Shown: positions 1-44,469 of the stretch, piece after piece
How positions within the stretch are numbered: position 1 is the stretch's first letter
Layout: the number at the start of each line of letters is the position of its first letter
Assembly: GCA_013002175.1 (NCBI GenBank)
Contig: JABDKP010000021.1
Location: forward strand, 1-44,469
DNA length: 44,469 nt
Reading direction: 5' to 3'
DNA from: Ilumatobacter sp.
Lineage (GTDB): Bacteria; Actinomycetota; Acidimicrobiia; Acidimicrobiales; Ilumatobacteraceae
The notes under the pieces: generated by a model
What the model was told of the DNA's origin: nothing
Seen by the model: the letters and a program-made list of their open reading frames with translations, nothing else
The model's database searches: none
Program-made: the position numbers and the translations under genes

Positions 1-588
1 GAGCAGGAGGCGGCGGCCCGCGCAGCCGCCGGCAGCAGCGGCCGGGGCGGGAGTTCCTCGGGCGGCGGATCATCGTCGGGCGGGTCATCCGGTGGCGGCT
101 CGTCCGGCGGCTCGTCGTCGTCGGGCGGGTCATCGGGAAGTGGGTCGTCGGGCGGGTCGTCCGGCGGGAGTGCCGCGCCGTCGCCACCGCCGTCGAACGC
201 CGGGAGCGGGATGGCCTGCCCCGTCAGCGGTCCCCGAGCGTTCGCCGACACGTGGGGTGCTCCCCGTTCGGGGGGTCGCCGCCATCAGGGCGTCGACATG
301 ATGTCGCCGACCGGCACGACGCTCGTCGCCGTCGAATCCGGCTCCGTCCGGTTCTCGAGCAACCGGCTCGGCGGCAACGCCGCCTGGCTCACGGGCAACA
401 GCGGGACGAAGTACTACTACGCCCACCTCAACGGCTACATCGGGTCGAGCCGATCCGTGTCGCGCGGCGAGCCGATCGGCACCGTCGGGTCCACCGGCAA
501 CGCCGGGACGCCGCACCTCCACTTCGAGGTGCACCCCGGCGGCGGCCGGGCGGTCAACCCCTACCCGTACGTCCGCGCCGTCTGCTGA
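1..588 (+). CDS. M23 (LytM) family metallopeptidase, 5' end outside window
   Basis: Only the C-terminal part is present; the frame is open from base 1. The first 65 or so residues are an Ala-rich stretch followed by a long Gly/Ser linker, typical of a surface or secreted cell-wall enzyme. The rest is a LytM/M23 domain: HQGVD carries the first zinc ligands (H-x3-D) and HLHFEV near the end carries the catalytic H-x-H. Family members cut peptidoglycan cross-bridges or act as degenerate amidase activators; here the metal ligands are intact, so activity is likely. The protein ends in a short PYPYVRAVC tail. A hairpin follows 5 nt after the stop. Secretion is inferred, because the N-terminus is not visible. 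Confidence 0.88.
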
Positions 589-592
589 TCGA

Positions 593-621
593 GTCAACGT
601 TGTGCCAGGCACAACTTTGAC
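593..621. terminator. hairpin terminator after the M23 gene
   Basis: Inverted repeat with 14-bp arms and a one-base loop centre; one mismatch between the arms. The core GTTGTGCC-A-GGCACAAC is the same as in the hairpin at 2152-2186. Flanking TTTGAC gives a weak T-rich edge. Termination is inferred from position just after a stop codon. Confidence 0.6.
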
Positions 622-624
622 GTC

Positions 625-667
625 GGGACGTTTGGCCCTGATCGCCCCGCGCGCGGGCCCACAGACT
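625..667 (+). promoter_or_regulatory. DosR-type box and -10 for the multicopper oxidase
   Basis: Box GGGACGTTTGGCCC at 625-638, then 23 nt, then -10 CAGACT at 662-667. The predicted start of transcription is 674, the A of a short leader ORF. Confidence 0.65.
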
Positions 668-673
668 GCATGG

Positions 674-703
674 ATGCACCCGATTTCCGGATCCCTGCGA
701 TGA
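674..703 (+). other. possible leaderless 9-codon leader ORF overlapping the oxidase start
   Basis: ATG at 674 opens a frame for MHPISGSLR and stops with TGA at 701-703, which overlaps the ATG at 700 of the oxidase (ATGA). The ATG coincides with the start site predicted from the box. Translation of the leader is inference; it could couple or attenuate oxidase translation. Confidence 0.3.
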
Positions 704-2136
704 CCACCGTCGAAACACCCCCCTCCGCTGGGCCCGGTGACGGCCCACCGGACACCTACCCCCGCCTCGACCGCTCCGCCTCGTCGATGGAGGGCACGGG
801 CGTCTTCCTGCTCGCGGCGGCGGTGATCGTGGTCATGATCGCGGGGATCGTCGTCATCGGGCTGGTTGCACTGTTGCGCGACAACTCCACGGCGGCGTCG
901 ACGGCGACCACCAACCTCGAGGTCTCGCTGACCGAGTTCGCCATCGACGGTCAGCTCACCGCGCCCGAGGGCAACGTCGTGCTCAACGTGTTCAACGACG
1001 GCGCGATCGAGCACAACCTGGCGATCAGGGGCACGGACATCCGCTCGAAGAACCTGCTCTCGCGGGGACTCGACATCGTCAACATCCCCAACCTGTCCGC
1101 CGGCACGTACGAGCTGTACTGCACGATCGCCGGCCACGAAGGCTCGGGGATGACCGCCGAACTCGTCATCACTGCGGGCGGCGAGGCCGCGCCTGCCGCG
1201 GCGGCCGAGGGCCACGAGATGACTGCGGCCGAGATGGACCAGGTGATGATCGACTCGATGCTCGCCTTCCCGACAGCCACCGAGGGCAGCGGCAACCAGT
1301 TGCTCGACTTCGAAGTGCTGGCCGACGGTACGAAGCAGTTCGAGCTGACCGCGGCGATCACGCCGTGGGAGGTGTCACCCGGCCAGATCGTCGAGGCGTG
1401 GAGCTACAACGGGATGGTGCCCGCGCCGCAGATCAAGGTCGACGTGGGCGACAAGGTGCAGGTGATCGTGCACAACGAGACGCCGATGGGCACCGACGTG
1501 CACTGGCACGGCATCCACACGCCGAACGACCAGGACGGCGTGTCGCCGTACACCCAGGACCCGATCAGTGCCGGCGAGACGTTCACGTACGAGTTCGTCG
1601 CGGAGGACCCCGGCATCGGTATGTACCACGCCCATCTCCACAGCCAGATCTCGGTCCCGAACGGGATGTTCGGGGCGTTCATCATCGGCGAGAACCCGCT
1701 CCCCCGAGGACAGACGATCAGCGGGGTCACGATCCCCGAGGACCTCGAAGTGGCGACCGAACTGCCGATGGTGCTCAACGACGCGGGAGTGATCGGCCTG
1801 TCGTTGAACGGCAAGAGCTTCCCGGCGACCGAGCCGCTGGTCATGGAAGAAGGCTCGTGGGCGGCGGTGCACTACTACAACGAGGGCCTGACCAGCCATC
1901 CGATGCACCTCCACCAGTTCCCGGCGCTCGTCTACGCCAAGGACGGGTTCCCGCTCGACCAGCCGTACTACGCCGACACGATCAACGTGGCGCCGGGTGA
2001 GCGGTACTCGATCCTGTTCCAGGCCGAGGATCCCGGGACCTGGGTGTGGCACTGCCACATCCTCACCCACGTCGAACGCGACGACGGCATGTTCGGCATG
2101 GTTACCGCCGTCGTCGTGACGCCGAAGGAGACCTGA
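700..2136 (+). CDS. membrane-anchored cupredoxin / two-domain multicopper oxidase fusion
   Basis: The protein has 478 residues. A cytoplasmic N-terminus is followed by one membrane segment (about residues 35-58). Next is a plastocyanin-like domain with a type-1 copper pattern (an early His, then YCTIAGHEGSGM). The C-terminal half is a two-domain laccase-like oxidase with all four copper motifs: HWHG (H268/H270), YHAHLH (near 310), HPMHLH (near 400) and WHCH with a downstream Met (near 451). These form a type-1 site in the last domain and a trinuclear O2-reducing site. The substrate is unknown. It is not a NirK nitrite reductase, because the second motif is HAH, not HC. The start at 700 is preferred over an in-frame ATG at 670, which lies upstream of the predicted transcription start. 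A DosR-type box lies upstream. Confidence 0.85.
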   Translation: MTTVETPPSAGPGDGPPDTYPRLDRSASSMEGTGVFLLAAAVIVVMIAGIVVIGLVALLRDNSTAASTATTNLEVSLTEFAIDGQLTAPEGNVVLNVFNDGAIEHNLAIRGTDIRSKNLLSRGLDIVNIPNLSAGTYELYCTIAGHEGSGMTAELVITAGGEAAPAAAAEGHEMTAAEMDQVMIDSMLAFPTATEGSGNQLLDFEVLADGTKQFELTAAITPWEVSPGQIVEAWSYNGMVPAPQIKVDVGDKVQVIVHNETPMGTDVHWHGIHTPNDQDGVSPYTQDPISAGETFTYEFVAEDPGIGMYHAHLHSQISVPNGMFGAFIIGENPLPRGQTISGVTIPEDLEVATELPMVLNDAGVIGLSLNGKSFPATEPLVMEEGSWAAVHYYNEGLTSHPMHLHQFPALVYAKDGFPLDQPYYADTINVAPGERYSILFQAEDPGTWVWHCHILTHVERDDGMFGMVTAVVVTPKET

Positions 2137-2151
2137 CCACCCCGCCCGACG

Positions 2152-2186
2152 CCTGACAAAGTTGTGCCTGGCACAACTTTGTCAGG
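2152..2186. terminator. bidirectional hairpin between convergent genes
   Basis: Perfect inverted repeat with 17-bp arms around a single T. It lies 15 nt after the oxidase stop and covers the stop codon of the minus-strand CoA-transferase gene. The A-run and T-run edges (ACAAAG and CTTTGT) suit termination in both directions. It shares its core with the hairpin at 593-621. Confidence 0.75.
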
Positions 2187-3474
2187 TGTAGTTCATCTCG
2201 TTGGCTTGACGCATCAGGTCGTCACGGTGGTCGGGGTGGGCGATCGCAATCAGCGCGAGCGTGCGCTCCCGAATCGACCGGCCGCGCAGTTCGGCGACCC
2301 CCCACTCGGTGACGATCTTGTCGACGGTGTTCTTCGGTGTCGTGACCACGTCGCCGCGCAGCAGCTGCGGCACGATCCGCGACTCACCCTTCGACGTCGT
2401 CGAGTGCAGCACGACGAAGCCCTGCCCGCCGTCGGAGTACATCGCCCCCCTGGCGAAGTCGTTCTGGCCGCCGGAGGACGAGAAGTACAGCCCGCCGATC
2501 GTCTCCGATGCGCACTGGCCGAGGAAGTCGACCGAGAGCGTCGCGTTGATCGAGACGAAGTCGGTCTCCTGCGCGATCACCCGCGGGTCGTTGACGTAGC
2601 GAACCGCGTGCAGCTCGATCGCAGTGTTCTCGTGCAGGAACTCGTGCAACCGCTTCGTGCCGAGGGCGAACGTCCCGACCGTCTTCGTCCGGTTCAGCCG
2701 CTTGCGCACACCGTTGACGACGCCGAGCTCCATCAGATCGACGACGCCATCGGACAGCAGCTCGGTGTGCACGCCGAGATCCTTGTGCCCGTCGAGCGCC
2801 GCCATGATCGCGTTCGGGATCGCCCCGATCCCGGTCTGGATCGTGGCCCCGTCCGGGATCCGAGCGGCGACGAACTCGGCGATCTTCGTGTCGATGTCGT
2901 CGGGCCGCTTCGGGATGATCTCCTTCAGCGGCCGGTCGCTGCGACACCATCCGGCAACCTGCGAGACGTGGATCTGGTTGCGCCCGAACGTCCGTGGCAT
3001 TGCATCGGTGACTTCGAGGAAGAACCGGCCGCGTCCGATGAAACTCGCCGTGTAGTCGGCGGAGACACCGAGCGAGAAGTAGCCGTGACGGTCCGGTGGC
3101 GACGCGGCGGCGACGACCAGTGGGTCGGCGGTCCGGCTGCGCATCAGGCTGTAGACCTCCGAGAAGTGGCCGGGCACGAGTCCGATCGTGCCGTTCGCGA
3201 AATGCGGGCGGGTGATGTAGGAGAGGAAGTACGAGATGTGCTTCAGCCCGGGACGGAACTCACCGCGGAGGTACGGCCGGTCGTGGATCGCGTGCATCTG
3301 CAGCACCCGTACGCCGACGAACCGGTGCGGGTCCGCCGCGGCCGCGTCCTCGACGGCATCCAGCACGGCGGTCGGCTCCCCGTTGGCCAGCGGCACGATC
3401 AGCTGCGTGCCGTGTCCGATCAGGTCGAGCACATCGGCAGGCACATGCGGGGCGTCCATCGATGTCGTCATCAC
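2182..3474 (-). CDS. acetyl-CoA hydrolase/transferase family protein (4-hydroxybutyrate CoA-transferase-like)
   Basis: The 430 residues match the usual length of the acetyl-CoA hydrolase/transferase family, which moves CoA between acyl-CoA and a carboxylic acid such as acetate, 4-hydroxybutyrate or butyrate. The conserved HTELLSDG segment carries the glutamate (about residue 238) that forms the glutamyl-CoA intermediate. GIGAIPNA and the C-terminal GVAELRGRSIRER are also typical of the family. The exact substrate cannot be read from sequence. The start has two adjacent ATGs and no strong ribosome site. No clear DosR-type box was seen upstream, so it may not belong to the surrounding regulon. 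A role in acetate or 4-hydroxybutyrate metabolism beside PFOR and lactate dehydrogenase is inference. Confidence 0.82.
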   Translation of the reverse strand: MMTTSMDAPHVPADVLDLIGHGTQLIVPLANGEPTAVLDAVEDAAAADPHRFVGVRVLQMHAIHDRPYLRGEFRPGLKHISYFLSYITRPHFANGTIGLVPGHFSEVYSLMRSRTADPLVVAAASPPDRHGYFSLGVSADYTASFIGRGRFFLEVTDAMPRTFGRNQIHVSQVAGWCRSDRPLKEIIPKRPDDIDTKIAEFVAARIPDGATIQTGIGAIPNAIMAALDGHKDLGVHTELLSDGVVDLMELGVVNGVRKRLNRTKTVGTFALGTKRLHEFLHENTAIELHAVRYVNDPRVIAQETDFVSINATLSVDFLGQCASETIGGLYFSSSGGQNDFARGAMYSDGGQGFVVLHSTTSKGESRIVPQLLRGDVVTTPKNTVDKIVTEWGVAELRGRSIRERTLALIAIAHPDHRDDLMRQANEMNYT

Positions 3475-3528
3475 CGCACACCGTACGAGGACGCGCGCGC
3501 TCGCGCCCCAACGTCGGCTGCCCTCCGG

Positions 3529-3675
3529 TCAGTCGTGGGGCAGCTCGTGCACTTCGAGCCCGGCCACGACGGCGGCATGATCGGGGTGGTCGTTGACCAC
3601 GTGATCGATCAGCTCGGCGTGGTACGTGAACACGAGATCACAGTACGGGCACGTGCGGGTTTCGTGTTTCCTCAT
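3529..3675 (-). CDS. small C2H2 zinc-finger protein (48 aa)
   Basis: A 48-residue protein with one classical finger: CPYC, 12 residues, then H-x4-H (HVVNDH). A good ribosome site, AGGAG, lies 5 nt before the ATG. The start overlaps the stop of the P-type ATPase gene (ATGA), so translation is probably coupled. It is therefore the last gene of the CMD-like / ATPase / zinc-finger operon under the box at 6795. The function is unknown; metal sensing or nucleic-acid binding are possibilities. The acidic, His-rich C-terminus might bind metal. Confidence 0.75.
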   Translation of the reverse strand: MRKHETRTCPYCDLVFTYHAELIDHVVNDHPDHAAVVAGLEVHELPHD

Positions 3676-6578
3676 CTCGCTCCTGGTTCCATCATGGACA
3701 CATTCCGGCGCCGCGCGCCAGGGGCGTCGTGCGCGGCCGGGCGCGGTCCGGGACGGCGCCTCATGCGGACGACGAGCTTGCGGATCTCGTCGGCGACGAG
3801 CACCGAGCTGGCGAGAGCGAGGCAGATCGCCCACCGGCGCCCGTCGAGCGGCACGGTGTCGAAGGCCCGGTTGAGCGGTCCGACGTGGACGACGGCGACC
3901 TGGAGGACCACCGTGACCGCCACGGCCGCCCAGAGCAGGCGGTTGTCGAACGGACGGACGAACGCGCTGACCACGTCGGACCGGGAGTTGAAGGCGTTGA
4001 AGATCTGCGCCAGCACGACGGTCGTGAACGCCATCGTCCGCGCTGTCGCGAGGTCGCCCGATCCGCCGAGCATCCCACCCGGCAGCTCCAGATCGAGGGC
4101 GACGAGTCCGGCGAGCGCGGTCACGACCCCGACCAGCACGATCGTCATCAACATCGGTGCGTCGATCACCCGGTCCGTCAGCGCGCGGGGTTGGTCCGAC
4201 ATCACGTCCTCGACGGCCGGATCGACACCCAGCGCGAGCGCCAGCACGCTGTCGGTCAACAGGTTGATCCACAGGATCTGAGTCGCGAGGAGCGGCACCG
4301 CGAGCCCCTCGGTCGAGTCCGCGAGCCCGAGCAGGCCGGCCGCGAGGACACCGATCAGGACGACGAGCACCTCGCCCGTGTTCGAGGCGAGCAGGTACCG
4401 GAGGAACTTGCGGATGTCCGCGAAGATCTCGCGGCCCTCGCGGACCGCGTGCAGGATCGTCGCGAAGTTGTCGTCGGCGAGGATCATGTCCGCCGCTTCC
4501 TTCGACACCTCGGTGCCGTTGATGCCCATCGCGACACCGATGTCGGCCTGCTTCAGTGCCGGCGCGTCGTTGACCCCGTCGCCGGTCATCGCGACGATCT
4601 GACCCTGATCCTGAAGCGTCTCGACGATCCGCAGCTTGTGTTCGGGTGCGACCCGCGCGAAGACCGAGTTGCGGTCGACGACGTCCGCGAACTGGTCGTC
4701 GTCCAGCGCCACCAGCTCGCGTCCGGTGATGCCCTGACCGGTCGGCTCGCGGTCGATGCGGCCGATGCCGAGTTGTGCGCCGATGCGGGTCGCCGTACGC
4801 GGATGATCGCCGGTGATCATCAGTACGCGCACGCCGGCCCGGTTCGCCTCGGCGATCGCCGCAGCAGCTTCCGGGCGCGGCGGGTCGATGATGCCGACGA
4901 CACCGAGGTGGATCATGTCCCGCTCGATCGACTCGTCGACGGGTCGCTGCAGCGTGTCGATCGGCCGGTACGCCACGGCGAGCGTGCGCAGCGCCTGGTC
5001 GCCGAGCCGGTCGACCTGTGCGGCGATCTCGGCTCGCCGCTCGGCAGTGAGCGCCACCACTGCGCCGGCAACACGTTCGTGGGTACATCGCTCGGCCAGC
5101 ACCTCGGGCGCGCCCTTCGTGACGACCATCAGCTCGGCGCCGCCCGCGGAACTCTCGACGGTGGACATCAACTTGCGGTCAGAGTCGAACGGCACCTCCG
5201 CGACCCGCTGGAAGTTCCGCTGACGTCGCTCGTCGCCTCCCAGCTTGCGCTCGGCCACGAGGAAGGCGATCTCGGTCGGGTCGCCGACGACCTCCCACCG
5301 GCCGGCCGCATCGGCGCGAATCGAGGCGTCGTTGGCGAGACTGCCGGCCCGCAGCACGAGCTCGATCTCGTCGATGACTCCCCCATCGGTGATCGGCTCG
5401 CCGTGCTCGACCAGGTGGCCGACCGGTTCGTACCCGATGCCGGTCAGCTCGGCGTCGGTCGAGGCGGTGAGCACGCGCACGATCGTCATCTCGTTGCGGG
5501 TCAGCGTGCCGGTCTTGTCGGTGCAGATCACCGACGCGGAGCCCAGCGTCTCCACCGACAGCAGCTTCTTGACGATCGCCCGCTTGTCCGCCATCCGCTT
5601 CACACCGAGGGCGAGCACCACGGTGAGGATTGCCGGCAGGCCCTCCGGGATCGCGGCGACCGCGAGTGAGACGCCGACGAGGAGGGCATCGAACAGGTCA
5701 GCGGCCGACGACACATCGGACGTCGCGACGATTGCGGCCACGACCACCGACGACAGCGCGATCACGGCGACGCCGAGCATCTTGCCGAGCCAGTCGATCT
5801 GCTGCTGCAACGGCGTCCGCTCCTGCGTCGTGGCGTCGAGCATCGAAGCGATCCGGCCGATCTCGGTCGCCATGCCGGTCGCCACCACGACCCCGCGGCC
5901 TCGTCCGCGGCTGACCGCGGTGCCGTTGAAGACCATGTTGGTCCGGTCGGCGAGCTGCGTGTGCGCGACGAGCGAGCCGCGCTGCTTCGCGACCGGTTCG
6001 CTCTCGCCGGTCAGCGCGGCCTCGGCGACTTCGAGGGACGCGCTCTCGACGACTCGGCAGTCGGCGCCGACCGCGTCGCCCTCCGCCAGGAGCACCACAT
6101 CGCCGGGCACCAACTCGCTGCTCGGGATCGACCGGGTCACCGCATCACGGACGACGGTGCTCCGGGTGCCCGTCAGCATCTGCAGGGCACGGACCGCATG
6201 CAGCGCCCGCGTCTCCTGCCAGAACCCGATCAGCGCGTTGAGCGCCACGATCGCCGCGATGACGATCGCCTCCAACGGCGCCCCGGTTGCGCCCTCGCTC
6301 GCCCATGCACCCAGCGAGATCGCGATCGCGACGAGCAGCAGGACCACGAGTGGATCGTCGAATTGCTCGACGAAGCGGCGCCAGGCCGGTACCGGTGCCG
6401 CCGCGACCAGCTCGTTGGATCCATGGCGCGACCGTCGCTCGGCGACGTCCGCCGCGTCCAGCCCACGGTCGGCGTCGACGCGCAGCTCGGCGCACACGTC
6501 GTCGGCGTCGCGCTGCCACGGCGTGTCCGGCGTCGGGGCACCGAACCGGGCACCGGCCCGGGCGGCGGCGTCGACCAT
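3672..6578 (-). CDS. P2A-type (Ca2+-type) cation-transporting P-type ATPase, CtpF-like
   Basis: Complete 968-residue pump. In order it has an N-terminal cation-ATPase domain, the actuator motif TGES, the phosphorylation motif DKTGTLT, a nucleotide-binding domain and the hinge GDGVNDAP. Transmembrane ligand motifs match SERCA-type calcium pumps: PEGLP in M4, SNTGEV in M5 and NLLTD in M6. These suggest Ca2+ (possibly Mn2+) transport out of the cytoplasm. Its ATG directly abuts the stop of the upstream CMD-like gene with no gap, and its stop overlaps the zinc-finger start. M. tuberculosis CtpF is also a DosR-regulon P2A ATPase, which supports the regulon assignment. The ion is inferred, not shown. 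Confidence 0.9.
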   Translation of the reverse strand: MVDAAARAGARFGAPTPDTPWQRDADDVCAELRVDADRGLDAADVAERRSRHGSNELVAAAPVPAWRRFVEQFDDPLVVLLLVAIAISLGAWASEGATGAPLEAIVIAAIVALNALIGFWQETRALHAVRALQMLTGTRSTVVRDAVTRSIPSSELVPGDVVLLAEGDAVGADCRVVESASLEVAEAALTGESEPVAKQRGSLVAHTQLADRTNMVFNGTAVSRGRGRGVVVATGMATEIGRIASMLDATTQERTPLQQQIDWLGKMLGVAVIALSSVVVAAIVATSDVSSAADLFDALLVGVSLAVAAIPEGLPAILTVVLALGVKRMADKRAIVKKLLSVETLGSASVICTDKTGTLTRNEMTIVRVLTASTDAELTGIGYEPVGHLVEHGEPITDGGVIDEIELVLRAGSLANDASIRADAAGRWEVVGDPTEIAFLVAERKLGGDERRQRNFQRVAEVPFDSDRKLMSTVESSAGGAELMVVTKGAPEVLAERCTHERVAGAVVALTAERRAEIAAQVDRLGDQALRTLAVAYRPIDTLQRPVDESIERDMIHLGVVGIIDPPRPEAAAAIAEANRAGVRVLMITGDHPRTATRIGAQLGIGRIDREPTGQGITGRELVALDDDQFADVVDRNSVFARVAPEHKLRIVETLQDQGQIVAMTGDGVNDAPALKQADIGVAMGINGTEVSKEAADMILADDNFATILHAVREGREIFADIRKFLRYLLASNTGEVLVVLIGVLAAGLLGLADSTEGLAVPLLATQILWINLLTDSVLALALGVDPAVEDVMSDQPRALTDRVIDAPMLMTIVLVGVVTALAGLVALDLELPGGMLGGSGDLATARTMAFTTVVLAQIFNAFNSRSDVVSAFVRPFDNRLLWAAVAVTVVLQVAVVHVGPLNRAFDTVPLDGRRWAICLALASSVLVADEIRKLVVRMRRRPGPRPAAHDAPGARRRNVSMMEPGAR

Positions 6579-6743
6579 CTAGGCCTCGAACTGGTCGAGG
6601 GCCCGCAGCGTGTTGGTCGCGTACGTCGAGGCCGGTCCGCCCCCCATCAGCAGGGCGACGCCGATCGTCTCGTGGACCTGCTCGTTCGTGGCGCCGGCGT
6701 GGCGCAACTCGGTGCGCCGGGCAGGAACGTCGACGGTGGTCAT
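6579..6743 (-). CDS. mini carboxymuconolactone-decarboxylase/AhpD-like protein (54 aa)
   Basis: Only 54 residues, against roughly 100-130 for the family. It resembles the C-terminal half of the CMD fold (GATNEQVHETIGVALLMGGGPAS...). The redox CxxC of AhpD is absent. It is clearly expressed as a unit: AAGGAGG stands just upstream of the ATG, and the box-derived transcription start (6759) leaves a 16-nt leader containing that site. The stop abuts the ATPase start. It may be a genuine small protein, a remnant kept for its translation signals, or a partner of the ATPase. Confidence 0.75.
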   Translation of the reverse strand: MTTVDVPARRTELRHAGATNEQVHETIGVALLMGGGPASTYATNTLRALDQFEA

Positions 6744-6765
6744 CACCACCTCCTTGCTCGGTCCC

Positions 6766-6808
6766 AGCATGCCCGGCGCCGGGCGCACGAGCCAGGGGCC
6801 AAGGTCCC
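6766..6808 (-). promoter_or_regulatory. DosR-type box and -10 for the CMD-like/ATPase/zinc-finger operon
   Basis: Box GGGGCCAAGGTCCC at 6795-6808; -10 CATGCT at 6771-6766 on the minus strand; predicted start at 6759. Confidence 0.72.
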
Positions 6809-6820
6809 GGCGCGCCCCGT

Positions 6821-6863
6821 GGGACGTAGTGCCCTGTCGACCCGCTCCCGAGCCGTCGACACT
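6821..6863 (+). promoter_or_regulatory. DosR-type box and -10 for pyruvate phosphate dikinase
   Basis: Box GGGACGTAGTGCCC at 6821-6834; -10 GACACT at 6858-6863; predicted start near 6870, leaving a leader of about 82 nt. Divergent from the box at 6795. Confidence 0.68.
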
Positions 6864-6951
6864 GGTGGACGGTGCCCCATTGACAGCCGGGACTCCCGCG
6901 AGCGACGCTCGTGACGCACCGAGTAGCAGCTCGAGAACAGGAACCGACGAC

Positions 6952-9669
6952 GTGACGACCTCATCGACCGCCCGCTGGTTGTATCGATTCGACCAGATCG
7001 ACGAGGCGCAGGCTGCGATGCACGGCGACTGGGACCGCGTCCGTGGCCTGCTGGGCGGCAAGGGCGCCAACCTCGGCGACATGACGCGGCTCGGCATCCC
7101 GGTGCCACCGGGGTTCACGATCACCACCGCGGCGTGCAACGCCTACGCCGCGTCCGGGGAATTTCCCCCCGGCCTGTGGGACGATGTCCTGGCCGAGATG
7201 CAGACCCTGGAATCGGCCACCGGCAAGGGCTTCGGCAGCTCTGCCGATCCATTGCTCGTGGCATGCCGGTCCGGCGCGAAGTTCTCGATGCCCGGGATGA
7301 TGGACACCGTCCTCAACATCGGCCTGAACGACGAGGTCGTCGCCGGCATGGTGAAGGCCACCGAGCAGGAACGATTCGTCCTCGACTCGTACCGGCGGCT
7401 GATCCAGATGTTCGGCTCGGTCGTGCTCGGCATCGCCGACGACGCGTTCGAGCACGTGCTCCGCTCGGCGCGCGCGACGCGCACCGTCGCCAGCGACTCC
7501 GAACTCACCGTCGACGAACTCGCCACCGTGATCCGGTCGTTCAAGGACCTGGTCGAGCATCACTCCGGCCAACCCTTCCCGCAGGATCCGCTGCTGCAAC
7601 TGCGGATGTCGGTCGAGGCCGTGTTCCAGTCCTGGACCGGGAAACGGGCGCACGACTACCGCGTCGCGGCGCACATCCCCCACGACCTCGGCACCGCGGT
7701 CAACGTCGTGGCGATGGTGTTCGGGAACATGGGCGAGGACTCGGCGACCGGCGTGGCGATGAGTCGCGACGCGACGACGGGCGAGCCACGGCTGGAAGGC
7801 GACTTCCTGATCAACGCGCAAGGCGAGGACGTGGTCGCCGGCACGCGCCCCACCAGGCCGATCTCAGAACTGTTCGACGTGATGCCGGAGGTGGCGGCAC
7901 AGTTCGCCGACATCGCCGTCCGCCTGGAACGGCACTACCGCGACATGCAGGACATGGAGTTCACGGTCGAACGCGGACGGCTGTGGCTGCTCCAGACCCG
8001 CAACGGCAAGCGCACTGCGCAGGCTGCCGTACGAATTGCCGTCGACCAGGCGAACGAGGGCCTGATCACCCGCGAGCAGGCGGTGCTGCGGGTGACCCCC
8101 GACCAGGTCGACTTCTTCCTCCACCCGCAGTTCGACCACGACGCGCTGGCGAACACGCCGGTGCTCACGTACGGGCTCAACGTCTCGCCCGGCGCCGCCG
8201 TCGGCGTCGCCGCGTTCGACCCCGACCTCGCCGAGCGCTGGTCGCACGAGGGCCGCGACGTCGTGCTCGTCCGCCAGGAGACCAAGCCCGACGACGTGCA
8301 CGGCATGCTCGCCGCGGCCGGCATCCTCACGGCCAGCGGTGGCCGCACGAGCCACGCCGCGCTGGTTGCGCGTCAGTTCGGCAAGCCGGCCGTCGTCGGC
8401 GCCTCCGCGATCGACATCGACATGTCGACCCACACGTTCACCGTCGGCAACACCGTCGTCCACGAGGGCGAGTGGATCTCGGTCGACGGCACGACCGGCC
8501 GGGTGTTCGTGGGCCGGATCGCGACGCACGAACCCGACATCGACAACGCGTCGCTGGCGACGATTCTGACCTGGGCCGACGAGTTCCGCACGCTCGGCGT
8601 CCGCGCCAACGCCGACGACCCGACCGAGGCCGAGCGGGCGCGTCGGTACGGCGCAACCGGGATCGGGCTGTGCCGGACCGAGCACATGTTCTTCGCGCCG
8701 GACCGGCTGCCGATCATGCAGCGGATGATCACCGCCGAGACCCCCGCCGAGCGCCGCGAGGCGATCGACGCCCTGCTGCCGTTGCAGCGCAACGACTTCG
8801 TCGGGATGCTCAGGGCGATGGCCGGCCTGCCGGTGATCATCCGCCTGCTCGACCCGCCGCTGCACGAGTTCCTGCCCAGCTTCGAAGAGCTCGGCCGATC
8901 GGCGGCCGACCTCCAGATCCGACTCGTCCACGCGCAGGATCTGCAGACCGTCGAGCAACTCCTCGACGAGCTGACCGAGGTGCGGGCGATGTCCGCACGG
9001 GTCGACCGGCTGCGCGAGTCGAACCCGATGCTCGGCCTGCGGGGCGTGCGGCTCGGCCTGCAGATCCCCGAATTGATCCGGATGCAGACGCGGGCGATCG
9101 TCGAAGCCGCGATCGAGGTGCGCGACGACGGGATCGAGGTCGACCCCGAAATCATGATCCCGCTCGTCAGCCACTCGACGGAGATGGAGGCGGCCCGCCG
9201 CATCGTCGAGTCCGAGCTGGCCGCGATCTGCAACGAGCACGCGACGACGATCGATGTCGCGATCGGCACGATGATCGAGGTGCCCCGCGCTGCGCTCACC
9301 GCCGGGGAGATCGCGCAGCACGCCGACTTCTTCTCGTTCGGGACCAACGACCTCACCCAGATGACGATGGGCATCAGCCGCGATGACGCCGAGGCCAGCT
9401 TCCTGCTCGGCTACCTGGCCGACCAGGTGATCTCCGACAACCCGTTCCGCACGATCGACAGCGACGGCGTGGGACGCCTGATGGAGATCGCGACGACCGA
9501 CGGCCGTGCGACGCGGCCGGACCTCGCGATCGGGATCTGCGGCGAGCACGGCGGCGAACCGGCGTCGATCGCACTGTGCCAAGAGCTCGGGATCGACTAC
9601 GTCAGCTGTTCGGCGTATCGCGTGCCGGTCGCCAGGCTGGCGGCCGCCCACGCGGCACTGTCCGGCTGA
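6952..9669 (+). CDS. ppdK: pyruvate, phosphate dikinase
   Basis: A protein of 905 residues, close to the usual PPDK length. It interconverts ATP + Pi + pyruvate and PEP + AMP + PPi in the cytoplasm. Visible parts are the N-terminal ATP-grasp region beginning GGKGANLGDM, the phosphohistidine domain with GGRTSHAALVAR (His about 468), and the C-terminal PEP/pyruvate barrel with GLCRTEHMFF, GTNDLTQM and GICGEHGG (Cys about 863, the probable acid/base). The GTG start at 6952 fits the family N-terminus (RWLYRFDQI) and has a modest upstream CAGGA. It is divergent from the ATPase operon, with its own DosR-type box. In this context it may link PEP with pyruvate, using PPi, when respiration is limited. 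Confidence 0.95.
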   Translation: MTTSSTARWLYRFDQIDEAQAAMHGDWDRVRGLLGGKGANLGDMTRLGIPVPPGFTITTAACNAYAASGEFPPGLWDDVLAEMQTLESATGKGFGSSADPLLVACRSGAKFSMPGMMDTVLNIGLNDEVVAGMVKATEQERFVLDSYRRLIQMFGSVVLGIADDAFEHVLRSARATRTVASDSELTVDELATVIRSFKDLVEHHSGQPFPQDPLLQLRMSVEAVFQSWTGKRAHDYRVAAHIPHDLGTAVNVVAMVFGNMGEDSATGVAMSRDATTGEPRLEGDFLINAQGEDVVAGTRPTRPISELFDVMPEVAAQFADIAVRLERHYRDMQDMEFTVERGRLWLLQTRNGKRTAQAAVRIAVDQANEGLITREQAVLRVTPDQVDFFLHPQFDHDALANTPVLTYGLNVSPGAAVGVAAFDPDLAERWSHEGRDVVLVRQETKPDDVHGMLAAAGILTASGGRTSHAALVARQFGKPAVVGASAIDIDMSTHTFTVGNTVVHEGEWISVDGTTGRVFVGRIATHEPDIDNASLATILTWADEFRTLGVRANADDPTEAERARRYGATGIGLCRTEHMFFAPDRLPIMQRMITAETPAERREAIDALLPLQRNDFVGMLRAMAGLPVIIRLLDPPLHEFLPSFEELGRSAADLQIRLVHAQDLQTVEQLLDELTEVRAMSARVDRLRESNPMLGLRGVRLGLQIPELIRMQTRAIVEAAIEVRDDGIEVDPEIMIPLVSHSTEMEAARRIVESELAAICNEHATTIDVAIGTMIEVPRAALTAGEIAQHADFFSFGTNDLTQMTMGISRDDAEASFLLGYLADQVISDNPFRTIDSDGVGRLMEIATTDGRATRPDLAIGICGEHGGEPASIALCQELGIDYVSCSAYRVPVARLAAAHAALSG

Positions 9670-9682
9670 CGCGGGTTCAGCC
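9664..9682. terminator. small hairpin across two convergent stop codons
   Basis: GGCTGA and TCAGCC form a 6-bp stem around a 7-nt loop. The hairpin spans the stop codons of PPDK and of the minus-strand hydrolase. No T-tract follows, so termination is tentative. Confidence 0.35.
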
Positions 9683-10450
9683 CACGTCCTCCCACCAGGG
9701 GCCGATGAAGTCGATCAGGTCGAGGTCGTGGTTGATGAGGCAGACGTGCCCGTAGCCCTCGAGGACGTGCAGTCGTGACGGGCCGACCCGTTGATGCATG
9801 TAGCGCGCCCAGTGCACCGACGGCAACAGCCGATCGAGGTCGCCCGCGAGGAACAGTGTCGGGACGTCGATGTCGTGCAACTCGTCGCGGATGTCGAATT
9901 CCTGGAGGATCTCGAGGCGGCGGATGTAGGCGTCGCGGTCGATCTGCTTCGAGCGTTCGCGGAACTCGTGCAGATCCTCCGGGAGCGCGTGGGGGCTGTG
10001 GAGGTGCGCGGACGTGTACCGGCGCACGAACGGCATCGCACCCCACGGCATCAGCTTCAGCAGACGGGGTGCGACCCGGAGCTTGATCCGTTGGGCGATG
10101 CGCGGGAACGAGTTGACGATCACCAGCCCGCGCACCGCCGCAGGGTGGCGCAGCGCCGTCGTCATCGCGAGTGCACCGCCGAAGGACTCGCCGCACAGGA
10201 TCGCGCCACAGTCCGAGATCTCGTCGACGAGCGTGGCGAGGTCGTCCGCGAGCGACTCCATCGTCATCACGTGGGGGTCGACGGCCGGCAGCGGGAAGGC
10301 GACGACGTCGAATCGGCTGGCGAGCGTCGGGATCTGTCGGTAGAACAGCAGCGCCGTGCCGTCGATGCCGGGGACGAGCACGACCGGCGGCATGCTGTGA
10401 TCACGTTGCACCAGGTCGCGCAGGTGCATGGGGTGGTGGCGCTCAGTCAT
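9677..10450 (-). CDS. alpha/beta hydrolase
   Basis: The 257-residue protein has an alpha/beta hydrolase fold. The oxyanion segment LVPGIDGT comes early, the nucleophile elbow is GESFGG, the acid lies in LAGDLDRLLP and the catalytic His in EGYGHVCLINHD. The triad is therefore complete. No cap-domain feature allows substrate prediction; an esterase or lipase role is possible. The start overlaps the stop of the upstream hexapeptide-repeat gene (ATGA), so the two form an operon under the box at 11277. The physical pairing with a membrane acyltransferase-like protein suggests both act on an acylated metabolite or lipid, which is inference. Confidence 0.85.
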   Translation of the reverse strand: MTERHHPMHLRDLVQRDHSMPPVVLVPGIDGTALLFYRQIPTLASRFDVVAFPLPAVDPHVMTMESLADDLATLVDEISDCGAILCGESFGGALAMTTALRHPAAVRGLVIVNSFPRIAQRIKLRVAPRLLKLMPWGAMPFVRRYTSAHLHSPHALPEDLHEFRERSKQIDRDAYIRRLEILQEFDIRDELHDIDVPTLFLAGDLDRLLPSVHWARYMHQRVGPSRLHVLEGYGHVCLINHDLDLIDFIGPWWEDVG

Positions 10451-11241
10451 CCCGCAGTGGGCCCCTGTCGCGAGTGAAGCAGGCGGGCCGGCACGCCCAC
10501 GTACGTACCGGGTCCGGGAAGCGACGAGTGCTTCGGAACCATCGAGAGCGATCCGATCTGACAGCGCGGCCCGATGTCGGCGCCGATCTCGATGTGCGCG
10601 TTGACGCCGATCGTCGACCCCGCGCCGATCCGCACCGGAGCGAGGATCACGACTCCACGCTCGACAGTGTGACCCGAGAGATGCACGCCCGAGCCGATCA
10701 CGACGTCGTCGCCGAAGTCGAGCAGGCAGTGGTCGGTCACCCCGAGGCTGTTGACCCACACCCGCCGGCCGAGGCGGGCCCCGTTCAGGCGCATGTAGAA
10801 CGACCACACGGGCGTCGCCCTGAGGAGGCCACCGGCGAGGAAACCGACGATGTGCGCCGACATCTGGTAGCGCGCCCAGTCGCACAGCGCCCACGGGAGC
10901 GTGGCGATCGGCAACTCCGCCGGGGCGACCGGCCGCCAACCCAGGATGCGCATCGCACCGGCGGACAGCACCATCAACAGCAGTGCGAAGATCACGTACG
11001 CGGGAGCGAGAGCCATCACGAGCACCACGGTCCGCAGTGCCGACGGCTCGATGTCCCAACTGGCGTGCCACTGGTAGAACACGACCGCAGGCAGCGCCGC
11101 CAGGCCGAGGATCAGGCTCTCGACCGCAAACGTCGTCCCGAGCGTCCAGACGAATCGGAAGATCGCCCCGCCGTCCCACGCGCGGCGAGTGCCGGCGGAC
11201 TCCCGCTCCTCGGCGGGATTGCGCACTCGTTCCCCGACCAT
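10447..11241 (-). CDS. membrane-associated hexapeptide-repeat (left-handed beta-helix) acyltransferase-like protein
   Basis: 264 residues. The N-terminal half has two strongly hydrophobic segments (about 35-60 and 68-97). The C-terminal half carries imperfect hexapeptide repeats (residues about 160-245: VWVNSLGVTDHCLLDFGDDVVIGSG and onward), the left-handed beta-helix of LpxA/Pls-type proteins. This arrangement resembles the terminal membrane domain of some Pls/PosA-like proteins. No adenylation or carrier domain is present, so it is a stand-alone version. Its predicted transcription start coincides with the ATG (leaderless), and no clear ribosome site is seen. It is translationally coupled to the following hydrolase. 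Confidence 0.7.
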   Translation of the reverse strand: MVGERVRNPAEERESAGTRRAWDGGAIFRFVWTLGTTFAVESLILGLAALPAVVFYQWHASWDIEPSALRTVVLVMALAPAYVIFALLLMVLSAGAMRILGWRPVAPAELPIATLPWALCDWARYQMSAHIVGFLAGGLLRATPVWSFYMRLNGARLGRRVWVNSLGVTDHCLLDFGDDVVIGSGVHLSGHTVERGVVILAPVRIGAGSTIGVNAHIEIGADIGPRCQIGSLSMVPKHSSLPGPGTYVGVPARLLHSRQGPTAG

Positions 11242-11247
11242 GCCACC

Positions 11248-11290
11248 AGCATCCTCGATCGTCGGCGGCGCGATGAGGGCCAGAAGTCCT
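11248..11290 (-). promoter_or_regulatory. DosR-type box and -10 for the hexapeptide/hydrolase operon
   Basis: Box GGGCCAGAAGTCCT at 11277-11290, directly after the stop of the hibernation-factor gene; -10 GATGCT; predicted start at 11241, the ATG itself. Confidence 0.68.
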
Positions 11291-11291
11291 G

Positions 11292-12119
11292 TCAGTCCTC
11301 GTCGGCGGGCACGATCAGCCCGTAGTGGCCGTCGAAGCGCCGGTACAGCACGTGGCCGCGGCCGGTCTCCTCGTCGCGGAAGAAGAGATGGGCGGCATCG
11401 CTGACGTCGAGCCGTTCCTTCGCCCCGGCGACGTCATGGACCGGGGCCGGCCGTTGATCGACGGCGACGCCGTCGATTGCCGCGCGGTCGTCGAGACCGT
11501 TGAGGAATTGGACGCGGGGCGGCTCCGTGGAGGTGCCGCGCACGACCACGGCGTCTCCGTCGGTCTCCACATCGATGTAGAGGTAGAAGTCGTAGTCCAT
11601 CGAGTCGAGGTCGAACAGCGCCTCCTCGACCGACGACGCCGCCGGCGCCACGGTCTTGTGTTTGACGACCTGGCGTTCCTCGACCGGGCGCGGGAAGTAC
11701 GGCGGTCGCTCCGCCGGGATGTCGCCGTGTCGCCACTCGCCCGGGCCCGACGACGGCGCCCGATGGTTGCGCGCCTTGCGGCGCTCGGCGCGGTGCCGCA
11801 ACTGTGCCCGCAGACGGTCCTCGAGGAGGTCGATCGCGGCCCGCGTCGTGGCTGCGGACACGCTGCCGCGCACTGCGCCCCGCCGGAAATCGACGATGAT
11901 CCGGACAGTCGTCGCGCGGGTCCGGTTGCGATCGGCGGCGTGCTCCATCCGCACCCGGATGTGGGTCGCGCGCTCGTCGACCGGCGCGAGGATCTTGTCG
12001 AGCAGGTCGACGACCGCCTGTCGATCTCCTGCGGAGATCGCCCCGGCGGTCGAGAATTCAATCGGTGCGCCGAGCACCTCGGCGGCTGCGGTGAGTCGTT
12101 GGTCGGTCATTGGGGCCAT
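11292..12119 (-). CDS. hpf: RafH-like ribosome hibernation promoting factor with tandem C-terminal domains
   Basis: The 275-residue protein has an N-terminal S30AE/HPF-type domain (about residues 25-115). Two copies of the HPF dimerisation domain follow: the first begins VVKHKTVAPAASSVEEA, the second contains LFFRDEETGRGHVLYRRFDGHYGLIVP. Such factors bind the 30S subunit and silence or dimerise ribosomes during energy stress. The layout and length resemble M. tuberculosis Rv0079 (RafH), a DosR-regulon member. Two starts compete. ATG 12119 has GGAGGTG at good spacing. ATG 12110 lies exactly at the distance from the box at which the island's leaderless genes begin. I give the first. Confidence 0.85.
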   Translation of the reverse strand: MAPMTDQRLTAAAEVLGAPIEFSTAGAISAGDRQAVVDLLDKILAPVDERATHIRVRMEHAADRNRTRATTVRIIVDFRRGAVRGSVSAATTRAAIDLLEDRLRAQLRHRAERRKARNHRAPSSGPGEWRHGDIPAERPPYFPRPVEERQVVKHKTVAPAASSVEEALFDLDSMDYDFYLYIDVETDGDAVVVRGTSTEPPRVQFLNGLDDRAAIDGVAVDQRPAPVHDVAGAKERLDVSDAAHLFFRDEETGRGHVLYRRFDGHYGLIVPADED

Positions 12120-12159
12120 CGTGGCACCTCCCACGGGGATCGACAGGGACAAAGGTCAT
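12118..12159 (-). promoter_or_regulatory. degenerate DosR-type box for the hibernation factor
   Basis: Box GGGACAAAGGTCAT at 12146-12159 has one weak half. A -10 CACGAT is shifted by one base. The predicted start is 12110-12111. Confidence 0.5.
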
Positions 12160-12174
12160 CGCCCGGCGGCGACA

Positions 12175-13179
12175 TCAGCTGGTGCGCAGGGAGTATGCGG
12201 CCAGATTGCCGATGTAGTTGGCCCGCTCGAATGCGGCCGGATCGGCTGCGACCGGCCGCCGCATCGTCCCCCGCATCTCGTCGACCGACGTGATCTGCTG
12301 CTCCTTCATCCAGTCGCGGAGCTGCTCCTCCATCGTCGCGACATGCCCGACGCCGTTGCGCAACAGCGCCGACGTCGCCATCGCGACATCGGCACCCGCG
12401 AGCACCGCTTTCGCGACGTCGAAGCCGCTGTGGACGCCGCTCGACGCGCCGATCGACATCGCGAGGTGTTCGCGCATGATCGCGATCCAGCGCAGCGGGA
12501 GACGGAGATCCTCCGGCGTGCTCAGCGAGATGCGCGGCACGACCGCTCGCGTGTCGAGATCGAAGTCCGGCATGTAGAACCGGTTGAACATCACGACCCC
12601 GGCCGCGCCGGCGGCCTGGAGCGCGACCACGAACGATGCGATCGACGAGTAGAAGGGCGAGATCTTGACCGCCACCGGGATCGAGATGTCATCGGTCAGT
12701 ACGGCGACGAGACCGGTGTGCTCCGACTCGAGCGTCACGCTCGACACGATCGGGTCGGCCGCGACCGAATACAGGTTGAGCTCGACCGCATCGGCACCGG
12801 CGCTCTCCAGGAGACGCGCATACCGCAGCCAGTACCCGATGTTCGTGCCGTTCAGGCTTGCGATCACCGGGATGTCGACACTTGCCTTCGCCGCCTCGAC
12901 GAGCGCGAGGTAGTCGTCGGCGCCGGCGTTGTACTCGTCGACGAGCGGCACGCCGGCGGCACCCCCGTTTCCCGTGGCGAGCTGTTCGTCGAGCGCCCGG
13001 TCGACGGCGGCGACGTCGCCCTCGACCTGCTCCTCGAACAACGACGGAAGCACGATCGCCGCGGCACCGGCCCGCTCGAGTTCCAGGAGCAGGTCGAGAT
13101 CGCCGGTGTGTGGGCCCGCCGACGCCACGATCGGCGATCGCAGGGAAAGGCCGAGATAGTTCGTCCGAAGGTCGGTCAT
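12175..13179 (-). CDS. dihydroorotate dehydrogenase-like flavoprotein, paralogue 1
   Basis: A 334-residue FMN-binding TIM barrel of the dihydroorotate dehydrogenase-like group. FMN-site segments are clear: SPIVASAGPHTGD at the start, VIASLNGTN, AVKISPF, and the C-terminal GVHSGFDVAKAVLAGAD. However, the loop that in class-1 enzymes reads ELNLSCPN is ELNLYSVAADP, so the catalytic Cys is missing. It is probably not pyrimidine-biosynthetic PyrD. The closest relative here is the second copy at 25847-26890, which overlaps the PFOR gene. A redox role tied to PFOR or ferredoxin is inferred. The ATG coincides with the predicted transcription start (leaderless). Confidence 0.82.
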   Translation of the reverse strand: MTDLRTNYLGLSLRSPIVASAGPHTGDLDLLLELERAGAAAIVLPSLFEEQVEGDVAAVDRALDEQLATGNGGAAGVPLVDEYNAGADDYLALVEAAKASVDIPVIASLNGTNIGYWLRYARLLESAGADAVELNLYSVAADPIVSSVTLESEHTGLVAVLTDDISIPVAVKISPFYSSIASFVVALQAAGAAGVVMFNRFYMPDFDLDTRAVVPRISLSTPEDLRLPLRWIAIMREHLAMSIGASSGVHSGFDVAKAVLAGADVAMATSALLRNGVGHVATMEEQLRDWMKEQQITSVDEMRGTMRRPVAADPAAFERANYIGNLAAYSLRTS

Positions 13180-13185
13180 GCCACG

Positions 13186-13228
13186 ATGATGCGCCGCTCG
13201 GACGGCCGCGAACATGGACGAACGTCCC
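13186..13228 (-). promoter_or_regulatory. DosR-type box and -10 for DHODH-like 1
   Basis: Box TGGACGAACGTCCC at 13215-13228; -10 CATCAT; predicted start at 13179, the ATG. Confidence 0.72.
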
Positions 13229-13235
13229 GATGCGA

Positions 13236-13279
13236 GTGACCTTCGCCCCTCCCCCTGTGCGGCCCGGTGTGCGTTTGAT
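13236..13279 (+). promoter_or_regulatory. weak DosR-type box ahead of the stress protein/DosR operon
   Basis: GTGACCTTCGCCCC at 13236-13249 lies 21 bp from the box at 13215, two helical turns away. The candidate -10 is TTTGAT (13274-13279), which lacks the usual second-position A. Autoregulation of the regulator gene is inferred. Confidence 0.45.
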
Positions 13280-13311
13280 GAGCATGTGAGCGCACAGAAG
13301 GCATCGACGTC

Positions 13312-14223
13312 ATGACCGAGACCGCAACCTGGATCGTCGGCATCGACGGGTCGGACAGCTCCCGCCATGCCCTGCACTGGGCGACCACACATGCGGCCGG
13401 ACGCGCGACCGACCTCCACGTCGTCACGGCGTGGCAGGCCCCGCTGTACGGCCCCTACCCGGTCGTCGGCCCGATGACGAGCCCGTACGACACCGACGCG
13501 CTGCGAGCTGCCGCGGAGCGTGAAGCCCGCCGGCTGGCGCAGGAGGCGACTGCGTGCGTCGACATGCCCGTCGAGGCGATCGTCGTGCACGGCGGCGCGT
13601 CGTCGTCGCTGTTGGAAGCGGCGGACCACGGCGAGCTGCTGATCGTCGGCAACCGCGGCCGGGGCGGCTTCAGCCGGTTGCTCCTCGGCTCGACGAGCAA
13701 CCAGGTCGCCACGCACGCCCACGTCCCCACCGTCGTGGTACGCCACGATGCGCCGATCACGACGACCGACCGGCTGCTCGTCGGTCTCGACGGCTCGCCG
13801 AACTCGCTCGCTGCGCTCGAGTGGGCCATCGACTTCGCGTCGCCCGGCAGCTCGATCGACGTCGTCTGGGTGTGGGATGCCTCCCCCCTCGCCGTCGGCG
13901 CGGACCAGTTCTTCTTCCCCGAGGCGACCGACCTCTCCCGAGAACGGTTCGAGCAGATCGTCGAGGGGGTCGGGCCGCGCGCCGCCGATGCGTCGGTCGT
14001 GCTGCACCCCGAGTTCGTCAAGGGCACGCCGCGTGCCGCATTGATGGAGTTCTCCGAGTCGGCCGACCTCGTCGTGCTCGGGGCGCGTGGGCACGGTGCG
14101 ATCGGTGCCGCGCTGCTCGGCTCGGTGTCGAGCTGGCTGCTGCACCACCTCCACCGGGCCACCGTCGTCGTGCCACACCGTGAGCCGGACGTCCCGGCGG
14201 AGGACACAGAGCTGCCCACCTGA
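13312..14223 (+). CDS. tandem universal stress protein, upstream of the DosR-like regulator
   Basis: 303 residues with two UspA domains (about 1-145 and 155-300). Both carry the ATP-binding pattern G-x2-G-x9-G-S/T: GNRGRGGFSRLLLGS and GARGHGAIGAALLGS. ATP-binding tandem stress proteins are typical of DosR regulons (Rv2623, Rv2005c types). It lies 25 nt before the response regulator gene on the same strand, the same order as Rv3134c-dosR in M. tuberculosis, so the two are probably co-transcribed. AGAAGG lies upstream of the ATG. It is divergent from DHODH-like 1 with paired boxes between them. Confidence 0.92.
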   Translation: MTETATWIVGIDGSDSSRHALHWATTHAAGRATDLHVVTAWQAPLYGPYPVVGPMTSPYDTDALRAAAEREARRLAQEATACVDMPVEAIVVHGGASSSLLEAADHGELLIVGNRGRGGFSRLLLGSTSNQVATHAHVPTVVVRHDAPITTTDRLLVGLDGSPNSLAALEWAIDFASPGSSIDVVWVWDASPLAVGADQFFFPEATDLSRERFEQIVEGVGPRAADASVVLHPEFVKGTPRAALMEFSESADLVVLGARGHGAIGAALLGSVSSWLLHHLHRATVVVPHREPDVPAEDTELPT

Positions 14224-14248
14224 ACCTCGCGGGTGGCAGACTCACGGC

Positions 14249-14890
14249 ATGATCCGCGTCTTCCTGCTCGATGACCACGAGGTCGTCCGCCGCGGCGTCG
14301 CGGCCAGCCTCGAGCTGGAACCCGACATCGAGGTGGTCGGCGAAGCGGGCGAGGCGCGCCACGCGCTGGCGGAGGTCCGAAAGTGCTCGCCCGACGTCGC
14401 CGTCCTCGACGTGCGTCTCGGCGACGGGTCCGGGATCGACGTCTGCCGCCAGATCACGTCGGAATTCGAGTCGGTGAAAGCCCTCATCCTCACCTCGTTC
14501 GACAGTGACCAGGCAATCGTCGACGCCGGTTTGGCGGGTGCGGCCGGGTTCGTCCTCAAACAGATCCGCAGCAACGAGCTGATCGACGCGATCCGCAAGG
14601 TGGCCGCCGGCAGGCGGCTGCTCGACGACGCCGAGGTGCGGATGGCGATGCGCCGCCTGCGCGAGAGCGAGCAGGGCAAGCTGATCGACCTCACCCCGCA
14701 GGAGCAGCGAATCTTCAACTACATCGGCGACGGGATGACGAACCGGCAGATCGCCGAGGAGATGTACCTCGCCGAGAAGACCGTGAAGAACTACGTGTCG
14801 AACCTGCTCGCCAAGCTCGGGATGTCACGCCGGACCGAGGCCGCCGCGCTGGCCGCGCGGCTGGAAGAACGCAAACGGCGCGACGACTGA
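14249..14890 (+). CDS. dosR: DosR/DevR-type response regulator (NarL/LuxR family)
   Basis: A 213-residue regulator. The receiver domain (1-120) has the acidic pair in LLDDHE, the phospho-acceptor D54 in VLDVRLGDG, T82 and K104. After a linker comes a LuxR-type helix-turn-helix (about 145-205) with GMTNRQIAEEMYLAEKTVK then NYVSNLLAKLGM. That segment is almost the same as mycobacterial DosR, including the DNA-contact residues equivalent to K179, K182 and N183 (here K177, K180, N181). I chose ATG 14249 because longer readings run into the preceding gene. It is the obvious candidate to bind the 18 GGGNCSNNSGNCCC boxes in this window. The kinase gene converges on it with a 4-nt gap. Confidence 0.93.
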   Translation: MIRVFLLDDHEVVRRGVAASLELEPDIEVVGEAGEARHALAEVRKCSPDVAVLDVRLGDGSGIDVCRQITSEFESVKALILTSFDSDQAIVDAGLAGAAGFVLKQIRSNELIDAIRKVAAGRRLLDDAEVRMAMRRLRESEQGKLIDLTPQEQRIFNYIGDGMTNRQIAEEMYLAEKTVKNYVSNLLAKLGMSRRTEAAALAARLEERKRRDD

Positions 14891-14894
14891 CCGT

Positions 14895-15869
14895 TCAGAC
14901 CGGCACGTGCCACTGCAGGGAGGTCCCGGTCGGCGTACCGGGCTCCACGGTGCAGGTGCCACCGAGTTCGGCGGCGCGCCACATCATGTTCGAGATGCCG
15001 CCCCGCCGCTTCGGACTGCCGCCGATGCCGACACCGTCGTCGGTGACCTCGAGGCACACGCTGTCGACCGTCCGCGTGATCCGCACCGTGGCGCTGGTCG
15101 CACTGGCATGGCGGGACACGTTCGACAGCGCCTCGGCCAGCGTCGCGATCAGCTGCTCGCCGATCAACTCGCCGAGATCGTCGAGATCTCCGACGATCGC
15201 GAGCGCCGGTGTGAATGCGAGGTTGCGCGATCGCTCCTCGACGAGCGCTGCGACGTGCGACGACAGCGTCCGTCCCTGATCGGCCTGGCCCAGCTCGAAG
15301 ATCGCGGAGCGCAGCTCGCGGATCGTCTCGTCCAGTTCGTCGACGACGTGCGTGATCCGCTCGGCGACATTGGGCGGCTCGACGAGGCCGGCGATCGCCT
15401 GCAATCCCATGCCCGCCGCGAACAGTCGCTGGATGACCATGTCGTGCAGGTCCCGGGCGATCCGCTCGCGATCCTTGAGCAGGGCGAGACTGGCCCGCGC
15501 CTCCTGGCGCTCGGAGACGTCGCGCACGGTCGCGATCGTGTGCACCTCGTCGTCGACGGTCACCGGGCTGAGGCTGATCTCGACCGGGAACATGCTGCCG
15601 TCCGCGTGCTGGGCGAACAACTGGAGGCCGGTCCCCATCGGCCGCTCGTCCGGCGCCTGCTGGAACCGCTCGCGGTGGCGTGCGTGCACGTGGCGCTTCT
15701 CGTCGGGAACGAGCTGATCGACGTTCATCCCGACCAACTCGGCACTCGAGTAGCCGAACACGGCCGACGCCGACCGGTTGGCGACCTCGATCGTGCCGTC
15801 GGCGGTGACCAGCATCAGGCCGTCGGGCGACGAGTTCAGGAGGGTGGCGGCGAGTCCGTCGGCGATCAT
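14895..15869 (-). CDS. PAS-domain histidine kinase of the DevS type (HisKA_3)
   Basis: 324 residues with no membrane segment. An N-terminal PAS domain (about 5-118) is followed by a HisKA_3 dimerisation/phosphoacceptor region with ERIARDLHDMVIQRLFAAGM (His142) and an HATPase_c domain (about 225-324). The phosphoacceptor segment closely resembles DevS/DosT of mycobacteria, but the two GAF domains that hold haem there are absent. In the PAS domain the stretch PDEKRHVHARHRERF places His62 roughly where FixL has its haem-ligand His, so O2 sensing by PAS haem is possible but unproven. Pairing with the convergent DosR-like regulator is inferred from adjacency and family. Confidence 0.88.
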   Translation of the reverse strand: MIADGLAATLLNSSPDGLMLVTADGTIEVANRSASAVFGYSSAELVGMNVDQLVPDEKRHVHARHRERFQQAPDERPMGTGLQLFAQHADGSMFPVEISLSPVTVDDEVHTIATVRDVSERQEARASLALLKDRERIARDLHDMVIQRLFAAGMGLQAIAGLVEPPNVAERITHVVDELDETIRELRSAIFELGQADQGRTLSSHVAALVEERSRNLAFTPALAIVGDLDDLGELIGEQLIATLAEALSNVSRHASATSATVRITRTVDSVCLEVTDDGVGIGGSPKRRGGISNMMWRAAELGGTCTVEPGTPTGTSLQWHVPV

Positions 15870-15915
15870 CTCCCCACATCATGCCGTGAGCGGACGCCGG
15901 CCGCTCCAGCGGACG

Positions 15916-16725
15916 CTACGACGGGAAGTGCGGCGGACGGATCAGCAGCACCGGGCAGGGACCGTGCTTGACGAACCCGGCAACGGTGCTGCCCATCGTC
16001 AGGCGGGCGGCACCGGTGCGGCCGTGGGTGCCGGCGACGATGAGTGACGCGCCGACCGAGGCGGCGAACGTGTTGACCGCATCGACGGGGTCGCGGCCGT
16101 GCAGCACTTCGGTCTGCACCGGCCGGTTGGTCAGTGCGGTCAGACGGTGCGCGAGCCGCGACGTGTAGACGGCTTCCGAGACATCGGGCGGCAGCCGCAG
16201 GTTGGGCTCGAGCACCTGCACGATCCACACGGCCGATCCGAGCTCGATCGACCAGGCCGCAGCCAGCGAGACCGCGGACTCCGAGAGCGCCGAGCCGTCG
16301 ACCGTGACGACGACCGGCCCCGTGAAATCGGGGACGGCCGCGTCCGGGCCGACGACGACCATCGGTCCGTACGTCGTCCGCAACAGTTCGTCGGTCACGC
16401 TGCCGATCAGCGCCGCCGAACGACCCCGGCCGTGCGAGCCCATGACGAACGTCGAACCCTCGTGTCGGTCGAACACCGCGACCAGCGCGCTGACGACGTC
16501 GTTCCCCGTCACTTCGACCGACGTCGTCACGTCGATTCCGGTCGTGTCGGTCTCCGCGACGCGCTCGTGCATCGTCTTGAGGGCGAGCGAGGCATCGCTC
16601 TGATCGGACACGATCTCGACGACCTCGACCTGTCCGTCGACGGCGCGTGCGAGCGCCAGCGCGACGTCGAACGCCTTCCATGAGTCATGTGAACCGTCGA
16701 CCGGGACGATCATTCGGGCAACCAC
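15916..16725 (-). CDS. tandem universal stress protein
   Basis: 269 residues, two UspA domains. The second has the full nucleotide-binding pattern (GTHGRTGAARLTMGS). The first (GSHGRGRSAALIGS) is one residue shorter than the canonical spacing, so one site may be degenerate. The GTG start at 16725 is chosen because AAGGA stands 5 nt upstream; another GTG at 16743 would extend the protein by six residues but lacks this site. A DosR-type box at 16800 gives a predicted start at 16764 and a 39-nt leader containing the ribosome site. It is followed by the kinase gene on the same strand after 46 nt. Confidence 0.88.
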   Translation of the reverse strand: MVARMIVPVDGSHDSWKAFDVALALARAVDGQVEVVEIVSDQSDASLALKTMHERVAETDTTGIDVTTSVEVTGNDVVSALVAVFDRHEGSTFVMGSHGRGRSAALIGSVTDELLRTTYGPMVVVGPDAAVPDFTGPVVVTVDGSALSESAVSLAAAWSIELGSAVWIVQVLEPNLRLPPDVSEAVYTSRLAHRLTALTNRPVQTEVLHGRDPVDAVNTFAASVGASLIVAGTHGRTGAARLTMGSTVAGFVKHGPCPVLLIRPPHFPS

Positions 16726-16770
16726 GGTGATCCTTTCCGCCACCGGGTCAGCCGGCGGCCTTCTGTCTTC

Positions 16771-16813
16771 ATCCTTGTCCTCTCGGCAGGCTGCCGACAG
16801 GGCCGTTCGGCCC
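16771..16813 (-). promoter_or_regulatory. DosR-type box (perfect palindrome) for the stress protein at 15916
   Basis: Box GGGCCGTTCGGCCC at 16800-16813; -10 AAGGAT; predicted start at 16764. The same 14-mer recurs at 21047. Confidence 0.7.
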
Positions 16814-16815
16814 GG

Positions 16816-17307
16816 TCACGGATCACGCCGCCGAGCGAGTGCGGCGGGATCGATCGTGAACCGGCGGCCGGTCAGGGCGCTCGGAATCAGCCGCACCAAC
16901 GTCGGCTTGCCGCCCGCATGCCACGGGTAGACGTCGAGGTCGAACGAGTCGAGCACGTCACCGTGGACTTGGATCACTGTGCACGCGCCCTTGGCCACCA
17001 CACTCCAGGCGATGCCGTCGTCGAGATCGGAGTCGTCGGCTTCGAACGTGACGCACTCGGTCGCAACGATCCGCTCGAGCTTGGTGCCCGCGGCGGTGCG
17101 GAACACGACGCTGCCGTGGTCGACGACGAAGTTGATCGGGAAGATCTCGACGTCGTCACCGTCCCCGCGCACCGCGATCCGCCCGACCGGCGTGGTCCGC
17201 AGTTGCGCCCAGCACGTCGACGCGGAGAGTTCCTCCATCACGGCGACCAGGTCGTCGGCGGGTGCGTCGGGCGGCGGCGTCGTGGGCGGCTCCGCGGTTG
17301 CGGTCAT
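16816..17307 (-). CDS. pyridoxamine 5'-phosphate oxidase-like flavin-binding protein, paralogue 1
   Basis: 163 residues with the split beta-barrel of the PNPOx-like family: CWAQLRTTPVGRIAV, then EIFPINFVVDHGSVVFRTAAGTKL, the usual flavin-side strands. Family members bind FMN or F420, and M. tuberculosis Rv3129, a DosR-regulon protein, has a similar fold. The true substrate is unknown. The start overlaps the stop of the upstream CBS gene (TGATG; a GTG one codon earlier is also possible), so both are translated from one mRNA driven by the box at 17795. A paralogue lies at 19781-20320. Confidence 0.82.
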   Translation of the reverse strand: MTATAEPPTTPPPDAPADDLVAVMEELSASTCWAQLRTTPVGRIAVRGDGDDVEIFPINFVVDHGSVVFRTAAGTKLERIVATECVTFEADDSDLDDGIAWSVVAKGACTVIQVHGDVLDSFDLDVYPWHAGGKPTLVRLIPSALTGRRFTIDPAALARRRDP

Positions 17308-17759
17308 CACGTCACCGCCGGGACCGGTGCATCGTCGCCGGCATGGGGGAAGAGGATCTGTGCGGTCAGGACCTTCGCGACGCTGGCCATGCTGTTGGCC
17401 ATCGACACGACAGCGTCGTCGAGCGAGACCATCCCGACGACCCGATCCCGTTGGAGGATCGGCACCCGGCGGATCGCATGCTGGGCGAACAGCGCGAAGA
17501 GGTCATCGAGGTCGTCGCTCGGTGCGAGCCCGATCGGACCCATCGTCATCACGGCATCGATGCGCCCGTCGAGCGGCACACCCGAGGCGATGCCCCGGGT
17601 GACGATGTCGCGGTCGGTGACGACGCCGACCGGCACGTCGTGATCGACGACCACGAGGGCGCCGACACCCTGGCGCGCCATCAGTTCGGCGGCGGCGTCG
17701 ATCGAGGCGGCGGCGTCGATCACCACCGGTTCGCGCCATGTGAGTTCGGTGATCTTCAT
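17307..17759 (-). CDS. CBS-pair protein, Hrp1-like, paralogue 1
   Basis: 150 residues made almost wholly of two CBS motifs (about 10-60 and 75-130): the first ends GVVTDRDIVTRGIA, the second has RRVPILQRDRVVGMVSLDDA. Such stand-alone pairs bind adenosine nucleotides or NAD(H). M. tuberculosis Hrp1 (Rv2626c), strongly DosR-induced, has the same architecture. ATG 17759 coincides with the transcription start predicted from the box at 17795. A TTG seven codons upstream is therefore rejected. The gene is co-transcribed with the PNPOx-like gene that overlaps its stop. Confidence 0.87.
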   Translation of the reverse strand: MKITELTWREPVVIDAAASIDAAAELMARQGVGALVVVDHDVPVGVVTDRDIVTRGIASGVPLDGRIDAVMTMGPIGLAPSDDLDDLFALFAQHAIRRVPILQRDRVVGMVSLDDAVVSMANSMASVAKVLTAQILFPHAGDDAPVPAVT

Positions 17760-17765
17760 GGGTCC

Positions 17766-17808
17766 ATCCTGCGGCACCAACCGGAACCGACCCAGGGCAG
17801 AAGGTCCC
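17766..17808 (-). promoter_or_regulatory. DosR-type box and -10 for the CBS/PNPOx operon
   Basis: Box GGGCAGAAGGTCCC at 17795-17808; -10 CAGGAT; predicted start at 17759, the ATG. Confidence 0.72.
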
Positions 17809-17828
17809 GACGTCGTCTCGTCCCGCCG

Positions 17829-17871
17829 GGGTCGTTCGGCCCTGGCCGCATCGCCGTCGTGGCGTCATGGT
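17829..17871 (+). promoter_or_regulatory. DosR-type box and -10 for the stress protein/ldhA operon
   Basis: Box GGGTCGTTCGGCCC at 17829-17842; -10 CATGGT; predicted start at 17878, the ATG. Divergent from the box at 17795. Confidence 0.74.
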
Positions 17872-17877
17872 CCAGGT

Positions 17878-18735
17878 ATGACCAGAGATCTCATCGTCGG
17901 CATCGACGGGTCGGACGTCGCTCAGGATGCGCTCCGCTGGACGCTGCGCAACACACCGGACCCGGCGGCAACCGTCGTGGCGATGGCTGTCTGGCGCGTC
18001 CCGCTGGCAATGAGGCTGCTGATGGCGAAACGTTCGTTCGACGTCGACCGGTTGGGTCTCGCGGCCGAGGCGCATCACACCCTCGACGTCGCGCTCGCCG
18101 CGACCGCCGACGAGGACGGGGTGGGAGCCGTCGAACCGCTCGTCGTCGAGGGGTCGGCGGGGGCCGAGTTGCTCACCCGGGCACACGACGCCGACCTGCT
18201 GGTGCTCGGCCGGCAGGGGGACAGCGACCTGCAGCACAGGCTGCTCGGGTCGGTCAGCCGCCACTGCGCGACGCGCGCCCCGGTTCCCACCGTGGTCGTT
18301 CCGCCGGGGTTCGATCGGCCGCGAGCGACATCGGTCATCGTCGGATTCGACGGCAGCGACAACGCCTCGGCCGCGCTGCGATGGGCACTCGACTTCTTCG
18401 ATGACAGCGTGGCGATCGAGCTCGTGGCGGCGGTCGACCTGTCACCGTGGCTCGACGTCGAGTCGACGATCGAACGCTTCCCGGAGCAGGTCGAGACCGA
18501 GCGGCAGCGGCTGCTGACGGCGGCCGGCAGGGTCGACCCGGACGGGCGGGCGGTGCGCACGGTCGTGCTGCACGGGCCCAAGCAGGCACTGGCCGAAGCG
18601 TGCGCGGAGGCCGACGTGGTCGTGCTCGGCGCCCGCGGACACGGGGCGCTCGGCGCAGCGTTGCTCGGCTCGGTCGCGACGTGGATGCTCGAGCAGTCCC
18701 CGTGTCCGGTGGCGATCGTCCCCGCCGACGACTAG
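17878..18735 (+). CDS. tandem universal stress protein
   Basis: 285 residues with two UspA domains. Nucleotide-binding patterns are GRQGDSDLQHRLLGS in the first and GARGHGALGAALLGS in the second. The N-terminus MTRDLIVGIDGSD starts the first domain immediately, which supports ATG 17878. That base is also the transcription start predicted from the box, so the mRNA is probably leaderless. The lactate dehydrogenase gene follows 23 nt downstream with no box of its own, implying an operon. Confidence 0.92.
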   Translation: MTRDLIVGIDGSDVAQDALRWTLRNTPDPAATVVAMAVWRVPLAMRLLMAKRSFDVDRLGLAAEAHHTLDVALAATADEDGVGAVEPLVVEGSAGAELLTRAHDADLLVLGRQGDSDLQHRLLGSVSRHCATRAPVPTVVVPPGFDRPRATSVIVGFDGSDNASAALRWALDFFDDSVAIELVAAVDLSPWLDVESTIERFPEQVETERQRLLTAAGRVDPDGRAVRTVVLHGPKQALAEACAEADVVVLGARGHGALGAALLGSVATWMLEQSPCPVAIVPADD

Positions 18736-18758
18736 TCGAGTGCTGCCACACTGCGTCG

Positions 18759-19760
18759 ATGGAAACGATGTCAGCGATCCACTGCTTCTCTGCGAAGGCG
18801 TACGACCGTGCCTGCTTCGACGAGGCCAACCGTGGCCCGGGACACGACATCACGTACCTCGACGCGCGCCTCGACGAACGGACGGTCGGGCTCGCAGCCG
18901 GCATTCCGGTCGTCTGCGCGTTCGTCAACGACGACCTGACGGCGCCGATCCTCCGCGCGCTCGCGGCGGGCGGAACGACGTGCGTCGCGATGCGCTGTGC
19001 CGGCTACAACAACGTCGATCTCGACGCAGCGCGCGCGGTCGGCATCACGGTGGTGCGCGTCCCGGCGTACTCGCCGAACGCCGTCGCCGAGCACACGCTG
19101 GCACTGATCCTCGGATTGAACCGCAACGTCCATCGCGCCTACAACCGCGTCCGCGACCGGAACTTCTCCCTGGAAGGGCTCGTCGGATTCGACCTCGCCG
19201 GCCGCACGGCGGGCATCGTCGGCACCGGCCAGATCGGTGCGATCGTCGCCCGCCTGCTGTGGCACTTCCGCTGCACGGTCGTCGCGTCCGACCCACAGCC
19301 GGACTCCGGCCTGGTCGACCTCGGCGTCGAGTACGTCGAACTCGACGAGCTGCTCGGGCGAAGTGACATCGTCAGCCTCAACTGCCCACTGACCGAGGCG
19401 ACGCACCATCTCATCGACGCCGCCGCCATCGGGCGCATGCGCCGCGGCGTGATGCTCGTCAACACCGGACGCGGTCCGCTGATCGACACGCCGGCGGCGA
19501 TCGACGGGCTCAAGTCCGGACAGCTCGGATCGCTGGCGCTCGACGTGTACGAGGAGGAGGCCCCGCTGTTCTTCGAGGACCGCAGTCAGGAGATCCTCGA
19601 CGACGACGTGTTCGCCCGGCTGCTGACGTTCCCCAATGTGCTGATCACCGCGCACCAGGCGTTTCTCACCCGCGACGCGCTCGCGGCGATCGCGACGACC
19701 ACGCTGGCAAATGTCGCGGACGTCGTCGCGGGGCGCCCGTGCGCCAACTCGCTCACCTGA
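18759..19760 (+). CDS. ldhA: D-lactate dehydrogenase (LdhA type)
   Basis: A 333-residue D-2-hydroxyacid dehydrogenase very like fermentative E. coli LdhA: RCAGYNNVDLDAA, NFSLEGLVGFDLAGRTAGIVGTGQIG (NAD-binding GxGxxG), VNTGRGPLID (Arg about 238), DVYEEEAPLFFED and TAHQAFLT (catalytic His). It reduces pyruvate to D-lactate with NADH. The ATG at 18768 would give a protein three residues shorter and is about equally plausible. It is probably co-transcribed with the preceding stress protein from the DosR-type box at 17829. This would provide NADH disposal when oxygen is limiting. Confidence 0.92.
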   Translation: METMSAIHCFSAKAYDRACFDEANRGPGHDITYLDARLDERTVGLAAGIPVVCAFVNDDLTAPILRALAAGGTTCVAMRCAGYNNVDLDAARAVGITVVRVPAYSPNAVAEHTLALILGLNRNVHRAYNRVRDRNFSLEGLVGFDLAGRTAGIVGTGQIGAIVARLLWHFRCTVVASDPQPDSGLVDLGVEYVELDELLGRSDIVSLNCPLTEATHHLIDAAAIGRMRRGVMLVNTGRGPLIDTPAAIDGLKSGQLGSLALDVYEEEAPLFFEDRSQEILDDDVFARLLTFPNVLITAHQAFLTRDALAAIATTTLANVADVVAGRPCANSLT

Positions 19761-19778
19761 GCCGGACCGAAGACCGGC
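19761..19778. terminator. weak hairpin between convergent ldhA and PNPOx genes
   Basis: GCCGG and CCGGC form a 5-bp stem around an 8-nt loop between two convergent stop codons. No T-tract is seen; low confidence. Confidence 0.3.
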
Positions 19779-19780
19779 GA

Positions 19781-20320
19781 TCAGTTCGGGTGCAACTTGG
19801 GCTCGCCGGGATGTTGCTCGGCGCCGGGTTCACGGACGACGGCCAGCTCCTCGGCGGCGTCGTCGCCGCGGGCGTCGGTCCAGCCGATCGACCCATCGGT
19901 GACGACCTCCTCGGCGACGAAGAACCGGCGTCCGGTCACCTCGACGGGAACGATCCTGACGAACTCGGGCTTCGGAAAGACCGCCCACGGGAACAGCGGC
20001 AGGTCCTCGGCGTCGTAGCGCTCACGCATCCGCTCGATCGACCGGGCACGGCCCTTGATCACGACACTCCATGCCTGCCCGCGTGTCGGCTCGTAGCCGT
20101 CGATCTCGAACGCCACGCGCTGCAGCAGCACGGCGGCGGCGAGCTTCGTGCCGGGTTTGGTCCGGAACACGACCGTCTGGTCGTCGACGACGTAGTTGAT
20201 CGGAAAGATCTCGGGTTGGCCGCCGTTGTCGACCGCGAGTCGGCCGACCGACGTCCTGCGCAGCCGTTCCCAGCATGCCTGCTCGTCGAGGATTTCGGTG
20301 CCTTCAATCGTCTCGTCCAT
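19781..20320 (-). CDS. pyridoxamine 5'-phosphate oxidase-like flavin-binding protein, paralogue 2
   Basis: 179 residues. The core aligns with paralogue 1 at 16816: CWERLRRTSVGRLAV, EIFPINYVVDDQTVVFRTKPGTKL, AWSVVIKGRA. A C-terminal extension of about 35 acidic residues is unique to this copy. The cofactor is probably FMN or F420 and the reaction is unknown. ATG 20320 lies within one base of the transcription start predicted from the box at 20357 and has only a weak GGAA upstream, so it is probably leaderless. It converges with ldhA. Confidence 0.82.
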   Translation of the reverse strand: MDETIEGTEILDEQACWERLRRTSVGRLAVDNGGQPEIFPINYVVDDQTVVFRTKPGTKLAAAVLLQRVAFEIDGYEPTRGQAWSVVIKGRARSIERMRERYDAEDLPLFPWAVFPKPEFVRIVPVEVTGRRFFVAEEVVTDGSIGWTDARGDDAAEELAVVREPGAEQHPGEPKLHPN

Positions 20321-20327
20321 GTTTCCG

Positions 20328-20370
20328 ATTCCACACGTCGCGACCGCCCACAGACAGGGCCCAACGTCCT
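20328..20370 (-). promoter_or_regulatory. DosR-type box for PNPOx-like 2
   Basis: Box GGGCCCAACGTCCT at 20357-20370. The -10 is less clear (TGGAAT at 20333-20328). Predicted start 20320-20321. Confidence 0.58.
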
Positions 20371-20400
20371 TTCCCGTCGCTGACCGTGAACGGCCACGTG

Positions 20401-20443
20401 GGGACCTAGGTCCCTGGCACGGCCGGCGGCACGCTCGCATCCT
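20401..20443 (+). promoter_or_regulatory. DosR-type box (perfect palindrome) for the gene at 20521
   Basis: Box GGGACCTAGGTCCC at 20401-20414; -10 CATCCT at 20438-20443; predicted start at 20450, leaving a 71-nt leader with a small ORF. Confidence 0.72.
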
Positions 20444-20482
20444 GGTTGAAGAGCGCGTTCACCGACACGAGGAAGCATCAGC

Positions 20483-20524
20483 ATGTGGGGGACAATTCGA
20501 GTTGCTGGGACGAGCGGCCCATGA
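20483..20524 (+). other. possible 13-codon leader ORF overlapping the start at 20521
   Basis: ATG 20483 follows GAGGAAG at good spacing, encodes MWGTIRVAGTSGP and stops at 20522-20524, overlapping the next ATG (ATGA). Translation and a coupling role are inferred. Confidence 0.35.
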
Positions 20525-21030
20525 CCGACGTGGAGAGCCGTTCGGCGCATTTCGTGCACGACTTCGCCGGGATCGACCTCCCGCTGGTCGACGTCGTACG
20601 CGCCATCGAGATCGTCGCGACACCGCACCTCGTCGGCGAATTCGTCGCCGTGGCCTGGAACGACGAGATCCGCGTGCTGGAAGCGGTGCAGGATCGCCAT
20701 CACCCCCACGCAGGAGGCCCGCTGGTCGATGTGGCCTTCGGGCCGCAGCGGTCACGACGCGACGCGGTCATCCTGCCGATCACCTGGCGGACCCGCACCG
20801 AGCCGTGGGTGCCGCCCCTCGACGCCGACATCGAGTTCGCCTCGTTCGGACCACGGCGGACCCACGTCCACGTCTACGGCTGCTCCGAGTTGCCGCCCGG
20901 GTCGGTGACCGGCACGGAGGAGTCGAGCCTCGCCCAGCGGCTGACCGTTGCGATCGTTCGACACGTGCTCGTCCTGCTCATCGAGCGGATCATCGCCAAC
21001 GCGATGCCAACCGAACCGTCCCATCACTGA
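20521..21030 (+). CDS. uncharacterised protein, weakly SRPBCC-like
   Basis: 169 residues, no membrane segment. The middle (residues about 90-135: VILPITWRTRTEPWVPPLDADIEF then HVHVYGC) and the long C-terminal helix (RLTVAIVRHVLVLLIERI) look like small SRPBCC-type proteins of actinobacteria, but I cannot assign a ligand. ATG 20521 is preferred. A TTG at 20446 would start upstream of the predicted transcription start. It is driven by a perfect DosR-type palindrome at 20401, so it is probably a genuine regulon member of unknown function. Confidence 0.65.
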   Translation: MTDVESRSAHFVHDFAGIDLPLVDVVRAIEIVATPHLVGEFVAVAWNDEIRVLEAVQDRHHPHAGGPLVDVAFGPQRSRRDAVILPITWRTRTEPWVPPLDADIEFASFGPRRTHVHVYGCSELPPGSVTGTEESSLAQRLTVAIVRHVLVLLIERIIANAMPTEPSHH

Positions 21031-21046
21031 ACCGCGCACCACCGGC

Positions 21047-21089
21047 GGGCCGTTCGGCCCTGGCCGCGCCGGCAACCTCGGGCGACGAT
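21047..21089 (+). promoter_or_regulatory. DosR-type box (perfect palindrome) for the stress protein/ABC exporter operon
   Basis: Box GGGCCGTTCGGCCC at 21047-21060; -10 GACGAT at 21084-21089; predicted start at 21096, leaving a short leader with GGAG before the ATG. Confidence 0.74.
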
Positions 21090-21116
21090 GACAGCGAGCG
21101 ACAGAATGGAGCCATG

Positions 21117-21566
21117 ATGTTCAACACCATCGTCGTCGGCACCGACGGCTCGAAGGGCGCACTCGAGGCGCTCGCCGTGGCCGGCGAACTCGCCCGGACG
21201 GTCGGTGCGTCCGATGTCCACGTCGTCACCGCCGCGGCTGCGTACTCGCGGGCCGACATCAAACACATGGAGTCGAAGCTGCCGGCCGAGTTCCACGACC
21301 TGATCAGCCCCCACATCACCGCCGAGGACCGCTTCGTGCAGGCCGACGACGTACTCCGGCCGTACGGTGTGCGGGCGACCCGTCACGAGCACGACGACGG
21401 CGCGGCGGACGCGATCCTCGACGTCGCCAACGACGTGCACGCCGAGCTGATCGTCGTCGGCGCCCGCGGGCTGAGTCCCGTCGGACGATTCTTCCGGGGC
21501 AGCGTGTCGACGAAGGTCGCGCACCACTCGCCCTGCAGTGTGCTCATCGTCGAGCACGCTGACTGA
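21117..21566 (+). CDS. single-domain universal stress protein
   Basis: 149 residues, one UspA domain (FNTIVVGTDGSKGALEAL at the start, GARGLSPVGRFFRGS as nucleotide-binding pattern). It is the only single-domain copy of the four here. Two ATGs stand side by side; 21117 is chosen because GGAG then lies 5 nt upstream, while 21114 would leave 2 nt. The ABC ATPase gene follows after 12 nt, so stress protein, ATPase and permease form one operon under the box at 21047. Confidence 0.88.
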   Translation: MFNTIVVGTDGSKGALEALAVAGELARTVGASDVHVVTAAAAYSRADIKHMESKLPAEFHDLISPHITAEDRFVQADDVLRPYGVRATRHEHDDGAADAILDVANDVHAELIVVGARGLSPVGRFFRGSVSTKVAHHSPCSVLIVEHAD

Positions 21567-21578
21567 GCCGGTGCCGGC

Positions 21579-22490
21579 GTGACCTCCGCGATCTCGTTGA
21601 CGAACGTCGTCAAGACGTTCGGCTCGACTCGCGCGCTCGACGGTCTGAACCTCGAGGTCGAGACGGGCGAGGTGCACGGCTACCTCGGCCCGAACGGTTC
21701 CGGCAAGACCGTCACGATCCGGGTGCTGCTGGGGCTGCTGCGCCCCGACAGCGGACGGGTCCGGATGCTCGACGCCGACCCGTGGACCGACGCGGTTGCC
21801 CTCCACCGGCGATTGGCCTACGTACCGGGAGACGTCAACCTGTGGCCGAACCTGTCCGGCGGTGAGATCATCGACCTCCTCGGCCGGCTCCGCGGCGGCG
21901 TCGACACGCGCCGGCGGGACGACCTCATCGAGCGCCTCCAACTCGACCCGCGCAAGAAGTGCCGCACCTACTCCAAGGGCAACCGCCAGAAGGTCGCGCT
22001 CGTGGCGGCGCTCGCCTCGAACGTCGAGCTGTTGCTGCTCGACGAGCCGTCGTCGGGTCTCGACCCGCTGATGGAGTCGGTGTTCCAGGCCGTGATCCTC
22101 GAGGCCGCGGCTCAGGGCCGGACGGTGCTGCTGTCGAGTCACATCCTCGCCGAGGTCGAGACGCTGTGCGACCGGCTGACGATCATCCGCCAGGGCGTCG
22201 CCGTCCAGCACGGCACCCTCGCCGAGCTGCGGTCGCTCACGCGGACGAGCGTCACCGTGACGACCGAACGGCCACTCGAGCGGCTCGACACCGTGGCGGG
22301 TGTCCACAACATCCGCATCGACAACGGCCACGTCCGGCTCGACGTCGACGGCCCGGCGCTCGACGGCGTGATGCGCCACCTCACCTCGTTCGGTGTCCGC
22401 ACGCTGGTCTGCCGGCCGCCCACCCTGGAGGAGCTCTTCCTGCGGCACTACGGCGACGAGGTGCCGGCGACGCCGGTCGAGTCGCCATGA
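21579..22490 (+). CDS. ABC transporter ATP-binding protein (exporter type)
   Basis: 303 residues. Walker A is GPNGSGKT, the signature is YSKGNRQK (a variant of LSGGQ) and Walker B is LLLLDEP with the H-loop in [11 protein letters not shown]-terminal extension of about 80 residues ([10 protein letters not shown] at the end) is typical of DrrA/CcmA-like subunits that pair with ABC-2 permeases. The GTG start at 21579 follows the stress-protein stop by 12 nt. Its stop overlaps the permease start (ATGA). The substrate is unknown. Confidence 0.92.
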
Positions 22491-24139
22491 CGACGACCGC
22501 AGCACCGCCGCGCGTCGACGTCGAGCACGAGCCGGACGAACCCGCACGACCCCGACCGCTCGCCGGGGTCTGGCAGCTCCTCCGGCTCGTCGGCCGGCGC
22601 GACCGCTTCCGGATTGCGGTCTGGACGACCGCGATCATCGGCCTCGTCGTCGCGACGGTCGCCAGCATCATCGGCCTCTACGACACGCAGGCCGAACTCG
22701 ACCAGTACGGCCAGCTCATCGTGGGCAACGCCGCACTGATCGTGCAGACCGGCCCCGGCTACGGACTGAGCGATCCGACGACCGGATCGGTCGTCATGAA
22801 CGAGTTGTCGCTGTGGACGATCATCGCGGTCGCGCTGATGAGCATCTTCATGACCGTGCGCCACACCCGCGCCGACGAGGAGAGCGAACGCGCCGAGCTG
22901 ATCCGTTCCTCGCCCGTCGGCCGCCATGCGCCGCTCGCGGCCACGCTCACGGCGGTCGGTGCGACCAACGTGCTGATCGGGGCGGCGGTCTCGCTGTCGC
23001 TGATCGTGTACGGGCTGCCGACAACCGGCTCGTTGGCGTTCGGGGTCTCGCTGGTGCTCGCCGGCGTGCTGTTCTCCGGCGTCGCCGCCGTCACCGCACA
23101 GATCGCGAGCAACGCCCGGTCGGCAGTCGCGCTGGGCGGCGTCGTGCTCGCGGCGTCGTTCGTCGTGCGCGCCGTCGGCGATGTCCGCAGCAGCGTGCTC
23201 TCGTGGTGCTCGCCGCTCGGCTGGGCGCAGGCGATCCGAGCGTTCGCGGACGAACGCTGGTGGGTGCTCGTCCTTCCGCTCGCCACCACGGTGGTGCTGG
23301 TGAACGGCGCGATCGCGCTCCAGGAGCGGCGCGACTTCGGCGCCGGTCTGCTGCGCCAGCGGCCGGGGCCGGCAACCGCGTCACCCCGCCTCGGTTCGCC
23401 GTTCGGCCTCGCGATCCGGCTGCAACGCGCCACGCTCGCCGGCTGGACGGCCGGGTTGGCGGTCGTCGGATTCTTCTACGGCATCGTCGCCGACCAGGCC
23501 GAATCGATCATCGAGGACAATCCGGACATGGCCGACTTCTTCGCCCAACTCGGAGAGGCCTCGATCACCGACGCCTTCCTCGCGACGTCGGTGTTGATCC
23601 TCGCGCTGACCGCCACCGGGTTCACGATCACGTCGGTACTGCGGCTGCGATCCGAGGAGGCCGCTCAACGCGCCGACCCGGTATTGGCCACCCCGACCCC
23701 CCGGTGGCGCTGGGTCGCCAGCCACGTGCTCGTCGCCGTCGGCGGGACGATCGTCGTGATGCTCACGACCGGGGCGGCACTCGGCGCCGGCTTCGGACTG
23801 ATGACCGGTGACGGCGGACAGGTGCCGCGATTGGCGATCGCGGCGCTCGTGATGGTGCCCGCGATGGTGGTCGTCGGGGGCGTCGCACTCGCGGCGTGCG
23901 CGCTGGTGCCGCGGTTTGCGCTCGCCGCGTGGAGCACGCTCGCCGGCGTGTTCGTGATCGGTCTGTTCGGCACGGTGCTGAAGATGCCCCAGTGGCTGGT
24001 CGCCGTGTCGCCGTTCGATCATGTGCCGGCGATGCCGGCCGAGCCCTTCGACGCGCTGCCTCTGCTGCTGCTGGGTCTGACGGCCACGGCCTTCACCGCG
24101 TCCGCACTCGTCGGCTACCGGCGCCGCGACATCGGGTGA
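22487..24139 (+). CDS. ABC-2 type exporter permease (antibiotic exporter-like)
   Basis: 550 residues with about twelve hydrophobic segments arranged as two similar six-helix halves (first about 40-290, second about 315-545). The size and layout match large actinobacterial permeases annotated as polyketide antibiotic exporters. The N-terminal 35 residues are polar. It is coupled to the ATPase by an ATGA overlap. The substrate is unknown; drug, lipid or peptide export are all possible. Control by a dormancy-type box is the notable feature. Confidence 0.88.
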
Positions 24140-24156
24140 GGGCGGCACGACCGCGC

Positions 24157-24200
24157 AGGTCTTCCGACCCTATTGACCGAAGGCCTCGCACCCATACGTT
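24157..24200 (+). promoter_or_regulatory. DosR-type box and -10 for CBS-pair protein 2
   Basis: Box AGGTCTTCCGACCC at 24157-24170; -10 TACGTT at 24195-24200, the best match in the set; predicted start at 24207 with GGAGG at 24208-24212 inside an 11-nt leader. Confidence 0.62.
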
Positions 24201-24217
24201 GGGTGCTGGAGGCAACC

Positions 24218-24661
24218 ATGATCGACGACCCGATGAACGACACGACGAACGAAACGATGTTGGATGCCTTCGACGAGTTCGCGGACGTGGGCACGTCGAT
24301 CGCATCATTCGTCAGCAACGGCACCGTCACGACCACTGCAGACACGTCGCTGCGGGACGCGGCCGTGATGCTCGATCAGGCCGGCGTGGGCTGCATCGTC
24401 ATCGGCACCGCCCCCGCGGTCGAGGGCGTCGTCTCCGAACGCGACATCGTGCGCGCCGTCGCCGCTGGACTCGACCTCGATGCGGTCACGGTCGGCGAGA
24501 TCGAGACCAAGGAGCTCAAGTGGGCCACGCCGGATTCGGGCGTCACCGACGTCGCCGCGGAGATGCTGGAGAACTACGTCCGCCACGTCCTCGTCGGCGA
24601 GGACGGCTCGATCGTGGGCGTCGTCTCGATGCGTGACCTGCTGGGCGCGTTCGTCGAGTGA
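24218..24661 (+). CDS. CBS-pair protein, paralogue 2
   Basis: 147 residues: about 30 acidic residues, then two CBS motifs (first with AVEGVVSERDIVRAVAAGL, second with VRHVLVGEDGSIVGVVSMRDLL). It is similar in design to the CBS protein at 17307 and to Hrp1, and a nucleotide-sensing role is inferred. ATG 24218 has GGAGG 5 nt upstream; an upstream TTG at 24173 lies within the promoter and is rejected. The bifunctional-nuclease gene follows 90 nt later and may share the transcript. Confidence 0.87.
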   Translation: MIDDPMNDTTNETMLDAFDEFADVGTSIASFVSNGTVTTTADTSLRDAAVMLDQAGVGCIVIGTAPAVEGVVSERDIVRAVAAGLDLDAVTVGEIETKELKWATPDSGVTDVAAEMLENYVRHVLVGEDGSIVGVVSMRDLLGAFVE

Positions 24662-24751
24662 CCAGACGCCGTCGCGGCTGCCGGGGCACGACTTGAGTGA
24701 CGGTCGGCGATGGGTGATGATGGAGCCAGGACGAACGAGGAGGTCGACGTC

Positions 24752-25285
24752 ATGGTGCCGGTGCAGATCCTCGGTGTGTACCTCGACCCGAACTCGGGGT
24801 CGTCGATCGTGCTGCTCGGCGAGCCGAGCGACGTCACCCGCGTCCTGCCGATCTTCATCGGCCCCGCCGAGGCGCAGGCAATCGCGATCGGCATCGCCGA
24901 GGTGGAGATGCCCCGTCCCGGCACCCACGACCTGATGGTCGAGATCATCAACCGGTGGCACGCCCGCCTCGTCGAGGTGGACGTGACCGAGTTGCGCGAC
25001 GGGACGTTCTTCGCGGAGCTCGAGCTGGCGACGGCCGACGGCACCCAGCGCGTGTCCTCCCGTCCGAGCGACGGCATCGCACTGGCGGTGCGGGTCGGGG
25101 CGCCGATCATGGTCGCACAGCGGGTGCTGGACACCGCAGCCGTGGGCGTCGAACGGGGCGACGACGAGCCGTTCGACGCGGCGCAGATCGAAGCGATCGT
25201 CGCCGAGTTCCAGGATTTTCTGGCGACTGCGGAACCAGAGGACTTCGGCGCGCCTGGCGGCCCGCCGGCCGAGGAGACCCCCTGA
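24752..25285 (+). CDS. bifunctional nuclease family protein (DUF151)
   Basis: 177 residues. The DUF151 core spans about 1-130: VPVQILGVYLDPNSGSSIVLL, LPIFIGPAEAQAIAIG, RPSDGIALAVRVGAPI. Plant and bacterial members have been described as having RNase/DNase activity, which is not certain here. ATG 24752 is chosen because GAGGAGG lies 8 nt upstream. No DosR-type box was found directly in front; it may be read through from the CBS gene. An acidic C-terminal tail of about 40 residues follows the domain. It converges with the small minus-strand gene, with only 6 nt between the stops. Confidence 0.88.
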   Translation: MVPVQILGVYLDPNSGSSIVLLGEPSDVTRVLPIFIGPAEAQAIAIGIAEVEMPRPGTHDLMVEIINRWHARLVEVDVTELRDGTFFAELELATADGTQRVSSRPSDGIALAVRVGAPIMVAQRVLDTAAVGVERGDDEPFDAAQIEAIVAEFQDFLATAEPEDFGAPGGPPAEETP

Positions 25286-25291
25286 GCGCGA

Positions 25292-25462
25292 TCAGTCCCG
25301 GTCGTCGTCGTCCAGCGCGACCTCGCGCCGCTGGTCGATGACGTCGGGCACGGGGTCCTCGAACGACGCGTCCAGCTCGTCCGGCAACGTGTCATCGACG
25401 TCTGTCTCGTCGATCACCCGCTCGGCGTCGGGGTCGGTACGTGGTTGTCCACCGGTGGCCAT
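25292..25462 (-). CDS. small acidic protein of unknown function (56 aa)
   Basis: 56 residues, about a third Asp/Glu, no Cys, no membrane segment; probably disordered. No family is recognised. Evidence that it is real: a perfect palindromic DosR-type box (25498-25511) and a CAACAT -10 place the predicted transcription start exactly on its ATG, as for other members of the island. No ribosome site is present, which fits a leaderless mRNA. Confidence 0.65.
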   Translation of the reverse strand: MATGGQPRTDPDAERVIDETDVDDTLPDELDASFEDPVPDVIDQRREVALDDDDRD

Positions 25463-25468
25463 GGCTCG

Positions 25469-25511
25469 ATGTTGCCGCGTCTGCGGCCGTGTCACAAGGG
25501 TCGAACGACCC
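25469..25511 (-). promoter_or_regulatory. DosR-type box (perfect palindrome) for the small acidic protein
   Basis: Box GGGTCGAACGACCC at 25498-25511; -10 CAACAT; predicted start at 25462, the ATG. Confidence 0.74.
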
Positions 25512-25528
25512 GCGACACGTCACTGGCG

Positions 25529-25801
25529 TCAGGCGTCGACGACGCGGCTCTGGACCTGGCGCTCCTCGATCATGCTCCACGCATCGTCTGCCAGGCGGTT
25601 CGCGAGGTTGTGCAGCGCGCGGGCCGCAGCCAACTCCTCGCCGACCTGGGGCAGCGACGGATCGGTCGGGTTTCGACGAGAGCGGCCGTGTCCGGAGAGC
25701 GAACGGTCACCCGCGTCGAGGTGGACGACCATGTCGCAGTGGTCTTCGTCTTCACGGGTCTCGAAGACCAGTTTCCAAGGGTGCAGTGACAGATTTTCCA
25801 T
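25529..25801 (-). CDS. DUF1876 protein, Rv1738-like
   Basis: 90 residues. The pattern GHGRSRRNPTDPSLPQVGEELAAARALHNLANRL matches the DUF1876 family, in which M. tuberculosis Rv1738 (a DosR-regulon protein of similar length) has [22 protein letters not shown] in the same place. Rv1738 has been reported to resemble ribosome hibernation factors in fold, so a role in ribosome silencing or dormancy is plausible but unproven. The box at 25837 and the GACAGT -10 predict a start on the ATG (leaderless). No strong ribosome site is visible. Confidence 0.85.
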   Translation of the reverse strand: MENLSLHPWKLVFETREDEDHCDMVVHLDAGDRSLSGHGRSRRNPTDPSLPQVGEELAAARALHNLANRLADDAWSMIEERQVQSRVVDA

Positions 25802-25807
25802 GAGCCA

Positions 25808-25850
25808 ACTGTCGCGCGTTGTGCAGCGAACAGACAGGGCCGAATGTCAC
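25808..25850 (-). promoter_or_regulatory. DosR-type box and -10 for the DUF1876 gene
   Basis: Box GGGCCGAATGTCAC at 25837-25850 (right half weak), overlapping the stop codon of DHODH-like 2; -10 GACAGT; predicted start at 25801, the ATG. Confidence 0.65.
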
Positions 25851-26890
25851 GGTCCGTGTCGACGGGACAGCCCGATCGAGGTCGCGCCCCGAAATGTGCT
25901 GGTGTAGCTGGCGAGGTTGCCGATGTAGTTCGCCCGTTCGTACGCGGTCGGATCGGCCGCACCGCTGCTCGACACCGCCCCGCGCATTTCACTCACCGCG
26001 TGATAGTCGTGGGCCGTCATCCAGTGACGCAGCTGCGCCTCGATGGTGGCGACGTGGCCCGGGCCGTGCTGCAGCAACGCCGACGTCGTCATCACGACAT
26101 CGGCGCCGGCGAGAACGAGCTTCGCGGCGTCGAACCCGGAGTGCACGCCACTGGAACATGCGATCGACATCGTGAGGTACTCGCGCAGGATGCCGGCCCA
26201 CCGCAACGGGAGCCGCACCTCGTCGGGCGTGCTGAGGGCGAGTCGCGGGACGACGTCGAGGGTCTCCAGGTCGAGGTCGGGCAGGTAGAAGCGGTTGAAC
26301 ATCACCACCCCGCCGGCGCCCGCCTGTTGCAGACCGACCACGAACGAGGCCAGCGACGAGTAGCTCGGCGAGATCTTGACCGCGACCGGGATGTCCACCT
26401 CGCCCGCGAGCACCGCGACGAGTTCGAGGTGCTCGGATTCCAGCGACGAGCCCGAGACATGCGGATCGGCGGCCACCGAGTACAGGTTGAGCTCGATCGC
26501 GTCGGCGCCGGCGTCCTCGAGCACCTGCGCGTAGCGCAGCCACCCGCCGATGTTCGTCCCGTTGAGGCTGGCGATCACCGGGATGTCGACGCGATGCTTG
26601 ACCCGCCCGATGTGGTCGACGTACGAGTCGACGATGTCGTCGTGCACACCCACCTCGGGGAGCAACGAGGTCGCTTCGCCGAAGCTGTCGTTGTGGAGCG
26701 TGTACAGCCGCTCGATCTCGCCCGTCTCGTGCTCGATCTGTTCCTCGAACAGCGACGGCAGGACGACCGCACCCACGCCGGCCTGTTCGAGTTCGACGAT
26801 CCGGTCGAGGTCGCCCGTCAGCGGGCCGGCGGACGCCACGATCGGCGAACGCAGGCGGAGCCCGAGGTAGTCGGTGTGCAGGTCGGTCAT
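25847..26890 (-). CDS. dihydroorotate dehydrogenase-like flavoprotein, paralogue 2, coupled to PFOR
   Basis: 347 residues, closely similar over its whole length to the protein at 12175. FMN-site segments are conserved (SPIVASAGPLTGD, VIASLNGTN, AVKISPS, GVHSGFDAAKLVLAGAD). The class-1 catalytic Cys loop is again replaced (ELNLYSVAADP). Its start overlaps the PFOR stop (ATGA), so the two are made together. This suggests electron exchange with PFOR or ferredoxin rather than pyrimidine synthesis. No PyrK-like subunit is nearby. A C-terminal tail of about 20 residues is absent from paralogue 1. Confidence 0.85.
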   Translation of the reverse strand: MTDLHTDYLGLRLRSPIVASAGPLTGDLDRIVELEQAGVGAVVLPSLFEEQIEHETGEIERLYTLHNDSFGEATSLLPEVGVHDDIVDSYVDHIGRVKHRVDIPVIASLNGTNIGGWLRYAQVLEDAGADAIELNLYSVAADPHVSGSSLESEHLELVAVLAGEVDIPVAVKISPSYSSLASFVVGLQQAGAGGVVMFNRFYLPDLDLETLDVVPRLALSTPDEVRLPLRWAGILREYLTMSIACSSGVHSGFDAAKLVLAGADVVMTTSALLQHGPGHVATIEAQLRHWMTAHDYHAVSEMRGAVSSSGAADPTAYERANYIGNLASYTSTFRGATSIGLSRRHGP

Positions 26891-29800
26891 GGTGCGTCCT
26901 CCGGTCCGCGGGCGACTTCGACGACGACCTCATCGGCGGCGCGCACGTGGGGCACGGATCGCTCGACGGCGCTGAGCTGCTCGTAGAACCGCCACCGTTC
27001 ATCGATGCCCGCCTGGGCGAGGTCGAGGAGGTGATCGGACCGTGCCGGGTCGGAACGCGCCAGCATCGCGTAGCGGGCCTCGTCGAGGGCGAAGTCCCGC
27101 AGCGGGATGCTCGGGGCGGCGGAGTCGAGCTGGAACGGCTGCTCGTGTTCGTCGACCGACGGCCGGTAGCGGTAGAGCGGCCAGTACCCGGACTTCACCG
27201 CGTCCTTCTGGTGTGCCATCGATGTCGTCATGTCGATGCCGTGCGCGATGCACGTCGAATACGCGATCACGAGGGACGGTCCGTCCCAGGCATCCGCCTC
27301 CTGCAACGCCTTGACGGTCTGGATCTCGCTGCCGCCGAGCGCGATCTGGGCGACGTACACGTCGCCGTAGCGGCGCGCCACGGCCCCGAGGTCCTTCTTC
27401 GCGGTCGCCTTGCCCGCCGCCGCGAACTTCGCCACGGCGCCGAGCGGGGTGGCCTTCGAGGCCTGCCCCCCGGTGTTCGAGTACACCTCGGTGTCGAGGA
27501 CGAGCAGGTTGACGTTGCGGCCGCTCGACAGCACGTGGTCGACGCCGCCGTAGCCGATGTCGTAGGCCCACCCGTCGCCGCCGATGATCCAGGTACTGGT
27601 GCGGACGAGTTCGTCGGCGATCGACTCCAACCGGCGCGCGCTCGGGTCGTCGATGTCGGCGAGGGCCGCCCGCAGCTGCTCGACCCGCTGACGTTGCAGG
27701 ACGATGCCGGCTTCGGTGGGCGCCGGGTTCGCCAACAGTTCCGCCGTGATGTCGGAGCCGAGCCGGTCGGCCAGTTCGCCGACGAGGCGGCGGGCCTCAC
27801 GTTGGTGCTGCTCGACCCCGAGCCGGAGTCCCAGGCCGAACTCGGCGTTGTCCTCGAACAGCGAATTCGACCACGCCGGACCGTGGCCGTCGGCGTTCGC
27901 CGCCCAGGGCGTCGTCGGCAGGTTGCCGCCGTAGATCGACGAACAGCCGGTCGCGTTCGCCACCACGAGCCGGTCGCCGAACAACTGTGTGAGGAGCTTC
28001 AGGTACGGCGTCTCGCCGCATCCCGAGCATGCGCCGGAGAACTCGAACAGCGGCTCGAGCAGCTGAGAGTTCTTCACCGAATCGTGGGTCACGAGGGACC
28101 GGTCGAGCTCGGCGATCGCGAGGAAGAAGTCCCACCGCTCGCGCTCGGCGGCTCGATGCGCGTCCGCGTCCAGCATGTTGATCGACTTGCGCTTGACCTG
28201 GGTCTTGTCCTTCGCCGGGCAGACCTCGACACAGATCCCACACCCGGTGCAGTCGTCCGGTGCGACCTGGATCGTCAGCTGATGATCGTCGAGCTCGCGT
28301 GAGCGGAACGGCTTCGACTTGAAGTCGCCGGGTGCGCCGGCGAGGGCGTCGAGCGGGAACGCCTTCATCCGGATCGCGGCGTGCGGGCAGACGATCGCAC
28401 ACTTGCCGCAGTCGATGCACAGGTCGGGTTCCCAGACCGGAAGCTCGGCGGCGAGCTTGCGCTTCTCGATACGCGTGGTGCCGACCGGGAAGGTGCCGTC
28501 GACCGGCATCGCAGACACGGGCAGGAGGTCCCCTCTGCCGGCGATCATCGTGGACGTCACGCGTTCGACGAAACCCGCCTGCGTCGCGGCGGTCGCCGCG
28601 GCGAGTCCGTCGCCGTCCGGAAGGGCGTCGGCCGGGACGGTGACCCGCTGGAGTCCGGTGCGTGCCCGTTCGGCGGCGGCCTGATTGCGCTCGACGACCT
28701 GCGGCCCCCGCCGGCCGTATGCCTCGACGATCGACTGGTTGACCGCATCGTGCGCGGCGTCGGCGTCCATCACGTCGATCAGGGCGAACAGGCACGGCTG
28801 CATCACCGTGTTGATGCGCCCGGGAAGCCCGACTTCCCGCGCGATCTTCGCCGCGTCGATCGTGAAGACGCGCAGCTCACGTTCGACGATCTGGCGGCGG
28901 ATCGTCGACGGGAGATGGTCCCACACCTCGTCCGCCGGGTATGGCGCGTTGAGCAGCAACGTGCCGCCGCGTCGCGCCGTTTCGAGCACGTCGAAGCGGT
29001 CGAGCAGGCCGAACTGGTGACACGCGACGAGGTCGGCGTCCTGCACGAGGTACGTCGAACGGATCGGCTCCGGCCCGAAGCGCAGATGGGACACGGTCAT
29101 CGAACCGGACTTCTTCGAGTCGTACACGAAGTAGCCCTGCGCGTGGAGGCCCGGTTGCGCACCGATGATCTTGACCGACGCCTTGTTCGCGCCGACCGTG
29201 CCGTCGCTGCCCAGTGCATAGAGCACGGCTGTCCGCGCCGCTGTGTGGACGCGGAACGACTCGTCGATGTCGAGGCTCAGGCCGGTGACGTCGTCGGTGA
29301 TGCCGACGGTGAACCGCGGCCGCGGGTCGTCGCGCACGAGTTCCTCGAGTACGCCGCGGGCCATCGCCGGCGTGAACTCCTTGGACCCCAGGCCGTACCG
29401 CCCGCCGATCACTCGGATCGGACGACCGGCGAGCACGCTGACCACGTCCTGGTGCAGAGGTTCCCCGACGGCACCCGGCTCCTTCGTGCGGTCGAGCACG
29501 GCGATCGAGCGCACGGTCGACGGCAGCGCATCGAGCAGCGAGTCGACGGGAAACGGCCGGAAGAGGCGCAGCGTCAACAGGCCGACGCGCTCACCGGCGG
29601 CGACGAGCTGCGCGACCGCCTCACCCGCAGCGCCCGATCCGGAGCCCATCATCACGATCACCCGCTCGGCGTCGGCGGCGCCCTCGTAGTCGACCAGGCC
29701 GTAGTGTCGTCCGGTGCGCTGCGCGAGCTGCGCGAACAGGCTGCTCACCGCGTGGGGCACCTCGTCGTGGAACGGGTTGGCGGCCTCCCGACTCTGGAAG

Positions 29801-30468
29801 AACACGTCGGGGTTCTGCGCCGTCCCGCGCACGACCGGTGCACTCGGGCGTAGCCGGCGCAGCTTGTGGGCCCGCACATCCTCCTCGCTCACCAGTGCAC
29901 GCAGTGTCCCGGCCTCGAGCGGCTGAATGCTGTTGACCTCGTGGGACGTGCGGAAGCCGTCGAAGAAATGGAGGAACGGGACACGCGTCCGCAACGTCGC
30001 CGCATGCGCCACCGCGGCGAAGTCCTGCGCTTCCTGGACCGAGCTCGCACACAGCATCGCGAAGCCGGTCGTCCGGGCCGCCATCACGTCGCTGTGGTCA
30101 CCGAAGATCGACAGCGCATGAGTCGCGACCGACCGGGCCGCGACGTGGATGACCGCCGGGGTCAGTTCCCCGGCGATCTTGAACATGTTCGGCAGCATCA
30201 GCAACAGCCCCTGCGACGCCGTGAACGTGGTGGCCAGCGCGCCGGCCTGCAGGGCGCCGTGCAGCGCGCCGGCCGCACCCGCCTCCGATTGCATCTCGAT
30301 CACCTCGGGCACCGCGCCCCACATGTTCTCGCGGTGCGCAGCCGCCCACGCGTCGGCGTGCTCGCCCATCGGCGAGGCGGGCGTGATCGGGTAGATCGCC
30401 ACGAGGTCGGAGAGTTGGTAGGCGACAGCGGCCGCCGCCTCGTTTCCGTCGATCACGGCTGCAGTCAT
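26887..30468 (-). CDS. nifJ: pyruvate:ferredoxin (flavodoxin) oxidoreductase, single-chain
   Basis: A complete 1193-residue homodimer-type PFOR that oxidises pyruvate + CoA to acetyl-CoA + CO2 and reduces ferredoxin or flavodoxin. Order: pyruvate-binding domain (YPITPASPMGEHADAW near 27), CoA/transketolase-like domains, two [4Fe-4S] motifs (CIDCGKCAIVCP near 690 and CTGCGICVEVCP near 740), a third-cluster segment CSGCGETPY near 812, and the TPP domain GDGWAYDIGYGG near 966 with SNTGGQASKATPLG. ATG 30468 is chosen because it matches the family N-terminus and the transcription start predicted from the box. The enzyme is oxygen-sensitive in most organisms, which fits low-oxygen control. Confidence 0.96.
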   Translation of the reverse strand: MTAAVIDGNEAAAAVAYQLSDLVAIYPITPASPMGEHADAWAAAHRENMWGAVPEVIEMQSEAGAAGALHGALQAGALATTFTASQGLLLMLPNMFKIAGELTPAVIHVAARSVATHALSIFGDHSDVMAARTTGFAMLCASSVQEAQDFAAVAHAATLRTRVPFLHFFDGFRTSHEVNSIQPLEAGTLRALVSEEDVRAHKLRRLRPSAPVVRGTAQNPDVFFQSREAANPFHDEVPHAVSSLFAQLAQRTGRHYGLVDYEGAADAERVIVMMGSGSGAAGEAVAQLVAAGERVGLLTLRLFRPFPVDSLLDALPSTVRSIAVLDRTKEPGAVGEPLHQDVVSVLAGRPIRVIGGRYGLGSKEFTPAMARGVLEELVRDDPRPRFTVGITDDVTGLSLDIDESFRVHTAARTAVLYALGSDGTVGANKASVKIIGAQPGLHAQGYFVYDSKKSGSMTVSHLRFGPEPIRSTYLVQDADLVACHQFGLLDRFDVLETARRGGTLLLNAPYPADEVWDHLPSTIRRQIVERELRVFTIDAAKIAREVGLPGRINTVMQPCLFALIDVMDADAAHDAVNQSIVEAYGRRGPQVVERNQAAAERARTGLQRVTVPADALPDGDGLAAATAATQAGFVERVTSTMIAGRGDLLPVSAMPVDGTFPVGTTRIEKRKLAAELPVWEPDLCIDCGKCAIVCPHAAIRMKAFPLDALAGAPGDFKSKPFRSRELDDHQLTIQVAPDDCTGCGICVEVCPAKDKTQVKRKSINMLDADAHRAAERERWDFFLAIAELDRSLVTHDSVKNSQLLEPLFEFSGACSGCGETPYLKLLTQLFGDRLVVANATGCSSIYGGNLPTTPWAANADGHGPAWSNSLFEDNAEFGLGLRLGVEQHQREARRLVGELADRLGSDITAELLANPAPTEAGIVLQRQRVEQLRAALADIDDPSARRLESIADELVRTSTWIIGGDGWAYDIGYGGVDHVLSSGRNVNLLVLDTEVYSNTGGQASKATPLGAVAKFAAAGKATAKKDLGAVARRYGDVYVAQIALGGSEIQTVKALQEADAWDGPSLVIAYSTCIAHGIDMTTSMAHQKDAVKSGYWPLYRYRPSVDEHEQPFQLDSAAPSIPLRDFALDEARYAMLARSDPARSDHLLDLAQAGIDERWRFYEQLSAVERSVPHVRAADEVVVEVARGPEDAP

Positions 30469-30474
30469 CACCTG

Positions 30475-30518
30475 ATGATGGGCATGGGCGACGCCGGCTG
30501 ACGATGGCCCAAAGTCCC
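30475..30518 (-). promoter_or_regulatory. DosR-type box and -10 for the PFOR operon
   Basis: Box TGGCCCAAAGTCCC at 30505-30518; -10 CATCAT; predicted start 30468-30469, at the ATG. Confidence 0.7.
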
Positions 30519-30539
30519 GACTTCGGAAACCGCCAGGCG

Positions 30540-30583
30540 GGGACCTTGTGCCCTGTCGGCGCCGCCGCCTCGTCGGGCACGAT
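30540..30583 (+). promoter_or_regulatory. DosR-type box and -10 for the gene at 30590
   Basis: Box GGGACCTTGTGCCC at 30540-30553; -10 CACGAT at 30578-30583; predicted start 30589-30590. Divergent from the PFOR box, 35 bp apart. Confidence 0.7.
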
Positions 30584-30589
30584 GCCGAC

Positions 30590-30979
30590 ATGGCTCATGC
30601 TCCTGACACCTCGGCCGGATTGGCGGTCCCCGACGCGATCGCAGCACAGCTCGCGTACCACACCCGGATGGCCGCCGTCTTCGCGGTCGCGGGCGACACC
30701 GCAGAGAGCGCGTCCGAGGCGGTGTTGGCATGGGCGATGTTGGCGACGTCGTGGGACGGCGCGGCGAACGCGGCGTCGACGGCGGCGGCCGAGCTCGTCG
30801 ACCAGGATCAGGCGTCGACGTCGCCGCTGCATCGCGATACAGCACGAGCCCGGGCCGAGGCGCTGGCCCTGGAACTGCAGGCCCACTACGTCAGCGTCGG
30901 CTTGCGCGCCGAGGCGGAGTTGTACGAGTCGATCGCGGAACGGCTGAACGACACGGTGGCGACGCTGGTCAACGACTGA
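30590..30979 (+). CDS. uncharacterised all-helical protein (129 aa)
   Basis: 129 residues, Ala-rich and predicted by eye to be almost entirely helical, with no membrane segment, Cys or known motif. No family is recognised. It is the right-most gene with a DosR-type box, divergent from PFOR. The ATG falls on the predicted transcription start and has no ribosome site, so it is probably leaderless. This arrangement supports it as a true gene and regulon member. Confidence 0.65.
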   Translation: MAHAPDTSAGLAVPDAIAAQLAYHTRMAAVFAVAGDTAESASEAVLAWAMLATSWDGAANAASTAAAELVDQDQASTSPLHRDTARARAEALALELQAHYVSVGLRAEAELYESIAERLNDTVATLVND

Positions 30980-31110
30980 CTGCACGAAGTGCCGAGCGCG
31001 CCGGGCTCGCCGTGGCAGTTCACCGCGCAGTTCGACACGAAACGGGCCCATTTCCGGCCAATTCGTTCAGCATTGTTGCAATCGGATGTGCGGAACGTTG
31101 AAATGGTGGG

Positions 31111-31746
31111 ATGGCACATCTGAAGAAGGTCGACCACATCACGTACGCGTGTGAGCAGGGCTCGATCGAGAAGTGGGCGTGGTTCCACATCGAGGTCGAG
31201 GGCGGCACGCTGATCAACCGCATCGACGACGTCCGCCCCGACGACCCCGATTCCTCGATGAAGATCTGGTGCATCGATTTCGGCGAGTTCGGCGTCGCGC
31301 TGATCGAGGGCATCGACCGCGCCAAGAAGTCACAGGTGACCAAGTTCGTCGACCGCCACGGCGACCACTCGTGCCAGCACATCGCCTACGACACGCACGA
31401 CCTCGACAAGTTCGTCGATCATCTCAAGTCGAAGGGCGGCACCCCGCGTGGCGAGATCCTCGTCCGCAACGACGGCTTCGGCGTGCTGAAGCAGATGTTC
31501 GCCCGCGGCTACGCCGAGGGCGACGCGGCCGAGACGAGCTTCCCCGAGTACTGCCAGCGGCCCCGTGTCGGCGACAGCGACGAGGAAGTCGCGATCACGT
31601 TCGCAGAGGAGACCGGCAAGGGCTTCTACGACCAGATCGAGGATGCCGTCGCGGCCGGCGACGAGGCGCCGTTCTTCGACTTCGACGCCATGCCGGTGGA
31701 CTGGGAGGTCCCGCCGCCGGCACCCCGCGCGGGTTTCGTCGCCTGA
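31111..31746 (+). CDS. VOC-superfamily dioxygenase-like protein (HPPD-related)
   Basis: 211 residues. The first two thirds form a vicinal-oxygen-chelate fold resembling half of 4-hydroxyphenylpyruvate dioxygenase: KKVDHITYA carries a first metal His, SCQHIAYDTHDLDKFVDHL the second, and SFPEYCQRP the Glu. All three metal ligands (H, H, E) appear present, so an iron-dependent oxygenase is possible, although it is much shorter than HPPD (about 350-380). GGTGGG lies just before the ATG. No DosR-type box is upstream, and this is where the regulon island appears to end. It converges with the polysaccharide operon. Confidence 0.78.
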   Translation: MAHLKKVDHITYACEQGSIEKWAWFHIEVEGGTLINRIDDVRPDDPDSSMKIWCIDFGEFGVALIEGIDRAKKSQVTKFVDRHGDHSCQHIAYDTHDLDKFVDHLKSKGGTPRGEILVRNDGFGVLKQMFARGYAEGDAAETSFPEYCQRPRVGDSDEEVAITFAEETGKGFYDQIEDAVAAGDEAPFFDFDAMPVDWEVPPPAPRAGFVA

Positions 31747-31770
31747 CGTCGCCCGGCGCTCGGACAGCCA

Positions 31771-32064
31771 TCAGCGAAGGCGGCGTTCGGCTTCGATCTG
31801 TTCGAGGCGCGCCATCGCCCGCTGGAGTTCGGCACGGAGATCGGCAAGCGTCGTGTCCGGGGCCTCGCGTTCGGCGGTCTCCAACCTGCGCCGGAGTTCC
31901 CAGTTGTCGCGGGCGAGCCGGGCAACTTCGGCGAGTACATGCGCGACGTAGGTCCGCACCTGCTCCTGGTCGAACCCCCGCGAGACGACGGTGAACTCGT
32001 GCGCGGGGATCATCGTGCCGCTCACCTCGCCGGGCTCCGGCGGACCAACCGACGGAGCAGTCAC
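31771..32064 (-). CDS. DivIVA-like coiled-coil protein
   Basis: 97 residues. After a Pro-rich start, IPAHEFTVVSRGFDQEQVRTYVAHVLAEVARL resembles the N-terminal DivIVA lipid-binding/coiled-coil region, and the rest is a continuous coiled coil. The GTG start overlaps the stop of the flippase-fusion gene (GTGA), making it the last gene of the polysaccharide operon. DivIVA-type proteins recruit cell-envelope enzymes to poles or septa. A role in placing the polysaccharide machinery is inferred. An internal ATG at 32013 could also start a shorter form. Confidence 0.72.
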   Translation of the reverse strand: MTAPSVGPPEPGEVSGTMIPAHEFTVVSRGFDQEQVRTYVAHVLAEVARLARDNWELRRRLETAEREAPDTTLADLRAELQRAMARLEQIEAERRLR

Positions 32065-34364
32065 GACGCCTCCGTCTCCAACGCGTCGAGCACCGGCCGC
32101 ACGTTCTCGTCGACCCAGACCCGTCCCAGCGCGAACATCGACGACCGTTCGAGACCCGCGGCGACGTGCGCCAGCCACGCGAGCATCACGACGGGCCCGG
32201 CCGGCAGCGTCGGGTTGAACAGCGGCCGAGCCCACGACCCGACCAGCTCGTCGACCGTCGGTGCCGTGCGCGCGCGCAGCGTCGCCGCGGCGAGCCCGTC
32301 CTCCTGCGTGGAGAGCCACAGATGGGCGATGTCGATCTCCGGGATGCCGAGCTGCCGGCTGTCCTCCCAATCGACGATGCCGGTCACCGTCACCCCGTCG
32401 AACCCGGTCTCGACGAGCACGTTGCCGAGCCATGTGTCGCCGTGCGTCCTCGCGACGGTCACGTCCCGCCCGCGAATCGCACGGTCGAGTTGGTCGCGCA
32501 GCGAGTCGAGCGTGTCCCGGTGGGTCTGGAGTCGGCCGTCGGCGGCGAGCACGCTGATCGGGTCGTCGACGATCGAGATCACGAGCGACTCGCCCACTGA
32601 CGCCGGCGTGGCGGTGAGGCGGTGGAGCCGGCCGATTGCGGCGGAGATCGCCGACAACGTGCCGTGGTCCGAGACGAGCGGGGCGATCCCGGTGCACTTC
32701 GACTCGATCACGTAGTCGTGCCCGACGACCGTGCCGGACTCGAGCAGCTCGGGAAGGATCGCCGCGGCCTCCTCGTCGGACGCCGCGATGGCGGCCTCAT
32801 GCAGCGTTGCGAACGCCCTGACATGAGCGCGCAGCCCGTAGGCCGCGGCCTGGCTCAGCGCGATCTTGATCACCCGCGGCAGCGTCGGGTTGTCGACGAC
32901 GACCACGACGACATCGGTCGTGTTGCGGATCACCCGGCGTGGATACAGCGGCACTGCGGTCGTGTGCACTGCATCGAGTTCATCGAGGATCGATCCGACG
33001 GCACGAACGCGACGCCGGTGCCTGAGTTCGTCGCGGACCTCGACTGCGTGCTCGACGGCGGCGCCGGTCACCGCCGCGAACAGGCGGGCGCGCAGCACCG
33101 TCGCGATGAGCACGGCAAACAGGACGGTCTGACCGACGAGGACGCTCCACCCGACCGCGACGATGCCGAACCGCGACGTCAGGAACAGTGCCCCTGCGAG
33201 CGGCGCGATCGACGTGCCGACCGCGATCGCGAACACGACGGCGACCCGTCGCTGGAACCGAGCGAGGCCGATCGCCAGGCTGATCCCGATGTGCGGGATC
33301 AGGGCGAGGAGCAGCAGCCGCAGCACCGTGGTGCCGTCCGCCGCATAGTCGGCGCCGAAGATGCCGAGCCCGACCGGTGCCAGGATCGCGCCGACGATGG
33401 CCGCCGGCACGACCAGGCCGGCGGCGTGGAGTGCGGACCGGCCCAGCAGTGAGTCGACATCGGACGGCCGAGCCGCCGCCTCGGCGACGAAGGCGTTGAC
33501 GATGTTCGACGTGACGAGCTGGATCGAGGCGGTGATCGTCAACGCGAAGAACAGCACCGCGCTCTGGGTCGCCCCGACGACGGCGAGCACCACGAGGACG
33601 ACGCCCTCGGCGCCGATGTTCTTGACGACGTCGGCGGCGTGCTCGCCGGCGGAGAACCGGACGAGCGACCGCCAGTCGAACGCGGCCACCGTCTCGCCGG
33701 AGCCCTGGTGGGCCGGAATCAAGCGGCGGAAGATCAGCGCATTCAGCGGTGCCAACACGGCGACGGCCGGGATGGCCCAGGCGAGCACCAGCGCCCACGG
33801 GCCGGTCGACACGACCACCACGAGCAGTGCGATCTTGGCGAGCGCGTAGATCAGGTTCTCGATCGGCACGTAGGTCGCCCGTCGCAAGCCGGTCAGCACG
33901 CTGTCCTGGAGGATGAAGATCGTCCACGCCGCCGTCGCGGCGACGAACCCGACGCCCCCGAGCGGGTTGTCGCGGAGCAGGCTCAGGTGATCGGCCCACA
34001 CCGTCGACCCGGCCACGAACACGGCGCCGAGCACGGCCGCGGTCACGGCGCACAGCGCGTATCCCCGCACGACGAGTCGGGACGTCGCTGGTCCCGCCAC
34101 TGGCAGGAAACGCGGGAACGCGTTGCGCAGGCCGAACGTCGACACGTTGGCCAGCAAGACGACCGCGGCGACGAGCGCCGCGCCGATGCCGACGTCCTCC
34201 TGTGGCAAGACCCGCGCGGCGAGCACCCAGAACGCGAACCCGAGCACCGAGGTGAGCGCGCCGCTGACGACGAGGGCGGTCGCGTTCTGACGCAGCCGAT
34301 CGTCGTCGGCGTCCGCGACGACCGGGGCGGCGTCGGCGCCCGGATCCGTGAGCACGTCGGTCAC
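32061..34364 (-). CDS. polysaccharide flippase (Wzx/MATE-like) fused to an aminoglycoside-phosphotransferase-like domain
   Basis: 767 residues. Residues about 20-440 hold 12-14 hydrophobic helices with the sequence character of lipid-linked oligosaccharide flippases (VLGFAFWVLAARVLPQEDVGIGAAL). Residues about 470-765 are soluble and look like an APH/choline-kinase domain: THGDTWLGNVLV is the catalytic loop and GIVDWEDS the DFG-equivalent. A conventional ATP loop is less clear. The domains share one frame with no stop, so this is a fusion and not two genes. The GTG start overlaps the GH16 stop (GTGA). It probably flips a glycolipid and may phosphorylate a sugar, lipid or other small molecule; this is inference. 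Confidence 0.82.
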   Translation of the reverse strand: MTDVLTDPGADAAPVVADADDDRLRQNATALVVSGALTSVLGFAFWVLAARVLPQEDVGIGAALVAAVVLLANVSTFGLRNAFPRFLPVAGPATSRLVVRGYALCAVTAAVLGAVFVAGSTVWADHLSLLRDNPLGGVGFVAATAAWTIFILQDSVLTGLRRATYVPIENLIYALAKIALLVVVVSTGPWALVLAWAIPAVAVLAPLNALIFRRLIPAHQGSGETVAAFDWRSLVRFSAGEHAADVVKNIGAEGVVLVVLAVVGATQSAVLFFALTITASIQLVTSNIVNAFVAEAAARPSDVDSLLGRSALHAAGLVVPAAIVGAILAPVGLGIFGADYAADGTTVLRLLLLALIPHIGISLAIGLARFQRRVAVVFAIAVGTSIAPLAGALFLTSRFGIVAVGWSVLVGQTVLFAVLIATVLRARLFAAVTGAAVEHAVEVRDELRHRRRVRAVGSILDELDAVHTTAVPLYPRRVIRNTTDVVVVVVDNPTLPRVIKIALSQAAAYGLRAHVRAFATLHEAAIAASDEEAAAILPELLESGTVVGHDYVIESKCTGIAPLVSDHGTLSAISAAIGRLHRLTATPASVGESLVISIVDDPISVLAADGRLQTHRDTLDSLRDQLDRAIRGRDVTVARTHGDTWLGNVLVETGFDGVTVTGIVDWEDSRQLGIPEIDIAHLWLSTQEDGLAAATLRARTAPTVDELVGSWARPLFNPTLPAGPVVMLAWLAHVAAGLERSSMFALGRVWVDENVRPVLDALETEAS

Positions 34365-35272
34365 GAGCCACCCCGTTGCCAGATCCGGACATCGTCGACC
34401 AACAGGGTCTGCGGGAGCACCGACTCGTCGACGTCGCCCGCATTCGCGCCGCCGGCGGCGAGGTTGATGATCAGGTACATCGGCGAGTGGGGTATCAGTT
34501 CGGGATCGACGACGCGGCCCGTCTCCACACCGTCGAGGTAGAACACGACCCGGTCCGGCGCCCAGTCGACGGCGACGTCGTGCCACCCGCCGCCCAGTGG
34601 CTCGTCCGATGTGATCTCGACCCGCGCCGACGACCGCTCGTCGTCGATCCGCTGGTGGACATGGCTCGTCACCATCGTCGGCCGCGACCCGTACCACTCC
34701 AGCAGATCGATCTCGGGCAGGCTCGTGCGGTCCGCCGAGAGCAGCCACACGGCGGGCCACATGCCGTCGCCCTCGGGGAGGCGGATGCGCGTCTCGACGA
34801 CGCCGTAGGTGAACGCGTACCCCGGCTCGTCGATGTCGTGATGGTCGACATGGCCCGAGCTGATCATCCCCGACCGGTACGGCAGGACGTCGCCGTCGGT
34901 CGTCCGTTGCGGATCCGCCGTCACTTCGAGGCGCAACGATCCGTCGGCGACGGTGACCGCTTCGGGCCGGTACCACTGCTGTTCGTCGTTGCTGGAGATC
35001 GTGCAGCCCCCGTCGACCTGCCACCAGTAGCAGGTGGTCCAGATCGCATCGAGCTCCTCGTCGTCGAACGGCTCGTACAGGACGAGCTCCAGTTCGTGCG
35101 CGTCCGCGACCGGCGTCCGCAGGCCCCCGATCTGCGGCAGCGTCGTCGGCGCATTCGTCGCGTCCTCGTCGACCGCACCGGCGCCGAGCGCGGAACATCC
35201 CGCCGCCGACGCGCCGGCCACGAGCATCGCCACCGCGGTGAGGACGCGGCATCTCGAACGAGCTCGCTTCAC
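34361..35272 (-). CDS. GH16 family glycoside hydrolase, lipoprotein
   Basis: 303 residues. The N-terminus is a lipoprotein signal (basic KRARSRCR, a hydrophobic stretch, lipobox-like SAAGC with Cys about 24), so it should be anchored outside the membrane. The catalytic GH16 signature LPEIDLLEW supplies nucleophile and acid/base glutamates. The jelly-roll ends with LVDDVRIW. Family members cut beta-1,3/1,4-glucans, agar, carrageenan or related polymers. Within this operon it could trim or remodel the exported polysaccharide. The GTG start overlaps the deacetylase stop (GTGA). Confidence 0.88.
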   Translation of the reverse strand: MKRARSRCRVLTAVAMLVAGASAAGCSALGAGAVDEDATNAPTTLPQIGGLRTPVADAHELELVLYEPFDDEELDAIWTTCYWWQVDGGCTISSNDEQQWYRPEAVTVADGSLRLEVTADPQRTTDGDVLPYRSGMISSGHVDHHDIDEPGYAFTYGVVETRIRLPEGDGMWPAVWLLSADRTSLPEIDLLEWYGSRPTMVTSHVHQRIDDERSSARVEITSDEPLGGGWHDVAVDWAPDRVVFYLDGVETGRVVDPELIPHSPMYLIINLAAGGANAGDVDESVLPQTLLVDDVRIWQRGGS

Positions 35273-36066
35273 CGTGCCCCCTGCCGGTTCGGCATCCGGT
35301 GGCGCGCCCACCGCGCGCACCGCCACCCGGTCCGCAACACCCGTCGCGGGCGGGCCGGGCGATCGGGTGGCGACAGCAGCAGCTCGCGCAACGCGTGGGG
35401 CGTCGTACCGCCGAACACGAACTTGCGCCGCAACGCGAACCGGTCGTCGTCGGCGCTGCTCCAGGTGTCGCCGACCGCACAGGCGGAGTCGAACCCGGCG
35501 GCGCGCACGGCGCGCACGACGGTTGCCGAGTGGTACCCGTGGGGATACGACATCGACCGCACGTCGTGTCCGAGTTCGGCGGTGAGGCGGCGCCGTGACT
35601 CGTCGATCTCCGCCGGGAGTCGTGCCGCGCCGATCACGTCCAGTTCCACATGGGTGGTCGAGTGCGAGCCGATCTCGACGCCGGCGGCGTCGGCCGCTCG
35701 CACGCCGTCCCAGGACATCATCGCTGCGTCGTCCTCTCCGGCCATCGGCAGCCAGCTGCTCGTCGCGCCGATGCGGCCGGTGACGACGTACAGGGTGGTG
35801 GGCAGCGCCGCCGCCTCGATCACCGGCAGCGCATGCTCGGTGAAGTCCGCACGGCCGTCGTCGAACGTGATGGCCATCGGCCGCTCCGGAAGCTCGCCGG
35901 CTGCCGTCGCGTCGACGAGTGCGCTGATCGTCAGCGGGGTGAACCCCAGCGTGCGGACGACCTCGACGTGACGCGCGAAGAGCTCGGGATCCACACACCA
36001 GCGGGCGTACGCCGGCGTCGCCTCGGGGGCGACCGAGTGGTAGAGCAGAATCGGGATCGGCGTCAC
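35269..36066 (-). CDS. polysaccharide deacetylase (NodB/CE4 family)
   Basis: 265 residues with a NodB homology domain: LLYHSV, ITFDDGRADF (catalytic Asp and metal Asp) and EIGSHSTTHVEL (H-x3-H metal ligands), then SYPHGYHSATV. It removes N- or O-acetyl groups from a polysaccharide. No signal peptide is apparent, so it may act in the cytoplasm or on a lipid-linked intermediate. A basic C-terminal tail (about 25 residues) is unusual. The GTG start overlaps the glycosyltransferase stop (GTGA). Confidence 0.9.
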   Translation of the reverse strand: MTPIPILLYHSVAPEATPAYARWCVDPELFARHVEVVRTLGFTPLTISALVDATAAGELPERPMAITFDDGRADFTEHALPVIEAAALPTTLYVVTGRIGATSSWLPMAGEDDAAMMSWDGVRAADAAGVEIGSHSTTHVELDVIGAARLPAEIDESRRRLTAELGHDVRSMSYPHGYHSATVVRAVRAAGFDSACAVGDTWSSADDDRFALRRKFVFGGTTPHALRELLLSPPDRPARPRRVLRTGWRCARWARHRMPNRQGAR

Positions 36067-37316
36067 GTCAGTTGCTCCCGGTCGAGCCGTCGGGCGAGCC
36101 GTCGAGACGAGCGGTACGCGAGCGGCCCGCGCCGGAGGCCACGGAACTCGGCGCGCTTCAGCTCGTTGGGATAGTCGACGCTGCGCTTGTCGTTCTTCTG
36201 TGAGTTCGGTGAGAGAAGCGCGTACAGCCCCGCCGGCACACGTCGGAGCACCGCGGGCGCGAACTTGGGCTCGTGCATGAACTTGGAGAACGCCGCCGAC
36301 AGTCCGCAGCCGTAGTCCTCGAGCTGTTGCAGGAGGGCCGACTCGTCGCGGTGTGATCCGTGCCAGATCACCGCCGACGGCTGACGGACGACGAGCAACC
36401 CGGCCATCAGCACGCGCACCGCGATGTCGATGTCCTCTCCCCCGCGCGACGGCGTGCCCGCGCCGAGCGCCTCGTCGAAGCCACCCAGCGACGCCAGCGC
36501 CTCGGTCCGGAACGCCATGTTCGCGCCGGTTCCGACCAACCTCGGGTGGAACGGGAACAGCTTCGACGGCGGCGGGTCGAGCGCGAGGTGGAAGTCCTGT
36601 TCCTCGAAGGTCCGCTGGTAGCCACCGAATTCCTGGAAGTACAGCTCGGCGCTCGTCGTCAGCGACATCGGCATCACCGAGCCGCTGACGCACACGGCGC
36701 CCGGGTGCGCGGCGAACGTCGCCCCGAGCACCTCCAGCCACGCGGCATCGGGCACGACGTCATCGTCGGTGAACACGACGAACTTGCTGTTGGCCGCGCG
36801 CAGCCCGCAGTTGCGTGCCCGCGCCAAGCCGGGGATCGGCTCGACGATGTAGCGCACCGCGTCGCCGTATTTCGCCACGACCGCCGCCGTGCGGTCGTCG
36901 CGGGGGGCGTTGTCCACCACGATCAGTTCGCGGTCGTCGTCGAGCAGGTCGACGAGGGCCGGAAGAGACCGCGCGAGCTGCTCGGGCCGGTTGCGCGTGC
37001 AGACGACCATCGTGAACGACCGCTGGGGCTCGACACCGCGCGACACACTGTCGGGGACCTCGGACTGCAACTCGTGCACGACGGCGACATCGACACCGCC
37101 GCGCACGAGCGGCAGCACTTCCACGCCGACGGGCCAACCGTGGTGCCGCAGGAGCGCGAAGACGCGCTCCATCGCTGCCGCCTCGTCGGGCGGCGTGATC
37201 ACGTCGAGCTCGCCGGTGTCGATGTCGAGTGTTCCGACCGCGAGCGGCCCCGAGGCCGCATCGATCGTGACCGACCGGTTGACGACCGGTGCGTTGCCGT
37301 TGCTGATGATGCTCAC
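36063..37316 (-). CDS. family 2 glycosyltransferase with N-terminal extension
   Basis: 417 residues. About 100 N-terminal residues are of unknown role. The GT2 domain follows: FTMVVCTRNRPEQLARSL, LIVVDNAP, GLARARNCGL, and FTDDDVVPD with its DxD. Later GGEDIDIAVRVLMAG matches the catalytic-base region. The GTG start at 37316 is supported by GAGGAGG 5 nt upstream. Its stop overlaps the deacetylase start. Donor sugar and acceptor are unknown. Confidence 0.88.
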   Translation of the reverse strand: MSIISNGNAPVVNRSVTIDAASGPLAVGTLDIDTGELDVITPPDEAAAMERVFALLRHHGWPVGVEVLPLVRGGVDVAVVHELQSEVPDSVSRGVEPQRSFTMVVCTRNRPEQLARSLPALVDLLDDDRELIVVDNAPRDDRTAAVVAKYGDAVRYIVEPIPGLARARNCGLRAANSKFVVFTDDDVVPDAAWLEVLGATFAAHPGAVCVSGSVMPMSLTTSAELYFQEFGGYQRTFEEQDFHLALDPPPSKLFPFHPRLVGTGANMAFRTEALASLGGFDEALGAGTPSRGGEDIDIAVRVLMAGLLVVRQPSAVIWHGSHRDESALLQQLEDYGCGLSAAFSKFMHEPKFAPAVLRRVPAGLYALLSPNSQKNDKRSVDYPNELKRAEFRGLRRGPLAYRSSRRLARRLDREQLT

Positions 37317-37338
37317 GACTGCCTCCTCGCGTGCGTGC

Positions 37339-39513
37339 TCATGGAAGTACCTCGATGAGCCAGGTGTCGTCGATGCGGGTGGTGAGCACGAAACGCTGGC
37401 TCTCCAACAGCATCTCGGCGGCTTCGGCGGTCGAGTCGACCGGGAAGTTGTTCAGTTGCTGGATCGCCTCGACCATCCCGGGGCTGACGACGATGTACGG
37501 GGTCCCGGCGTTCAGCCCGTGGAGATAGTCGGCGAGATCGTCGAGCGCGTTCAGGCGGGGACGCTCCGCCGGGTCGAACAACTCGTCGACGTAGGGCGTG
37601 AACGTGTCATTGACCTGGAAGTGCGGGTAGCGCGCCGAGCTGGCGGCCGGATAGTCCGATCCGAACTGGGCGATCACTGCCGGGTCGGTGACGTTGGCTG
37701 CGACGTACTCACCCATCGCCACCTCCGACTCGTCGACGTAGTTCAACTGCTCGCGCCCGAAGTGGGCGACCATGAACCCGGTGGTCAGGGCGAGGCACAC
37801 CGACGCCGCGAGCACGGTCGGCTGGGGCAGGCGGGCCCGCCGCTCGATCGGGATGCGGGTCACGATGCCCCATGCGATGAACGCGACGATCAGCGGGAGC
37901 GAATACAGGTAGACGCGGTAGATCACTTCGCCGCCGTACGACTGCACGAGCGGGATGCCGAACGGGACACAGACCGCGATGACGAGGACGCCGGCGCGGC
38001 GCATCGCCCAGACGCACGCCAGCGCGCCGATGACGGCCGCGATCCACACCCCGACCGAGAACAGCCGGGTCAACTGCCCGACCAGCAGTACCGCGTCGGG
38101 GGCGGCGCTGTAGTCGGTGTTGCCACCGGCGTTGTCGGATGGCGACCCTCCGAACCCGAGGTCGAACGACTGCGCCGCGAAGTACGGCAGCGTCCGCAGA
38201 CCGCCGGCGATCGTCACCAGCGCGAACCCGACGAGCAGCGGGCGATCCTTGACCCACCCGAGCACCCACGCCAGTCCAACCGCACCCAGGGTCGCGAACG
38301 GTGTGAGCGGATGGGTCAGCATCAGGCCGAGGAAACCGACGAGCACGATCGTGCGTCGGGTGCGGATCAGGCGGTACTGCGGTGCCACGTTGCTGAGCGG
38401 CGCGAGCCTGACGAGTCGGTCGCCGAGCAGTGGCAGTCGTCGCGTCTCACCCGTCGAGAACCAGCTGAACGTCAACGCGAGCACCGCGATGCTGAGGAAC
38501 GACGCCAGCGTCTGCGCCGCGAAGTAGTTCTGCGCGACCCAGTTGGTGATGAGGTACAGGACGGCGGCGAGGTGCGCGACGCGTTCGCTGTCGGTCGCCC
38601 TGCGCACGAGCACCCACGTTGCGACGAGCACGACCGCTTCGCCGACCAGCTGCGACCACGATGCGTACGCCGACGGGTCGACGCCGGTCGCCCCGCGGAC
38701 GAATGCGTTGAGCCCGAAGAACCCCGAGAAGTTGTTGTAGATGTCGACCTGGGGATGCAACCGCCCGGTCTCGTCCAACAGGCGGACGACGCCGAGATGC
38801 TTGTACGCCCACGGGTACCGGATCGTCGGCGAGATCGCGGCGACCGTGCCGTAGATCATCGTCAACAGCGGGAGCAGGCCGGCCGCCACCTGGGCGGTGC
38901 TGGTGGTCGGACGGGTCGCAGCCGTCGATGCGACGACGACGGCGATCACGAGCCCGGCGTAGAACGTCGGTGGCAGGACGGAAACGAGCCCCCACGCCGT
39001 CATCGAGTCGAGGTCGATCTGCGGCAGCGACACCGCCCACAGCACCAGCGCGGCGCACGACCAGCCGAGCTGGCGCCGCATGGACCGGCTCGTCCAGGCT
39101 GTGGTGCGCGAGCGGGCCGGGCGGGCGGCAGCCGGCGAAGGGGGCCAGAACACACCGACGAACGTGGCGATCACGAGCACCCCGACGGCGACGTGCCGCG
39201 GCGACCACCACTGGAGGCTGAGCAGCACGTGCGCCACGAGCATCCACGTCACCACGCTCGTCGTCAGCACGACGACGAGCCGCTCGACACCATCGCGGGG
39301 CCGCACCAGCGGCGCGACGAGCAGGCCGGGCACGGTCACGATCGCCAGGGCGAGGACCGCTGCGGGGAGCGCCCCGCCGACGTCAGCGGCCAGCAGCGTC
39401 GCGGCGGTGGCGCAGAACAACGGTTGCGCGACGCGTGGCCGACGAGCCGGACGCGGCAGGGCAGCCTGATCGAAGGCCGGCGCAAGTTGCGGGTGCGCCT
39501 GCACCTCGATCAT
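37339..39513 (-). CDS. large polytopic membrane protein, probable GT-C-like glycosyltransferase
   Basis: 724 residues with roughly 14-16 hydrophobic helices, then a soluble C-terminal region of about 130 residues. Layout and context resemble GT-C-type or polymerase membrane proteins of surface-glycan clusters, but I do not recognise a catalytic motif with certainty. The ATG overlaps the stop of the upstream glycosyltransferase (ATGA). A 22-nt gap separates it from the next gene, which has its own ribosome site. Transfer from a polyprenyl-linked sugar, or polymerisation, is inferred. Confidence 0.72.
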   Translation of the reverse strand: MIEVQAHPQLAPAFDQAALPRPARRPRVAQPLFCATAATLLAADVGGALPAAVLALAIVTVPGLLVAPLVRPRDGVERLVVVLTTSVVTWMLVAHVLLSLQWWSPRHVAVGVLVIATFVGVFWPPSPAAARPARSRTTAWTSRSMRRQLGWSCAALVLWAVSLPQIDLDSMTAWGLVSVLPPTFYAGLVIAVVVASTAATRPTTSTAQVAAGLLPLLTMIYGTVAAISPTIRYPWAYKHLGVVRLLDETGRLHPQVDIYNNFSGFFGLNAFVRGATGVDPSAYASWSQLVGEAVVLVATWVLVRRATDSERVAHLAAVLYLITNWVAQNYFAAQTLASFLSIAVLALTFSWFSTGETRRLPLLGDRLVRLAPLSNVAPQYRLIRTRRTIVLVGFLGLMLTHPLTPFATLGAVGLAWVLGWVKDRPLLVGFALVTIAGGLRTLPYFAAQSFDLGFGGSPSDNAGGNTDYSAAPDAVLLVGQLTRLFSVGVWIAAVIGALACVWAMRRAGVLVIAVCVPFGIPLVQSYGGEVIYRVYLYSLPLIVAFIAWGIVTRIPIERRARLPQPTVLAASVCLALTTGFMVAHFGREQLNYVDESEVAMGEYVAANVTDPAVIAQFGSDYPAASSARYPHFQVNDTFTPYVDELFDPAERPRLNALDDLADYLHGLNAGTPYIVVSPGMVEAIQQLNNFPVDSTAEAAEMLLESQRFVLTTRIDDTWLIEVLP

Positions 39514-40463
39514 GCGGCTGCCCTGCCACGCCGGCGGAGTCGCTCAGCCGCGAAGCCGAGCGACGCCGACGCGAGACCTGCCGACAGGACGGCGGCACGA
39601 CCGATGCGGGCCGGTCGTGCCAACCCGCCGATCAGGTCTCGCAGAATGACGGCGACGATGCCGACCGCGTATGCCCGCTCGTCGCTGGTCGCGTGGGCGG
39701 CGCCGACGCGCCGACTGAGGACCGCCTTCGAGCGGCCCTCCGCGAAGCAGCGCACCAGGACGTACTTCACGGTCGACCGCTCGGGAGTCACCCGGTGGAC
39801 CACTTCCGAGCGGGGCGCGTAGACGATCGTGGCGTCGGGGTCACGCTGGCGGATCCGGATGCAGACGTCGGTCTCCTCACAACCAGCGGCGTCCGCGCCC
39901 ACCCGTCCGAGCTCGGTCGGGAATCCCCCGACCGCGACGAGCGCGTCACGACGGAACGCGGCACTGGCGCCGTACATGTTGCGGATCGCGCCACCGTCAG
40001 CCGGCATCGTCGGGATCGTGCAGCCGACGGCCCAGTCCAGGTGCGGTGGGAACCATCCCGGCCGGCGGTCGGACCAGCCGGGCTCGATCCGTCCCCCGGT
40101 CGCGGCGACGGTGGGCGTGCCGAACGGTGCGACGATTTCGGCGAGCCAGGTGTCGGCGGGCACGGCGTCGTCGTCGATGAACGCCACGATGTCGGCGGTC
40201 GTCGCGTCGATGCCCGTGTTGCGCGCACCCGACAGCCCAGCTGTGTACCGGTTGGCGACGACGGTGACACCGTCGTGCTGGACGAGGTGTTCGATGCGCT
40301 TGCGCAGCTCGTCGTTGCCGTCGATCACACAGACGATCTCGTCGGCCGGCCGGGACTGCCGCCGGAGACCGTCGAGGCAGGCGACCAGGTCGTCGTACCG
40401 TTCGGTCGTGTACGCACAAACGATCACGGCGACGGAAGTCGACACCTCCGCCGCCACGCTCAC
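39510..40463 (-). CDS. family 2 glycosyltransferase
   Basis: 317 residues. GT2 motifs: VAVIVCAYTTERYDDLVACL, EIVCVIDGND, GLSGARNTGI and FIDDDAVPAD with its DxD. CEETDVCIRIRQ lies in the acceptor/base region. A C-terminal hydrophobic segment (about 260-300) may bind the membrane. The GTG start overlaps the stop of the upstream GT gene (GTGA), and the stop overlaps the start of the membrane protein gene. Donor and acceptor are unknown. Confidence 0.88.
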   Translation of the reverse strand: MSVAAEVSTSVAVIVCAYTTERYDDLVACLDGLRRQSRPADEIVCVIDGNDELRKRIEHLVQHDGVTVVANRYTAGLSGARNTGIDATTADIVAFIDDDAVPADTWLAEIVAPFGTPTVAATGGRIEPGWSDRRPGWFPPHLDWAVGCTIPTMPADGGAIRNMYGASAAFRRDALVAVGGFPTELGRVGADAAGCEETDVCIRIRQRDPDATIVYAPRSEVVHRVTPERSTVKYVLVRCFAEGRSKAVLSRRVGAAHATSDERAYAVGIVAVILRDLIGGLARPARIGRAAVLSAGLASASLGFAAERLRRRGRAAA

Positions 40464-41302
40464 GTGTCCGATCTGCCTTCCCGCTCGGGTCGCCGGTTGA
40501 CGTGCTGGTCGGCGATTTCGCGGATCAGGACGGCGGCGATCCGGATGCCGTCGCGAAGCGCGTGGAGGTTGGTCGAGCCGACCGTGCGTTGGTTCTCGTA
40601 GCTCGGCACCTCTTCGATCACGAGGCCGAGCCGCGCCGCGCGGATGTGGATCAGCGTCTCGATCTCGAACCCGTTGCAGTCGAGCTCGAGGAGGTCGCGG
40701 TGGCGCGTCCAGACGGCGTTGAAGCCGTACGCGAGGTCGGTGAACCGGGTGCCGTACATCCTGTTGACGATGCCGCGCAGCGCCGCGTTGCCCATCCGAC
40801 GGATCCCGGTGATGTCGGCGCTGCCACCGCGCTCGAGGAAGCGCGAACCCTTCGCGAGGTCGGCACCGTTGACGAGCGCGAGGACGAACCGTTCCACTTC
40901 GCCCGGCTCGTTCGACCCGTCGGCGTCGATGAACACCGCGATGTCGCCGGTGGCAGCGTCGAGCCCCTCGCGCATCGCGTTGCCCTTGCCCCGGCCCGTC
41001 TGGGTGATGATCCGCGCCTCGGGCATCAACGCGAGTGCCTGTTCGGCCGTCCCGTCGACCGAGTGGCCGTCCACGACGATCACCTCGTAGACCGGCGGGA
41101 GGCTGTCGAACAGCGCAGCCAGGTTGGCGGCTTCGTTGCGGGCCGGGACGATCACCGACACCGTGACGCGCACGGTGGCACCGTTGAGGACGTAGGTCCA
41201 TGGCTCGCCCGCCGCGGCCGGGCGAGGGCGTCGTCGTTCGACCGGTGTCGGCGATGCAAAACCTGCGTGTGTGCCTCGCTGACGAAAGTCGGCGATTGCC
41301 AT
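40460..41302 (-). CDS. family 2 glycosyltransferase (dolichyl-phosphate-mannose synthase-like), first gene of the polysaccharide operon
   Basis: 280 residues. A 55-residue basic leader precedes the GT2 domain: VSVIVPARNEAANLAALF, VIVVDGHSVDGT, GKGNAMREGLDAATGDIAVFIDADG. Such enzymes transfer a sugar to polyprenyl phosphate, or prime glycan synthesis. ATG 41302 is preferred because GGGGAGG stands 7 nt upstream; longer in-frame starts lack this. It begins a chain of eight minus-strand genes that mostly overlap by 4 nt. No DosR-type box was seen in the upstream 220 nt. Confidence 0.87.
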   Translation of the reverse strand: MAIADFRQRGTHAGFASPTPVERRRPRPAAAGEPWTYVLNGATVRVTVSVIVPARNEAANLAALFDSLPPVYEVIVVDGHSVDGTAEQALALMPEARIITQTGRGKGNAMREGLDAATGDIAVFIDADGSNEPGEVERFVLALVNGADLAKGSRFLERGGSADITGIRRMGNAALRGIVNRMYGTRFTDLAYGFNAVWTRHRDLLELDCNGFEIETLIHIRAARLGLVIEEVPSYENQRTVGSTNLHALRDGIRIAAVLIREIADQHVNRRPEREGRSDT

Positions 41303-41526
41303 GATCGATCCTCCCCGCAGAGGCGTCTCGACATGCCGGGCCCACCCCGACAAGTTCCCAGAGACTGCCACGACCAGGGGTGTCATGGAACACGGGGGTC
41401 GAAGCCTTGACGATTTCCAGACACTTCGAGCGCCCGTGCGGATCTACTCATCACGCGGCGTGTTCAACGCCGGTGGTTCCAGACGATTTCTTGATGAACG
41501 CGCTCCGGACAACCCGGTCCGCGAAG

Positions 41527-42423
41527 ATGGAGGAGGTGTCTGTTCAGATCGAATCCAGCGAGCGGTGGGGGGCACACCTCGAGCTGGACGACGTCACGAT
41601 CACTGCACCACTGACGGCCGACATCGTCGGTCGGGTGGTCGCGCTCGTCCACCGTTTCGGGTTCGCGATCGTCGACTCCGCCGCGCACACCGCGTCCGGG
41701 TGTTCCGTCGCCGAGCGATCGCGGCATCTGCTCGAGTTCGGCAACGCGCTGGGTACGCCAGTCGTCCAGTCGCCCCGCAACGAGCTGGTCGAAGACGTCA
41801 AGGACTACTCCGATGTCGACGAACGTGACGACCGCGGCTACCGATCGCGCGGTGAGCTGACGCCGCACTCCGACCCGCCGACGCTGATCGTCCTCGACTG
41901 CGTCACGCCGGCACGACTGGGTGGCGAGACGAGCCTCGTCAGCGTGGACTCGATCGTCCGCCGGATGCTCGCCCAGGATCGCACGCTCGTCGACGAGTTG
42001 CTGGCGCCGCTCCCCGACTGGCGCGTCGCCGGCCAGCACGGCATCGCCGTCGCCGGGCCGGCCGATCGGCCCCGTCCGGTGCTGGCGTATCACGGCGGGC
42101 GGCTGAGCTGCGTGCTGTACCGGCCGTACGTCGAGTTGGGCGCCTCGACCGCCGGGCAACCGCTGACCTCCGCCCAGACAGCGGCGCTCGACCTGTTCGA
42201 GCGGTACTCCATGTCGGACGACCTGACGCTGCGCTTCCGGTTGCAGCCGCGGCAGACGCTCGTGCTGCACAACCGCTCGGTGCTCCATGCACGAACCGAC
42301 TACGTCGACTGGCCCGACCCGGATCGGCGGCGGCATCTCCTGCGGATGTGGATCGATTCGCCGGATCGGTTCCCCGTCCACCCGGGCCACGAGCTCGGCG
42401 ACTTCTTCGCACCGATGACCTGA
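41527..42423 (+). CDS. TauD/TfdA-family Fe(II)/2-oxoglutarate dioxygenase
   Basis: 298 residues from ATG 41527. The metal triad is visible: H-x-D in LTPHSDPPTL and the distal His in SVLHART. The Arg of RRRHLLRMW probably binds 2-oxoglutarate. The family hydroxylates varied small molecules, and the substrate is unknown. The start is uncertain: an in-frame ATG at 41494 and others further upstream exist, but their extra residues show no family character. The gene is divergent from the polysaccharide operon and could act on one of its sugars or on an amino acid; this is speculation. Confidence 0.82.
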   Translation: MEEVSVQIESSERWGAHLELDDVTITAPLTADIVGRVVALVHRFGFAIVDSAAHTASGCSVAERSRHLLEFGNALGTPVVQSPRNELVEDVKDYSDVDERDDRGYRSRGELTPHSDPPTLIVLDCVTPARLGGETSLVSVDSIVRRMLAQDRTLVDELLAPLPDWRVAGQHGIAVAGPADRPRPVLAYHGGRLSCVLYRPYVELGASTAGQPLTSAQTAALDLFERYSMSDDLTLRFRLQPRQTLVLHNRSVLHARTDYVDWPDPDRRRHLLRMWIDSPDRFPVHPGHELGDFFAPMT

Positions 42424-42466
42424 ATCGCCTCGGCGGCGGACGCGGCCGCGGTCTTAGGATCGCGGC

Positions 42467-42559
42467 GTGGGCCTGGAATGGGAGCAGACGAACGTCGACA
42501 CCGCCGATCCGGAGGGCAACGAGTTCTGCGTGCTCGCCTCACGGCAGATCGATGGCTGA
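42467..42559 (+). pseudogene. C-terminal fragment of a glyoxalase/VOC protein
   Basis: A 30-codon frame ends with DTADPEGNEFCVLASRQ, the usual last strand of glyoxalase-like VOC proteins. An in-frame TAG at 42455 and absence of the rest of the domain upstream show it is a remnant. Its stop overlaps the next gene's start region. Confidence 0.5.
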
Positions 42560-43334
42560 CCCCCTGGAGGGCATCACGCCAGAAGGCACGATCCGCACGG
42601 GCGTGTCATCGGCGCGCGTGCCCGACGCATTCCGCCCGGTGCTCGACGCCGCCGTCGCCGCGGTCGGCGCGGGTGCGACGCTGTACGTCTACGGGTCGGT
42701 CGCGACCGGCCAGGCCCGGCTCGGCCGCTCGGACGTCGACCTGCTGTCGTTCGGCCTCCCGGCGGGCGATGCGACCGACTTGGCTGCCGAGCTGTCCGAC
42801 CGGTTCCTCGACATCTGCCGCAGCGTGGACATCGCAGCCGGCCTCGGGGAGGGCCTGGTCGGTGAGCACGACGAGGCGTACGGCGGGCGGGTCTTCCTGC
42901 GGCACTACTGCGCCCGACTGTGTGGCCCCGAACTCGACCGGTCGACGCACGACTTCCCCGCCGACGCCCGCGCCGCCCGTGGGTTCAACGGCGACATTGC
43001 TCAGCACGCCCGACGCTGGCGCTCTGATCTCGACGCGGGTGCCGAGCCGGCGGAGGTCGGCCGGCGCATGTCGCGCAAGACGCTGCTCGCCGTCGCCGGG
43101 CTCGTCAGTGTGCACGACCAGGACTGGACGACCGACCGCGCCCGTGCCGCGGCGCGGTGGTCCGTGGTCGAACCGATTCTCGGCGTGGGGCTGACGCGGC
43201 TGCTGTCGTGGGCCGAGCCGGGCGCGACGAGTTCGGCTGACGTGAGCCGGAGCGCCGTCGGGCACGAACTCGACGGCACCGTCGGGGGCATCGTGGAACA
43301 ATTCGCCGAGCGGATCGGACTGTGGGACGGGTGA
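42552..43334 (+). CDS. nucleotidyltransferase-domain protein (Pol beta superfamily)
   Basis: 260 residues. YGSVATGQARLGRSDVDLLSF contains the G-S and D-x-D signature of minimal and aminoglycoside-type nucleotidyltransferases. The rest is helical. It may nucleotidylate a small molecule or protein, and the target is unknown. The ATG at 42552 overlaps the glyoxalase remnant and has no strong ribosome site. No partner HEPN gene is adjacent, so a toxin-antitoxin role is not supported. Confidence 0.75.
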   Translation: MADPLEGITPEGTIRTGVSSARVPDAFRPVLDAAVAAVGAGATLYVYGSVATGQARLGRSDVDLLSFGLPAGDATDLAAELSDRFLDICRSVDIAAGLGEGLVGEHDEAYGGRVFLRHYCARLCGPELDRSTHDFPADARAARGFNGDIAQHARRWRSDLDAGAEPAEVGRRMSRKTLLAVAGLVSVHDQDWTTDRARAAARWSVVEPILGVGLTRLLSWAEPGATSSADVSRSAVGHELDGTVGGIVEQFAERIGLWDG

Positions 43335-43343
43335 CCGGCTGGG

Positions 43344-43883
43344 TTATGCGGGCACCGCGCGCAGCGGCCGGTCGGGCCGGTGGCCGGGCCCGGTGGTGCG
43401 GCGGGGCCGCGGGCCCATCACGTACGAACCCGACGTCGTCGCCGCAGTGACCGACGTCGGCGTGAACCACATCGTGGTGTACGGCGTCCAGTCGGTTTCG
43501 ACGAGGAAGCGGACGTCGATCACGGTGTCGGTGCGGATGAAGCGATGCTCGGTGACGTCGATCGTCCAGACGAGATCGCCGACAGGGACACGCACGATGC
43601 CCGCCAGCACCGGCTCGACCTCGACGGGAAGCACGTCGGGGAATTCGCCGTCGACTTCGTCGAGCGGAAAGTCACCGAGGGGCGGGGGATCGTCCGGGCG
43701 CGCGCTCAGCATCACGACCGAGCCGGCCAACCCGGCGGCGTTCAATGCGTCGACGAAGACGTGCGTCCGCATCGTGTCGAGGACCGACATCGGCGCGATG
43801 AGGATGCACTCGCCGTGCATCCTGATGGTGACGATTTCGTCGACCGACACCAGGTCGGTCTCCGGAACCCATGCGTCCAGCAC
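43344..43883 (-). CDS. uncharacterised protein (179 aa)
   Basis: 179 residues, mixed beta-rich sequence with no recognised family and a basic Pro/Arg-rich C-terminus. GTG 43883 is chosen because AGGAGG lies 8 nt upstream; GTG 43892 would overlap that site. Segments VDEIVTIRMHGECILIAPMSVLD and VGDLVWTIDVTEHRFI look like ordinary globular core strands. It converges with the nucleotidyltransferase, with 9 nt between stops. The function is unknown. Confidence 0.6.
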   Translation of the reverse strand: MLDAWVPETDLVSVDEIVTIRMHGECILIAPMSVLDTMRTHVFVDALNAAGLAGSVVMLSARPDDPPPLGDFPLDEVDGEFPDVLPVEVEPVLAGIVRVPVGDLVWTIDVTEHRFIRTDTVIDVRFLVETDWTPYTTMWFTPTSVTAATTSGSYVMGPRPRRTTGPGHRPDRPLRAVPA

Positions 43884-44314
43884 TGCGATCACCTCCTCCT
43901 CGTCAAATCAGCATCCTTGTCGACGTACGTAACGGACGGGTAACGACATCGTGCCATCTTCGTGATTTCGGAGTTGTGTCGTGACGGTCGTCAGCTGGTC
44001 TTTCCCGGCACGAGGCGCCAGGACTCCCGGGCGGGTGTCGCAGTTCACGTCTGTTCGATTTCGGGTGCTCGGCGCGGTCCGGCCGAGAAATCTTTCGGAT
44101 TTCCATGACGCCACAGCGGCGAGAGAGCCCGCTGGGCGCGCGTGTCGGAGTCGTCGGTCCACGCCCGCCGAAGCGCTCGGTCGGAGATCGGCTCGCCGCC
44201 CACGTCGCGCCCCGGACCGGTCTCCGGCGGTTGTGAGCGCACTGCTCGGCGGTGATCGCGTCGCCCCAGCTCAAGGGGTAGATCCGGGTGTGCAGGTCCG
44301 CTACGATCAAACAC
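43884..44314. other. intergenic region, 431 nt
   Basis: No convincing gene. A 169-codon minus-strand frame crosses it but overlaps the DUF222 gene start and has no ribosome site or family character. A TACGAT -10-like hexamer at 44302-44307 precedes the gene at 44315. No DosR-type box was seen. Confidence 0.5.
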
Positions 44315-44469
44315 ATGTTCGCAACGCTGATCGACGAGTTGACCGGCCTCCCGGTCACCGCACTCGACGACCGGTTGGCGGCCGCGAAACGCAAGCGCGA
44401 CGAAGCGGACATGGAGATCGCCGCGATTACTGCGGTGGTCGATGCACGCCAGCTGTACCAGGACCACGG
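44315..44469 (+). CDS. DUF222/HNH-type protein, 3' end outside window
   Basis: The first 51 residues (FATLIDELTGLPVTALDDRLAAAKRKRDEADMEIAAI...) look like the N-terminus of actinobacterial DUF222 proteins, which usually end in an HNH nuclease domain. A TACGAT -10-like hexamer ends 7 nt before the ATG, so the mRNA may be leaderless. These genes occur in multiple copies in many actinobacteria. The assignment rests on a short stretch. Confidence 0.6.
   Translation, partial: MFATLIDELTGLPVTALDDRLAAAKRKRDEADMEIAAITAVVDARQLYQDH

Follow-up and report, generated by a model that had tools for sequence, protein, structure and literature searches.

A predicted, clustered DosR/OsdR-type dormancy regulon in an uncultured acidimicrobial actinobacterium, probably with an oxygen sensor differing from that of Mycobacterium tuberculosis

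In Mycobacterium tuberculosis the DosR kinases, DosS and DosT, are heme-GAF proteins, and we know of no pyruvate:ferredoxin oxidoreductase (PFOR) gene among the DosR targets. The proximal box of M. tuberculosis DosR/DevR promoters overlaps the −35 element (PMC3029386), and a USP gene lies upstream of the regulator (PMC5069765). The latter paper describes the OsdR/OsdK regulon of Streptomyces coelicolor, which spans SCO0167-SCO0219 clustered around its regulator. OsdK is DevS/DosT-like (41–42% identity) with many oxygen-sensing residues kept, and the OsdR boxes occupy variable positions, ranging between +36 and −391 relative to the start of the gene (Table 1 of PMC5069765); several predicted OsdR sites were bound in EMSAs.

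The window studied here (the whole stretch of 44,469 nt analysed) comes from a metagenome-assembled genome of an uncultured acidimicrobial actinobacterium (MAG, 3.33 Mb, 89% complete), and holds an island covering 0.9% of that genome, in which approximately 30 genes for stress and fermentation are packed next to one another within 30 kb under 18 predicted promoters. With the M. tuberculosis regulon, scattered over the genome according to the initial annotation whereas this one is clustered, it shares the regulator type, a USP gene upstream of the regulator and families of Hrp1, Rv1738, Rv3129 and RafH type; all families named initially were recovered at Pfam or NCBIfam family level. With the S. 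coelicolor regulon (PMC5069765) it shares a DosR-type regulator, clustering around it, USPs, PPDK, a PNPOx-like protein and a close box (GGGCCGTTCGGCCC(T) versus AGGGCCGATCGGCCCT), but its kinase is of PAS type, and it carries PFOR, CoA-transferase, D-lactate dehydrogenase and HPF where OsdR controls nitrate reductase and developmental genes. Contiguity, contrasted initially with the scattered M. tuberculosis regulon, is thus new for Acidimicrobiia only, since the kind of system is already known from that Streptomyces cluster with its USPs and PPDK (PMC5069765). In the open-licence collection searched, no paper paired 'Acidimicrobi' with 'DosR' ('DevR' being covered within wider searches), in agreement with the initial impression that the lineage lacked a description, and a known bacterial dormancy switch is hereby extended to Acidimicrobiia. 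The features are as follows (positions in the window, strand, support in brackets; the congener is G002, a near relative of the source genome).

625..639, +: DosR box plus T, promoter of MCO, −10 at 42.5 spacing; an ATG also stands at 42.5 nt (674), but not in the MCO reading frame
670..2136, +: multicopper oxidase (MCO), start 670 or 700 (Pfam)
2182..3474, −: acetyl-CoA hydrolase/CoA-transferase (Pfam; NCBIfam butyryl-CoA:acetate CoA-transferase match below cut-off)
3529..3675, −: 48-aa CxxC...H..H zinc-finger-like ORF (translation; region conserved in congener)
3672..6578, −: CtpF-like P-type cation ATPase (Pfam, NCBIfam)
6579..6743, −: AhpD-like short ORF, shorter than in congener (manual naming)
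6795..6808, −: DosR box of AhpD-CtpF-CoA-transferase operon (found in congener)
6821..6834, +: DosR box of PPDK, identical in congener
6952..9669, +: pyruvate phosphate dikinase (PPDK), start uncertain (NCBIfam TIGR01828 above cut-off)
9677..10450, −: alpha/beta hydrolase (Pfam)
10447..11241, −: hexapeptide-repeat protein (Pfam)
11277..11290, −: DosR box, ATG 11241 at 42.5 nt (predicted leaderless)
11292..12110, −: RafH-like long HPF, two S30AE_C stretches (Pfam)
12146..12159, −: DosR box of HPF, ATG 12110 at 42.5 nt, −10 pair at 41.5
12175..13179, −: dihydroorotate-dehydrogenase-like protein 1 (Pfam)
13215..13228, −: DosR box, ATG 13179 at 42.5 nt
13236..13249, +: DosR box of USP1-DosR operon, no −10 match at fixed spacing (found in congener)
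13312..14223, +: tandem USP 1 (Pfam)
14249..14890, +: DosR/DevR/OsdR-type response regulator, 213 aa (Pfam Response_reg and GerE)
14895..15869, −: sensor histidine kinase, 324 aa, one PAS, HisKA_3, HATPase_c (Pfam)
15916..16713, −: tandem USP 2, upstream of kinase (Pfam)
16800..16813, −: DosR box of USP2-kinase operon (found in congener)
16816..17307, −: PNPOx-like (Rv3129-type) 1 (Pfam)
17307..17759, −: two-CBS protein (Hrp1-like) 1 (Pfam)
17795..17808, −: DosR box, ATG 17759 at 42.5 nt
17829..17842, +: DosR box, ATG 17878 at 42.5 nt
17878..18735, +: tandem USP 3 (Pfam)
18759..19760, +: D-lactate dehydrogenase family (Pfam; NCBIfam below cut-offs)
19781..20320, −: PNPOx-like 2 (Pfam)
20357..20370, −: DosR box, ATG 20320 at 43.5 nt, no −10 pair found
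20401..20414, +: perfect palindromic DosR box, identical in congener
20521..21030, +: 169-aa protein, no Pfam match for its ORF
21047..21060, +: DosR box of USP4-ABC operon (found in congener)
21114..21566, +: single-domain USP 4 (Pfam)
21579..24139, +: ABC transporter ATPase (Pfam) and second, likely permease, gene (no Pfam match, yet conserved in congener)
24157..24170, +: DosR box of CBS2-BFN (found in congener)
24218..25285, +: two-CBS protein 2 and bifunctional nuclease domain protein (Pfam)
25292..25462, −: short acidic ORF, no Pfam match
25498..25511, −: DosR box, ATG 25462 at 42.5 nt
25529..25801, −: Rv2632c-like protein (Pfam PF08962), presumably the Rv1738 family
25837..25850, −: DosR box, ATG 25801 at 42.5 nt
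25847..26890, −: dihydroorotate-dehydrogenase-like protein 2 (NCBIfam NF005741 above cut-off)
26887..30468, −: PFOR (NCBIfam TIGR02176 above cut-off)
30505..30518, −: DosR box of PFOR, ATG 30468 at 43.5 nt
30540..30553, +: DosR box, ATG 30590 at 43.5 nt
30590..30979, +: 129-aa protein, no Pfam match for its ORF

Support for the reading as a DosR-type island comes from a DevR-like regulator and from OsdR-like boxes that keep to one class II promoter position and are conserved in the congener. The mid-island regulator, described initially as DosR-like, was confirmed as such: it joins a NarL-type receiver to a GerE domain with the DosR recognition helix, among solved structures M. tuberculosis DevR is its closest relative (PDB 3c3w, E = 8.4e-64), the EKTVKNYVS stretch of the recognition region is identical in both, and it was the sole match in its own genome at E <= 1e-50.

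Palindromic GGGNC...GNCCC operators lie upstream of the targets, as in DosR/DevR/OsdR regulons. Eighteen 14-mers had been said to fit GGGNCSNNSGNCCC; the claim holds in substance, through box position and conservation, but the pattern is looser than stated, as only 6/18 fit exactly and 12 do not (seven with one mismatch; 24157, 25837 and 30505 with two; 11277 and 12146 with three). The four near-perfect palindromes were borne out (7/7 pairs at 20401; 6/7 at 16800, 21047 and 25498). Exact matches numbered 8 in the window versus 1.47 expected from shuffles, and 64 in the whole genome versus 46 for a reversed control; one-mismatch matches in the window were at chance level (37 versus 37.6 expected), and GGGNCSNNSGNCCC as written is therefore unable to support the weaker boxes; what backs these is where they lie and that they are conserved. 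The island was enriched in an A/T-centred form of the pattern (17 in the whole 3.33-Mb genome, control 2; 6/17 within the island) and in matches to an independent matrix built from 26 published Streptomyces OsdR sites (12 island matches scoring at least 10 versus an expectation of 2.65 derived from 355 kb of own-genome sequence). A further exact match at 20507, inside the island and absent from the initial list, is not conserved in the congener and probably reflects chance.

With gene-ward orientation assigned by hand from gene order, a T directly follows all 18 boxes (background 0.154, binomial 2e-15), compared to 2/18 on the far side. A TANNNT-like −10 A/T pair stands at 42.5 nt spacing in 12/18 (background 0.023, binomial 4e-16), and 15/18 have such a pair for a start point 42.5–43.5 nt from the box centre (background 0.046); the boxes of USP1-DosR and PNPOx-2 have none at fixed spacing, and that of HPF is one base off. 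Relative to the predicted start points the boxes span −49 to −36, overlapping the −35 region as in M. tuberculosis. For ten boxes an in-frame ATG lies 42.5–43.5 nt from the box centre, with the predicted start point on it or one base ahead, and these ten mRNAs should therefore be leaderless. When the composite of box, 35 nt and ATG was sought across the genome, 4/4 matches with at most one mismatch and 7/12 with at most two fell inside the window; with at most three there were 56, versus 21 in the control. As a point against this, scanning at threshold 7 with the OsdR matrix gave a peak at 41.5 in the own-genome background too (7, mean 1.70).

All 14 testable boxes were recovered in the congener, and across ten intergenic stretches 165/182 box columns were identical, versus 495/820 other columns (gaps set aside).

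The kinase is a PAS-type protein, taken to be cytoplasmic; it probably senses a gas or redox state through heme held by His62 and Met78. By sequence, the best PDB relatives of its PAS domain are the heme PAS domains of FG214, FixL and DosP, whereas Foldseek ranked LOV kinases first. The proximal His of FixL and FG214 (His156 in the latter) aligns without gaps with His62, and the alternative distal Met172 of FG214 with Met78; H62, R76 and M78 are kept in 26/26 PAS kinases aligned. FG214 His175 corresponds to Gly81, and the O2-stabilising distal Arg220 of FixL to a Leu. Heme is not assured, because of this Leu and because many PAS domains may carry the H...RPM motif. The output, a DosR-type regulator, differs from that of the FixL and FG214 sensors. 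A DosS/DosT-type identity was rejected, Pfam finding a single PAS instead of the tandem heme-GAF domains of DosS, DosT and OsdK. The first 290 residues of an actinomycete GAF-GAF kinase had no match in the genome, and such a kinase may be missing from the assembly, which is 89% complete.

That the boxes are chance GC-rich pseudo-palindromes chosen by eye would agree with the one-mismatch counts and with the 12/18 boxes off the stated pattern, but the binomial values for the T and the −10 pair and the conservation in the congener leave this a negligible probability. Slightly less remote, yet very improbable, is that an alternative sigma factor reads the 15-mers as extended −35 elements, and a sigma promoter would be expected to keep a fixed spacing to −10 and start codon; the boxes are, however, palindromic, match predicted OsdR sites of which several are EMSA-bound, are enriched near DosR homologues (14 versus 0 at 16 acidimicrobial loci), and precede an ordinary TANNNT-like −10.

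A more serious alternative, which we still consider unlikely, accepts DosR-type operators but lets the kinase sense redox state, a metabolite or light, so that the regulon would answer stress in general or stationary phase instead of hypoxia. The ligands of PAS domains are diverse, and both MCO and the USPs count as general stress proteins; the Foldseek ranking and the unconserved FixL Arg220 point the same way. By sequence the PAS domain is nonetheless closest to heme PAS domains, the residues at the places of the FG214 proximal His and alternative distal Met are invariant among the aligned kinases, and PFOR, CoA-transferase and D-lactate dehydrogenase suit oxygen lack.

We thus favour, with considerable confidence, a one-island DosR/OsdR regulon with a PAS kinase, boxes at −42.5 and partly leaderless mRNAs, serving growth stall and fermentation. 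Genes, boxes, −10 elements, spacing and conservation support it at sequence level, and from these we infer operons, binding, phosphorylation, heme, signal, leaderless translation, physiology and hypoxic induction. On a fall in O2 (or rise in NO), the PAS kinase would phosphorylate the regulator, whose dimer would bind GGGACnTTnGGCCCT boxes centred at −42.5, replace the −35 element and recruit polymerase to the TANNNT-like −10; the ten mRNAs with ATG at the start point would need no Shine-Dalgarno sequence. Together the products would stall growth and rewire metabolism; they comprise USPs, CBS proteins, the RafH-like ribosome hibernation factor, the cation ATPase and a fermentative set of PFOR, CoA-transferase, D-lactate dehydrogenase and PPDK. 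Boxes also precede the USP1-DosR and USP2-kinase operons, which could allow self-amplification. The island also lets one ask whether dormancy regulons are translated leaderless while ribosomes hibernate.

The PAS kinase, PFOR under a DosR-type promoter and an order-wide box/−10/ATG geometry distinguish this system from known DosR/OsdR systems. Chances are about even, in our view, that Acidimicrobiales DosR regulons often rely on a non-mycobacterial sensor (a His/Met heme-PAS kinase), a recurrent PFOR connection and a rigid promoter layout with the box at −42.5, a TANNNT element and in many cases ATG at +1, which yields leaderless stress mRNAs, the regulon here also making a RafH-like HPF; the regulator-operator pair would be kept while sensor and metabolism are exchanged. 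This would be a natural sensor swap, with either GAF or PAS kinases acting on one kind of response regulator and operator; kinases adjoining DosR in Acidimicrobiales are not all PAS. PFOR lies under a DosR-type promoter in 7/11 genomes carrying it; the composite model behind this count was trained on the 18 boxes, which makes its island counts circular, and the congener is a near relative. The system suggests that DosR-type output in Acidimicrobiia includes fermentation genes. Composite matches of at least 14 were absent, against expectation, from the DosR regions of the relatives G007, G019 and G027 and from half of those of G006. The box/−10/ATG geometry gave 91 matches in 198 genomes of the order, versus 7 for the control. 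Outside the source genome there were 87, of which 67 had an intact ATG and 49 of these the T after the box; 35 of the 49 have A-11 and T-7, compared to 0–3 for shifted pairs. The promoter rules found here are strict enough for regulons and start points of transcription to be predicted in genomes of uncultured organisms. At 8 of 19 such loci read, the match precedes a PNPOx-like, USP, AhpD-like, MCO-like or DosR gene (manual naming).

The window is one complete contig of a 3.33-Mb MAG (89% complete), and its island (593..30979) is a compact, predicted regulon of the DosR/OsdR type with many fermentation genes. Regulons of this kind are already known from Streptomyces and mycobacteria; no earlier description from Acidimicrobiia was found among the open-licence full texts searched, nor any mention of the class among the 10 of 335 matches listed in a wider search. 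What sets the island apart from known DosR/OsdR regulons is its predicted sensor, promoter format and PFOR wire. Named sequences closest to the regulator (14249..14890, + strand) came mostly from acidimicrobial MAGs, from which the class was assigned, and a DosR homologue at E ≤ 1e-50 was present in 36 of 60 genomes searched (own included). Pfam and NCBIfam assigned island genes to a multicopper oxidase, CoA-transferase, P-type ATPase, PPDK, a long HPF with two S30AE_C stretches, four USPs (three of them tandem), two PNPOx-like and two CBS proteins, a D-LDH family member, an Rv2632c-like protein, two DHOD-like proteins and PFOR. If gene order is taken to define operons, all genes from 670 to 30979 would fall in box-bearing units.

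The initial annotation had listed 18 14-mer operator boxes as fitting GGGNCSNNSGNCCC; six do so exactly, and the others depart from it by one (seven boxes), two (three) or three mismatches (two). Exact matches in the window numbered 8 (1.47 in shuffles), whereas matches with one mismatch were at chance level (37 versus 37.6), and the stated pattern was therefore rejected as sole evidence. Over the whole genome, 64 exact matches compared with 46 for the reversed control. A form of the pattern with an A/T centre, which was picked after the boxes had been seen and is also part of the DosR consensus quoted in the initial annotation, gave 17 matches versus 2 in the control. Six of these 17 lie inside the island, which is 0.9% of the genome (~7e-9 by our own arithmetic from the counts). 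Given the enrichment of exact and A/T-centre matches and the chance-level count at one mismatch, the strong boxes are real, while the weak ones needed other evidence. An exact match at a start codon (20507-20520) was dropped, as it is not conserved in the congener G002.

The 11 tight-pattern sites outside the island comprised six inside ORFs, three lying beyond any called ORF (L121, L128, L129) and two early in an ORF (L124, L170). The neighbours of the latter five included an acyl-CoA dehydrogenase, thiolase/DsbB, a solute-binding protein/acyltransferase, a DUF3592/lectin-fold pair and one protein that matched no Pfam family; lacking a dormancy theme, these five sites are not claimed as regulon members. 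One composite box match beyond the island was seen at 41187 (+), with a score of 15.0.

Predicted OsdR sites of Streptomyces coelicolor are tabulated in PMC5069765, where the predicted targets that were tested were bound in EMSAs. An independent matrix built from 26 of these sites returned 12 island matches at a threshold of at least 10 (2.65 expected) and 15 at 9 or above (6.08 expected), the expectation coming from 354,895 bases of this genome. Some of the 18 boxes scored low (24157, -0.3; 12146, 1.9). Distances from matrix matches to ATGs, a tally independent of the initial choice of boxes, were concentrated at 42.5 and 43.5 nt at threshold 9: four and one in the island (mean other offset 0.27, highest 3), two and one in G002 (mean 0.25), two and three in acidimicrobial contigs (mean 0.53) and five and one in other relatives (mean 0.61). 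The own-genome background had one and none (mean 0.72), and actinomycete DosR loci displayed no offset spike (two and two, mean 3.02). Counter to this, at threshold 7 the own-genome background itself peaked at 41.5 with 7 (mean 1.70).

Ten of the 18 boxes had an in-frame ATG at one of two distances from the box centre:

ATGs at 42.5 nt: 11241, 12110, 13179, 17759, 17878, 25462, 25801
ATGs at 43.5 nt: 20320, 30468, 30590

With all 18 boxes oriented toward the next gene, a T directly followed the box in 18/18 cases gene-ward versus 2/18 away from the gene (island background 0.154). The A-11/T-7 pair of a -10 element (TANNNT) was found at 42.5 in 12/18 (background 0.023; away from the gene 3/18) and at 42.5-43.5 in 15/18 (island background 0.046). 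Among the ten ATG boxes, eight carried the pair at the ATG spacing, HPF carried it at 41.5 and PNPOx-2 was without it. The proximal DosR box of M. tuberculosis overlaps the -35 element according to PMC3029386, so class II placement is already known. For M. smegmatis, PMC6448022 reports that 24% of transcripts are leaderless and that starts induced by hypoxia have DosR motifs upstream.

In G002 the island lies on a 37-kb contig in the same gene order, with the hexapeptide, hydrolase and first DHOD-like genes missing. Across ten aligned intergenic stretches, 165 of 182 box columns were identical, compared with 495 of 820 other columns (gap columns set aside, 17 and 72, respectively). Boxes 625, 11277, 13215 and 25498 had no G002 counterpart, either because the contig ends or because the gene was not found; the remaining 14, paired by us through gene order, were all found there at a composite promoter score of at least 14. 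Units seem to be gained or lost along with their promoter, judging from the hydrolase/hexapeptide genes (9677-11241, - strand), which are absent from the G002 island and have their own predicted leaderless box. The AhpD-like gene at 6579-6743 (-) is an in-frame short form; the alignment shows a longer G002 version that contains a cysteine-pair stretch. Between CtpF and the CoA-transferase, in a region kept in G002, a 48-aa ORF (3529-3675, -) has a zinc-finger-like CPYC...H...H arrangement.

Beyond the congener, the tight motif occurred near DosR homologues 14 times versus 0 in control at 16 acidimicrobial loci and 29 versus 4 times at 64 other loci; a loose palindrome gave 31 versus 5 and 133 versus 168, respectively, and was set aside. 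The composite signature GGGACNTTCGGCCC + 35 nt + ATG, with up to one mismatch, matched 91 times (control 7), in 54 of the 198 genomes of the order. The ATG was intact in 67 of the 87 matches outside the own genome, and 49 of these 67 had T after the box. In those 49, tallied without any prior -10 selection, A was at -11 in 80% and T at -7 in 86%, with both in 35 (shifted pairs 0-3); among the 18 ATG-keeping matches without T, the pair occurred in 2. In 19 loci read by eye, eight matches preceded PNPOx-like genes (3), DosR itself (2), USP (1), AhpD-like (1) and MCO-like genes (1); the others had mixed neighbours or were not genes. In the own genome, up to one mismatch gave four matches, all in the window (the ATG of one, 625, is out of frame), up to two gave 12, seven in the window (one, 16800, reading away from the gene), and up to three gave 56 versus 21 in control. 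Exclusivity of the signature to Acidimicrobiales was rejected, as 31 actinomycete genomes held 19 matches versus 2 in control; five of the 19 are one repeated sequence, and 3 of 15 distinct matches had the -10 pair. Presence near DosR in every relative was likewise rejected, with no score of at least 14 at L133, L139, L144, L145 and L148 among 17 stretches scanned.

The window kinase (14895..15869, -) has a single PAS domain. Among ten kinases near DosR subjected to a domain scan, the two from named actinomycetes had two GAF stretches each, and the eight from the acidimicrobial side had one PAS (5), GAF (1), several PAS + GAF (1) or several PAS (1, the second kinase in G009). No GAF-type DosS was found elsewhere in this 89% complete MAG by a search with residues 1-290 of a GAF-GAF kinase from an actinomycete. 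The best solved relatives of the PAS domain were 10jx/10jy, FixL and DosP by sequence, and by fold whole LOV kinases, followed by FixL, DosP and 10jx (model with mean pLDDT 83, pTM 0.43, 13 sequences). The structure 10jx shows the FG214 heme PAS, in which, according to PMC13060918, His156 is the proximal ligand and His175 or Met172 the distal one; ungapped alignment equated these with His62, Gly81 and Met78, respectively. The PAS domain of the window kinase is likely to bind heme, since His62 and Met78 match FG214 ligand positions and H62, R76 and M78 are kept in 26/26 PAS kinases aligned (27 sequences of our choosing, mostly 320-480 aa, one without PAS). FixL Arg220 is missing in the window kinase. 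The H...R.M PAS motif was found near DosR in 12/15 acidimicrobial-labelled contigs, 16/27 order relatives (some contigs cut) and 4/21 other contigs, counts biased by the retrieval of kinases through similarity to the window kinase.

Of the 36 genomes searched for PFOR, the own one among them, 11 carried it. A full-text literature search for DosR with pyruvate ferredoxin oxidoreductase in Actinobacteria gave a sole match, a paper on M. tuberculosis KG oxidoreductase. A composite promoter model trained on the window, with three own-genome background matches of at least 14 in 707,390 positions, placed a promoter of that score within ~100 nt upstream of the PFOR start in 7 of the 11 (G000, G002, G016, G047, G017, G040, G020). 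The promoter was absent in G042 and G049 and weak in G019 (11.9), and the G004 contig ends upstream of PFOR. PFOR lies on the DosR contig in G047 and also in G049, where no composite promoter was seen. G049 carries PFOR at more than one locus (L249, L251), one of which adjoins its DosR gene.
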